64,000 bases of DNA from Owenia fusiformis (Eukaryota > Annelida > Polychaeta > Sabellida > Oweniidae), in NCBI GenBank assembly GCA_903813345.2, contig CAIIXF020000006.1, positions 7,244,989 to 7,308,988 of the forward strand, written 5' to 3'. Below the pieces are notes generated by a model that was not told the DNA's origin, made no database searches, and was given only the letters and a program-made list of their open reading frames with translations. Positions 1 to 64,000 of the stretch are shown piece after piece (position 1 is the first letter of the stretch; each line of letters begins with the position of its first letter). The translations under genes were made by a program, and so were the position numbers.

Positions 1-1085
1 TCAACAAACACAATTTCAAAAAGGATAATATAGAAGTTAACCTTTATTTTCCATTTTTAAGCAGCTGTGCCTCTCATGACTTTCCAAAACAGGTCATATT
101 CGTAGCCTAAGAACCGGTCATACTCAATATACGCGGATACTCTAGTTACCCGTGTCTACGTACATTTTGCGGCAGACACTTTTAATTTCAAAATCATACG
201 TTGGGACCCATGTAAAGTGCATCCGTCAAGTGGTTCGAAATTCATGCAAATAAATATAAGCAAAACATTGCAATAGCACTTACCTTAGAGATGTATGTTG
301 ATATCCTTTCACTCTAGCTGTGTTGATTACTTGGCCTGGTAGTTTATTGCACCCTGTTAAGTTTTATAACAGCTCGTGTACTCTACTCTATAATTCATTT
401 ATCTCGATCGGCGTCGGCCCTAAAAGGACGGGCGTCAATAAAGCCATATTTTAGAATCTAATATCAGCGTTCTGACAATGGTGCAATCAAATGGACAACA
501 TTCCAGTCGATTAACATCTACGATATATTTATTCTATGCCTCACATTTATCAAAAATTGAATTCTTGAACTAGTGCTGTTTTTCTGCATAGAAATTAGGT
601 CTGAAATTGGGCTAGAATGAATAAGAAAAACTAGGTCAATTGTCTCGACCTAATATGAAAATGTAGGGGAACTTAATTAAAGAAACTCATGCATGATTTC
701 AACTTACTTGTATATTTGCTTTCTCTTTTGTATACAGAGGAGAAATTCTTATTCTAAAAATACTATTTCTGAAACAACTCAACCTTAGTTCAGCTTAGGT
801 CGGTCAGATTTTGACTTTAGCAATATCGATTTCATTCAGGTTTATGCTATCAGGTTTTAATCTTGCAATTGCGTATTCTGAATCCTTTTGATCTCGTCCG
901 ATTACCAACCCTTCTTGAAGTTTCCTGGAAGCATTATAGTCTTAGTCGTGATCAATGCCTTAAGCCTCTAACTATTTTTGATCTAATGTCTATATGCAAC
1001 TAGAAATTGCAAGTATGTTGAAATTGCCGGCTGTCATATCTTAAATCCAAACTGAAACCAGCTTCTGTTGTCCTGAATAGGTAGG
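1..1085. other. AT-rich stretch with no recognisable gene
   Basis: I see no long open frame, no splice-bounded exon and no clear terminal repeat here. It is ordinary AT-rich intergenic sequence. Confidence 0.5.
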
Positions 1086-1262
1086 AGGGGGGGGGGGTGG
1101 TCAGGGCCAAAACCCACTGGCCGAAGATTCTTTCAAAATCATGCAGTTTTTCATATTTCGAGCACCGTTCAAGTTATTATGGACCATTATTGTCAAAGAC
1201 ACCCCTGGAATCATTAAAAAACGGAACCCACTTGGCAAATACTGGCTAGATTCCGAATTTAA
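1086..1262. mobile_element. Degenerate hAT-like MITE
   Basis: A G-run is followed by the phrase TTCTTTCAAAATCATGCAGT and, later, by ACTTGGCAAATACTGGCTA. The same order of phrases occurs in the better copies at 12859-13033 and 54274-54452, which begin CAGGCCCGTAGCCAG and end CTGGCTACGGGC. This copy has lost recognisable termini, so the limits are approximate. Confidence 0.5.
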
Positions 1263-2551
1263 ATCAGTTATCAATGAAACAAAAACCGCTATTCGATTCT
1301 AATTACTATAATAGTAATTGAATATATCCTTGTTTATCAAAAGTTATTTATTTGAATAAGAAATTACACTTGGTGATGGAACAATGTAGCTTGTAAGTGA
1401 TCTAGGCATTAGGAGCTATTCATTTCCATCTATAAATGATATCAGAAACGATTTCCATTTCTTGTCCATGATCATAATGATAAAGTAATTCATAAGAAAT
1501 TATACAAAATGGAAGAGCTTCCACCAACGTATTTCTCAGGGATTTCCATTCGATTATACATTGGAATATCCTAGATGCGAGTAGAAATAATCTTGATTTA
1601 CGTCATTAAAAATTCACAATTTAGTCAAACTGATGTCATATTTGGAATCTTTATGTAAAATCATATCTAGAAATGTGGTTTTGAAAAGAGTTTATCAACT
1701 TTGAAAATTTAATTTTCTTTGAAAATGTGACTTCTAGGTCGGGGAGATTCCCCATAGACCCCATGTTGTAAAACCACAAAAAAGTGAAATATCTTTTCTT
1801 TTGTCGGGCAGATAATATTTTCTTTTACTGGACATATTTTAATTTGTATAACTATCACATACATAAGGGTAATATGAAAAGTGAACCACTAAAACTGATG
1901 AATATTCAAGTTTAAGGGAATTTTGTGATACCCTGCCATGTTATTTCCCCCGAATCAGCCACCTGGTGGGGAAACTGGTAACTACCTACTCGCATCTGAG
2001 TAATTAGGCTGTGTTTTTTCTTGGCTCAAACATACTCCATACCGCATTGTACATTTCCACCAACAGGAACACGCATTCTATCATTCAAAAGGTACACCCC
2101 TTGGCAACAGGAAATCTCCATTGGGCATCGTGTTAAGGTATTTCCGCATGTTCAGAAATTTCAATGGGTTCCTAATTAAAGTCCCATGTTATTTTCAGGG
2201 ACACATAACTCATTCAATACATGGGTACCTCAATTATTAGTTAAGGATTAATAATTTTCATTATTAATGCATGAATATTCAGTGCTCTAATTTTTAAAAG
2301 TATGAAATGAGAGTCATTGAATTTTCTTTTTTGTGTAACGAGAATGTTTATTATAACTCTCAACTGATAATCCAGATACATTTATGCACTCTTTGTGCAA
2401 AACTGAAAAATATTACCCACTTGTGGAATGAATTATGTGTACCTGAAAATAACATTGAACTTCAATTAGGAACCAATGAAAATTTCTGAACATGCCGATG
2501 CACCTTAAAGCCTGTTGATGTTTGGATCTCAATGTATTTCCTTAATTACAA
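1263..2551. other. AT-rich stretch with no recognisable gene
   Basis: No exon, terminal repeat or RNA gene is evident. The 60-codon open frame near 2307 has no family resemblance and looks like chance. Confidence 0.45.
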
Positions 2552-2960
2552 TCACGCGGTCCTAACTTCGACCGTTAATTTGAATTTTGACCTACCGGAT
2601 GTTTGAAAATCAAGGATTACGAGTCTCATACTGCATCGTTTTTCTTCAAAGTTGTTCCATTCAAAGCATAACAAAAATCCCTTTCTTATGGTACATTACT
2701 CTCTTAAACAGAGTCCCTACTTCCAGCGGCATTTTGGTCCCCAGCTGTAAGAAGGCCTTTTAACAGCTGGGGACCAAAACGCTGCTAGAACGAGGGATTC
2801 TTTACAATAAAGTAATGCACCGACAGAAAGGCAATTTTGTTTCGCTTTTAATGGTATAAGTTTGAAGGAAAGCGGTGCAGTATTAGACTCGCAATTCTTG
2901 ATTTTCAAGCATCTGGTAGGTCAAAAATTCAAATTAACGGTCGAAGTTGGTACCGCGTGA
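2552..2960. mobile_element. Foldback MITE with 5-bp target duplication ACAAT
   Basis: The sequence from CACGCGG at 2553 to CCGCGTG at 2959 folds on itself. Arms of about 180 bp include TTCGACCGTTAATTTGAATT on the left and its inverse near 2930-2945. The centre holds a second perfect hairpin, GGTCCCCAGCTGT... and ACAGCTGGGGACC, near 2740-2775. ACAAT directly precedes the left end and directly follows the right end, a 5-bp target site duplication. There is no coding capacity. Confidence 0.8.
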
Positions 2961-3155
2961 CAATGGGTCGGATGTGACTCCCGGGAATTCAGTGATCAGT
3001 AGCACATTAATGTTGTGCCAACAAGTGCCATGTTATACAAAGATTTACGTTCATGTATTACAATAAATCATTTCCCGAATATAGACAATAAGAAACATGA
3101 TATCAAAATAACGCATGTACAGCATACTAGTACCTTTAGAGGGGGTGTACGCTTT

Positions 3156-3161
3156 TTTAAT
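3156..3161 (-). promoter_or_regulatory. Possible polyadenylation signal ATTAAA of the UNC93A-like gene
   Basis: The minus strand reads ATTAAA about 40 bases beyond the stop codon at 3202-3204. It is the common variant of the AATAAA signal and no better match lies nearby. Confidence 0.35.
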
Positions 3162-3201
3162 ATAACCCTCTGAAAACCATCACACATAATAAAGAATATC
3201 C

Positions 3202-5606
3202 TTATTTTTTAGCTTCAATCTTCCATTTGAAAGTCATCAATAGTTCAAGGATGATATAGCTGATGGCAGATGCACAAAGCACTCCTATTGTGATGTAAGC
3301 CTTAGTTTTGACGCAGAGGAACCCGTTGATGGCGAAAGCTGAAGACATTCCAATTGCGTTCCAAATATTTCTACTGACGAAGCCAATATCTAAGTTGTCT
3401 GGGAAGATAGTTCCGATTAGAGCTACAAATAAAAAATATTCTGTAGTATAACAGGGCTTTGTTAAGAATAAGGAGTGACAGTAATTGAAGAAAATGTGGG
3501 AGTTCAAATGAAGATCTCTCAATCCGAACACTTCCCTAAGCAAATTCCACTTTAAACATGATTTACCCTAGCGGATTTAAAATTAAACGGTTATAATATA
3601 GAACAACGTTTAATTTGCGCACATTGAGCCAGATTTGAATTATATTATAAAAGAGGCCATTTTGTGAATTCTGAAATAGATTGTTCGAAACAAAAGTTGG
3701 AAACAGTGATATAAAACTCCAAGATAGGCTTCCTGTCATTTCATCGTATAATTTAGATACCAGCAAAGCAACAACTTCGTTTCCTTTATTCAACTTACAG
3801 ACTTGCTGGGTCTGCCATACAGCCAAAGCTACACCATAGATCGCAGGAAGTGTAAAGAACAGCCATAATTCATCAGTTGATGGTGTCCAAAGCAACATCG
3901 TTACCATAGCAGCCAGATTGAATATGGATGCCAAGGCCACAAAAACAGATCGGTGAACCCACCGCTGAAGTACCCCGAAAAGGTAAGCTGATATCGTATT
4001 TGTGATCCCCATGCAGACCATTGTTAGCCCAACGTAGCCAATTCCAAGCTCGCAACTAACATATGCCTTAAAATAAATTGTTCAAATTGCCAAACTTTGG
4101 GAGGGGAGTGTATACTCAATCTAAGCATTACTTACAAAAATATAGAGTTTTAATGCCGTTCACAATATTTGACATTCGCGTAATTCACTGGTACTCACCT
4201 AGTTACGCTGACGATACGTCGGCGTAACAAGATGGTAGAACTTCCGGGCTTCGGTTTCGGTAAGATAATATACCAAACATAGAACCGGCTGTATATTCTC
4301 AAAGCAGACTATCTTCCTTAACTTTGAGCCAAAATATTGTCCACAACTTGACTTATAAGTTGTGTAGAATCGAGAAATAAAAATATCTTACCGAAAACGA
4401 AGTCCGGAAATTCTTCCATCTTGTTACGCTGACGTATCGTCAGCGTAACTAGGTGAGTACCAGTGTAATTGGGATGGATTAAGAGAAATGTGATCAATTC
4501 CGATACGTCATCATATTGACTATTGTATATGACTGATACAAATATTACTAAATGCAAATTAATTAGAGAAACATGAATGAAAGCAACTTCTGGGTTCTTA
4601 CTTGGTTGAAGTCGCCCCACATTAGAGAGTTTCGAAATCCTGCATAGAAGAATATCAGTATGAGAGGTATCATTTTGGGAGATGTTTGTAGCCGAAGCAC
4701 TTTGACAACCCTATCCTTAACATCCTTCGCTGTAATATTGGTTCTATTTCTGGTTTCGTCCATACACATTAACAATATCAAAGCAATCATGACCATACCG
4801 AAAAAAGTTCCCATGAGAATGTATATATTTTCATCTGATGGTCTGTCTGCCTTTGTTACATTCTCATTTGAATTGGGACAAAAGTCTGCGCCACATGTTC
4901 TTCTTGAGATCACAGTTTGGTTTTCTGAAGTATTCATTTGGTCATTATCTTCCACCAGGAGTATTGCAGACGATATCATCTCTCCCCAGATTCTGCCACT
5001 GTTGATTATAGCAAAAGATATACCATTGAAGGAATCCGCCATTGCTTGTGGGTTTTGATCTCCTACAACTTCAGCGTACTCTTTAGCTAGTGGAGTGACA
5101 AAAGTGGGAAGACCAACCATATGGATACTGAACCCCAATCCCATTAGAAAACTAGCAGGCATTAAAGTATACCAACTGGGAAAAGCATTGGCTACAATGA
5201 ATAGACAGAAAAGACTCCAGGCTCCGAAGAGTGCCCTTTTTTGACCGAGTATATTGACGATAGACGGCGCTATGAGTAGACTACAGATGGCGTTTGAGGC
5301 CCATTGACAACTGACGGTTGCCACTCCAAGTCCACCCTCACTGTTGAGACTGCTTTGTAGTCCCATTAGTGAATTATTGGGAATAATGACAAGGGCAGCT
5401 GCAACAACTACAAGAAAGAAATTTTTCAAAAGCCTTCGTTTATGTCCAACATCAATCGTTTTTTTGTCGATAGTCTTCCCAGCATTTGGAGCATCCATTT
5501 CGAAACTAGCATGCTTAGGTATTTTAGCGGAATTCCATTGGATTTGTGGTGTCTTTCCAATGTAATACTGATCCATTTGATGGTCTTCAATTGTATAAAC
5601 ACCCAT
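3202..5606 (-). CDS. UNC93A-like multi-pass membrane protein, complete, three exons
   Basis: The protein is a member of the UNC93 branch of the major facilitator superfamily. Exons on the minus strand are 5606-4602, 4066-3799 and 3422-3202. The junctions are AAC CAA|GTAAG to AG|GCATAT (phase 0) and GTC T|GTAAGT to GTAG|CTCTA (phase 1). They give one 497-residue frame, close to vertebrate UNC93A (about 460) plus a longer N-tail. Recognisable pieces are the hydrophobic block at about 60-80 followed by LQSSLN at 83-88, FPSWYTLMPAS, the joined DFNQAYVSCELGIGYVG, LPAIYGVALAVWQTQ, and GTIFPD with SRNIWNAIG near the end. A glycosylation-rich loop (NTSENQT, NENVT) separates the two halves. I chose ATG 5606 because the longer open frame upstream contains no ATG. 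In worms unc-93 regulates a potassium channel and UNC93B1 traffics Toll-like receptors; the role of UNC93A itself is poorly known, so function here is inferred from family only. Intron 1 carries the MITE at 4186-4465. Confidence 0.88.
4186..4465. mobile_element. MITE with palindromic ends and 5-bp target duplication TAATT, inside a UNC93A-like intron
   Basis: The ends read CACTGGTACTCACCTAGTTA and its inverse. TAATT occurs at 4181-4185 and again at 4466-4470. Just inside each end lies a second small palindrome, GTTACGCTGACGATACGTCG with its mirror, so each terminus can itself form a hairpin. The terminal arms run about 60 bp, through CTTCCGG and GGTAAGAT. The element has no open frame. A diverged relative with one end preserved lies at 16697-16880. 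Confidence 0.82.
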
Positions 5607-5639
5607 CTTGGATATATGCAGCAGCGCCAATATTGTTCT

Positions 5640-6240
5640 AAACTCACGATGTAGGTATGGTCTAATAATATATAGGCCTTATTTCAACATTTGACTGCAT
5701 TGCCCCATGATCTGCCCTTACATCATTCGTGACAGTCTGGCCACAGCCTCACTTTGAACGGATGATCCGTTTATATTTACATATCACAATTACCCAACTT
5801 TATCGTGATTTATTGGGAAATCCATCAAACTGGCCACAGTTTGGACGAGTGGCCTTTGTCAAGTGGACAGAGTGGGACAGTGCTAGACTTAGAAGTAGGA
5901 AAGTGGTTCCCACACTTCAACTGGATTAATTACATGTAACAATTTTTAAAGTTCATTCAGGTCCACTTTCTATCTGCATTGCGTAAACACTTCTCTTGAT
6001 TGTAGCTTGTGAAACAGAAATTGGGGTTTTAACAAGTGCGTTGGGCGTGGGGGTATCATCCATTAGGGTTAGAAATGTTTCTGATATACTATAACTGATC
6101 GAATATACTTTGATCTTGGATCAGTCTGTAAATTGCTTTGTCATATTTAAATATAAGGTTTGATTTTAAACCAATTCATATTGTAAAATGACAAATAAGA
6201 CGGCAATGATGCTGCTTCCCAATGCTATGCTTAAAGTTAG
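5640..6240. other. 5' flank of the UNC93A-like gene, no gene seen
   Basis: This is the upstream side of the minus-strand UNC93A-like gene and should contain its 5' UTR and promoter. I see no convincing TATA box or initiator and no exon. Confidence 0.35.
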
Positions 6241-6289
6241 TAAAATCAAGGTCTCAAAAAATACGCGATGTTTGATTTGGACCAAGAGA

Positions 6290-6640
6290 AGTGGAGTAGA
6301 AGACAAGCGCTGGAGCTGGTTTGAAGAAGAAGGAGAAAAGAAGACAGCCAGCAGAATGGAGTGGAGAGCTGGGAGAGCTTGAGGAGTTGGGAGAAGTTAG
6401 CCGGAGCTAAGAGAGCTGGATAAGTAGAATAAACCATGAGCCAAAATAGCTAGGAGACGATAGCTGAGGCTTAGAGAGCTTGTAGAGTAAGAAATTATAG
6501 CCAGAGCTGAGGGAGCCAGAGATATAGAGAAGGATATAGCCGGAGCTGAGAAAGTTTGAGAAGGAGAAAGGGCAGCCAGAGCGGAGAGCTGAGAAAGCTA
6601 AAGGAGTAGAGGAGTAGATAGCTGGTACAGGAGTCACGTT
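6290..6640. repeat. Purine-rich degenerate minisatellite
   Basis: The stretch is built from imperfect repeats of phrases such as AGAGCTGGGAGAGCT, TAGCCGGAGCTGAG and GGAGAAAG. The unit is roughly 15-25 bp and is drifted. The open frames here (6188 plus, 6246 minus) are products of the repeat composition. Confidence 0.65.
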
Positions 6641-6659
6641 ATCACAATGAGTTATAGAG

Positions 6660-7600
6660 GGGAAGAAAGTCACTGCCCAAATTGGGCAAATTGGACAATT
6701 TGAAGACATTTATTATTATTTGAGAATAGTGACATTTGGCTGAGATTATAGAGACATTTTGTTTTTTACTGTTATATTTGTTGTTTAAATACCAAAATAT
6801 ACTGTATGTGCTAATCTTTATCCATTTTGTGTTTTCTTTATCAACTGTACCCCCAGACCACCAAACCAGGCCAGGGCCGAAGGAGTTTGGTTTGGATCGG
6901 AGAGAGTTCCAATTATATCTACACATGTATCACTGCAGTGCAAAAAGAACTTAAATCACAGCATCTCTGAAACTTAAAAGTATAAAAGATGCATTTAATT
7001 TGTAACAAAGACACCACTCTGAAGATACAAAGATATATACAGTAGTAGTTTGAGAAGTTACCAAGACCAACATTACATAAAGGACCGTGTTTTTACAGAA
7101 TGTTTTCATTGGTGTAAGAGAAAAACATTGTTGAATTCAGTTCTCCATATCGATATCACTCCTTTACGATAATTGATATTTTCAAAAGCAGATGTTTTAC
7201 TGAAGCCTGTGCTATGTGTGTTGATACCAGGTACATTTGATGTGCGCTATTTCAAAGTCATCACAACTAGTTATCATAATCATGCGATGAATACTGAAAA
7301 TATTGCTTATTATTTCTCAAAAACAGCTTAAATGATTTTTTGTCAAAAAACAAAGTTTTGTTTTGTTTGTGGTGATACAAAACCGGATTACAGCACATAC
7401 AGAGCATCGATTGCCTTGATATTTTTCATACTACATAAAAAATATGTTTAACATCAGGTCTTAAAAGGGCGATGTTAGATGAGTGTTACCCATGCAATGC
7501 TTTTTCTATGCATATACCATTTGTCTAATATTTTGTTTCTTTCAACACACTGTTTAAATTAACATTGATGCATCATTTGTTTGAGATTTCGCCAGAAAGT
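6660..7600. other. Intergenic sequence with no recognisable feature
   Basis: No exon, RNA gene or terminal repeat is evident. Short open frames have no family signature. Confidence 0.4.
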
Positions 7601-7606
7601 GCCCTA

Positions 7607-9935
7607 AGTTACAATTTTACGTATTTTTCAGTTTTTTCTCATTTTCATGCAAATTATACGAGAATAAGATGCATAATGCACATAGAAATGATCGTGAGAC
7701 AGTATCCCGTGATTCCCAGTTGCTAGATTGTCCCTACATAGCTTGTGTAAAATGGAGCGAGCTGATTTGTAAACTGGCTCCAAGTTGGAGCCAGTTTTGT
7801 AAAATGAGCGGTGCGTTTTTATTAAACGGAAATGCAATGCATAATATGTTCTGATTTGGTGAACATGATCTAATTCATCGATATTTTTACTTAGAATTGA
7901 TTTTTCTCTCATAGTTTTGGCTTGAAATGACTTTTTGCAAAAAATCTTTAAACATATTACAATTTTATGTATTTTTCATTTTTTTTCTCATTTTCATGCA
8001 AATTATACGAGAATAACATGCATAATGCACATACAAATAATCGTGAGATAGTATTTCGTGATTCCCAGTTACCAGATTGTATCTACATAGCATTTGTCAT
8101 ATGGGGCGAGCTGATTTGCAAACTGGCTCCAAGTTCAGTACTGTCAACCCCCAAAGATTTTCTCGCGGGACAGATTTTTTAGACCCAGTGCCAAAGATTC
8201 GCGGGATTTCGCAGGACATCCTCCTAAATTCGCGGGATTTCGCGGGACATTTAAGGGATTTGCGTAATTGCGCTAATAGGTTAAATTAAGATCAAATTCG
8301 CGGGATTTCGCGGGACCATTCGAGGGACAAACACGGTAATTGCGGGACAGTTAACAGGGTAATCCCCAAAGACTTCATAGAGGGACATATTTTTTTAGAC
8401 GAAGTGCCCTAAATTCGCGGGATTTTGCGGGACATCCACCTAAATTTGCGGGATGTCGCAGGACATTTATGGGCCCATTTGCGTGATCGGGACTTAATGT
8501 AAAAGTACTCAAATCAAACTTTCAGATACTGATTTTGATTTATCAAACATAATGCACTTAACTTAAGTAAACGTCAACACAATTCCACACAATACGCATA
8601 GAAATATTATTAAACTATCAAAAAAACACGCTTTAGGTGTGAGTACAGTAATCCAACACGAAATTCAAAAATTCTGAACAATACTTTGCATTATGGCGTT
8701 CGTGACCAACTATGAAACATTTACCCCCTATAGTGTTGTATATTAAAATGTACCTATTCATATAGGGGTTCGATTAATCTACATTAAATTTAAGGGAGTC
8801 AGCTTTCTGTTCGAGATACCAGTGTCCATTTATTGGAACTTGCGTTTGCTAAACATTTGCTCAGTTCTGAGATGAAGGCCGTGACACGCGTAGTAAAAAG
8901 GCCAACGTTGGAACTATTCGTGACATACATCCCTATTTTCGTAATTAAAATGAAAATTGCACTCTTCCTTTTTATTTTGAGACCAAATAACGGCATACTA
9001 AAAAATTCTCCATCTAAAATGTCACTCGACCTTTTGGCAATTAAAAGTCCCTGCCTGCATTTAGTAGTCATATATTGTCATGTGCATAATTTTGAAACCA
9101 TATCCTAATTATTTCACAAACCCTTTGTTGATTCTGCCATAGTTTCCAATTTGTAAATAGCATTTAGCCTTTTTAATTGGGAACTTTTTTGAAATTTCCA
9201 AAATGGCTGCCATGTGATTCCAGAATTAACATGAGTGTGACGTGACATCACAGTTGCTCGTTCCTAGGTAACAACAAGATCACAATTGCTCGTTTCTAGA
9301 TAGCAACAAGATTTTTGATAAAATGGCACAGAATTACCCTGATTAACACCCTTAAAATCTGATTTTCAAAGAATATATTTGGAGAAACAATAAAAGGTAA
9401 GTGGAATAAATTAGAAGATGGTTTCAAGTTACCACAGAAGTCAATTTGAAACTCAAGAATGCTTTCTTTGACTCATAATCACAAAAAAGTCGAGTGACAT
9501 TTTAGATGGAGAATTTCTTAGGTACTTGAGAAGCCAACTATGGTGTTATTTGGATCAAAATTACAGTTTTATAAATGGACTATATGCTCTTTCCAAAAGC
9601 AGTCTTCGATGATCTGATGCACTGGGAGTTTGGCAGCACTTTTCAAATTAGGTAAACTTTACTCCTCAAAAGCGCAAAAAACTTAGCTTCTTATATCACA
9701 AGATGATCACAATTATTTAGCCTAGATCGGGGATTGTTACAATTTTGAAAATTCGCGGAGGTCAAAGCCGACATTTGCGGGACTTCGCGGGACATTGCGG
9801 GACACGCGAATTAGCCAAATTTTGATCAAATTCGCGGGATAATCCCGCCATTCGCGGGATAATCCCGCCATTCGCGGGACACTTGACAGCTCTGCAAGTT
9901 GGAGCCAGTTTTGAAAAGTGAGCGGTGCGAATTTT
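7607..9935. repeat. Tandem duplicated ~210-bp segment, second copy split by a transposon
   Basis: Copy A (7607-7815) and copy B (about 7952-8135 continuing at 9895-9935) share the run TCATTTTCATGCAAATTATA, then CATAATGCACATA, CGTGATTCCCAGTT, GCGAGCTGATTTG, ACTGGCTCCAAGTT and GGAGCCAGTTTTG. Copy A is uninterrupted. Copy B is cut between CAAGTT and GGAGCC by the element at 8136-9894. The centre GGCTCCAAGTTGGAGCC is itself a short palindrome. Confidence 0.8.
8136..9894. mobile_element. 1.76-kb non-autonomous DNA transposon with 6-bp target duplication CAAGTT
   Basis: The element starts CAGTACTGTCAA and ends TTGACAGCTCTG, an imperfect 12-bp terminal inverted repeat. CAAGTT occurs at 8130-8135 and at 9895-9900. 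The neighbouring copy of the host repeat at 7776-7800 keeps the empty site with one CAAGTT. Both subterminal regions carry arrays of ATTCGCGGGA and TTTCGCGGGACAT. Internally, TCTAAAATGTCACTCGAC near 9017 and its inverse near 9490 form a smaller foldback. No transposase frame is seen. The superfamily is undecided; groups making about 6-bp duplications, such as IS3EU or Dada, are only candidates. Confidence 0.85.
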
Positions 9936-10591
9936 ATCATAAATGTGGTTATTCTCACTTCTTTATATTTCAATATAAACACCTACGACCTAAAGGACGA
10001 GGTATCAACACAATCGCCTGAATCAATGTATGAGTTCATCACGAACCAGGAAGTGACTGCAAAAATAGTTCATTCAAGTTTACTCAGGGTTCATTCAAAT
10101 TTACCCAAGGTAACAATTTGCCAAACGTTTTATTTCAAGGGTTGGAGACAAATGGGGGGGGGGGGCACAAATGAGTGATGCCTGAACAGTTAATATGGGT
10201 GGAACGAAACGAAGTCGAGTGCCAATGGTACAATAACGTCATTTCGAAGGGCAATATTTCACTATATTACCCACAGAAATGCCGTTGTTAGTATTATTAC
10301 CATCGTTAATGTCCAGGACTGAAACAGCAAGAAAATCTTACGCACTGAACGATATTTAATTTCCCGGGGAAAATTGCCGGTCATTAATTGCATTCTTGAC
10401 CTGCAATATTGACCACCACTATGACGTCACATATTGCTCAGGTCGATATAGTAAAATGAATGCCTTCTAAACTAGCACTAAAACCCCTAAAACTGGCCCG
10501 GCAAGGTGGTTATAATACAGAATATCGAGAGCAGAATACACCCTGTATTGCACGTCAATTCATTCTATAACGTTTTTATCGTGTGATCCTC
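9936..10591. other. Intergenic, no gene seen
   Basis: There is a G-run near 10153 and two TGACGTCA-like words but no exon. It lies between the split duplicate and the MITE upstream of the P450. Confidence 0.35.
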
Positions 10592-10680
10592 TGTATTACT
10601 ACTGAGAATGTCCCCTCCGTTCCAATATTTTCTGTATTGCGACGGAGATGATCAATAGGGACAATCTCAGTAGCAATACA
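10592..10680. repeat. Short inverted repeat (hairpin)
   Basis: CTGTATTACTACTGAGAATG at 10592 pairs imperfectly with GGGACAATCTCAGTAGCAAT and CAG ending near 10680. The loop contains TTTTCTGTATTGCGACGGAG. It is probably a small degenerate MITE. Confidence 0.5.
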
Positions 10681-10720
10681 GATTGGTTTAGCACAAGAAC
10701 TGACCAATCAGAAGACTTAA

Positions 10721-11432
10721 AGGCCCACTATACTTAATTTAGAAGAAAAAAATCATTGAAACATGTTACTCACACACTCGCTTAAATATGACACAAAGCT
10801 TGATTTGCTTTAATATTGAACCAAGAAAAAATAACTCATATTTGAAATTCAGAGATCATTAGACATGCATGCACATGTTATCATGTTTAACAAAGTGCAT
10901 GTTTTAAATTTCTGTTGATTTAAAAGATGGAGAAACTTCTATAAAAATGAATGTTTCATGTAATGCTTGACAGATCAAAAATATCTTTCGATAATTAATT
11001 GTAAGCTTTGATGTGGTCCGTTTGAGCTGTTGTTGGTGTCAAATGAAATCAATACATTGGACATACTATGTTTATGTTTCTTTATTTCCTCCGTTTTATC
11101 GGAGAGCAAAACAATTGATACATGCAAATCACATTACAAACATATATTACAGAAGAGTAAATGGGTTATTAATATTTACATATTTACACGTTAAACGACT
11201 CTAAATACATTTTAACATTACAATTCAAGCGTGCCTATTTGAAAAATATATTTATATTGTAAAATATATTTGCACATTCGATCACGAACATTTCATAAAT
11301 GGTGTCATTGGCTACATCAAAATCTATTCTGCTACCCAGAACAGTCTGTAAGAAAATATCATCATCAAGGTTGAAAAGCGTAACACTATCATGAACCGGT
11401 AAGATATCAATGAAAATACGCAAAGTGGGCCT
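10721..11432. mobile_element. TTAA-target MITE ending ~57 bp upstream of the P450 start codon
   Basis: The ends are AGGCCCACTATACTTAATTT and the inverse of AGGCCCACTTTGCG. TTAA occurs at 10717-10720 and 11433-11436. A related 487-bp copy with the same ends and the same TTAA duplication is at 49420-49906. The shared interior includes TTAGACATGCATGCACATGT here and its inverse-oriented equivalent there. The 10.7-kb copy has extra internal sequence (11070-11390). A TTAA target suggests piggyBac or Kolobok ancestry; no transposase is encoded. Confidence 0.82.
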
Positions 11433-11489
11433 TTAATTTTACAGATCATACGATAAAATAGTATACAGCTAGCTTGCTACCCAATAAGC

Positions 11490-14400
11490 ATGTGGAGCTT
11501 TTTAGGCATTTTCACACTTGTGATAGTTTTTCTTCTCAGGCGTTTCTTTGACCCGAAAAAGAGGATCTTATCCCGGATACCTGGTCCTAGAGGAATACCT
11601 TTTCTTGGAAATGCATTACAGATAGATCCAAGAAACATTCACAGGGATCTGTTGTCATTGAAGGAGGTTTATGGGGATATATTTAAACTAGACTTTGCTG
11701 GTGACCAAGTGGTGGTTTTAAATCGTCATTCAGCCATATACGAAGCTCTTGTGACAAAGTCAAGGGAATTTGCAGGTAATTAGTACTGCAACATATGTTG
11801 CTGGTCAGTGACCTCACGTTAGGTGCTATAGTTTGGTGTTCTTTACCTCTATATCGAATGCCACAGTAGCTTGTCGGAAGTGGGTCCATCCAATACTCCA
11901 AAACCCATTTATTCTGATATTCCGAAACCTAATTCTCCGAAAAATTAAGGCGCAATATAAACCACAAATATGAACCTGACGACGTACGTGTTTTACGAAA
12001 TTAAACCTTTTTAGTACCGAGTTAGAATTTGATGCAAGACGTGGCATAATGGACATAAAAATAGAGAAAAATCAAATGTGTCGAGGTGCAAGCCTCGTTT
12101 TATTCATTTTCGCTACTTGAGATTTAACAAAAGTAGGCTACGTGTTGGAGATGTATGTAAATCAAAATAGCTCGTAGCTAGAAGGTCGAGTGAATCAACT
12201 TTTGACAATTCACCATGTTAGAATAACCTGGTAGGTGTCAGAAAATATCAGGTGGTAGGCTTAAAGTGGTAATAACATCTTTCACAGCTGAATTTGGATA
12301 GTTTTCAATTTCCTTATTCCGGAAATTTCAGATATGTAGGACACCAAGTCTTTTTGGGCCATATTTGATACCATATATCCTTAACATATGCAAGACGACC
12401 TTTTCATAAAAAACAACACATTCAATCCCTCATAGTTAATATCCTCTATAATAATACTGTTTTCCCTAGTCGGAATAAAATCGTTATGTCCCCTTGAAAT
12501 AGTATACATAAAAAATCGTATTCACCCAGGAAAAACCGTACTGCGATCGTATTCATTCAAAAATCGAATCATGAAAAAAAATCTTGGAAACGTATCATAC
12601 ATTTACGCACTACAGTTCGCATGACATTTCGTTCTGTATATCTTGGTACATTAGAACTATAGCAATTCTATAGTCTGATTCAATCTCCATTCAAAAATGT
12701 AACGTTTTAGTAGTCTTATGTTGTTTAAAGTGCTGTAACATTGTGACTTGAACATGGTCTTGAAATATAGTAGGTTGGTTGGAAATTAAATGATTTACAA
12801 ATGTGCCAAATATCAGGGAGGATGTCTCGAAAATAGATATGAGGATAGCGCCCAGCACCAGGCCCGTAGCCAGGCGGGGTGGGGGGAGGGTCGATGACCC
12901 CTGGCGAAAAAATCTTTCAAAATCATGCAGTTTTTCACCATTCTGAGAACTTTTTAAGTGATTTGGCCATTTTTGGACCTCCTGGAATTTTTCAAAAAGT
13001 GAACCCCCCTTGGCAAATCCTGGCTACGGGCCTACAGCAGGTTGCCATTTTTGACTACCCTGTACATAACAGCCATATAAAATCATTATAATTTAAAGTA
13101 GGCCTATTAATTCGATGTACACTGTTTCACAAAGGAATAAAGAAGTACAATGTTGCCCTACCATGAAGTGTGTCGAAACGCAGAGAACATTATTAACAAA
13201 AACTAAGGCTACTGATACGTTTCAACTGGCTAAGTGCAGTCGAAGAAATATACAAACTCAAGTTGTGAAGGATGATTTGGAAACTGAGGAAGACACCAGT
13301 ACAAAGGATTTTAATGAAATGTGCAAAGCTGCTGCAGAGAGATCATTGACCAAGTTTGACAATATGATCAAGTTGCAATTGAACCCTGACAATATCATTC
13401 AAAACTTTTAAAAACTTTTAAAAGTAAAGAACATCCTTTGATTTCGTTAAACAATTTGGATTAATCTATCTTGAGGATTCTTTAACATAGCATGAAATAT
13501 TTTCCTTTTCTTATCTAATGACAATGCATTTGAAATGAGGCTAAATGACAAATGACAGTGATTCACAGATTATTTATTTTTCAGAGCCAGATAAAGTGAA
13601 CTCAATTAAATAATTGAACATTTGAACTTAACTTTTTACACTCTGTCTAGATTTAAAATTAAGAGGATGACAATATTTACCCTTTAACTGAATTACATTT
13701 TATTAAACAAATTGTGCATAGTGAATTGTTATCTGAGGCATTTATGACCGCCAAGTTGTTTCTGGATCTCCAGTTACATAGGGCAACCCTAAATGCAGCA
13801 TAGGATAACAATGATACTTAATATAATTTGTGATTGTTTTGAGATACTTGCACCCTCATATTATTAACCAGCTCCAAATTTTATGATAATGAAAAATGTA
13901 TTTAACTCTACAGATAAAGTGGATTTTAAGGAATAATTACATGAAGTTTAACACTATGCTCTGACAAGCTTTAATTTGGGTTAAGAGGCATAACGTTTTA
14001 TTTCTACCATTAATGATTAGTATTTAGCAAATTGTACACAGTGAATTCTTATCTGAGGCATTTATGACCGCCAAGTTGTTTCTGGATCTCCAGTTACATA
14101 GGGCAACCCTAAATGCAGCATAGGATAACAATGATACTTTATATAATTTGTGATTGTTTTGAGATACTTGCACCCTCATATTATTAACCAGCTCCAATGT
14201 TCAATGTTCAATGTTCTATTTTTCTTTGTTTCTGTCAAATATTTGCCTCTCAGAAAACATCTCTTATATTGTCAAATAAAAATTATATATCTGTAGAGTT
14301 AAATACATTTTTCATTATCATAAAATTTGGAGCTGGTTAATAATATGAGGGTGCAAGTATCTCAAAACAATCACAAATTATATTAAGTATCATTGTTATC

Positions 14401-17400
14401 CTATGCTGCATTTAGGGTTGCCCTATGTAACTGGAGATCCAGAAACAACTTGGCGGTCATAAATGCCTCAGATAACAATTCACTATGCACAATTTGTTTA
14501 ATAAAATGTAATTCAGTTAAAGGGTAAATATTGTCATCCTCTTAATTTTAAATCTAGACAGAGTGTAAAAAGTTAAGTTCAAATGTTCAATTATTTAATT
14601 GAGTTCACTTTATCTGGCTCTGAAAAATAAATAATCTGTGAATCACTGTCATTTGTCATTTAGCCTCATTTCAAATGCATTGTCATTAGATAAGAAAAGG
14701 AAAATATTTCATGCTATGTTGAAGAATCCTCAAGATAGATTAATCCAAATTGTTTAAGGTCAGGGTGCATGATGGGAAATTTTCTGCAGTCCTCAATTGA
14801 GTCACATGTTATTTTTCAAACAAGAATCACTCCTTCCCTTCATTGTCTATATCTTCCAGTTTTGCACAAAGAGTGCACTTATGTGCCTAGAAAAGATTTG
14901 TGAGAAGAATGTTTTGATAAATTGTATAAAAAACAAGAAAATTCAGTGAAAAAATTTAGAAAATTTTCAGAAATTTTTTTCACTGAATTTTCTCGTTTTT
15001 TATACATTTTACATAACAAATCTTCTCACAAGGCTTTTCTAGGCACAGAAGTGCACTCTTTGTGAAAACCTGCAAGATGTAGACAATTTGGGGAAGGAGT
15101 TATTCTTGTTTGAAAAATAACATGTGACTCAATTGGGGAATGCAAAAAATTTCCCAACATGCACCCTGTCCTTAACGAAATCAAAGGATGTTCTTTACTT
15201 TTAAAAGTTTTTAAAAGTTTTGAATGATATTGTCAGGGTTCAATTGCAACTTGATCATATTGTCAAACTTGGTCAATGATCTCTCTGCAGCAGCTTTGCA
15301 CATTTCATTAAAATCCTTTGTACTGGTGTCTTCCTCAGTTTCCAAATCATCCTTCATAACTTGAGTTTGTATATTTCTTCGACTGCACTTAGCCAGTTGA
15401 AACGTATAAGTAGCCTTAGTTTTTGTTAATAATGTTCTCTGCGTTTCGACACACTTCATGGTAGGGCAACATTGTACTTCTTTATTCCTTTGCACAGAAA
15501 TGTTACTGTTTATCCTCGGAGTTTTTCCAATTATTGGTTCATGATTATAATGTTTATTCCTAAGATGTTCCTGTTCTTGTAATGGTTCATTCATAGGAGA
15601 CAGGTTACTGGGTTCATTCTTGTGAATTTGAACATATTCAGCTGGACATGTATTGGGAGCTGGTAAAGTTTCTGCCTGGCTTAAGGGATCATCTGGAAAT
15701 TTCAACTGTACATCTTGACATTTTAGTGTATTCATCTCAGATGATTGTTTAGACTTGTTTCCCAAACCCTTGTTCACTGTTTGAGATGGTCCCTCAATGT
15801 CTTGATTGCAAAATGATTCGTTTTTGGTTGATCTACTTTCCAAGTTGGGTGTACTTGACGGTTGTGAGTTTAAATCCACAGTTGATTGACCAATATAGCT
15901 GCTTTCAGTATTGTTCCCTGAATCAACAGAGTTGAAATGTTCATTGAAGCGAGTAATCCTATTAATATTACGCCTTGCCTTGCTGTTCATGTGTTTGACC
16001 TCTGGTGTACTTGAAGTATCATGGCTTGAAAATTTTAATGTGACTGTTGTTTCTGTAGAAGTCTATGTTTCCTAAGTGACATCCATACATTCAAGTAGAT
16101 TTCATGTTAAAGGTTTGGGTGAAATACATATTTAAGTGAAACCCACCAGAATGTACAGCCTCAGGAAATGGGTTGGGTGGGAGGGTAACTTATTTTTCAA
16201 TCATTTCCCAATTTCATGATATTTCATCCAAATTTCATGATATGTAAACTATTATCCATTCCATTCGCTAATGACTACCTCCCTCGAATTCCCTATTTAG
16301 AATAAACATTCACTCTACTCAATAATATAGATGTCACTTAGGAAATCTATGTTTCCTAAGTGACATCCATACATTCAAGTAGATTTCATGTTAAAGGATT
16401 GGGTGAAATACACTTTTAATTTTACCCTTTACGGTGTATTTACATCCTGAATAATGTGATTTGTTAATTTTACTACTCCCAATCCTCAAATCTTTAATAA
16501 AAAATTAACAAAAAACTAACGTGGACATCGGATTTGAGAGCAATCTCTCCCAGTAGTTCTAGTAGATGGTTTTCCATGATGTAATTATGAAGCTAATAAA
16601 ACCTAAAATTGACCTCATATCAATGTTTCATTCATGAATTACTGGTGGGGAAAAATCAGTCCCCTAACATGAGTAATTAACCTCAATTGCCAATTACACT
16701 GCTACCCACCTAATTACACAGACGTATCGTCGGTGTATCATGGCGGAACTTCCTCCGGGACTAGGTTTCGGTAAGATTTTTTTATTTCCCGATTTACACC
16801 TACTTATAAGTCACGTTGTAGATAATAATTTGGCTCGAAGTTAAGGGAGATAGTCTTGTTTGAGAATGTGTCGATGGTTTTAGGTTTTATATGTTAACAA
16901 AGACACAATTCACGTATTTGTGTGATTTTCATTACAAAAAATGCAGGTTGAACTTATATTTCTGTTCCATTTACTAATCATGTATCCACAGTATAAACAA
17001 TTATGAAGAATTTTAAAATTAAAATCAGAATTTTTTTTACATGGCATTTCTTTTATTTTATGCCTGTATATGATTTTGAAATAATTATTTGTATTTTCAA
17101 AATTGAACATTGTACTCCAAACATTTTCTAAAGGATGATTCTCGGTTTGGAGAACGAAGTTCATCACTCTAATTGAGCGTTATCCCTGCTTCTGACCAAT
17201 TTGATTTTTTTACATAATATAGATTTGAATGTTCTTCTTTTGAATAGTCTTAAATTAATTTGGGTAATATTTCTAGATTTTCCATCAAAAAATTACTAGT
17301 GAACCACCCAACGTCGCTTTTATGATTCGTACCACTTTTTTAACTTGATGTATTGCATATTTCCGTGGGTCAATTTGAGAAAAAAGACAAACAAAGCGTA

Positions 17401-20400
17401 CAGGGATATGTCATGAGCATATCATGAAAAAATCCTTTCAATATGTTTTTAAGAAACATTCGAAAATAATTCATTCTTAAATCGTGTCCCATTTTCGAGA
17501 TATTCTCTGACATTTTATACACATTCATCCAATAGAGGGCCTCTCAAAAGAGCGACTTCAGATTTTTGGCATTTTACAAGTCATATATAAAATTGATTAA
17601 TCATCTATTAATTAGATGTCACCACTTGCTATGAACTATGCTAGTGGTGAATATAAGCTAGTCAATTGCTGTGAGCTGGAGAGGGTGTATTTATATCACT
17701 TCTATCCTACCACGTGATTACGTGGTCGATGGGGATTTTCTGCTAATAATACACTGAAAACTGCCTGATGAATCTATACAATATATAGTAGAACACTTGG
17801 AATAAACATGTATGTAAAATCTAGTATGAGCTTACATTCAGAAATATGGAAATAAACAAACGTCCTTCCTTTACAGCTTCACTGTAGCCTGTACTCCTTT
17901 AAAGGGATACATCAATGAGTTAAAAATAAAAAATCGGTGTGGAGAATGGACGGGGAATCGAAACACAATTCAGTGCGTAGGAGGTGAGGAACTTGCCACA
18001 AGATTACGCCTCTTTCTACCTCTCTCTTCCTGATTTAAACCTTAAAATTCGCCCAAGCATCGATCAACGTGGTTATTATAGCTATAAATAACACGTTCAT
18101 TGTTCAACCAATCTCCAATAAGCCGTTGATGAGAGATAGTCTAGAGAGATTAAACAACACTTAGAAACACCTTAGAAAAATGGCGCCCGTATATGATTTT
18201 TTGTGTTCTTTTCTGTTTATCAATACAATTTATATTTTGACACGATTGCGATAAAACGTATACCTAGAAATGTATGGCTAATTACCATAAGCGACTGGTA
18301 AATGTAAAAGTTGTTTGGTTTATCATATAAGAATCTGTAATAAAACCTCGATTGCCAAAATGAAACCATCGATTATGTTCAGTATGTTGCTATATATAAT
18401 AAAAGTTTCCAGTCTTTTTTCAGTTACCATTAAACAGAGTCATTAGTCATTTTGGATTTGCTAGATTGATGATGGCATGGGTTGTTCTTTTTCAATTTCA
18501 GCAATAAGTTAATCCTTTGTTATGGACATATTGCTACCTACAACCTTTGACATCATTAATCTAGCCAATAATCAGGTTCTTTGATGTACCAAATGATGGC
18601 AGGATTTATTGGAAAATAAACAACTTTTCATGTCCCTCATGCAGTATCGCTGAGCGTGAATTGATCACTCAAACTACGGATTTTATTTGCCCAAATAGCC
18701 TTGGATAACTGTGGTAACTAAAGTAACTGGAAAATGTAATAACGTTTTCGAACCTTTAGTGACATGAACAAAGGATTTTTAGCTTTTTCGATATAAGCTT
18801 AATTCACAATTTTCAGAAATTCACATCAGTTGATTATGCTTTGCACGCCGCTTAAAAGCGCCATCAAAGCGCCGTTGGTGTGAACTTAGCTTAACAAGTT
18901 ACTTGGGGGAAGGGGAACAAGGGAGGGGAGTTTGGTAGACATTTCAACCAGAATGATGAAAGTATTCATCGACGTCATATCAAATATTTATGTCATATTG
19001 AACATTTATCTCCGCGCTAAAATACCGACGATTGCAAAGGTAGTTTAATCCGGTAGCCGACAGGCGTTTCTTGCATTCGTGAATACAAGCTAGTCCATTT
19101 CACTGTTGAATTGCGTCAGTAAAACCTAAAAAATAAGAAATCACAATATCATCATGCAATAATATATGGAAGAATATGTTCCTATTGTACATGAATGACA
19201 TTTGTATATCTTGGATTGCTTCTAGTTTGGCTTATAAAGTGTGTGGCCTCTTATATATGGATGCTTCTCTGCCATGTTATTTTCAATAAGATTAACATGG
19301 CTGAAATTCTTCAAATTACAAGAGGTCACAGTCTTATTGCACAAAAAACGAGAAAATCTGATATATACAAATGTCATTCATGTACAATATGAATCTACTT
19401 TTCCATATATTATTGCACAATGGTCTCCCGATTTCTTATTTTTGGGTTCTACTGACGCAATAAAACAGTGAAATGGACTCTAACCTTATATTCGCGAATG
19501 CAACTAACGCATCTCGGTTACCTGATTAACCCAGTATTCTATGACTAACTCATTTAAATGAGAATGGAATAGTGGCAGGTACTATTCGTATTTACATGGG
19601 TCTCCAGTGAAATAGAAGGTTAATCCGGTAGCCGAAAGGCGTTATTTGCATTCGCAAATATAAGCTAAGACTATGATTTGGGAATGAAAGATTTCATCTA
19701 CCGGATTAACATACTTTTCTATGGGCAACTCATTTAAATATTAAAAGTACCTGCCAATATTCCATTCATATTTTAATGAATTGCCCATAAAATAGTAGGT
19801 TAATCCGGCAGCCGACAGGCGTTAGTGGCATTCGCGAATACAAGATCATTTATTTTATAATTTGGGAAATATATATTTTCACAATATTGAAATAGATGGT
19901 GGTTCAAAGTGGAATACATATCATACAAAAGTGTCACAGATATGACTAGCTGGCATATACTTTTAGTATATTAGTCCATTTGTCACCCCTATACATCCAA
20001 AAGTGAACCTAGAATTTGTTAAAAGTACGATGTTTTATGGTCGATTTATGATAATAAGGGTTTTCTAAAGTGATTTAACTGGGTTGCCGAAAAAGTTTGT
20101 TTGGGGAAAAAATTATATAGGCTGATTAGGGAGGGGTGCAATCGCTTAACATGGCGTTGACTATTGACTTAGCGTTGGGATACCACCATATACCTGGTAT
20201 GTTACTATGGTAATAGATACCAAAATTTTCCCCAAAGTTATTTTTTGGCAACCCAGCTAAATCACTCCAATAATCCCTAATGATAGTATTTACACAGAAA
20301 AACATCATACTTTTAAATATTCATACGTTCAGAAAATGACAAATGGACTATATGGTCTTTCTTTGCATGACTTCGCAGAACATATCAAAACCCTGGGATC

Positions 20401-23400
20401 CACAGGGTAACAGTAACAGTAAGTACATTTCTAAGTTCATGCTTCAAAGTTGTCAAAGTTGTAAAAGGGTAATCCTTTTATGAGTACGAAAGCGTACTTT
20501 TTGTTGAATAGCCTTTCCCAGCTGCTAATCTTGTGAGTGCATCGTGCATTCAACGAATTGTATTCACTTATTAACCAATCAGTGCCAGGAACAAAATGCA
20601 CGCTGACTTGTTTTATGAAGCATGCTACATACAAATGTTACGCTTTTGCTCATTTACTTTGCGAACTATTTATATAATATACATTATATATGTTATATAC
20701 TATTTATATAACATACATTACCAATTGACTGCAAGATTTGAGTGAACAAGTACCTCGTATTTTTCATTTTTCGATATTTTGTGATTTGTTGGCTGATGAG
20801 TAACTTGATATTTTATGTCTAAATGTATCAAACTGGTTCATAGTAATAGTTTTATTGTACACCATAAACTGTTAACGTTTTAGAAATAGAACACAATATA
20901 TGATTTGATAATAGGACAATACATGTAATAATATGTCTAACCTCGGTGGTTTGTTTGTAAGTTTGTTTTTCTAACACCTCAATAACTTACATTCAATGCG
21001 TATCTAATCCTCATAATTTACAAATAAATCAGTTATTAAATGCCCGATTTTCGACAGGTAAAGGTAATATATCAACCCTCGGTCCCCACTGTTCCTCTTG
21101 TAGATATATTATACATGTATAACCTTCTCAGATATATCCTGTATATTAAATACATTAAATAACATGTATATGTTAGTCTCAGCCTAGACAGTATACATTA
21201 ATTTTATTGGATAATGCGTAAAATTCGAATGAACTTGAAATGAAATTCAACATCCAAAATATGTTAATTTGATCATTCACCGTGTAACTCAAAGCATATG
21301 CATGGCCTATTTGCCTTAAAATACGATTGTGATTATGATTTCTGTTCTCCACAAGTAAAATCTAGAAACATAACAGAGTTAAGTTACACGAAATTCAGCT
21401 AACTTGAACACGAAGTCTTTCAATTAACTGAAAGTGTCTGTTCGATGCTCATGGGGTCAAAATACAGTTTATACACGTTCTAAATACCACTAACATGTCG
21501 AACCAGTAACCGTTCTTGTAAACATTTTTATAAATGTGAAATTTAATGTTCAAAATCGGGAACACAAATTCAAATCTCTATCATGACATCACGAACAGGA
21601 CGGGTTTAGAATATGTTGTTGGAGTTCATAATCTCCGAACGTGCTTATAAAGTGTTAGTGTAATTGATTGCAACTGCATTCATTGAAGTGAGGAATTGAT
21701 TCAGAGATGACTACTTTGGAGTCACGTTTTTCCTCCGATAAACTCAAAAAAATAATACCTAAATTAGAGCCTCCGACCCAGCGGTACGTTTTCACATAGC
21801 TAGTCATGCAGAATTACTTTCTGGCCAGTCAGAACACAATATAGAAAATAAACACGCTCAGTTGATAGTATTACCTAACATAAGGCGTCTAAAATTTTGT
21901 AACCAAAAGGCATTGAACCATGAGGTGATTTCGGTAAGTGTTACTCCTTTCTGGCCAATCAGAACACGGTATAACATGAACACTTTTGAATTTACATTCG
22001 AGTTGCATAACGCATTGCCGATAAAAATCCATAACCGGTTCTGTTCGTGACGTCATGTTTTTTCCCGGGAAATCTTATTTTGCCACTAATGAACAAATAG
22101 AATGAGTTAAGAGTCTGTTGGAATACTATTTTTACTTACCAATATCTGTTTAATCTACTGCAGTGAGAAAAAATAAACAGAAATTACCGAATTAAGCACT
22201 TTAATCGTTGATTCATTTCTATAGGTTTATTAGAATTATTACAACGATCGTTCATCAAACGAGTCCTATATTCAATATATATTCGTTGGACCTATTCTTT
22301 AAGTGTAACTATATTCTTTAAAAGTATCTGCTTAGTGCTACGTTAACATATATTCATTATTTTTATCCACAAAAGAGTATCAAACGTTAATGCACAACTA
22401 GCCGAGACATGGCCCCCCTCGTCCAGAGTGAAACACAAGGTCCTCATTCTTTAATAATTATATTTCAATTATTTAGTTAAATGCTTAAATGTTGGAAAAT
22501 GAGTCGCTGTGACGTAATATCTGGCACAGCAATTTCAGAGTCACTGCAATGAATAGAAACATCACAAGGTTCTTAAGACTAAATAAATAAGCTATTTAGG
22601 GATGAATATAACATTCGGTGAAATCCGTGATATCGTTATATCATTCGTTGATCGTCAAAGCTGCGCCCATTCGCTACCCTCATCTGTGAAACTATCGATA
22701 TAGAATTGAGTCTCTATTTTCTATTTCAAAACATTGGGATTTACGCGCACAAGAGATGCTATGTAGTAGGCTATTACAAAAATCAAAAAATCGCCACCAA
22801 AATTCCTCGGAGCAGGCAGATATAAGACCAGACTGGGCATACACAAAATGTATTGTATGTGCTCCTTAGGTTGCACTCGGGTGCTATCAAAATCGAACAC
22901 ACACAAGTATAAGATACACAGCATCATGATAAACCATGACATCTCATTTCTTCTCAGCCCTGAGATGTTTCAGGTGAAACAGAAAGATGCTATGCGTATC
23001 AGAATGGATACACAGAGATAATTAAGGGATGAGTGACAAAGGGATGTTAAAAACAGGCGGCTATTGCAATTGATATTTTAATGTAACTTCCGAATGTAAG
23101 AATCTTTTCATCGATAAAAAGAACATCTTAGATATGTTCTATGTGAGTGTATTTGAAAATGTAGTACATAGCTAGTTCCATCTATAAAGATGTCTGATGA
23201 CAAAAAGCTCAATTTTCCTTGATGTCACGGTCAATGGAACTTTAACACGTGAACTAATGTTTTTTATTTTTTTGTTTTAAAGTCACTTATAGCAAACCTA
23301 ATCTAACAATTATCTCACGATATGCTTATGACATATTAATGTATACGTCGTTTGTATTTTTTTTAAATCGACCCACGAAAATATGCAATACATCAAGTTA

Positions 23401-26400
23401 AAAAAGTGGTACGAATCATAGAAGCGACGTTGGGTGGTTCACTAGTAATTTTTTATGGAAAATCTAGAAATATTACCCAAATTAATTTATGTCTATTCAA
23501 AAGAAGACATTCAAATCTATATTATGTAAAAAAATCAAATTTGTCCGAAGCAGGGATAGCGCTCAATTAGAGTGATGAACTTCGTTCTCCAAACCGAGAA
23601 TCATCCTTTGATCTCTCGAACTGTTTATTTCTTAATATATTGTAGAAAAACTTTGACTTTTTTCCTTCTAATTTTTCATATTTTCCATTTACTATAAAAT
23701 CACATTTATAAAATATATTAGTGAATTGAGCTCTATTTGTCTGTATATTTTTCATTGCCATTTTGATAGTACTTCTAATTATCATATATTCTTTAATCCA
23801 ATTTCTTTTGTCATTCAACTTGTCAAAAACATACTTTTCACTAATAAAAATCCCTTTATCATCAAAAAAATCTTTCAGATATATAAATCCTGACTTAATC
23901 CAGTTTTTATAGAAAAGGATATCTTTTTTCCATTTAAAATTGTTGTTTAACCAAACAATGTCACCAAATGAGTGTTTTGATAATTCAATTCAATTCAACT
24001 TTGTAGATGTTATTTATGAAGCTATTTAGTGTTTGCATCAATCAAATGGCTCATTTTGAACATATAAAAAGTATTTGTGTTTTGTTTCCCAGGGAATTGT
24101 ATTGTGTGTATGTAGTACAGGTACACACATAAATAGTGTACATTATACAGTACTTGAATAGCCTGGTTTACATAATATTGAAGGGCATGCTGATTACATG
24201 CACATGAGTACATGAATGAAGGCCTAATATTGATATACGTAGCTTGCATACCTAAATAAAAAATAAACTCTTCTAATCCCATAATGTAAACACGGCGGTA
24301 TACGTAACCCGATTTATCGGAGACTTTAAGCCTGTATTGGTCGGATAACAAATCAAATAAATGATGTACATGTACGTGTAGCCGCCTTAGAAATGAAACA
24401 TACGATTTAATGATATACTTCTCAATTTATCAATTTTCTTGTTTTCTTATTTTTCTTATTTTTTCATCTATTTGTAGTTAGCATCTAACCGTTTCGAGGA
24501 CGGTGACCCTAAATTGAAGGATATTATGGAATGTCAGTGCGCTGTTCCTGAGATCTTCTCTTCTCTAGGAGATAAACTCGATATGTTTCCTTGGTTACGA
24601 TATTTTGGAAATCAAACATTCAAAAAGATGCAGTTCTACGTAACAATGAGGAACCAGATAGTTGGAGATTGGGTAGAGGGACACAAGGTGAGTCCCCCTT
24701 ATTCACACATCCTTATTATACTTAGAAATAAAGATCTAAAATAAAATACAAATGTGCGCCATACGAGGGGTGATCAATAAGTAATGGACGCTTTTTTACA
24801 CAGATGCTTTTTATAGACCAATCCCTTCGATTTTCTTACCAGTGATACATCATTCAATTATCTATCAACTCTGAAGATTTGAAGACAATATATATATTAC
24901 ATGTTGATATATCTTTATTTCCGTGAAGGAGGTACAGGTACCCCGGGACCGACATTTACGTCACATATTCTGAAGCTATTTTAGATTGTTTAACGCAGTT
25001 GAATGCAGGCTGAACAAAACAAACCATTATGGTCATGAATTACCCCATTTTGTTATGCCATAGTAATAATATAATAATTTTGAATATTTTATCATCACTA
25101 TGTGGTATTCATGCCACATTCATTCCACAGGGCCCTCTAAATAGTTTCCATCAAGTGCTACATGTACACAATTCCTCATCCTCTTAACTCAAGATTTTGA
25201 GACAAGGCTGAATCCATTCTCTGACATGGTAGCAAGATGCAGTTGCACGGGTTGTTTTATTTCATCAATGTCAATAAATCTGCGTCCTTTCATTATAGAA
25301 ATAAGTAGTATAGTAATAAACAAGTCACATGTGAGCAGATCAGGACAATATGGTGCATTGGCCAAGGGCTCAATTTTGAGGTCCAGGGATATTGTTTTCT
25401 GAACATTTTGAGATCTGTGGGCAGGTGCATTGTTCATATGGAGTAGGGTGTTCCCTTCTCTCAACACCCCTTTCTTCAACTGAATGCTTTCTCAAATTGA
25501 CCTGCAAACCCCTTCCATACAACACTCTGACATTACATTACTTTCTGTTTATGTGTTACCAGTCAGCAAAAAATTTTAAACAACACATCCCACAAAAAAC
25601 AAAAGAAAATATTCTGAATTTCATGTATTGTCTCAGACATTTTTAAGTGCCCGGACATCATCAAATAGCACCTTGATATGGTCAATGTTTCTGGGGGACA
25701 ATTTTGAAAAATATTTTTTTTGTAATTTTTTTTCATTGACTCATACACTTTGAAAGTACCCAGAAAGCACCAAATAGCATCTTAAAATTGTAAAAGTTTC
25801 TAGGGGCATTGGCCACCCCTCACACCCCCCACAAAACAATGGAAAAGTTCTAAATTTATTTTAGTGTTTTGTCTCAGACACTTTTAAAGTGCCCAGACAT
25901 CATCAAATAGCTCCTTGATATAGTAAGTGTTTCTGGGGGACTTGCTCCCCCTCTTGCATCTTGCACTTGCATACCCCCCCCCTCTGGCGCCCCCGCCCTT
26001 GACCCCCCCCCCAAAAAAAATTGTGATTTTCTCAAATTCTTTAATTGACTCATACACTTTGAAAGTGCCCAGAAAACACCAAATAGCGTCGTAAAATTGT
26101 AAAATTTTCTAGGGGGAGTGGGCCACCCCTCACACCCCAAACAAACAATGGAAAAGTTCTGAATTTGTTTTATGTGTTGACACTTTTAAATTGCCCAGAC
26201 ATCATCAAATAGCTCCTTGATAAAGTTAATGATTCTGGAAGACTAACACTTACTCGCCCTCTGGCATCCCCACTCCACCTCCCCCTCTGGCAGACCCCCC
26301 CCCTAACACCTCCCTTTGAAAGTGCCCAGAAAGCACCAATTAGCACCTTAAAATTGTAAAATTTTCTTGGGAAATAGGCACTTTTAGGCACAAAACTGCC

Positions 26401-28097
26401 CAAACTTCATCGAATAGCACCTTGATATTGTAAATTTTGATATGGTGGACAAACACTTGCTCCCCCTCTGGCACCCCAGCCCCACCTCCCCCTCTGGCAC
26501 CCCCCCCCCCCCTTTGACACCCCCAAAATTTGAAAAAAATGTGATTGTTTTTCAATGTTTTTATTGACTAATACACTTTAAAAGTGCCCAGAAGCACCAA
26601 ATATCATCTTTAAATTGTAAAATTTTCTAGGAGAGTTAGCCACCCCTCACATCCCACAAAAAACAAAAGAAAATATTCTGAATTTCATGTATTGTCTCAG
26701 ACATTTTTAAGTGCCCAGACATCATCAAATAGCACCTTGATATGGTCAATGTTTCTGGGGGACAACCCCTTGCTCCCCTACTGGCACCCCACCCCACTTC
26801 ACCCTCTCATCCTCTTTGACACCCCCAAAAGAATTTGAAAAAAAAATCACATTTTTCTTATTGACTCATAACGCACAGGCTTACCAGATGGTTGCAAATT
26901 CGCTCCAAATACAACCAAATTTCAAAATTTTCCCCAGACCCCAGACCCCCCTGAATGCTCGGTTTTTATTCACTCAACTCTTATTCCCGTGGTGGTGGCG
27001 TACTATTTGGAAACTTACACTTTGAAAGTGCCCAGAAAGCACCAAATAGCATCTCAAAACTGTAAAAATGTCTAGGGGGAGTGGACCACTCCTCACGACC
27101 CCCACAAAACAATTGGAACGTTTGGAAGTTGCATTTGTTAATTCCAAAACAATATAGAGAGTAACTGAGCCCCCCCCCATCTGACTTACGCGATTTGATT
27201 TACGCGGCAAAAAAATTGACAATTTTATATTCTCTTTAGTAAGCCAAAAACCGCACCCCCCTTGGAGAAAAGTGTCTTACGGGCCTGGGACGCTACTTAA
27301 CATGCTCAATATCTGGAATCGTCTGTTTTCTCAACAGATGGGTCGAGTAGTGGTGCATAGGTTGTGGCTTCGAAATCATTGATCACCGTGGTGTTGCCAC
27401 TAGTTATTTGATTTGACTCCTGGCATATAGTCATTTCTTTGAATGTCAAATCGTCAGTCAATGACTGCTTCTCTGAAACAATATACGTTTTTGGGTTCTT
27501 TCCTGATTCTTGAATTAAAAAGTAATTTCAAATGTATTGGTTTGTTGGCTAGCTATGATACAGTTTGTTTGATAATTACTTTTTTGTCATGAATGCGTTC
27601 AAAATCCGAGTGATGCAACAGTTTTGTGTTTTAGGTTTGGATAAACCTATTTGCATTGCATGACGACGAGGAGATATTTGATGAACCTTGGAGTTACAAA
27701 CCTAAGAGATGGCTGGATGATTCTGGTCAACTGGTGTCTATTAAAGAGAGAAATAAGTATGAGGAAATTAATGCAGTAACCTATTTGGAAAATTCCGTTT
27801 TTGATGAATATTCTGCTTTGGAATAAGATAAAAAGGGCATCATTAGAAGATAAAAAATGTAAAAGGCATTATAATTTTATAATTTTCAGAACTTTCCCAT
27901 TTGGCGCTGGTCGTAGAGTTTGTGCAGGTGAACAGTTTGCAAGAATGAGGATGTTTCTGTTCCTCGCCAACATACTACAGAAATTCACAATAGTTCAACC
28001 CGAGGATGCAGAGCCATCTAGTGCTGACCCCAGAAATTACACACTGGGTCTCGTACTCCACCCAGGGCCATTTAGTATCAAGGCCACACCGCGCTAA
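11490..28097 (+). CDS. Cytochrome P450 (CYP2 clan), four exons found, central exons missing
   Basis: Exons are 11490-11775, 24478-24687, 27635-27756 and 27890-28097, each with consensus splice signals and no stop. Exon 1 encodes a membrane anchor (SFLGIFTLVIVFLL) and the proline-rich hinge RIPGPRGIPFLGN, ending EFAG in phase 1. The second visible exon encodes SNRFEDGDPKL and FPWLRYFGN, the D-F helix region, in phase 0. The third encodes VWINLFALHDD and FDEPWSYKPKRWLDD, after the K helix. The last joins in frame to give TFPFGAGRRVCAGE, the haem-binding FxxGxRxCxG motif with its cysteine, and ends ATPR-stop. Missing are about 100 residues (C helix, WxxxR) between exons 1 and 2, and about 150-160 (I-helix AGxxT, ExxR) between exons 2 and 3. 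Exon 1 (phase 1) cannot splice to 24478 (phase 0) in frame. The locus is therefore a decayed gene, or exons were lost among repeats or by misassembly. A haem mono-oxygenase of the ER membrane is the family role; the substrate is unknown. Confidence 0.75.
11893..11950. repeat. Small TCCGAAA repeat patch
   Basis: ATATTCCGAAACCTAATT and CTCCGAAAAATTA resemble the 15-bp minisatellite at 44884-44975 (ACCCAGTTCTCCGAA). It may be a diverged relative of the same repeat. Confidence 0.3.
12859..13033. mobile_element. hAT-like MITE (CAGGCCCGTAGCCAGG ends)
   Basis: It begins CAGGCCCGTAGCCAGGCGGG and ends CTGGCTACGGGCCT. The interior TCTTTCAAAATCATGCAGTT and TGAACCCCCCTTGGCAAAT is shared with the copies near 1086 and 54274. 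Flanks are only loosely alike, so the target duplication is not clear for this copy. Confidence 0.65.
13115..13411 (+). pseudogene. Inverted partial copy of the hypothetical ORF at 15211-15990
   Basis: From QRNKEVQCC onward this frame matches the last ~90 residues of the minus-strand ORF at 15211-15990, including CRRNIQTQV, KDFNEMCKAAAERS and the C-terminus NPDNIIQNF. Only a few residues differ (ATDTF against ATYTF, QVVKDD against QVMKDD). It lies in the left arm of the palindrome 13130-15492. It lacks the N-terminal two thirds and an independent start, so it is a duplicated fragment. Confidence 0.75.
13130..15492. repeat. Large palindrome with 787-bp arms
   Basis: The left arm runs 13130-13916 and the right arm 14288-15492. 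After removing the 414-bp MITE and one TTAA from the right arm, both arms are exactly 787 bp and nearly identical. The spacer is 371 bp. Within it, a 170-bp block (13708-13877, inside the left arm) is repeated in direct orientation at 14028-14197; the inverted third copy is 14327-14496. Each ends at CCAGCTCCAA or its inverse. The outer parts of the arms carry the 3' end of the hypothetical ORF. Confidence 0.88.
14758..15171. mobile_element. TTAA-target foldback MITE inside the right palindrome arm
   Basis: The ends are GGTCAGGGTGCATGATGGGA and the inverse of GGACAGGGTGCATGTTGGGA. TTAA flanks both sides (14754-14757 and 15172-15175). The left arm of the palindrome holds the empty site with a single TTAA at 13447-13450. 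The whole element folds; the inner hairpin pairs AAAATTCAGTGAAAAAATTT with its inverse around 14970. TTAA targets are typical of Kolobok and piggyBac. No coding capacity. Confidence 0.9.
15211..15990 (-). CDS. Hypothetical protein, 259 residues, unrecognised
   Basis: I do not recognise this protein. It is polar, rich in Asn, Ser, Thr, Gln and Glu, and has no membrane segment. The C-terminal ~90 residues look most gene-like: QCCPTMKCVETQRTLLTKTK, a basic stretch (CRRNIQ), an acidic patch (DDLETEEDTSTKDF) and a helical end KAAAERSLTKFDNMIKL. The frame stays open upstream of the first ATG to about 16045, where CTTCTACAG on the minus strand could be a splice acceptor. It may therefore be the last exon of a larger gene. 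The stop and following ~600 bp are duplicated inversely in the palindrome, like a copied 3' exon plus UTR. It could be a host gene fragment or part of an unclassified mobile element. Confidence 0.45.
   Translation of the reverse strand: MNSKARRNINRITRFNEHFNSVDSGNNTESSYIGQSTVDLNSQPSSTPNLESRSTKNESFCNQDIEGPSQTVNKGLGNKSKQSSEMNTLKCQDVQLKFPDDPLSQAETLPAPNTCPAEYVQIHKNEPSNLSPMNEPLQEQEHLRNKHYNHEPIIGKTPRINSNISVQRNKEVQCCPTMKCVETQRTLLTKTKATYTFQLAKCSRRNIQTQVMKDDLETEEDTSTKDFNEMCKAAAERSLTKFDNMIKLQLNPDNIIQNF
16061..16398. repeat. Direct repeat of ~53 bp, 285 bp apart
   Basis: TCTATGTTTCCTAAGTGACA followed by TCCATACATTCAAGTAGATT and TCATGTTAAAGG occurs at 16061-16113 and again at 16346-16398. In front of the second copy, TGTCACTTAGGAAA is an inverted match to TTTCCTAAGTGACA. 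Confidence 0.75.
16697..16880. mobile_element. Truncated relative of the MITE at 4186-4465
   Basis: It begins CACTGCTACCCACCTAATTA, then ACAGACGTATCGTCGGTGTA, TTTCGGTAAGAT, CTTATAAGTCA and TTTGGCTCGAAGTTAAGG. The same order is found, inverted, in the copy at 4186-4465. Only one end is preserved; the other side merges into LINE sequence. Confidence 0.7.
16910..17129 (-). pseudogene. 3' part of a L1-like LINE ORF2 (C-terminal zinc-knuckle region)
   Basis: The minus-strand frame reads HPLENVWSTMFNFEN, DFNFKILHNCLYCGY and STCIFCNENHTNT, then stops. The pattern of a KxLH...K...C-x2-C-x4-H segment is that of the C-terminal region of L1-group ORF2 proteins. It is the continuation of the frame at 23606-23996, from which it is separated by the element at 17130-23609. 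The downstream part is lost at the MITE end near 16880. Confidence 0.7.
19044..19850. repeat. Cluster of dispersed ~45-bp repeats in both orientations
   Basis: The word TTAATCCGGTAGCCGACAGG with CATTCGCGAATACAAG occurs in direct orientation at about 19046, 19620 and 19799. It occurs in inverted orientation at about 19480 (TATTCGCGAATGCAA...) and 19690 (CTACCGGATTAAC). Between them, CTATGGGCAACTCATTTAAA and its inverse form another fold. It looks like nested or tandem small MITEs. Confidence 0.65.
19974..20348. mobile_element. TA-target MITE (mariner/Tc1-like)
   Basis: The ends are GTCCATTTGTCA and TGACAAATGGAC, each flanked by TA (19972-19973 and 20349-20350). The inside is a second inverted pair, AAGTGATTTAACTGGGTTGC and GCAACCCAGCTAAATCACT. 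There is no transposase. Confidence 0.75.
20660..20722. repeat. AT microsatellite-like patch
   Basis: TTTATATAA, TACATTATATATGTTATATA and repeats of ACTATTTATATAA form a short AT-rich simple repeat. Confidence 0.5.
20723..23316. other. Interior of the 6.5-kb element, no gene
   Basis: No exon or protein family is visible. One small direct repeat is present: TTTCTGGCCAGTCAGAACAC near 21820 and TTTCTGGCCAATCAGAACAC near 21948. Confidence 0.4.
23606..23996 (-). pseudogene. Upstream piece of the same L1-like LINE ORF2
   Basis: The minus-strand frame is open from about 23996 and reads SKHSFGDIVWLNNNFKWKK, FYKNWIKSGFIYLKDFFDD, KLNDKRNWIKEYMIIR and KKSKFFYNILRNKQFERS. This order is typical of the ORF2 region after the RT domain in L1-group elements. 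The LINE is 5'-truncated at about 24000, and its 3' continuation is at 16910-17129. Confidence 0.7.
24760..25480 (-). mobile_element. Relic mariner transposon
   Basis: The left end TACGAGGGGTGATCAATAAG with TAATGGACGC is a mariner-type terminus beginning at a TA. The minus-strand frame at 25479-25189 carries the C-terminal catalytic region: LLHMNNAPAHRSQNVQ, then NAPYCPDLLTCDLF and MKGRRFID. In active mariners the first motif has Asp where this copy has Asn (HMNNAPAHRS), and the D34D spacing to CDLF is kept. The N-terminal DNA-binding half is absent. It lies between the second and third P450 exons. Confidence 0.82.
25600..27080. repeat. Degenerate tandem repeat with C-rich interruptions
   Basis: Two alternating phrases recur about every 250-330 bp. 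One is AAGTGCCCAGACATCATCAA with ATAGCACCTTGATA and TTTCTGGGGGA. The other is AAAGTGCCCAGAAAGCACCA with AATAGCATCTTAAAATTGTA and a GCCACCCCTCACA tail. Runs of C (for example near 25975 and 26500) lie between units. At least five units are visible. Open frames here reflect the repeat. Confidence 0.75.
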
Positions 28098-28614
28098 CAT
28101 GTTTTATTCAAAGGTGTTACAGTGGCCCCGCTGAAAACAAGAGGAGGACCCGCTGAAAGAATGAGCTTCATGTGAACGTACACTGTATCATTCTAGGGGA
28201 ACATCACACTATAATTATTCTTTAAATTTAAAAGTTCATACATTGCTAACAATGTATAACACAAGACATTTGATAAGTGTATCAGTTTGAAAAAACTTAA
28301 TTTGTACTCTGTGAGTTAAATGGAAATAAGAAAAACATTGTTAAGTCTTTACTCAGTCAAAAGAGAATAAAATCGGTTATGATTGATAAGATGTACATAA
28401 TATATGTTTGTAAAATTCTATTTAGAATAAATTAATGAATTTTCATGTGTTTAAAAGATTTGGCAGATCATTCCAAAGCTGAGCACCTAAATATCTTAAT
28501 ATGGAGTATTTACCTTTATCCTATGCCAAGTAGAATTTTAGGGAGATAATCCTGATTTTGAGGTTTACATATCCTGAACCTCCATATCTCCCGCCCCAGG
28601 GCATATCTTCCCGC

Positions 28615-28745
28615 TTCGAAAAAATTGAAAAAATAAGAAAAAATTGAAAAAAAGAAAAAATGTGAAAAAACTTGAAAAAATTAGAAAAATGTGAAAAAAT
28701 TGAAAAAATAAAAAAGAATTAAAAAAAATTGAAAGAAAATTAGAA
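28615..28745. repeat. A-rich simple repeat (GAAAAAATT)n
   Basis: Irregular repetition of TTGAAAAAATAAGAAAAA and TGTGAAAAAA. The minus-strand frame of Phe-rich codons at 28565-28822 is an artefact of this. Confidence 0.7.
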
Positions 28746-28855
28746 AACTCTACTTTGTATAGGATAAAGTAGTTATGTACGGTCGGTTTGGATATTGGGT
28801 TCATCCCTCGTGAGATATGCACATCTACCTTCGGTCCCTACGGTCCCTCAGGTCC

Positions 28856-29729
28856 ATCGTACAAAATGGATGGAGGGGGATTAGGCGATTTCTGCAAGAA
28901 AACTTAACAAATTTTGAAGATACCAAATGAATAGGCGCAATGCATCGCAAAATATGTTAGGTCATCTAGTTTTTTTTTTGAACTAAAACCCTTCTAAGAT
29001 ATGAGATCTATTAAAAAAGGCGCATCATCACCAACGTGCAAAAGTCAATGTTTTTGCTATAAATCGGGTAACAATGGTCTACACGGCCTGTAATAAATAG
29101 GTATAAGGGACGTTATTATCACGATTCACAATACTAATGACATTGCTCACTTTTAAAAGTTAGATGGAGGGGGGGGGGGGATCACGTGTATGTTAGAGAC
29201 GATAAGACATGCTACTTGAATTTATTCTTATGACTACAAATTTTCCCTTTTTTCATTCTCAAGAGATATAATATCCAGTTTCTTACTGGGGTGCTGAGTT
29301 TAGTTTTTTCAAATACGCGAGTTATTGTGAATTTGTTCCATCGTAAAGACATATAAATCCCCCTTCCATCCACTCCCCCCTCCATCCAATATTAATTTAT
29401 TTCGATTATTTTTTCTATAACACATGCAAACTAATTTTAAGAAGTGAGCAATGTCATTAGTATTGTGATAATAACGTCCCTTATACTTATTTACTACTAA
29501 AGTCGTGCAGACCATTGTTACCCAATTTATAGCAAAAACATTGACTTTTGCACGTTAGTGATGATGCGCCTTTTTTAAAAGATCTCATATCTTAGAAGGG
29601 TATCAGTTCAAAAAATACTAGATGACCTAACATATTTTGCGATGCACTGCGCCTATTCATTTGGCATCTTCCAAAGTTAAGTTTTCTTGCAGAAATCGCC
29701 TAATCCCTCCTCCATCCATTTTGTACGAT
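28856..29729. mobile_element. Foldback element with ~320-bp arms
   Basis: The left arm from ATCGTACAAAATGGATGGAG pairs with the right arm ending CTCCATCCATTTTGTACGAT. Matching runs include AAATCGGGTAACAATGGTCT against its inverse, CAATACTAATGACATTGCTC, and TGAATAGGCGCA. The loop is about 150-200 bp and holds G-run/C-run tracts (29168 and 29370). The termini ATC/GAT do not allow a target duplication to be separated from the palindrome. Confidence 0.78.
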
Positions 29730-29882
29730 CACCGGGCGTGTTATTACCCGGGTAAGGCGTTTTACAAAAATCGATCGGTATTTCACTACACTAAGGCGTT
29801 TTTTAGTGACTAAGGTCGTAGGAGTTTTGGAAAAGCGCTTTTGTAAAACCGCAATCGTGATTACATCCATTTTTCAGAACAG

Positions 29883-29923
29883 GTTAAAACCTTAGGCGCC
29901 TAGTTGAAAGCCCATGTTAAAAC
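29883..29923. repeat. Mini-hairpin insertion, partly deleted
   Basis: GTTAAAAC at 29883-29890 and 29916-29923 flank a 25-bp insert ending TAGTTGAAAGCCCAT. The insert centre TAGGCGCCTA is palindromic. The right half matches the mini-hairpin at 31945-31974; the left half appears shortened. Confidence 0.5.
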
Positions 29924-30242
29924 GCATGGTGTAATTCCAGCAACTAAAAATATCTAGTCGATCGACACTTAACATCCGTCATCTTTGATCAAATCAAGAA
30001 ATCTCCTATGGCAGCGTATACCGCTACAGTAGCCGTATAGAATTTCCATATCATCAGTGATTAAGCCAGTTTGTTTGCCATCTGATACCTCTGCAGTAGG
30101 TGTCTTGGAAGAGTGTAGCTACTTAACATTGATAAGGCATAAACATGAATACTTAACTGCTAAAATGTCTAATGGATAAACATAGAAACGTCTTGTGTTA
30201 ATTGAATGTAAAGCTGTGTATAATGCTACATTTTCTAGTCAC

Positions 30243-30752
30243 TAGTACCCCACACAAGTTTTCGATAATAACTTTAACCCGTGATTTGAACACTCGAGAT
30301 CTACTATTTGTTATTGAATTTAGCACACATGAACTAGAGGCAATTTCCACATTGGAAATATGTTTTTTTTTTACTTCAATAACAACAAAAAAGCAACTGA
30401 ACCAAGGATGTCATTAATCCTTTTTAACAAATTTGATGTCATAAAATCAAAATTAAGAATTGTTAAAGTAAGTCTTTATGGTCTTTTTGAATAGTCTATT
30501 GGTAGTCTGCATATAGACAGCTATAAGCTTTGTCTATCAACAAAGCTTTATTTATGAAATATACTTGCTCTTGATATCTAGTTGTCCAGGTCATAAATGT
30601 ACTACAATTTTAACATCATATTCATTGAAACAATGTAACGATGGTAATATGTGTAGCATATGGCTAGATTTAATTTAAATTGTAGACTTATAGGGGAGAA
30701 TGTTCAAATCATGGGTCAAAGTTATTATCAAAAACTTGTGTGGGGTACTATA
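30243..30752. mobile_element. Foldback element
   Basis: TAGTACCCCACACAAGTTTT with ATAATAACTTTAACCCGTGA at 30243-30295 is inverted at about 30700-30752 (TCATGGGTCAAAGTTATTAT, then AAAACTTGTGTGGGGTACTA). An outer pair, AAATCAAGAAA...GCGTATACCGCTAC near 29992-30033 and its inverse near 31470-31500, may mark a larger host element. Confidence 0.65.
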
Positions 30753-30759
30753 ATACTGA

Positions 30760-31930
30760 TCCTATAGTAAACTCACACTCTATGTACAGTACTTGTAAAA
30801 TGTCTAAATATGACAAAAAAATTGCAACCGAAAAGGATATGAAGATCACAACAAAAGTTTGCAAAGATATCTATCCCGTATATTCTAATCAACCCCTATT
30901 GAAATCAATCTACTGAAATATTTGTCACTCAAAATAGATTTAAAAAACGGTTGGAAATATTTGAGATAGCAGCATTCTTTCACAGTACTCTACATTAAAA
31001 TTACTGATAGATCCAAGGCTTTAGATGGATTCGATAAATAGTTTTATTAAATGATTAAGTTTGCTACATTTAAAATGTAAAGTGTAACGTATTCTCTTAA
31101 AAGCAGTTTGGTTTCTTCTATTACTGTAAACTCTTTATATTAGCTAAATCTTTCAGAAATAAATCAACAAAATCTCATCCTTTTAAATAATCTAACAATG
31201 ATTTTTTAACAGTATGCATTCTATTTATTTATAATTTGTCAAAAGACTAAGGGAAATAAGATAAATAACATTATTATCTCAAAAACCTAAAAGATGAGAA
31301 ATGAAATATATTTCCCTGTGTACAGTAACACAGATCTGAGTTCTACCAAAACCCTAATTCTGCTTTGAGAAGCAACTTCAGCAACTTGCTGGAATATGAG
31401 ACCACATTAATGTTTGCGTTGACAGCTTAATGGGCCTAGATAGGGATTTAACATGCAGCATAGTTATACTGGTAGCGGTATACGCGTTTCTTGATTTGTG
31501 TAAAGGTTACGGCCGTTACCTTCGCTTGCTACTGACCAGTGTACTGTAGAGACTGACAAGGAAAACCATCATGATCAGGTCTTGTAAAAAACGTTGCAAC
31601 TCTAGCTTAAGAATGTCGAAAATATCGGAATTGTATGGAGGGGACTATGTGTGAAGTAGTCAGAATTTCACTAATTGTACGTTTATAATATTTCCAATGA
31701 TACACTGGGTGGGCCTAGAAAAAAATTGGGCCGAAAAAAAATTTTTGAGCTGAAAAAGGCCTTTAAGGCCCCAAAAAGTGGGAAGTTTTTTCTCAGACCT
31801 AAGTTTTGGCCCCCTTGTTGGTTCCCAGTTCCGCCCCCGTGTACACGTACCAATTTATTTTGATAGTTTATTTGAATATTGCCTTATTCAAATCATATCT
31901 AGGAGGAAGAAAAACCTCCTAATTTTAACG
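30760..31930. other. Intergenic, no gene seen
   Basis: AT-rich sequence without exon signals. Near 31700-31850 a patch with CCCAAAAAGTGGGAAG and CCGCCCCCGTG resembles decayed repeat sequence. Confidence 0.35.
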
Positions 31931-31935
31931 TCTTT

Positions 31936-31983
31936 AGCCTGTCCATGGGCTTTCAACTCTAGTTGAAAGCCCATGGCTTGTCC
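31936..31983. repeat. 30-bp perfect mini-hairpin with 9-bp flanking repeats
   Basis: The 30 bases at 31945-31974 begin ATGGGCTTTCAACT and end AGTTGAAAGCCCAT, with a CT centre. They are flanked by AGCCTGTCC (left) and GGCTTGTCC (right), matching at 7 of 9 positions. Related inserts occur at 29891, 58731 and 59873. Confidence 0.6.
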
Positions 31984-32274
31984 CAATCCGCCAATGGTGT
32001 TCGGATTAGACAAGTTTGACTGTACTACTTCCCTCGGCACGATCTCCATTTCGCTAAACCGATATAACGATGAACAGCTGTTTTTGTACAGAAAATGAAA
32101 GAGGAAAGAAACAAATATTCAGGTAAAATGTAAACTAGTACGAATAAGGGTCAATTTAGACGAATAATATGACTCCTTTTAATTGCTTAAATATTATATT
32201 ATTATTTTAATACGATTATATGAAAATAGAAGTACTCCATTGTTGAGAACGACTCCTTTCAAGTTTCCTAAAAA

Positions 32275-32515
32275 ATTCGAATATTCGATTGGGCCATTCC
32301 ATTTAAAAAATGTACGGGGGGTATGGATGCACAGGCTGAGACACCCCCCCCCAGAATTTTTTTTCTTGCTACCCCCCCCCCCAGAAAATTGCATTCATAC
32401 CACCCCCCCCCGGAAATTTGCATCCATACCCCCCCCCAGAAATTTGCATCCATACCCCTCTCCCCTGGAAAATTGCATCCATACCCCCCGAAACACGCAA
32501 AATCCCCCCTTGAGA
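32275..32515. repeat. C-rich minisatellite, first copy
   Basis: Units such as ACCCCCCCCCAGAAATTTGC followed by ATCCAT are tandemly repeated, preceded by TTGGGCCATTCCATTTAAAA and ATGTACGGGGGGTATGGATG. The second copy of this element at 41590-41970 has the same components with the flanking block inverted. The open frames across it are artefacts. Confidence 0.75.
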
Positions 32516-33102
32516 AACAATATAAAGGTTATAAGTTGCTCCTACCATTGAAATAGGCAATCAGTTTGCAGAATTTACAAATTAGTGTTAAAGGCACATG
32601 TTCATGGAAATACCCACGTTATCGGTGTGTATACAATAGAACCACATGTTATATTTCACAAGTCCAAATATCTGCACCAGCTATGCACATATTTCTTACC
32701 TCATTATTGATTAGTATCCAACAGACTGAGTGTGAACTCAGTTTGTTATCCTTATTTTCTGTCGTGTGGTTATTCACCCTATGCAGACAGAGCCTGTGGG
32801 AAATATTGGGTGCGGAGCAAATGAGCGGAGGGTGCGGAGCTAACGGTCATTTTTGAATTTAAATTTGGGATATTTCTGAAACTAAGCCGTTTTGGGACTT
32901 CAAATATACCAAGATATGTGTATTTGACACCAAATATCAATACAATTGTGAAAATAGTAGCGCAATTCATTCTATAGCGACGCAGTGTGCCTTAAACCTT
33001 TCCCAGACCTATATATTTTGAAATTATCCTTTTAATACTGCGTCCCCAGCATTCATAAAAAATGGTGTTCAAGGTACACTATCTATACAAATTATTTTTG
33101 CA

Positions 33103-33104
<2 letters not shown>

Positions 33105-33142
<38 letters not shown>

Positions 33143-33162
33143 TTAAATTAATTGTCATATGA

Positions 33163-33199
<37 letters not shown>
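33105..33199 (-). repeat. Double poly(A) tail of the LINE
   Basis: Two pure T-runs (34 and 35 bases on the plus strand) are separated by 26 bases, 33139-33164. On the LINE strand both A-runs are followed by GAT (GATCATATG... and GATGCAAAA...). Confidence 0.85.
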
Positions 33200-33201
<2 letters not shown>

Positions 33202-33496
33202 TCCTTCATTCTTATATATGTACATGTAAATGTTAATATAAATATGTACATGTAAATGTAATGCAATTAATAATATAAATAAAATTTACGTAGACAAAAA
33301 AATACACTTATAGTTATGTTGTAAATGTATGTTGACTAAATGAATGTTGAATAAAATTGCAATTGTTGTTGATTGTTGATTGATAAAAGAATGAGTAAGA
33401 ATAAAGTGTATGTAAAACCAATGCAAGGGGTGTGCTTTCCTATCCTATTTTGATGCTGTTTACTATATGTTGTAAAGGGATCTACAATGTTTTTAT

Positions 33497-36400
33497 TTAC
33501 TGCTTGAATATCTTTTGAGCAGTTTTCCATGCTTTGTCATGGGCTTCTAACTTGTTATTCTTCTCTGCATTGCTTCTGCTTATGATTTCCTGGGCTTCAA
33601 CATATTTCTTGAGGCCTGTCATATTTGGTGGTTTATTGTCTAATTTGTTGAGATAGATGTAGTGTTTAACCAAGAGTAGCGTCAGGTTTTCTTCCAAACT
33701 GGTGTTCTCTCCTAGGAAGTATTTTGCTCTTGTCAGGTTTTGTATTTGACACAGTTGGGTGACCGTCTCTATGAATGGTTTGACAGCTATACATTCGTAT
33801 AGTCCATGTTCGATGGTATCCTGTTTGTCTTCTTTACACAATTCACATTGTGGGCTTGTTTTGATTTTCATATTGTGTAGCATTTTGTTGAAAAATATTG
33901 TTCGAAGTAATATTCTATATTGGAAATATCTCAGTTTTGTTTCCTTTGTTGTTATGTATATTCTACAGTAGTTGCTTTTCCAGTTTATATTTGTGTTGTC
34001 TATCGCCTTTCCCCATAGTTGTTGTTGTTTTATTGGTTCTTCAGTGTGGCTTTTTATTAGTATGTTATATGTATCCTTATTCGTCATTGTTTGTAGTTCC
34101 TTTATAGAAATGGATTTTTCTTTCACATCAGTTTCTGTCTCTGGCCTTCTCGGTGTTTTTATTTGGTTTCTCCATTCAGCTGGTATGCTGTGTATGATGT
34201 GGTACCATTGAATGAATGTTGTGTTTATTAAATCAAATTTCCTTTTCAGTGCTTGGTACGGGATTAATTGATTGTCCTCATACAACTGTTTGATATATAT
34301 TATCCCTTTGGATTTCCACCCCTCTATATATAAGGTCTCTCTTCTATTTTGTACATGTCTATTGTTCCAAATTATCTGGTTTTCGGGTGTATGGATGTCC
34401 TTGTACTCCTTATAATGTATTGCACACCATGCATTGTATACGTCCCTTGCTGCTGTAAGTTTGATGTTGCTGGCAATCATCGGATTGATTTCTCTGAGGT
34501 TGTATTCCCATGCATGTTCTCTGATATCTTCAAACTGCTGTTGCCAGAGTATTTTCCACTTACTTTTTATGTTGTCGTCCGTTAATTTTTTAATCCACTT
34601 GAGTTTTAATTTATTAGCAAGTGATGGAATATGCGTCATTTCAAGACCTCCATAAGGTATTCCCCCTCTTAATGTTTTTCTTGCAATTTTGTCCGGTTTT
34701 CCGTCCCATATAAAATCAAATAGTATTCTTTCTAGTTCTTTGGTCATTTCAGCTGTTGGTGCTTTTAACACTGACATTGGATATGTTAACTGTGATAAAA
34801 GTAGTGACTTTATAACCACGATTTTACCCATCAGGGATAGATTTCTTTGCTTCCATATTTGTGCTAATCTTAGTATAGTCCTGATTGGTTTGCTATAGTT
34901 GATTTCTTCTATGTTTCTTCCATCTATCGGTATTGTTAAGCCTAGGAGGTTAATCTCCTTTTCTTCTAGATTCACTCCAATATTTGTGCATATTCTCTGT
35001 GTCTTTTGTTTGTTTATCTGGTTGTCTTTTCCAATGGTTACTACTGTTGTCTTTTCTTTATTGATTTTAAGTCCTGATATCATCTCAAATTTATTAAAAA
35101 GATCTAGTGCATTTTCTAAATATGAGGCGTCTTTAAGGAACAAGCAGGTATCATCTGCATATTGCGAGATTCTGAGTTCTTCGTTTTCTGTTAGATTGAT
35201 ACCTTTTATTTTGTCTGTCTTCCGTGTAGCATTGCTAAGAACTTCTGCACATAGGATGAATATGTAAGGACTCAATGGGCAGCCTTGTCGTACACCTCTT
35301 TCAAGGTTGAAGTACCTGGATGTGAAGCCATTGTTTATTATAGTGCTGTTTATTCCATTGTAGAAAGTTTCAACCCAGGCTATTAAGTCTGTGCCAAAAT
35401 TAAAATACTTCAAGGTTTTATAGATGAATTTCCACTCCAATGAGTCGAATGCCTTTTGGAAGTCGATAGTTGCCATAATGCCATTCTTTCCTTGTTGAGT
35501 CAAGTGTTCCATTACATCTAGTGATAGTCTTATGTTTTCACCTATGTATCTATTTGATATAAATCCTGTCTGGTCTACGTTGATAAGTTTGTAAAGAACT
35601 TTTTTAATGCGTTCTGCTATGGCCTTTGTCATTATTTTGTAGTCGTTGTTAAGTAGGGTTATGGGTCTCCAGTTCTTTATTTTGTTTGGATCTTTACCTT
35701 TTTTGGGTATTAGAGTAATTATTCCTCTTTTTTGTTCTATCGTCATGTCTTTGTTATTTTTTGAGTAGTTGAAGCTTGCACACATTGGGTCTATGATGTC
35801 ATCTACAAATGTTTTATAAAATTCACTGGAGAGTCCATCGCTTCCTGGGGTTTTGTTGTTCTTGAGGTTTGAAATTTGTTTTCTGCATTCGTCTGCTGTT
35901 ATATGCCCTTCACAATTTTGTTTTTCATCTTTGTTTAGTTCCAGGTTTTCTCCTTTTGGGAAAAAGTCTTTATCAAATTTAGTTGTTTCTACAATTCTTG
36001 TTTTATATAATTCACTGTAAAACTTTGCTTGTTCTTCACTTATTTGTTTTTGGTCTGTTATTAGGACGCCTTCTTCATCTTCAATGGCTGTCATGGTTTT
36101 GTTTATGTAATTGTGTTTTTCAAGATTTAGGAAGTATCTTGTTGGCTTTTCTCCTTCATCTACCCATTGACATTTACTTCTAAAGATAGCGCTTTTAGCC
36201 TTCTCTTCTTGCATTAAGTCTATTTCGTTCCTTATTTTTTCAGCTCTGTCTGTTAACTTCTGTCTTTCTGGATCGGCGAGTGATTTATTGTTTTCCTGAT
36301 GTTCAATCATAATTACTTGGCCAATTTTAATATCTAGTTCTTGTTTTTTCTTCCTCTTTTTCTCTGTTGCGTAGCGTCTTGTCTCCATTTTAATGTTAAA

Positions 36401-37282
36401 TTTGATTAATTCCCATAAACTATTTGGGTTGAGGTTTTCATTGTTCTGCTTTACATTGTTGATTATTACTTTTATGCTTTCTACATATTCTTTGTCTTTG
36501 AGTAATGTGTTGTTCAGTTTCCAGATGCCCGGTCCCCTCCTCTGGTTTAATAATTTGAGTTCAAGTTTTACTGGTCTATGGTCAGCAATTTTCCTTTTCA
36601 CCATCGTTTCACTTAGAATCTCTGTATTCTTTGTTTGTTGGTAGATGTCTCTAGTTACTAGAAAATAGTCTAGTCTACATTTAATTGTGTTGTCGTGATT
36701 GTTCCAAGTGTATTTTCTACTATGTGGATGTTTTTGTCGCCATACATCGCATAGGTCGTGTTCCTCTATCATATTTGTAATAAGCGCCCTTGTTTTGATA
36801 TGTGAAGCTTGTCTTCCACCTTCTTTGTCCTTTGATATATCTAATGGGACATTGAAATCTCCTCCAATAATGATTGAGTTTTCATTTTTGTCTCTTAGTT
36901 TTTCTTTAATATTTTGAAATAGATTGCTGTCGTCATGGTTGTGGCCGTAAACATTTACCAGTGTAATGAGTTTGCCTTTTAAGAGGCAGTCCATGATGAT
37001 GAATCTCCCGTCTTTGTCGATATCACAGTTTATGATTTCAGGGTTAGGAATACATTTTTTGTTTATTAATGTTGCTACTCCAACTGAATTTGTAGCTGTA
37101 GTTGTGAAGTAGGCTTCTCCTCCCCATTGTTGCTTCCAGTTCTTGTCTTGCTCTTTTCCGCAGTGCGTTTCTTGTAAGAATGCGATGTCAAAATTATCTT
37201 CTTGTATATATGTAAATATTTTTTTACGTTTGACCTTGTCCTGTAGACCCTTTACATTAACTGATACTATTCTAATTGACAT
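33497..37282 (-). CDS. LINE ORF2: AP endonuclease and reverse transcriptase, 1261 residues
   Basis: This is the enzyme of target-primed reverse transcription: it nicks genomic DNA and copies the LINE RNA at the nick. The N-terminal ~240 residues are an apurinic-type endonuclease, with VNVKGLQ, FLQETHC, GGDFNVPLD and ADHRPVKLEL. The RT follows with LIPKKGKDPNKIKNWRPITL, TIDFQKAFDSLEW, GVRQGCPLSPYIF and the catalytic QYADDTCLF at about residue 709. The C-terminus carries the cysteine-histidine motif CELCKEDKQDTIEHGLYEC near residue 1155. Length and order fit full-length L1/Tx1-group ORF2. There is no stop or frameshift and all key residues seen are present, so the copy is young or still active. 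Confidence 0.95.
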   Translation of the reverse strand: MSIRIVSVNVKGLQDKVKRKKIFTYIQEDNFDIAFLQETHCGKEQDKNWKQQWGGEAYFTTTATNSVGVATLINKKCIPNPEIINCDIDKDGRFIIMDCLLKGKLITLVNVYGHNHDDSNLFQNIKEKLRDKNENSIIIGGDFNVPLDISKDKEGGRQASHIKTRALITNMIEEHDLCDVWRQKHPHSRKYTWNNHDNTIKCRLDYFLVTRDIYQQTKNTEILSETMVKRKIADHRPVKLELKLLNQRRGPGIWKLNNTLLKDKEYVESIKVIINNVKQNNENLNPNSLWELIKFNIKMETRRYATEKKRKKKQELDIKIGQVIMIEHQENNKSLADPERQKLTDRAEKIRNEIDLMQEEKAKSAIFRSKCQWVDEGEKPTRYFLNLEKHNYINKTMTAIEDEEGVLITDQKQISEEQAKFYSELYKTRIVETTKFDKDFFPKGENLELNKDEKQNCEGHITADECRKQISNLKNNKTPGSDGLSSEFYKTFVDDIIDPMCASFNYSKNNKDMTIEQKRGIITLIPKKGKDPNKIKNWRPITLLNNDYKIMTKAIAERIKKVLYKLINVDQTGFISNRYIGENIRLSLDVMEHLTQQGKNGIMATIDFQKAFDSLEWKFIYKTLKYFNFGTDLIAWVETFYNGINSTIINNGFTSRYFNLERGVRQGCPLSPYIFILCAEVLSNATRKTDKIKGINLTENEELRISQYADDTCLFLKDASYLENALDLFNKFEMISGLKINKEKTTVVTIGKDNQINKQKTQRICTNIGVNLEEKEINLLGLTIPIDGRNIEEINYSKPIRTILRLAQIWKQRNLSLMGKIVVIKSLLLSQLTYPMSVLKAPTAEMTKELERILFDFIWDGKPDKIARKTLRGGIPYGGLEMTHIPSLANKLKLKWIKKLTDDNIKSKWKILWQQQFEDIREHAWEYNLREINPMIASNIKLTAARDVYNAWCAIHYKEYKDIHTPENQIIWNNRHVQNRRETLYIEGWKSKGIIYIKQLYEDNQLIPYQALKRKFDLINTTFIQWYHIIHSIPAEWRNQIKTPRRPETETDVKEKSISIKELQTMTNKDTYNILIKSHTEEPIKQQQLWGKAIDNTNINWKSNYCRIYITTKETKLRYFQYRILLRTIFFNKMLHNMKIKTSPQCELCKEDKQDTIEHGLYECIAVKPFIETVTQLCQIQNLTRAKYFLGENTSLEENLTLLLVKHYIYLNKLDNKPPNMTGLKKYVEAQEIISRSNAEKNNKLEAHDKAWKTAQKIFKQ

Positions 37283-37623
37283 TTATACAGATTTGTTATG
37301 TTACCCTTGCATTGGTTTATACATTTAATTATTATTTTAATTGAAATAAATTTTGCTGAAATCTTATATAAAGAATGTTGCTCGTAGAGCGTATTGGGAT
37401 GATAGTGGAATTCTACCATCTCAATAAGAGGTCGAGATAAAAGCTTTAGGAGTGCGTTGAACTTACATTAAAGAGGCAGGTTTAAATAAATTCTTACTGT
37501 TTGATTCTAACTCAAAAGTTGTTGAGAATTTGATTTGCTGTACGCTAAAAAAAAAATAGTTTCGTAAATTGAATAAAAGTTCAGTTTTAACTAATGTCTA
37601 TTTTGATCTGTAAGGGTAAAGAA

Positions 37624-38547
37624 TTATTTTTTGTTCAATCTCTTTGTGATGATTTCTTTGTATATATCGTCCATATTTACTGGATTGCCGTCAATATATA
37701 CTCTAACCCCTACCCACTTGACCTTCTTTCTTTGTTGTTTGGCCTCTTTTGTATATAATTTGTAGGCTAGGTTTTGAATTGCACGGGCATCTTCAGGTAG
37801 GTCTTCTCCAATTCTCACATTGCTTTTTGCTTTCTTGGACCAGACTAGCCTTTTAATCGCATTCGCTTCCTTTTCCGATTCGAATTGTATTAGTACGGGT
37901 CTTGGTCTCTGTGATTTTCCTCCTTGTACGCTGGTAGTGGTAGGCCGCCCGATGCGATAGCAATTTTGAACTGTGGTGTGAGCTCCCTCGTTGAGCTGCT
38001 GAAGACGTGATTCAACAGCTTCTTTTAGATCGGTGTTCTCTTGATTTTCCGGTAGGTCAAACATTATTAGGTTTCTTTTCTTGTTGATAATATCGAGCTC
38101 TATGTCTCTGATAAATAACTCTCTTACGAAACGTAGTTCTTCCGGTTTTTCGAGTTGTGTTTCAATTTTGTCCAGTTTTTTTTCGGAGCTTTCAATTCGG
38201 GCCTCGAGCTTTTGGTTGATTTCATCCACTTTTCGGTCAGTTTTTCTCAATTGCTCGAATAATTCGTCGAATTTAGGGTCCAGTGCTGCTAGAATTACAT
38301 TTGATATTTCCTGATTGTCTGTATTCGTGTTCAAATCCGTTGGGTTTTGTTTTTTGTTTCCGCTTCTTGTTGATGACGCCATCTTGTTTGGATTGTTTAT
38401 GTTAGCAACCGTATTTTCCTTTTTGTTTTCGTTTTTTTTGTGATTGTCGCGGGCAGTCCTTGTGACAAGCTTTCTAAAAAAGGATCCTGAATTATTTACA
38501 GTTCTGCTAGAGTCAGAATTCTGGTTATTTATTGCCGTTTTCCTCAT
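37624..38547 (-). CDS. LINE ORF1: RNA-binding protein, 307 residues
   Basis: The protein would coat LINE RNA. The first ~90 residues are basic and polar (FFRKLVTRTARDNHKKNENK). A heptad-like, charged segment about 95-150 (FEQLRKTDRKVDEINQKLEA, SSEKKLDKIETQLEK) predicts a coiled coil for trimerisation. From about 165 an RRM-like domain begins with NLIMFDLPE and includes NCYRIGR and RPRPVLIQF, followed by the C-terminal region VRIGEDLPEDARAIQ. This is the standard L1-group ORF1 architecture. It stops 341 bp before ORF2. Confidence 0.9.
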   Translation of the reverse strand: MRKTAINNQNSDSSRTVNNSGSFFRKLVTRTARDNHKKNENKKENTVANINNPNKMASSTRSGNKKQNPTDLNTNTDNQEISNVILAALDPKFDELFEQLRKTDRKVDEINQKLEARIESSEKKLDKIETQLEKPEELRFVRELFIRDIELDIINKKRNLIMFDLPENQENTDLKEAVESRLQQLNEGAHTTVQNCYRIGRPTTTSVQGGKSQRPRPVLIQFESEKEANAIKRLVWSKKAKSNVRIGEDLPEDARAIQNLAYKLYTKEAKQQRKKVKWVGVRVYIDGNPVNMDDIYKEIITKRLNKK

Positions 38548-39046
38548 TTATTTGGCATAATACGCACCTCCATCAAACTTCCGTCTCCCTCTACTCTCTC
38601 TCCATGGCAGCTCCATAAACGTAGCTCCGCACCCAATATTTAGAGGGGGCTCATATCTGAAGAACATTTCCGAATTTTTATAAAATCACACAGATACTGC
38701 CTGGCTTCCAAGATGCAAAAATAATTTGCATGGGTAGTGTATCTTGAACACCATTTTTTATGAATGCTGGGGACGCAGTATTAAAAGGATAGTCTCAAAA
38801 TATATAGGTCTGGGAAATGTTTAAGGCATACTGCGTCGCTATTAAATGAATTGCACTACTATTTTCACAATTTTATTGGTATTTGGTGTCAAATACACAT
38901 ATCTTGGTATATTTGAAGTCCCAAAATGGCTTAGTTTCAGAAATATCCCAATTTTAAATTCAAAAATGACCGTTAGCTCCGCACCCTCCGCTTATTTGCG
39001 CCGCACCCAATATTTCCCACAGGCTCTGTCTGCATAGGGTGTTATT

Positions 39047-40780
39047 GCGGTGAATTGTATTGCACAAAATTATCAATTCATTAGAGGAAGCATTACTTCA
39101 ATAAAATAAACATTATGAATATTCAATTAGGTAGTAAGGTACAATTAAATGACATAAAAAGTAACACAGCATATTGTCTAGTCTAAGAGATAAAGCTACA
39201 TGTAGTGGAACTTAAAAATAATTTAAATATGCAAATTAATTTACTACATCAGTCACTTTGAATTATAATTTACATTAAAAAGATATGTTTGAACAACAAC
39301 ATTTAACATAGGCCGTTTACAGTCTGAGTATTTCCAACTAAATTTAAAAAAATACCGTCTAGAGGATGTAGTCTACTCAATTGATTCTATACACTAGCTT
39401 GAACATTCTCTCAAAGCTACAGCTGTCTTTTGAAATACTGGTCGATTTAAAAAGTCTGCGATTTGAGACAGCCGCAACTTTTGGGCTTTGAGAGAACACT
39501 TAGGCTGGTCTTTAGATTAAATTGAAGTAAGAAATATGTACATAGCTAGCACCGACTTTTATGTCTTTTGATAAATAACATAATGTTCTTTGGATTCGGT
39601 CTGCATAACCTGAGATTTTCTTGGCACAAGATAATTACCAGGCTTACTCAGTTACTTAAAGAAGGCAATGCAAAGATAATTTCCTGAAAAAAACAAAAAA
39701 ATAAAACACATGCCTTCATACTATATTTTGTACCATATTTTGTACCAGAAATTTTCAAAATATTTCCATATACACGTGCCTTTAACAGAATGTCAGTAAG
39801 TCATTGCTTATATTACTGTAACAGGATATTTCTAGGTCAACTTTTTTTGCCTTAGCTATGGTGGTTTTGATGACATCTAGTCTCAACAGTATATTTTCAC
39901 TTACTAGTTAGCACAAAAAGTGTATGTATAGTATCAAAGATACAATCTGATGGAATTAGTCTGAAAATATTGCTGGTAGTTTGAAGTAACCTTCCTCAAT
40001 AATGTAGACAAAATGAGTGAAGTAATTTTGACTACCAGAAATTAGAGTACCTATTAACGGTTCACAATTCTTTAGAATGTATGAATAACTAGAATATTCA
40101 GTGGTTTACTTTTCAAACTACTGTCCTATATTTTCAAAAACACATAAGTTCAATATGTGAAGCAAGTGACCACATAGTTTATGACTGAAATTAGATGCCC
40201 AAAATGTGGAACAGACATGACAGAAAATAATACTATGAACTTATAACAAAAGTGTTCTAGATACTCTCATCTACTTGAATAAAGTTATATTTGAAGGCTA
40301 CACATGTTGCATAATTTGACCAAATTGTCTAAAAGTCTAAAGAACAAGGAAGTAATTGCCAGATTGGAACCTATATATTGGTTCCAACATTGCAGTTTAC
40401 ATGTAGGTCACATACACTGTTTTTTGTTTGGATCTAGTGTACTATATACTGCTTGTAGCTCTCAATTCAGAGTAAGGTCATGTGCCTACTAGTGTAATGT
40501 ATCCTGATCTCTAGACAAGTTCACTAATTTGTTATATTGAGGTTGTAATAGTTTTATCCTGATATATTCAGATGACCTGTGTACTTTCTCAACAGACTGA
40601 ATGATTATGAAAAGCAAAAATAAAAACTGAATATTTCATAATTAGTTAGTTGAACTCGCTACCATTGTTCACTTCACACAATCAAAATTAAAATGTAATG
40701 TTTCCATTGGTAACTACAATATTTTTTCATTATTTATTATTTCTTCAACATAAATTACACAATTCCGGGCTCAACAATGA
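39047..40780. other. Intergenic, no gene seen
   Basis: AT-rich sequence. The open frame at 40304-40492 has no recognisable features. No terminal repeats were found. Confidence 0.4.
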
Positions 40781-40782
40781 CG

Positions 40783-40900
40783 TCAGAAGGAATGACCATA
40801 TATAGAACGTCGGTCAAATTTGGCCAACGACTGATTGGCGCGGTGAGTTCACAGGTTTATTTTAGTTTGAAAGAGTGAAGACGAAGCTCTCTTTTAAGAA
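40783..40900 (+). promoter_or_regulatory. Candidate promoter: CRE plus TATA box
   Basis: AATGACGTCAGAAG contains a full cAMP-response palindrome TGACGTCA at about 40789. CATATATAGAACG follows about 20 bases downstream, and CTGATTGGCG, an inverted CCAAT box, follows that. The spacing TATA to CRE is compact but plausible. The only candidate downstream frame is the short one at 41247. Confidence 0.3.
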
Positions 40901-41246
40901 GTGAAGTCAAACAAATGCAAAGGGTAACGATTCTGTTGTCCTCTGAGCTATTTTTTCGCAAACATGTACATTTTCAAAAACATATGATACTGATACACGT
41001 TTGTGAGAAACAATGTCGTGGGGAATCTGCCTACAACGCGTGAAATAAGGAAAAAGAAAAATCGTACCTTCGACGTTCCGACAAACCTTTTCGCTAACCA
41101 GTGTAATCAAGTGGATCCCCAGTATATAGGATGTATGATATAAATTAGAAAATGTACTGATCTCACTTGAGAATGAAGATATTCTAATTCTCATTGTCTG
41201 AATTTAAAAATGTTTAAATAATATGCAGTAACTGTTTCAGAGAAAA

Positions 41247-41501
41247 ATGTCATATTTGTTAATTTTAATGATTCTTCATGTTTTTGGGGAAATCATGTTT
41301 TACTGTTCCAGAAATGAAGAGGAGTTCTATGAAAGCCATGACACTGTAGAGAAAGTTATACCCTTAACAAGAGCATACCAAAGTTTTCCTTATCTTAGCA
41401 TTAAGCATTATATAGGATCACAAATACATTGCAAATATGAAAGTCAGAAAAACCTGTATACAGCTAGCTGTAGCATACTTTGTTCTGTTGGCTGGGATTA
41501 A
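41247..41501 (+). CDS. Possible small secreted protein, 84 residues
   Basis: I do not recognise it. The frame begins MSYLLILMILHVFGEIMF, a plausible signal peptide, followed by an acidic stretch (RNEEEFYESHD) and a cysteine-bearing tail (QIHCKYES, TASCSILCS). ACTGTTTCAG lies just before AGAAAAATG, so a splice acceptor directly precedes the start. No homologous family comes to mind and chance remains likely. If real, it would lie downstream of the CRE/TATA sequence at 40.8 kb. Confidence 0.2.
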   Translation: MSYLLILMILHVFGEIMFYCSRNEEEFYESHDTVEKVIPLTRAYQSFPYLSIKHYIGSQIHCKYESQKNLYTASCSILCSVGWD

Positions 41502-41589
41502 ATTTCGAAATAATAAACATGACCGAGATTTGGTGTCAGACAAGTTCATACACAAAATACTCCAGAAATACATGTACATTAACTGACTT

Positions 41590-41970
41590 ATTACCGCCTT
41601 TTAAAAGACTGAAAGACACTCCACCCTTAATCCCCTATAGAATACTCCCCCACAGACTACCACCACCACCACCCTATTATTAACCCCCCCCCTTCATAAT
41701 GCCTTTGCAAATACCCCCCCCCCCAGAATATTCCATGGTCAATACCCCCCCCCCCAGAATTTTTTCGGTCTCCTACCCCCCCCCCCCCCCCCCAGAATTT
41801 TTCGGTCAACACCCCCCCAGAATTTTTTGGTCTCCTACCCCCCCCCCAGAATTTTTTGGTCTCCTACCCCCCCCCCCCCCAGAATTTTTCGGTCAACACC
41901 CCCCCCCCCCCCCAGAATTTTGCATCCATACCCCACAGACATTTTTTAATTGGAATGGCCCATTCGACAT
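41590..41970. repeat. C-rich minisatellite, second copy
   Basis: Repeated units of ACCCCCCCCCAGAATTTTTT with GGTCTCCT or GGTCAACA. It ends with TTTGCATCCATACCCCACAG, ACATTTTTTAATTGGAATGG and CCCATTC, which is the inverse of the block at 32278-32330. Proline-rich frames across it are artefacts. Confidence 0.75.
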
Positions 41971-41988
41971 TTATTTTTAGCTAGATTA

Positions 41989-42225
41989 CAGTTGGGGGCA
42001 AAAATAAATGACAGGTCGATTTTCGATCACCATTTCCTAATTATGGTGGTCTGAAAGCCCATAATTTCCAATATTGTCTAGATACATATCCCTTAAAATT
42101 TGTATATTTTACATTTTGTATAATCTCATCCACTGATTTATGGCCTCTTGTAAATTCTCTTATTTTTAACATGGGAAATCCTCACTTCAGCAAATCCACC
42201 TGTCATTTATTTATGTCCCCAACTG
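41989..42225. mobile_element. TA-target MITE (mariner/Tc1-like)
   Basis: The ends are CAGTTGGGGGCAAAAATAAA with TGACAGG and the inverse CCTGTCATTTATTTATGTCC with CCAACTG. TA lies directly outside both. It abuts the truncated end of the DIRS RT frame at 42229. Confidence 0.85.
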
Positions 42226-42228
42226 TAG

Positions 42229-43557
42229 TTAGTCTCCTGTAAACCAGGGGCCACCCTCTTTATTGCCATTCCATGCACACCCCCACCCCCTCCCTGATGC
42301 ATCAGTGAAGAGGGTCATGTCTGGGTCACCATGACTGATTGGTTTACTGGATTTACAAACATTCATTGTCCACCAGTTAAGCTCCTCCTTAGCACCATTA
42401 GATAATGACATGATAGCTTCATAATTGCCTTTGTGATGTTTCACGGCTTTACTTTTATCTAATTCAAGTTGCCGAAAGTGAAGAGGCCCATATGTGACTG
42501 CACTGAATGATGACACCATTAAGCCAATAACCCTTGCAACTTCTCTGATAGAGGGATTAGTCTTATGCAATAGGTTGTAGCAGGCCGCTTTAATCTTGAG
42601 AGATTTCTCATCAGTTAATGAGACTGTCATAGTTACTGAATTAAGAATATGGCCCAAGAAATTGACTGTCTGGGTTGGAACAAAAAATGATTTCTCTGGG
42701 TGTACTACAAAACCTAGATCTGTCAACAACCTGTGTGAGCAAACCACATTATTAAGACATTCTGCATATGTATCTCCTTGTAGATAACTGTCATCCATAT
42801 AATACATAGATACAAGACCTTGTAAATGTAAATGAGAGAACACTGGTTTCAAGAGCTTTGTGAATTTCCTAGGACAAAAAGCTAACCCATTTGCAAAGCA
42901 AGTGAATTCAAAAAGTTGACCATTCCACGTGAATTTCAGAAGCTTTCTATCAGGAACATGAATACCTACACTATAGTAAGCATCTTTGAGGTCTAAGGAG
43001 GCCATGTAACAATCCTTCCTCATAAGGCTAATTGCTGTTTGTAAAGTATCCATTTTGAATTTATTGTATTCAATATTCTTATTCAATTTTTTCAGATTAA
43101 GAATCAACCTTATTGACCCATTTTTCTTTACCCTTGGGAAGATTGTTGAAATGAATTCTCCAGGTTCATGTACACTTGGTTTTATCACACCTTTTTCCAA
43201 AAGTGTTGTTATTTCTGATGTTAAGGCCTGATTTTCTGATTTTGAAAAACAAAGTTGGTTTGGAGCCTTTGATTGAACAGGAATTTCAGTAACGTCTACT
43301 TTTGCCCCGGTTACCAAGTTGATAATATCTGGATCAGATGTCAATTTCTGCCATTCATGCAAATGATTTTTAATTTGACCCGCATGAAAAGAGTTTACAC
43401 TTGTGTTACTCTCATGAACCAATGCTGACAATGATGATTCATTGTTTGAAATTTCTGGACAGTTATTATCTAAAAAAGTAGAGCTCACCTTTAGTCTTTG
43501 TTGTACTTCTTGCTGGACTCTTTCTGCTTTTTGAGGTATTCCTCCCTTGGCAGCCAC
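42229..43557 (-). CDS. DIRS-type reverse transcriptase/RNase H, truncated at the C-terminus
   Basis: The 442-residue frame has a short non-catalytic N-terminus and then the RT. KKGVIKPS-like GVIKPSVHEP, RVKKNGSIRLILNLKKLN, MASLDLKDAYYSVGIH, ANGLAFCPRKFTKLLKP, the catalytic MYYMDDSYLQ and KSFFVPTQTVNFLGHI are typical of DIRS/Ngaro elements. It ends just into RNase H (LFTDASGRGWGCAW), where the sequence meets the MITE at 41989-42225. The rest of RNase H and the tyrosine recombinase are missing, so the copy cannot be autonomous. It overlaps the gag-like frame by 67 bp in another frame. Confidence 0.88.
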   Translation of the reverse strand: MAAKGGIPQKAERVQQEVQQRLKVSSTFLDNNCPEISNNESSLSALVHESNTSVNSFHAGQIKNHLHEWQKLTSDPDIINLVTGAKVDVTEIPVQSKAPNQLCFSKSENQALTSEITTLLEKGVIKPSVHEPGEFISTIFPRVKKNGSIRLILNLKKLNKNIEYNKFKMDTLQTAISLMRKDCYMASLDLKDAYYSVGIHVPDRKLLKFTWNGQLFEFTCFANGLAFCPRKFTKLLKPVFSHLHLQGLVSMYYMDDSYLQGDTYAECLNNVVCSHRLLTDLGFVVHPEKSFFVPTQTVNFLGHILNSVTMTVSLTDEKSLKIKAACYNLLHKTNPSIREVARVIGLMVSSFSAVTYGPLHFRQLELDKSKAVKHHKGNYEAIMSLSNGAKEELNWWTMNVCKSSKPISHGDPDMTLFTDASGRGWGCAWNGNKEGGPWFTGD

Positions 43558-44453
43558 TTCTTTTTCCCCCAGGCATGTTGTCCCGAGCTGTGACTGCCCC
43601 GACCCTGGGTCTTCCAGTTTTTTGAATAGTTCTTAGCCTCAAAGTTACGACCGAGACGGTCGGCATCTCTGCAGTCTCGCAGTGCCTTAGGGAGATCATC
43701 CCCAAACAGCATATTTTCCCCTACAGGATTAGTAGAGGTACAAAGAGGCTTGTACATCTGGGCCATGTATGGTCGCAATGCCTCTTTCCTGGTATTATTC
43801 AGTGAGCTGAAAACATGCCCCAGGAGGGCAATAAGGTTTGAACCTATTTCATTTTGGGAGGAACTCCCTTTGTTGTTGAGTAGTTGGATGATTCCAACTG
43901 CCACCTTGCCAATATTAGACTGCATATTAGCGAGCCTCACATCTTCCCCAGCCTTAGATCTAGGGACCTTCCTTTTAACTTCAGGATTGATTTTTAGAGG
44001 TACTATTTTATTAACGTTTTCAGGCCTTAAGAGGGTGGCTGCCTTTTCCTTCACCACATCATGTGATAGGGGCTTTGAGAACCTGTTGTCTACAAAGTTA
44101 GCCCATTGTTCCTTAATCTTGGAACCAGTTGGCTCTTCATCTCCGAATTGTCGTTCCAGAGCCGCGAAATACGAATCATCTTCCTTATCGTCGTTTACGT
44201 CCTCTTCTTCATTTCCCGATTCATCTTTTTCTGAAACTGTCGAACAGTCCATTTTTTGTTTCTTATTAGACGTAGAGTCTTCTATATCCACAACATCTTG
44301 TTTTCTCTTATTATCGAAAGACAGAACAATGTCTTCCTTGAATGACTGGAAAAACTTTTTTAAAGTCCCCATGGTAACTACTTCACTTTCTTCTGAGGTT
44401 TCATCATCTAACAATTTGTCTTCATAGTCTGAATTATCCATTGGAGTAGCCAT
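43491..44453 (-). CDS. DIRS-type gag-like protein, 320 residues
   Basis: This is the first ORF of the same element. It begins MATPMDNSDYEDKLLDDETS, acidic and polar, with a basic patch (FDNKRKQ) and a second acidic stretch (GNEEEDVNDDKEDDSYFAAL). The middle (WANFVDNRFSKPLS, RPENVNKIVPLKINPE, RSKAGEDVRLANMQSNIGK) and the basic C-terminal tail (WGKKKWLPREEYLKKQK) are in the arrangement seen in DIRS first ORFs. Assignment rests mainly on its position directly upstream of a DIRS RT. Confidence 0.75.
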   Translation of the reverse strand: MATPMDNSDYEDKLLDDETSEESEVVTMGTLKKFFQSFKEDIVLSFDNKRKQDVVDIEDSTSNKKQKMDCSTVSEKDESGNEEEDVNDDKEDDSYFAALERQFGDEEPTGSKIKEQWANFVDNRFSKPLSHDVVKEKAATLLRPENVNKIVPLKINPEVKRKVPRSKAGEDVRLANMQSNIGKVAVGIIQLLNNKGSSSQNEIGSNLIALLGHVFSSLNNTRKEALRPYMAQMYKPLCTSTNPVGENMLFGDDLPKALRDCRDADRLGRNFEAKNYSKNWKTQGRGSHSSGQHAWGKKKWLPREEYLKKQKESSKKYNKD

Positions 44454-44700
44454 GCTATTAGCTCTGTGTAACTAACAAGCTTAACCACAAGTGATTAACC
44501 AACAGCTGACCGCTCTCTCATATAGTCTCTTTGTTACGTAATACAGTGAGGTAGAACTGTATATTCTAGACTAGACTAGATCTAGCTTAGGAATTTAAAT
44601 AAAACAACCAATGGTATCGGTTCATCGCCAGAACAAGGACATCACAGGAAGTTGTATCAAGTCCTTTTTGGTCTTTACAGTTTATTTAGTCGTATAAATC

Positions 44701-44783
44701 TGACCCTCGTATGATGTTATTTGTTGTTATTTTTTTCTGATTTGGATATTTATTTTTCTTATTTTCTTGCATACGAGGGTCAT
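44701..44783. repeat. Terminal hairpin upstream of the DIRS ORFs
   Basis: TGACCCTCGTATG at 44701 is inverted as CATACGAGGGTCA ending at 44783. It lies where the 5' end of the DIRS element is expected and may be part of its terminal repeat. Confidence 0.5.
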
Positions 44784-44883
44784 AAACACTAGCGCTTGTA
44801 TATTGCGGGAATTGCTTTCCTGGCATGTCTACCCAACCAAATTCACACAAATGATAAATTAATTTCTTTGCTTCAACGGGGTC

Positions 44884-44975
44884 AACCCAGTTGTCCGAAA
44901 CCCAGTTCTCCGAAACCCAGTTTTCCGAAATCCAGTTGTCCGAAACCCAGTTCTCCGAAACCCAGTTGTCCGAAA
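44884..44975. repeat. 15-bp minisatellite, six units
   Basis: ACCCAGTTGTCCGAA and ACCCAGTTCTCCGAA alternate in six head-to-tail units with a few single-base variants (TTTTCC, ATCCAG). Confidence 0.85.
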
Positions 44976-44999
44976 ATTAGGGGATCTTATTTGAAAAAT

Positions 45000-46400
45000 A
45001 CAATTTTTTTAAACGAATCTCGTTGTCGCAACCTCTGCGAATCACAACATAACATTGGAATAACGTTGACATCATTGCAAAATTAGGCTAAATATGCGAA
45101 GTCAAGACGTTAATTGTTTAAATGTTTAGCCTATGAAAGTTCATATACAGGTGATATAGATGTTCAAACAAACAAAGTTAAATTATGTTATTCTCATTGT
45201 AAAATGGCGTTTACACAACATACATAGATAGGGGTCTACAATTTTTAAACCAATTTTCTTTATGGCCCATGGGCCTTTTTGAGAGGGAACAACATTTTTT
45301 CAATGGGTGATGAGCGTTCATAAAAGGAAAAATAGCTTTCCCAAGCCAGTGGGCATTTATTTAGTAAAGTTGACATGTACATCTTTTGAAACCAAAACTT
45401 TGGAATCGATCTCTGTGTAATAAATAATTATGATTCCGTTTCGATACATGTTATACATTTAGACTACTAACTACTAACATTCAGCAACATGGCGGGCGAT
45501 AATGAAAAGATAATTCAATTGATTATATTTCGTCAATTATCAAGCGTTTTACATGTCTAAGGTAAGATTTAACACTTTGATATTGGAGCTAAATAATTAC
45601 GTGATAATTTGTGTGACTTTGGTTAGTATGGTAACTATATTTACCAAGACAGGCCAGAAAAGCGTTTACCGCAATTTGTTCCATATAATATCTACGACCG
45701 TGTATGCAAAGAAAATGATAAAAAATAAATATCCAAATAAGAACAAGGAATATCGAAGAACAGCATACAACGGTCGGATTTATATGACTAAGTTTATTTG
45801 GCGTCCTCACTCGCAGTATAGACTCAAGTAGATGAAATCAAAACTCGATTTTCTCCAAGATCTGACCATGACCTAGTCCAACAACATTAGACCTAGCCTG
45901 GGCCTCGTTTCTTATCTGACATGTCTTATGGCCCCGGCTAGGTCTAACCTCCATGATCATTTTGCCCTTGTTGCGCGTTCCGCAGGTTTCGACCAGCGGA
46001 ACTAATTAACACTGAAAACATGGTAATATTACATAAAGAATGTGATTCAAGCATGCATACATACCTTATGAATACATACACACCATCCCGTATCCCCCTT
46101 AGACCCTATTGATGCATAATTACGAAAATATTGGAGACAGGTTTGGAATTTTACGAAAATGTCGGTCAGCTCCGGTAACATCGAAATTGCAAATCGTTTC
46201 AGGAATTGACCGTCATTGCGACACTGCATCAACGAACAGTAGGTTTGCAATTAATAACTAATTTGCGTGTATACAAGCGCTACATAAATCAATCAAAGAT
46301 ACCTGTTATCCTCAAAATTGATCTTTATATCCCGAGTAATCGCGTGATAATTATCAATCTATTTGACAACAATTTCGTTTCAATAGTTTAAATTTTAACC
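45000..46400. other. Upstream region of PIGS, no other gene seen
   Basis: A small hairpin is formed by TTAGACCTAGCCTGGGCC and its inverse at 45889-45949. No exon is evident. The PIGS promoter should lie in the last few hundred bases; I see no TATA box close to the start. Confidence 0.35.
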
Positions 46401-46417
46401 CGGGACGAACAGACACA

Positions 46418-49400
46418 ATGACGGACATGCGGAATGTCATTTTAGAGATTGGTAAGTTTAACCTCATTTTACTTGTATAAATGACCATTTAATACAATAA
46501 TATTGTGTTGAATCGCTTGATGTTATGTGTTTTTATATTGTTGTCAATTAATAAGTAATTTCATGCGCGTTTAATTAATAACTGATAGTGAGAATTTGCA
46601 ACAAATGAAAGCATACCACGGAAGTTAAACCCAATCACGGCAACAAGAACATTCAGATTAATAAATGAAAGCCGTGGTATTGGGTTTAACTTGTTGAACT
46701 AACCATGACCATGCCAAAATTCACCACAAACATTCTATTCCAAAATGTTCCTTACAATGTGCATATCACTGATTGGTCATCTTCACTCCTGAAGTTATCA
46801 GGGCTCTTTTGACTAATCACCGATTATAGTTTTATTTTGGTTCTACATGTAATTTATATTTCGCCTAATCAAACATGGTAGTTTTAATGGAAATCCTCGA
46901 ATTAGTGAAACGACCCATGGGCACTCTTCCAGGGAGCTGTAATGAGCCAGATACTAGACCTGAAAGGGAGGGTGGTATATTCAATGTCCAGTATGGGAAT
47001 CAAACCTAAGACCTTTTGCTCGCAAGATTGATGCTTAACTGATTCAGCCATAAGAGACTGTAATGTAGTAGCGACTTGCTATTGTGGGTCATTAAAGTAG
47101 CTTTTCAAATCTTTGTTCATCTTTTTGTTGTATATAGTTTCAGAGAAGGCCATGCAGGCCTATGCGGCACTGGGTGTTGGCTTTGTGTGTATCATCGTGG
47201 GTTTGCCACTGTGGTGGAAAACAACAGAAGTCTATAGAGTACAGCTACCATATCATGTAATAGATGAGCTAGCAATGAGCAAGGTTAGTAAATAGTGTAC
47301 ATGTACATGTATTGAGTATCCTTTCCACCTGTTTTATTCACCTACTAATGTGAGCAATTCTTTAAGCACAATGTCCTTTTAAACGTGTGGAAAAATGTCA
47401 AATGCATACTTAAATTTTTAAATCAATTTTTAGATTCCATATGGATTGTAATCCAGAGAAAAAGACAATTCCTTGCATTGAATTATCTAATGAATCATAA
47501 GGTTTTTTGTGGCAGACATTTGAATTGCATTTGAACTACATTTGACAATAATTTTTAGGTAATTGTCCCAATCTGTGAAATGTTCGCACCTCAAGTTTTT
47601 TCGTATCTATTTCCAGTTGAGTACTACTATAGATGTCACTGTGGTGATCTATGAGGAGAATCTCAGTAAAATAGACCTGGCAAGGTTTGGGGAAGATCTC
47701 AAGAATTCCTTAAACAATGGTAAATATTAATTACAGCAATAACTCCAAATATAAACAATAAGAATTATGTAATTCCAGTAACATATTAAAGCTTACATTT
47801 TAAAGCCTACCATTTTAATGATGTTTCAGGGACAGAATTTGAAAACTTTAGTATTGTGTACAAAGGAAATATTCGGAAAGCATATGATGAGGAGAGACAA
47901 GTTTACGAGGCTGCAAAAACATTAGAAGGTAAACATGCTAAAAGTTTAGGAAGAATCCATGGTTCTTGTGTCATTATGTGTTAAACTTTATGGCACTTGA
48001 TAACTTTTGATGTAAACTTTAAGATATGATCATTCATACAACTGTACTATGTCTGTTGCCATCCTTGCTTTTCTGATTGTTCGAGCACCAAAACATTAAA
48101 TGATGTTCATTAAATGATAAATAATCACACGATTTTAATAATTTGTCACATAATTTGATGTTTGTAGAATTAGATGCTGCCCTATACAAAGTTAAGCTTC
48201 TGAAAGAAAATGGCAAATACTGTATTGTCATCCTCCCATCAACTTCTCCCCTGGCATCTTCCAATATACATGTGGGCAAACAAAGAACAACTTTTCTGAC
48301 AGGTGAAAATGGTAAGTCCTTGTATCACACTGCATTCTCTCAATTTGCATGAACAGAAGTTTATGACATGGTTTTAATCCAAACTAGCACACGATTTGTA
48401 AGTACAGTACAGTTCAGCATAGTACAGTACAGTATAGTACAGTTCAGTACAGTAGAATCATTCATTTTATCTTACAATATCATCTGTCCTTGTACTCTCG
48501 TAATTCTCCACTTTTTCCAGGCTTGTTGTCAGTGTTAGATGATTTTACTAGGATCATAAAGGAAGTGTATGTGAGTGAAGAGAGACTTTGAACAAGTCCC
48601 TAATAGCTGCAAGGGGGGCTAGACAGAAGGTAAACAACTTATTCAGATTTTTAGGGGCCAGTTCAAAATATGAAAATGAAAAGTTAGATCACATCTTTAT
48701 TCCCTCTCTGGTATTTCCCTTAAAGGATTGCCATGTTCATTAACCTGTACATGTCTTCTGTACATTGCATTAATTGCGAGTTGCTTTTAATCAATGGCAA
48801 CTTCAATTGAAAAAAATTCAAGTACAATCAATACCCGATGAATTCATTGAGGTAGCTCAAGCTCTCGGCCTGGTTTATCATTATACGTTATGAGCCTTTT
48901 TTCTTCAGGCGACAAAGGAGAGTATGCGTGCTGTTCATACCACCCCAGAATATGAGCTTACATTCTCATTGCTCAACCCACAGCCTGACATGCTAGCTGT
49001 TGCCTGGCCCATAGCTGCTGCTGTTGGAGGTATGAAACATGATTTAATACAGTGATACTCCCCAAGGCAATAATCAATTGGCCACTGCAGTAGAGTGCGG
49101 GAAAAGGGTCTCAACTCTGGATAATTATATTGCGAATTCTTAAAGTTAAAACATATCCAAAAACATTTGAATAGAAAATGAACTAACCTATGAGAAAGGA
49201 GAGTTATGAAGAAAAAATGACATGATTTTATTTCATTCAAAAACATTATGTTTAGTTTTCAGACATCAAAGCTTCACCAGTGTTGAGCTGATTCATATCC
49301 TCATAATTCTAACCGACAATGGCCAAAACCTGCTAATTTTCCATAATTTATTTTCATTTTCAAATGGATGCAAAATTGCAAGTCCATTTGGAATATATTT

Positions 49401-52400
49401 TAAATGTTAGCTTTTTTAAAGGCCCACTTTGGGAATTTTCAACATTTTTTAGGCAAAATAAAGGCTTACATTTAAATTTCATAGTATGTCCAATGTATTG
49501 ATAAGAGCCTTATCTTTCATTTGACGCCAACATCAGCTCAAGTGGACCACATCAAAGCTCACAATCAATTATCAAAATTTTTTTTGATCTGTCAAGCTTT
49601 ATATATCAAGTTTTTATCAATGTCATTGAAAGGTGACATAGTTGTTTGTATTACATGATACATTCCTTTTTATAGAAGTTTCAACATCTTTTAAATCAGT
49701 AGTAATTTAAAACATGCACTTTGCTAAAATATGTGCATGCATGTCTAATGATCTCTGAGCTTCTAATGCTTTTTTCTATGTGAGTTATTTTTTTCTTGGT
49801 TCAATATTAAAGCAAATCAAACTTTGTGTCATATTCGAGCAAGTGTGTGAGTAACATGTTTCAATGAATTTTTAATTTTTTCTTCTAAATTAAGTATAGT
49901 GCACCTTTAAGATCCCACTGACTTCTAAAGCCTCATGATTGCATTTTTTTATTTGAAATTATCCTTTTGCATTTCAGAATACCTTGATCCACTAACTGAA
50001 CAGTTTGCAGACTTTGCTAAGATGAATGTGAAATCTCAAATCTTGCACTACACTGGCCTCTCAGTTAAGACTAAGAAAGCTGACAAAGGGTCATACCTAA
50101 CAGAGGCAGATCTACCTCATCTCATAAACCCAATTGAAAGTCAGCTTAGTAAGTAGCTGAGTGGTTGGAAGAATTAGGTTTAAAATGTTGTATGGTATTG
50201 TAATTTGTAATGATGCCCTATATGCTCTGATATGTAATTGCTCTGTGCCTCTGGAAGTACAATATATAGCAGAAGTAAAATGTAAAGCATATGAAAGTCT
50301 TAGAATGAATTAGATTGTTCATGTTTTTCACATTATTTTTACCTACCTGTTATATGCTATTTCATATGTAATTATTAGGGATTAACTATGATATTTTAAA
50401 ATGACAGAATGGACATTGAAGTAAAATATTAAATTGCCACTTAAGAGTTGATATCTTGTAGCTTGTGTTTTAAATAGTTTCTGTATCATTAAAATATTCA
50501 ATATACCTATGTAACTTTTACTTTCCAGGTTCACATATATCAAACTATCCAAATCTGAACTTCATAGTTTACATACCATCCAGAGACCAAAGCCCCCTGA
50601 CCATTCAGCATAACTCAGGTAAGAAATTCCTCACTTTCAATCCAAAACTTCAGTTCAAAGCAAGAAGAGTTGATAGAAATAGAGACTGGGGATATTAGTC
50701 ACTTGACAGAACAGGCGTTCAATTATTCATTTTCGGAATTTTTTGAAGGAACAAAAAGAGATTAATGAAAAGAATCTATGTAAGTGCTGTTTAGGAGTAA
50801 AGAATGTAAAGAATTACAAATAGATAGAAATCTATCTATCTATCGACGCATAAGGAAAATGTAAACATGGTTTTACAGCGTGCTTAAAATTTAGTCATTT
50901 AGTTTTATCAGTGATGTGTTTCAGAGTCATAATTTATATTTTAGGTGAAACTTCAAAAACAAATGCATTTCTTAGTCCACAATGGGGAGGCATCCTGATT
51001 TACAATGTGGAGACCCCACAGAATGTCTCACTTCCTGCTGCAGTTGAGGTTGACATGAAGCCTGTTATGCAGGTGTTCCTCGCTCAATTGAGGCTTATAC
51101 TTGGTATACCTACAGTAGTAAGTTATGCATATACTGATCCTATTGTCAGAAAAGTGTATACTAATAATAAACCAAAGTATAAACAATGACATAAATTTTT
51201 GAATTACCCTGTCTATATGTAAATAAATAGACTATAATTTTGCAAATAATTCCATATTGTCTCTAAGGGTATATTGGCATCCCTGATACAAACACTCATA
51301 TTTTTTGAGCTCCACCGTGTATCGACTACATATATAGATTATCTTGATTGCAATAGACCCATCTTGAGTGAGGGATTCCTTTACCTTATGATGCCAAATG
51401 TACCTGATAGAAGTGAAGGCATTGGGTCATTATTCAAATGTTCTACGCTGAATCAGTATACAACATGTTATTTTTTCAGGTTGAAAAAGAGAATATAAAG
51501 TTTGCAAAAGCTGACAATCAAGTTGTGACACTTTGGGTAAGTTGATAAGTTTATTTTCTTTTGGTGAAAATAGTAAATAGACACCCAGCAGTGAATCATT
51601 TATTGTTTGTTTTGTGATGTCACTTGATTAACGAATCATTATGAAAAATTCTGCTCTCAATCCAAGTAAAATTACAGTAGAACCTGCTAAGTGGAACACC
51701 TCTCTAAGTGGAATGCCTCGCAAGTGGAACGCTTTTTCAAAGTCCCGTTTAAAAACTCATGATTGTTAATTGAACCTCTGTAAGTGGAGCACCTCCAAAC
51801 TTGAACAGTGAACACCCATATTAATAAAGTAACCTGCGAAGTGGAACAGTCAATTTTCCATAAATTTCAATATTGATACTTATGTAAACAGAATTAACCT
51901 CCTACAGTGATATCTTGGTATGAAAACAGGTAATAACGTGATAATTGGCAAATTAGGATTTTAACAGATTACCATATAGCAAACTGGATTAACCTCCTGT
52001 AGAGATCAATGTGTGATGCTACCACTAATTAATTTGATAATTAGCAATGATACATCATTTTAACCCTAAATTTGATCTTGTAGGTTATTTATATCCCTGT
52101 GAACCCAAAACCTCCGGAAGTGGAACACCTCCTAAGTTGAACGCTTTTTGGCAGAACGGAGGGTGTTCCATTTACACAGGTTCTACTGTACTTCAATTTT
52201 GTGCATTTCTATTTTTATTTCACTATCCATAGTATCCATTTCCAACATATGCTCTCTGAAAGTTTTACAGTTTTTGGTGTTTACTCTATTATTACCCCAA
52301 AAATTAGAACAGCCATTTTTAAGGAGTTTTTTATTTTTTATTTTGTTAATATGTCAAAAATGTGCTCTATTGAGCTACCTCATGATGCTTGTAAGTTGCT

Positions 52401-55400
52401 ATAGGTAAGAATAATGTATTAATATAAAAAATCCAAAGCTTCATGAACTACAGCTTTTGATATTTTCACTTGGAATTTGCTAAAAGGCTGGCTGGACTTT
52501 GATGGTTTTAAACACATCATGTTTTAGTAACAGTTCTACTGTGTGAGGACAGGAGGGGCCATGACCTTTTATTTTATATTGAGATTGTTTACCTATATGC
52601 TTTTTCTCCTCTTTAACTATATACAATGTTACTCATACTTAAGAACATATTTACAATTTATTTACACTATATACATTACATTACCTATACATAATTGATA
52701 ACCTATACACAAATAATGTCTTCTTATAGATACATTAGAACATATTGCAATTGGCCATTGCCATCTACTCATAAGCATCCTTTTTGGCTTATTCATTATA
52801 TGCCCAAAATGGTACAGGGCTTCATCCAGATCGGGTCTTGCATCAAGGCGAATGCTGGGCCAGTCCAGTCATAGTATGGCTTATACAACTTGCTAGTACA
52901 ATGTCTTAGATAGAACTGAATGTCGAGGTGTCATTTTGCGCTTGGCAACCATCTTTCTTTGATGATTTTGTCCCATGGCTCATAGCAGTGGAAATGGCAT
53001 ATTTGGCCTCTCGTGCCTGGAAATAGAATTCAGCACATTTTAATGCGTGATTTTATTTCAGTCAATTATGTTGAATAGGGTTAAGATTAAAAAACATTAA
53101 TAATACAGATAAAAAGGACCATTAATTTCATTGAGTCCAACGTTTCATAAGGAAAAAACTCAGCATCCCAAACCATGATGAAACTGGAAAAATTCATTCC
53201 ACAAGTCCATCAAAGTATTGCATAAATATACAGTGTCTAAGTATGTCAATTGAATACCTACCCTTTTGTTCACTCGATGCAGCGCTCTCTGTAGAATGTT
53301 GCGTGTGTCCTTTTGAGGCATGGAAAACTTTGGGTCATATACTGGTGACATTCTTAGTATGTATTCCATATCACAGTAAGATTTGGTATATATACCATTT
53401 TCCCCAAATTTGTTGAAGTCAATTTCAGGCCATTCATATTTTATCTCAATGGCATCTAAGTCAAGGACTGCATCACTGTCTTCAATTTCTTTTTCTGTTT
53501 CTGATTCAATGTATGGCAAAATTCTATTGCTACGCTTCCATAACATTTGAGTCTCTAACGGTTTCCAGCAGCAGATTTTACTCATTGTATTCCTGATCTT
53601 GTTACTTTTGTTCATAGCTGGCGCCATCGTTATGATTAGTTGTTATTTGTATTTTGAATAGACTATCTTATTTTCTGCAGAATATCAGTGATGTGCTGGT
53701 CAATCTATTTTCTCTCTTCTCTGTTATCCTTTTGTTTACATTTCCTTAGAAACAAAATCTTTATCTCCAGTTAAGATGCATATTGTTATGTGACATCACT
53801 ATATAAACCACTCAATGTTGCTATGAAACAATGGCCTTATCAACAGTCCATTTGTGACATCACAAGTGAATTTGGTTGCTATTTTCAAAGTCCCTAGAAA
53901 CGATTCAATTTATGGTTCTATTACATCACAATAGAAATAGGATGCCTATTTATGATGTCATAATATATTTATTTAAAATGGTGAGGTCATATCAAGGAAC
54001 TCGCTGGTTACAGTCTCTTGTTTGTTTTATTTTGTTACCAATGATTATCTTTATGTATAGGGAATCTTTGCATTGCCATGGTACTTCTTACTAGAACTAC
54101 ACTTTCTGACCAGATTTCATATTGAGGCCTAATGCACTGTTTCATAATTTACCCATGCTGAGACACATGCACATTGTGTATTATACTTCATTGTACTCTT
54201 CAATTCTGTTGAGTCATCTAAGGATTAACGATTGTAAACTGTTGATAGATCTTAGCATGTTGATCAATATACCCAGGCCCGTAGCCAGAGGGGGAGCTGG
54301 GGGAGCGGAAGCTCCCCCCTGGCCAGAAATTCTTTCAAAATCATGCAGTTTTTCACCATTCAGAGAATTTTTTGCATGATTTTTAGCCAAAATTGTGAAA
54401 AAGCTCCCCCCCTGGAAAAAGCTCCCCCTCCTGGTAAAAGCTGGCTACGGGCAAGATACCCATCTGACTGCATCACACTTTTGACCAAAGAGTCTACAAG
54501 AAGTGTGTTTTAAGGCCTATTTATAATATTGCTTAAATGCAAGAGATATACATAGTAGGGTGACATTTTCTTTTTGATTTCTGGTTGAAACTTGCTATTT
54601 TTCTAAAACTTGTTGACAGAATGTAAATTACAAACACTGGAGATAATGATGTGTGTTCAATAGTTTGAAAATCTGTTTTATTAAGAATTGAGTTGAAAAT
54701 ATATTTGCAGGAGTTAGACACATGGCTGCGAACAAAGACATTGGAGAATGTTGCCATGTCATCCACAACATTAAAGTCCCTTGCTCAACTCCTAGAACAG
54801 ATACCCAACATTGTTATAAATGATGATATAGGAATGGAGGTATGTATTAGGCCATTTAATGTTGAATATATCTTTGATGTTCCCTGACTGCTGCCCTCCC
54901 TCTAAGTTTTCAGAAATCAAATAATTAATTTTTAAGTACCCAGAATGTCCCAGATATGTATTTGTAAAAGATCCACAGTTGACACATAAAACTCTGATCT
55001 AAAGCCATATAAACCTGTAATATTAAAAGGAGTTCCTTTTTGTCCAATCAAAAAATTTTCTTTCATATTTAGGTTCAGAATTTTGTTTAATTAGTAAGCG
55101 CAAGCAGTAACATCTTAAAAAATAAAACTCGCAAAAATTACAAGTTCTCATTTGTTTTACTAAAAGTTGAATTTTACTCTTCTATTTAGGTGGAGAAAGC
55201 TGTTACCTGTATACTTAAAAGTCATAAAAACCTAATCAGGGGAAATCTCAGGGATGCCTTTACATACTCCAAAGAAGCTCTAATTGCATCAGGTAAAATA
55301 CTCAGAGAAGAATGTAATGATGTTCATGTTTTTAAATACAAAACAGAATGGAAAAGAGTGGAATTAGCAAGGAGAAAACAGCAGGGTGTGTAGCCTTTAG

Positions 55401-57725
55401 ACAGAAAATCAAAAGTTCTCCAAATTCGCCTCATTCAACTTGTAGGGGAAATGAAAAAAGTATGAACCTAAAATGAAATTAAACAATAAAATTGAAAGGT
55501 CTGACGATATTCTAGCCATTTCACTCTTCAATATTTAAAGGAATTCTCCATGTATGTTTGATTTTCTCATTTTCTATTAATTAAAGTGTAAACATTTTGT
55601 TTGGTCGCTGTACACTCACAAGTTCTTACATCAAATTCCTGAATGCACAACAACGTAAAATATAAATCCATTGAAATAGGACAAGGATCAGGGTGCAGAC
55701 ATGTTCTTTCAATTATGAATGTTCTCTTTCTATGTGTTGAATATATTGTTTTTCAGAAAAAGCATTCTTTGACCAGTCTTTACTGGAGCTGCTGTATTTC
55801 CCAGAAGATCAAAAGTAAGCTTTACATATAATTGAGTTTATGTACCTTTGATGTGATGTATGCCCCAGTACAGTGTCATTGTTGCAGGTCAAACTTAGTA
55901 AACCCTACACATGTATTTAGTTGAAAATTTCAAGTCATAGGCGCATTAATTGGTTATTTAGAACATGGGATCATGTCCTATCCTATGCAATTACACCTGT
56001 AATACCTATGCAATAATTACATCACATATCTATGAGTAATTATCCCAACGAACGAAGTTCGGTAGGGATATAGTGAAGCCCTTCGTCCGTCCGTCCGTCA
56101 GTCCATCCGTCCGTCCGTCTGTCCGTCCAGAAGATAACTCAAATACTAGTTGACGGATTTTCTTCATATTTGGTGGAAAGATGTATTTTGATGAATAGTT
56201 TTACGCAAAAAAAACTTTTTTCAAGATGGCCGCCGCTTTAAAAATGACGGGACTTTTTCGCAAAAATCATAAATTTTTCATTCTAAACCAAAGTAATTAA
56301 TATTATTGTTTGAAACTTTGGTAGTAAATTCGCAACATCTATCTATTTCACATATATTCCAAGTTTTTCATCCTGACCCCCAGGGGCCGTGTATGGGGGG
56401 TCAGGAAAACAGAAATTTTCGCTAATTTTTAGATCTTTCTGAAGTATAGCTTTATTATACTCAAATGAAAGGCAATTAAAAGCAGATTGCAAATATTGTA
56501 TCTTTTTTCTGATTCGAGCCTCGTAAAATTCAAAATGGCCGTCTAATGTACGATTTCGCAATAATTTTTCGATCCCTTCAAAGTATGGCTATATAATACT
56601 CAAATTGAAGGAATTTTGGAGTAGATCACAATTATGGTAATATTTTCAGATTTGTACCTCAGAAAATTCAAAATGGATTTTTTCAAGATGGCCGCCGCTT
56701 TAAAAATGACGGGACTTTTTCGCAAAAATCATAAATTTTTCATTCTAAACCAAAGTAATTAATATTATTGTTTGAAATTTTGGTAGTATATTCGCAACAT
56801 CTATCTATTTCACATATATTCAGTGTTTTTCATCCTGACCACCAGGGGCCGTGTATGGGGGTCAGGAAAACAGAAATTTTCCCTAATTTTTAGATCTTTC
56901 TGAAGTATAGCTTTATTATATTCAAATGAAAGGCAATTAAGAGTAGATTGCAAATATTGTATCTTTTTTCTGATTCAAGCCTCGTAAAATTCGCAATAAT
57001 TTTTCGATCCCTTCAACGTATGGCTATATAATACTCAAATTGAAGGAATTTTGGAACAGATCACAATTATGGTATTATTTTTCAGATTTGTACCTCAGAA
57101 AATTCAAAATGGCTGCTTTGCAGGAATTCGCAATTCTAAAATCTAAATTTTTCAATTTTAACCAAAGTAATGAGTATAATTGATTGGAATTCGGTAATTG
57201 ATATTTTGTTCGTTGGGATTTGCTACTCCGCGGAGTTGCCATCATCTAGTTAGAATTTGATTGAAATAAAACATGACAGTATAAGACTGCTGTAGGCACC
57301 AGGTAGTTTAGATGTAAATAAATGTTTCAGTTATGTTATAAAACTCAAGCAACTATTGAGTACTGTACAAATATTTTACTTTCAATGGGATTATCAGAAA
57401 ATAAAAAAACAATATTAGTACTTTCTGAAGGAATTTTTCCTCAAGTGGATGCAAAATTCTCATTTTTACAATTTTGAACAAAGTTTGACAAAATATTTTC
57501 AAACTTTTCCCTAATATTTAAGTGTCCTATAATCTTTGTTGCTATTTCTGTGCATTTAAAAAATAATACTTGTAAATCATATTAAAACTATATAATGTTT
57601 TTCCTTTCAGATTTGCAATCTACATTCCATTGTTCCTACCTATCAGCATTCCAGTCCTCATGTCAATACTGCAAGCTGTTAAATGGTTCAGATCTCCAAC
57701 AAATAAAGTCACAAAACAGGAATGA
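46418..57725 (+). CDS. PIGS: GPI transamidase component PIG-S, 15 exons
   Basis: PIG-S is a subunit of the ER GPI transamidase (with PIGK, GPAA1, PIGT and PIGU), which attaches GPI anchors to proteins. Exons: 46418-46451, 47138-47283, 47617-47719, 47830-47928, 48168-48311, 48521-48629, 48909-49029, 49978-50148, 50529-50618, 50945-51117, 51480-51536, 54711-54839, 55190-55292, 55757-55814, 57611-57725. All have GT-AG borders and phases that join. The product is about 550 residues, against 555 in human. An N-terminal membrane segment precedes [10 protein letters not shown] (residues 33-42). The lumenal part includes [56 protein letters not shown] and [16 protein letters not shown]. The second membrane segment is [17 protein letters not shown] near the end. 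Exon 6 needs one extra base near 48590 to stay in frame; an earlier donor TAT|GTGAGT at 48571 would restore the frame but drop about 20 residues. Introns hold a SINE, three MITEs, a nested gene and a Helitron. Confidence 0.95.
46915..47056 (-). mobile_element. tRNA-derived SINE fragment in PIGS intron 1
   Basis: On the minus strand TGGCTGAATCAGTTAAGC (47050-47033) resembles a Pol III A box and GGTTTGATTCC (47006-46996) a B box, with a stem-loop TTGCGAGCAA between. The spacing fits a tRNA head. The tail (ATACTGGACATT..., CTGGAAGAG) does not. It is unlikely to be a functional tRNA. Confidence 0.5.
48406..48455. repeat. AGTAC microsatellite
   Basis: Imperfect iterations of AGTACAGTTC and AGTACAGTAT in PIGS intron 5. 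Confidence 0.7.
49420..49906. mobile_element. TTAA-target MITE in PIGS intron 7
   Basis: It begins AGGCCCACTTTGGGAATTTT, ends AGTATAGTGCACCT, and is flanked by TTAA at 49416-49419 and 49907-49910. The interior shares CTTTCATTTGACGCCAACA-type and TGCATGCATGTCTAATGATC sequence, inverted, with the copy at 10721-11432. Confidence 0.82.
51675..52188. mobile_element. pogo/Tigger-like MITE in PIGS intron 11
   Basis: The ends are CAGTAGAACCTGCTAAGTGG and its inverse ACACAGGTTCTACTG, each next to TA (51673-51674, 52189-52190). Internal repeats AAGTGGAACACCTC and AAGTGGAACGC are typical of pogo/Tigger termini. No transposase. Confidence 0.82.
52906..53627 (-). CDS. Hypothetical two-exon gene nested in a PIGS intron
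   Basis: I do not recognise this gene. Exon 1 is 53627-53262 and exon 2 is 53016-52906; the junction is AAA AGG|GTAGGT to TTTCCAG|GCA CGA, phase 0. The joined product is 158 residues. It begins [17 protein letters not shown], is basic, then has an acidic middle ([20 protein letters not shown]) and a conserved-looking region [39 protein letters not shown] and [18 protein letters not shown]. The tail is Ser/Lys-rich and ends TFSSI-stop. There is no signal peptide or membrane segment. It lies antisense to PIGS within intron 11, so it needs its own promoter in 53.6-54 kb. Good splice sites and no stops argue for a real gene. Confidence 0.55.
54274..54452. mobile_element. hAT-like MITE with 8-bp target duplication
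   Basis: It begins CAGGCCCGTAGCCAG and ends CTGGCTACGGGC. The flanks AATATACC (54266-54273) and AAGATACC (54453-54460) match at 7 of 8 positions, as expected for hAT elements. The interior TTCTTTCAAAATCATGCAGT is shared with two other copies in the window. Confidence 0.75.
56043..57249 (+). mobile_element. Non-autonomous Helitron in PIGS intron 14
   Basis: It begins TCCCAACGAACGAAGTTCGG and ends CATCATCTAG. A perfect hairpin ACTCCGCGGAGT (57225-57236) lies 9 bases before the CTAG. The flanking bases are A on the left and T on the right, with no target duplication. All four are Helitron hallmarks. Near the 5' end is a CCGTCCGTC microsatellite. The block beginning AAGATGGCCGCCGCTTTAAA at about 56224 is repeated at about 56686, an internal ~460-bp duplication. 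Confidence 0.85.
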
Positions 57726-58600
57726 GTTATGTAGAAAGACTAAGAAACTTTCCATATGGGACTTTAAACACTTTATTTATCACCATGATGGTCCGGTCCT
57801 CAGGTCCATAATTCAGGCTGTTTAATAAGACTAAAAATGTAATGAATGTACTAATAGAGGGGACTTCTGGGTCTGCAATGTGATAAAAAAAGAAGGATGG
57901 TATAATTTAACAGATGTTGTATTATTTATTACTTGCTCAAAATATCAAAGTAAAGATAAATACTGTCACAAACAAACCAGTCTAGACCAAGATGGATATC
58001 TCTTTCATAGTTTTTCACTGAATTGCCTGTAAGTTTGACAATCCTTTTCCAAATTAATGTGATAATAAATGTATGTAATGGAAGAAGGAACTATAAGAAG
58101 AATACATTTTTAAGATTTATGACAGACATGAAAAATGGATGTCTTCTAACTGCTCAACAATAATTTTCCATTAAATTATGTTTGTTATGTAACTGACTAG
58201 AACGGCATTGTGTCTAGTTCTTGGAAATCACATGTAGATATTTCCACAAAAATTATCAGTAGTAGAGACACTTTACCATTACATTTTTCATGTCAAGAAT
58301 TGTTAATGTATTACAGTTTTGTAAAAATGATTGAAGAGTTGAAAATGGAATTTTTCACATTCTGTATTTCAATGTCTAGACTACAATTAAATAATAACTG
58401 CAAATTTTTAGGTGAACCTAAGCAGGTCAATGTAAAATTTTCATAATTTTCAATTATTTTTAAATGAAGAATAATCAGTTTTAACTTGATTATATAGAAT
58501 GTATTGATTTGTCTTGTACTTTTATAAAAGACATGTTTTAGTATTTCACAATGTATATCTTTTTAGTTTTGTAAATAAAAGTGGAGAAGTTCAATTGAAT
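57726..58600 (+). other. PIGS 3' UTR and polyadenylation signals
   Basis: After the stop at 57723-57725 the first AATAAA is at 58064-58069 and another at 58574-58579 (GTAAATAAAAGTGG). Either could set the transcript end. Confidence 0.45.
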
Positions 58601-58721
58601 GTCAATACTTATTATACATATACCAACAATATATGCTTTTTTACGTCACAAATACATGTAGTATAATAAAAATTGTGAAAAACTACCAGCTTTGTACATA
58701 ATTATGTAGGACTGGGGATGA

Positions 58722-58769
58722 GTTGAGACCATGGGCTCTACCACCTCTGATAGAGCCCATGTTGAGACC
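58722..58769. repeat. 30-bp mini-hairpin with perfect 9-bp flanking repeats
   Basis: The insert 58731-58760 begins ATGGGCTCTA and ends TAGAGCCCAT. GTTGAGACC stands on both sides (58722-58730 and 58761-58769), 9 of 9 identical. Confidence 0.65.
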
Positions 58770-58799
58770 AAACCTTCTAAAAATTGCCATTCTACTTTT

Positions 58800-60600
58800 G
58801 CTCACATCATATTGGATGTTACTTATTTTCTGGTAAATCTAACAGTTCACAGTTCTGATCATTTTATTAGACTCCAGATTGAAAAGTAACTAGAAGACTT
58901 GGAGTAAATCTAATTACATGGTCAGTTAGGCTATGTGACCTAGTTTCTTGGAAATTAGGTCAAATTTTTATCTAGGTCAAAGGTCAAAATTTAGGTCAAT
59001 TTTTTCAATTTCACAAATTTTCAATTTTCTTTTTAATCCATCAATATTTCTTGCGATGAATTAATTTATAGTTCCCTCTAAGTATTTCAAACATTTTGCT
59101 CACTCTATGTCTCGATGAAAATTTTACCAATTTTGAGAAAGTTGACTCCAAAAAAAGGGTGAAATTCAAATTGTTCCAAATCTATTGAAATTAGTCTCAA
59201 TTTTCTCAGGATTCCGAATCTGAAATCGAAATTGAGATCCAACTTCCGGTTGACCTTCTATGACCTTTTAAAGTTGAAAAACTCAAAAGTTGAAAATCAC
59301 ATATCCCATGTTATTTTCCCATAGAGAAAACTCGTGCTATGCATTGTTTTCAGCATCATTTTGGTCATCGAAAATTGATATCTTCAAAACTTTCAATACC
59401 ATTATATTTTTGAAGATGTTTTAGACCCCTTGTTGAATAATCTTTTCCTGCAATAAAAATCAGAAAAAGGAGATCCTCTTTTGAGTGAATAGCAAATATT
59501 TTGAAAAAATGTTGACATAATTTTTCGAATTGTTTGATTGATATTTTTATCATCATGGGTACTTCACTTGAAAGATAACATATTGTTTTAATAAAAACCA
59601 CTGTATTTATGCCCAGAAAGTACTCATGGTGAGAGATAAAACCGTCTAAAATCACTTGCCATACTGCACGTGGTCTTTTCAATATTTTGCTTTTAAATTT
59701 GGTACATGTAAGAGTAGAACAGATACACTTTTTTCTCAATTTTGTCATCAATATCGGAAGTCAAAATTATTTTTAAAATAAATATCTGGAGTCTTGAATT
59801 GAACTTGTTCAATTTCACCAATCTTACGGTAATTTGACAAAAAAGTTGATCAGAATGTGTTTCAGTAAATTCATGGTCTTTCAACTAGACCATGGTAAAT
59901 TCCATGATTTGATAAGATATCTCAAATCTTTTGCAGATAGAAAATTAGGATTGCATTGGATAGGCATTTAAAGTATTGTCTGTTTTTGACATTTAACCTC
60001 TCTATTCTTCTGTGACACTTTTATCAAGCCTTGTGTCTTCACATCTTTGCCTTCAAAAGTCGAGCAACTTGAAACCTTGCAAATGAAGATGTCTGCCACA
60101 TGGACCTTTATAACAAAGTGCTTACTTTGTACAATTTGCATTACATAAAAAAAGTTATTGCTTTTGACATTATAGTTAATTAAACTGGTTAAATATTTTT
60201 TCAATATGAAAACAATAGACGCTAGTCATCGAATTTGCATATAGAAAATTTTCAAGATTCAGCTTACTAATACTTTTCCCTTGGCCTATAAGAGTCACAA
60301 CACTTAGGTATCCCAGAACAGTTTGGCTTCCGCAAACGCATATGAACTGCATTCTGTTCTAGATACCGTTGTTGTCAGCTAGTATTTGACTATTTGTAGC
60401 TCTGGATAATGTAATAAATGTCCGTTCGTTTTTCTGGCGCATTCACGCTCCTTTGCTAATTGGTATGTTCGCTTTTATGATGCAAAGTGAAAGATCTTCA
60501 AAAAGGAGAAAAGAAAATTTTCGATTTTCATCGACATATTTTTGTTGAAATAAAGCCACAGTTTTGGCTTATCTGTTACAGATTTTAAGTAAATTATGTT
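58800..60600. other. Intergenic between PIGS and the FN3/laminin-EGF gene
   Basis: Repeated AGGTCAAA words occur near 58960-59000. The 128-codon minus frame at 59365-59751 has no family signature. No exon is evident apart from the mini-hairpin at 59864-59902. Confidence 0.4.
59864..59902. repeat. 21-bp mini-hairpin with 9-bp flanking repeats
   Basis: The insert 59873-59893 begins ATGGTCTTTCAACT and ends AGACCAT. The flanks are AGTAAATTC and GGTAAATTC, matching at 8 of 9. The start resembles the hairpin at 31945 (ATGGGCTTTCAACT). Confidence 0.55.
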
Positions 60601-60613
60601 GTGAAATATAAAT

Positions 60614-63600
60614 ATGGATATGAAAAATTTATTTGAATTTCAAAAAACTGTGATATTCTTTGGGATACTCGCTCAATTAGGTATGTAATTTTGAAAAAAT
60701 GCAAGCCAATTTTATTTTTATTTAAATTTATGATGCATGGCGATGAATCAGATACGAGTTATAAAATGAGATTAATATATTTAATTTCTAAAAGATGTTT
60801 GCTTAAATGAGAATATGAAACGTGGACAAATTTTATTTGACAGTGCTATTATTTTCTTTTTTATTGTTTTGTTGATGTGCCACACCCTCTCTGTCTCAAC
60901 ATTTTGTGGGATCCAGATGACTCCCACTTCATGTAACAAAATTCATTTTGTCCCACACATTTTGTTTAAGAATTTGTTATCTAATAGACTTGTTGATGTA
61001 ACCAAATACTTACTCGCTCTCTACTATAGTGAACTCCAAAAATAAACCTCAACCATCAAAAGTTGTCACAATGAGCTAAATTCTAAGCGTTATGTCTCAA
61101 ACTCTCCCAAACGGTCGAAAAATAATCCCCGTTAACTTTAAGGAGCACAATAAATGAATCCAAGGCTTCCTACCTGCAAATGATGGATAAATTCCTACAA
61201 GATCAAACGCAAAATTCATAGCGGAAATCAGATATGTGCGACGTTCGTGCACACGCAGCTTATCCACTGAACGAAGATTCATGAATGTTACTCTATCAGC
61301 TTTATTGTGGCAATGATAAAGCATAAGCACATTATCCGATAGAAATAAATGTAACTCATTTTTCAATTTTCCATTTTTCATTCGTTTTTTCTGATTTATT
61401 TTTTGCGCATGCATAAATAAAAAATACTTCTTTTAGGATCATATTGCCTTGTAAATGTGAAAGTATAGTTTAAAGTGACAAATGTGTGCTCAAAATAAAG
61501 CGAACCAAAATTCTATTTTCACGTCATGTGTTTGGTAATATTGCATATCAAAACTTCTTAGCGGGTTTGTTTTATGCTCAATTTTTTATCTGTTGGATAT
61601 TGTGCTTATGCTCAAATGTTGACGCATCAGTCTATGTGCTGGTATTCATGAATATTAACTAACTTCATCTTTTAGCTAAGTCTTTTTTTAATTTTAACAA
61701 ACCTGTCAGGCCATGAAAAGGTAGTAGACTTTGTGGTCCATAGACCTAGAACCAGAAGACTGTACTTGCTTTTTGTACCACTAAAATCTCAGCTTTTCTG
61801 TCTCAAGTTCCCAAAATACATGACAATATGTGCTGAAAGAACTCAACCATTTGCTTTAATTATGAGAATAACCTGCCCAAAATGCTATTAATTTCAAACA
61901 TATTAGACCACAACGAAATGAATAATATAATTGATTATATATCTTCTATCATGTAAAAATAACCATATTTTATATTTCAGTATTAGTTGCCTGCGCTATA
62001 GATACACAACACCATGCACATAATCTTGGAACAATTTCACAAGAGACTTATATTACAGTCAATTGGACAGCGCCTCAGGATGATAACTTTACCAGCTTTC
62101 AGTTAGAAATATATCAACCAATACATCAACAAAACGGTGAGATAAAACTTCAGTGTTTGCATTATAGTGTAGAGAACACGTGTCTCTGTGTTCTCCTGTC
62201 TTATCTAATTCGAGTTTGTATTGTTGATGAACATTTTTTGCAGTATTTCCTCCTGTTTACATACATTTCTTCAATAGTTCCCGTTGTTTCTATCAATTTA
62301 AACAGCTCGGCAATCTTGGTAGATCTTTCTTATAACCGGAAATGCACCAAACGAAGAACTTGTCAAATTCCAGGGGATTTTGGCAATTTTTTTAATTTGC
62401 CAAAATTCGCAAATTTAAAACACTCGCCAAATTAAAGACAAATAAAGCATATAGAATATTATCCCAAAGACTTTTTGATAGTTGATTTTTATCACTACAA
62501 AACAAAATCCATCCACCTATCTTAGCTATTCATGTTGTAATAACATGTACTTCATTTTTGGATGAAGACTTATTTTGGACCAAAGTCACTTTAAAAGTGT
62601 TCAAAATGGTGAAAACTGCATGTTTTTAAAAGAATTTCTGGTTCAGTAATGCTTGGCGTTACCTCAGAGCTGATTTGAATTAAGAAGGCTCGTTTTTATT
62701 TTGCAGATACCAAACATATGTTTGTGGATGTACCCCACAATGAAACAACAGTTAATGTCACAGACCTACAACCTGGAACTAATTATATCATCAAACTTTG
62801 GGTGAATGTCACCACAGAAATAGGCAACACAACAGTGTCAAACCTAACAGATTCTGGAAATGTTGTGGTGAAGACTTTGGGATATGGTCCAGATATGCGT
62901 AAGTGAAAACACATTCTTAAGTTCTTAAAGGACATTTTTAAATTAATGAATTGATAAATTGTTAATTTGAAAATTCTGGGTTGGATTCTTGTCAAGTGGA
63001 AGTCTACATAATTTGTATCACAACATTTATTTATATGTAAGGCTTTTACAAAGAATACAGTACTCCTCTTCAAGCGTTGATATGTTAAAGTATGTACCAA
63101 AAAAGGTATTTCTGGCCAAACATGGTTGTTGTCAATTACAATCCAATCACTGACTCATGTTTTATTTTAGCATGTGGGTGTGACCCAATCGGTTCTGTGG
63201 ATCAACAGTGTGACAACCACACTGGGCAATGTACCTGTAAACCAAACTTTGGAGGAAAGAACATGTATGACACTGGTGAGGAACACAGAACATGTCGCGG
63301 ATGTTACCATGGCTACTATTTAGATAAGGATGCATGTAAGAAGTGCCATTACAGATGTAACAATGTGACATCATATGGGTTGTGTCGTCTTAAAGGTAAA
63401 GGTTTTTGCTTGTATTTATTTAAGTGTAGTTCATATGCATATTATGAATTTATATGATTACAAGCTAAGAAATAGGTTTATGTCATTTTTATGTCCTTCT
63501 TTTGTTGTTTCCTGACATAAGGAATACATTAAAGATTATGAGTAAATTATGCTAATCAGTCATCCTTGATTGGGAATGTGATCCCCAGCTAAGAGGCTGT

Positions 63601-63922
63601 TCTGTTTTGTGGAAATCTCTTGTGTTTTCAATTCAATTAAAATCATTTATTTTTATGAATTACAATTTTCAGGTAAAACTTGATGTTCACTGCGACCCTT
63701 GCATTGCAATTCAAATCATTTATTTACAATTTTCAGAGGGAACTGGTGAAGTTCATTGTGACCCCTGTAAAGAGGGGTCAATGGGGCAGTTTTGTCAGAA
63801 GTGCGCTGACAACTATTATCCAAGACCATCCTACGGAAACCACTATGGCGAACAAGGGTGCCGACCATGTAATTGCAACGGGAATGAGGACAAGACGGAA
63901 CATTTATATTGTGATAAAGCAG
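60614..63922 (+). CDS. Secreted or membrane protein with FN3 and laminin-EGF-like domains, 5' part
   Basis: Five exons are seen: 60614-60680, 61981-62136, 62707-62898, 63171-63395 and 63737-63922. All introns are phase 1, the usual pattern for shuffled extracellular domains. The N-terminus has a signal peptide (VIFFGILAQLVLVACA). Next is a fibronectin type III domain split over exons 2-3 (TYITVNWTAPQDDNFTSFQL; VNVTDLQPGTNYIIKLWVNV), with many N-glycosylation sequons. Exon 4 starts a laminin-type EGF repeat, CGCDPIGSVDQQCDNHTGQC, then GGK and a second cysteine-rich part (RTCRGCYHGYYLDKDACKKC). Exon 5 continues GEVHCDPCKEGSMGQFCQKC and GCRPCNCNGNEDKTEHLYCD. The last donor, GCAG|GTCTGA, is weak. 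The gene runs past the window. The laminin-EGF spacing recalls attractin/MEGF8-type or usherin-type proteins, but I cannot name it. Confidence 0.8.
63661..63736 (+). repeat. Duplicated splice-acceptor segment, period 64 bp
   Basis: TACAATTTTCAG occurs at 63661-63672 and 63725-63736, each preceded by AAATCATTTATTT. Each is followed by a similar exon start: AACTTGATGTTCACTGCGAC after the first and AACTGGTGAAGTTCATTGTG, then ACC, after the second. The second keeps the reading frame; the first meets TGA at once. Confidence 0.75.
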
Positions 63923-64000
63923 GTCTGAGATTTTAACACTTGCCACAGTGTTGCCACTGATGATATATTATTTATACTCACAGTTTTCTTGTGAATAAAA

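Follow-up and report, generated by a model that had tools for sequence, protein, structure and literature searches.

What left the four very short inserts, each set between direct repeats, that are found in this stretch of DNA? The original prediction offered two answers: mobile units well below the size of any usual MITE, or relics of a repair or end-processing reaction. Here we examine the structure of the inserts, their number relative to shuffled sequence and the sharing of their ends, and compare them with the junctions that known transposons leave behind. 'The window' is the whole 64-kb stretch of DNA that was analysed, and the four inserts are referred to as F1 to F4.

Results

Four inserts are flanked by 7-bp direct repeats

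The sequence contains each of the four inserts, with its flanking repeats, at the position originally given. The repeats had been described as duplications of 8–9 bp; direct repeats do occur at all four loci, but their true length is 7 bp. When the element is read as CATG...CATG (C ATGG...CCAT G), its boundaries shift by one base and a 7-bp flanking duplication results, which is exact at F2, F3 and F4 and has one mismatch at F1. At all four loci a C directly follows the left copy and a G directly precedes the right copy, while the outer neighbours of the duplications vary (A, G, A and G on the left; C, C, C and G on the right). Since the C and the G are constant between the two copies of every repeat and the outer neighbours are variable, we assign the terminal C and G to the insert. 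A duplication of 9 bp, a length associated with Mutator- or Merlin-like elements, was considered and rejected, as the match is broken by the base outside the 7-mer at three of the four sites.

With these boundaries, F1 (31944–31975; all inserts are given on the + strand, and the duplications without strand) is 32 bp long and reads CATGGGCTTTCAACT-CT-AGTTGAAAGCCCATG, that is, a left end of 15 nt, the dinucleotide CT and a right end of 15 nt, with the right part containing the 17-nt end CTAGTTGAAAGCCCATG. It lies between GCCTGTC (31937–31943) and GCTTGTC (31976–31982), which differ at one position, and the hairpin at 31945–31974 that had been called perfect is near-perfect, with 14-bp arms and a 2-nt loop. 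F2 (58730–58761) is likewise 32 bp long with a 15+2+15 layout, CATGGGCTCTACCAC-CT-CTGATAGAGCCCATG; its 11-nt inverted ends, CATGGGCTCTA, represent a second end sequence (subfamily), and it is flanked by TTGAGAC at 58723–58729 and 58762–58768. Here the prediction of a perfect hairpin (58731–58760) does not hold: the arms are 10 bp, or 11 bp with the next base on each side, around a 10-nt centre.

The 23-bp F3 (59872–59894) consists of the 17-nt left end CATGGTCTTTCAACTAG followed by ACCATG, corresponding to the last 6–8 nt of the right end, between copies of GTAAATT at 59865–59871 and 59895–59901; the arms of the hairpin proposed at 59873–59893 are present and measure 7 bp, or 8 bp counting the next base. 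Finally, F4 (29891–29916, 26 bp) is made up of approximately 9 nt of filler, CTTAGGCGC, and the 17-nt right end CTAGTTGAAAGCCCATG, with the left end lost, between copies of TTAAAAC at 29884–29890 and 29917–29923. The insert predicted at 29891–29915 therefore exists, but it carries a single end and forms no hairpin, although it had been counted as one. The junctions thus differ among the loci: 32 bp twice, 23 bp once and 26 bp with filler once.

Hairpins with flanking repeats exceed the number expected by chance

Short hairpins are common in this DNA, with 98 raw hairpins in the window having arms of at least 8 bp and a length of 20–34 (nested ones included), as would suit an origin as chance hairpins, or as palindromes made by template switching during replication, that happen to have repeats on either side. 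When a flanking 7-bp repeat with at most one mismatch was added to the same arm and length thresholds, the window yielded four structures, whereas 500 dinucleotide shuffles averaged 0.088, never exceeded 2 and contained any at all in 43 cases. The four matches are F1, F2, F3 and a hairpin at 7773–7795 that was absent from the original prediction; F4 stands outside the hairpin count and was identified via its 7-bp repeat and shared end. A laxer scan returned the same four (mean 0.55, maximum 2 in 20 shuffles), and the pattern ATGGGCT-N5-25-AGCCCAT occurs twice in the window and in none of 100 shuffles. Sliding the right flank by 1–30 bases gave 16 matches over the 30 shifts, with at most four per shift; eight of the 16 fell at shifts 1, 2 and 4, five of them being nested shifts of the same structures and three lying elsewhere (14950, 54290 and 54291). 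The inserts are real and the number of hairpins is above chance, in line with the original prediction on the very comparison with shuffled sequence that it had proposed. As template switching is local, it also leaves the 17-nt end common to separate loci (see below) unexplained, and we regard an origin by chance or template switching as barely credible.

Searching for the 15-mer end with up to three mismatches gave six matches in the window against 2.27 expected. Those that lie outside any insert, at 33538 (two mismatches, within a LINE ORF) and at 55700 (three mismatches), we take as chance.

Three loci share one end and differ at their inner junctions

Read inward from the outer edge, the right ends of F1 and F4 are identical for exactly 17 nt. 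The left end of F3 matches the right end of F4 over 17 nt with one mismatch, and the right end of F1 over 18 nt with one mismatch, where base 18 of F3 can be accounted for by the opposite end of that insert. One end is common to F1, F3 and F4, and the inner junctions of these three loci are dissimilar. F2 has only 8 nt in common with F1 and F4 and 5 nt with F3. In the comparison of F1, F3 and F4 no more than 17 nt is kept per end; this figure is based on three loci out of a small sample of four, the end of F2 being represented by a single locus. The two independent 32-bp inserts, F1 and F2, are consistent with a length of 17+17−2.

This distribution of shared and variable sequence bears directly on whether the inserts could be true micro-MITEs, i.e. 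units of 21–32 bp that are themselves mobilised by a transposase. Such units would account for finding, at several loci, inverted repeats enclosed by target duplications. However, the ends are alike but inner sequence and length vary from locus to locus, whereas copies of a MITE resemble one another over their full length, and F4 has kept its duplication without one of the ends. Moreover, transposition of the Drosophila P element requires at least 138 and 216 bp at the two ends, according to PMC1562414, where it is also inferred that less than 100 bp may suffice for the Anopheles P element. We therefore consider mobile micro-MITEs very unlikely, and the first of the two predicted answers is probably wrong. 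Because the outer ends agree, the inner junctions differ and the sharing stops at approximately 17 nt, we favour repaired excision sites instead. The second answer, that the inserts are left over from repair or end processing, comes close to the best explanation and is probably right, and the idea of target duplications around transposon-derived sequence is supported.

An additional hairpin may belong to another family

The fourth match of the hairpin scan, a possible fifth footprint (7766–7802 with its repeats, + strand), is a 23-bp hairpin at 7773–7795, ACTGGCTCCAAGTTGGAGCCAGT, with 11-bp arms, flanking TTTGTAA repeats and a different end, ACTGGCTCC. The repeat that hosts this hairpin has a second copy, ~90% identical, which contains the hairpin as well; there its centre is interrupted by a 1,759-bp element (8136–9894) with a 6-bp duplication, CAAGTT. 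Given its presence in both copies, the hairpin is probably older than the duplication of the host repeat. We keep it apart from F1–F4, as a possible older footprint of another family.

Search for a parent element, a transposase and other copies

Gene fragments in the window are UNC-93-like, cytochrome P450 and laminin-EGF, and retroelements are also present, which identifies the window as animal DNA. Using Pfam, we found neither a transposase nor a THAP domain in 19 of the 52 listed window ORFs (at least 90 aa). One tested ORF gave a weak Pfam match to DDE_3, below the cut-off. When the window was scanned for pairs of inverted ends between exact 7–9 bp duplications, no intact element with the ends described here emerged, and self-comparison with 400-bp flanks revealed no second copy of the DNA around F1–F4 in which an empty site would be visible.

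Outside the window, neither the footprint pattern nor the 17-mer of the second end type has a match in viral contigs. The 17-mer of the first end type occurs at four loci in viral contigs and seven in prokaryote contigs; within the 4–12 kb stretch around each of the 11, no second end was found within three mismatches, and since none has a partner end we take these occurrences as chance. A search of Rfam at gathering scores returned no matches, and the end sequences had no match in a literature search.

Discussion

In this study we have dissected four short inserts which, in our judgement, are likely to be excision footprints of a P-superfamily-like transposon that were closed by end joining. 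We infer the past excision from the structure of the inserts. In the proposed sequence of events, a cut-and-paste DNA transposon with ends CATGG(G/T)CTTTCAACTAG, together with a sister type with ends CATGGGCTCTA..., would have inserted with a 7-bp target duplication. Its transposase would later have excised the element through staggered cuts about 17 nt inward from each end, in the style of the P element, and the broken chromosome would have been left with a 17-nt single-stranded tail of each element end. End joining may then have paired approximately 2 nt (CT, AG) at or near the tips of the tails, or added short filler, and fill-in would have produced a 23–32 bp scar between intact duplications.

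If this reading is right, scars would allow past activity of P-like elements to be tallied even where the element itself is scarce or absent from the genome, and their junctions could reveal which repair route was taken in the germline of a non-model animal. The reading also calls for caution, in that such scars can be mistaken for tiny MITEs. A search rule follows the anatomy of the loci: a 7-bp repeat around CATGG...CCATG with at most ~17 nt per end. F1–F4 are a natural set of an already known kind of product, and the interest lies mainly in their density and in the search rule. The 64-kb window contains four scars, and an element with these ends was not seen in it. It is possible, though on balance we doubt it, that scars of P-like elements greatly outnumber intact copies in this animal; the density comes from one window, chosen by the reader for these very inserts, and cannot establish density genome-wide. 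Should it hold genome-wide, the scars would form a large fossil record of excision and germline end joining, legible locus by locus. Among the titles and abstract openings listed, with subscription literature outside the scope, we found no earlier reports of natural P-like scars, and claim no priority.

How well, then, do the four loci fit the P superfamily? In Drosophila, the P transposase cleaves one strand at the 3′ ends of the element, and its cut in the opposite strand lies 17 nt inside, a stagger reported to be unusually long and to be among the traits that set P elements apart from other characterised cut-and-paste transposons (PMC7776569). Target duplications of 7 bp, as at F1–F4, are known within the superfamily, at 274 of 279 sites of 1360 in Drosophila (PMC3276498) and in most D. 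willistoni copies of Galileo (PMC4168063); Galileo has very long inverted repeats, unlike the ends described here, and both elements are likened by duplication length and not by end sequence. The descriptions consulted of these two elements mention no excision scars. The P element of Drosophila (PMC7776569), Pdre2 of zebrafish (PMC10983969) and the P element of Anopheles (PMC1562414) make duplications of 8 bp, so that a 7-bp duplication is shared with some members of the superfamily and not with others. The ends of the footprints start with CATG like those of Drosophila P (PMC2895639) and with CAT like those of Pdre2 (PMC10983969). The zebrafish Pdre2 / THAP9 element resembles them further in having short ends with TCAAC (CATACCTGTCAAC as compared with CATGGGCTTTCAACT), a short likeness that carries no statistics, and differs from them in its 8-bp duplication (PMC10983969).

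Scars of identical anatomy would be expected from a transposon of some other superfamily if it, too, cut far within its ends. Only three features point to the P superfamily, namely how long the duplications are, the letters with which the ends begin and the limit of 17 nt, and the 19 of 52 window ORFs compared with Pfam contain no transposase to identify the family. Nevertheless, the long stagger distinguishes P elements and the 7-bp duplications have precedents among them, and we consider an origin from such a transposon unlikely. P-like excision thus remains our preferred reading, and it can be set against experimental junctions.

After excision of the Drosophila P element the donor ends bear 17-nt 3′ tails, and the junctions listed in Table 1 of PMC2895639 were repaired in spn-A (Rad51-deficient) flies. 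For the comparison we counted the 44 of the 66 isolates that kept both 8-bp copies and excluded the 22 in which part of a copy was lost; the commonest class among the excluded (14 isolates) had lost most of the ends and one duplication base through long microhomology. Inserts in the 44 isolates are 7–44 bp long, the commonest being a 30-bp class (14 isolates) and a 32-bp class, CATGATGAAATAACA(TA)TGTTATTTCATCATG (five isolates), and joins with 1–15 nt of filler are also present in the table. When Rad51 is present, repair copying is favoured at first (PMC2895639). Since the comparison joins come from spn-A flies, clean scars may be a minority product, and given this preference for repair copying, finding four end-joined scars and no element within 64 kb would stand out, provided that the density is real.

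The Drosophila junctions are experimental, with 8-bp duplications and ends CATGATGAAATAACATA, whereas those described here survive as relics in a genome, with duplications of 7 bp and different end sequences. The two sets are alike in retaining both copies of the duplication, in 2-nt microhomology joins, in a 15+2+15 class of 32 bp, in filler and in keeping at most 17 nt per end (PMC2895639). F4 is similar to the Drosophila filler joins, yet its left end is nearly all gone; F3 is similar to joins in which one end is full and the other short; and the layout of F1 and F2 is that of the Drosophila 32-bp class (PMC2895639).

Other repeats and mobile elements in the window

Nested inverted repeats build a large palindrome at 13130-15492, whose arms of 470 nt and 321 nt match at 100% and 99%, respectively; it is probably of recent origin. 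Further along, two inverted repeats of 332 bp (32775-33106 and 38710-39041) that are 95% alike enclose a LINE with an endonuclease and reverse transcriptase ORF at 33497-37282 and an ORF of 307 aa at 37624-38547. The 828-bp stretch at 45874-46701, with imperfect inverted ends TAGTYCAACAA and a 9-bp flanking repeat ACCATGACC, is possibly another DNA transposon.

Two copies of a dispersed repeat each carry a 23-bp hairpin with 7-bp repeats on its flanks. One hairpin lies at 7773-7795; the other (8122-8135 and 9901-9909) is interrupted at its centre by an inserted 1,759-bp element (8136-9894). This element, with a duplication of 6 bp (CAAGTT), has the ends CAGTACTGTCAAC and CTTGACAGCTCTG, and repeats rich in CGCGGGA lie close to both. 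Its CTGTCAAC end resembles the end CATACCTGTCAAC of the zebrafish P-type element Pdre2 (PMC10983969), but the duplication of Pdre2 is of a different length (8 bp).
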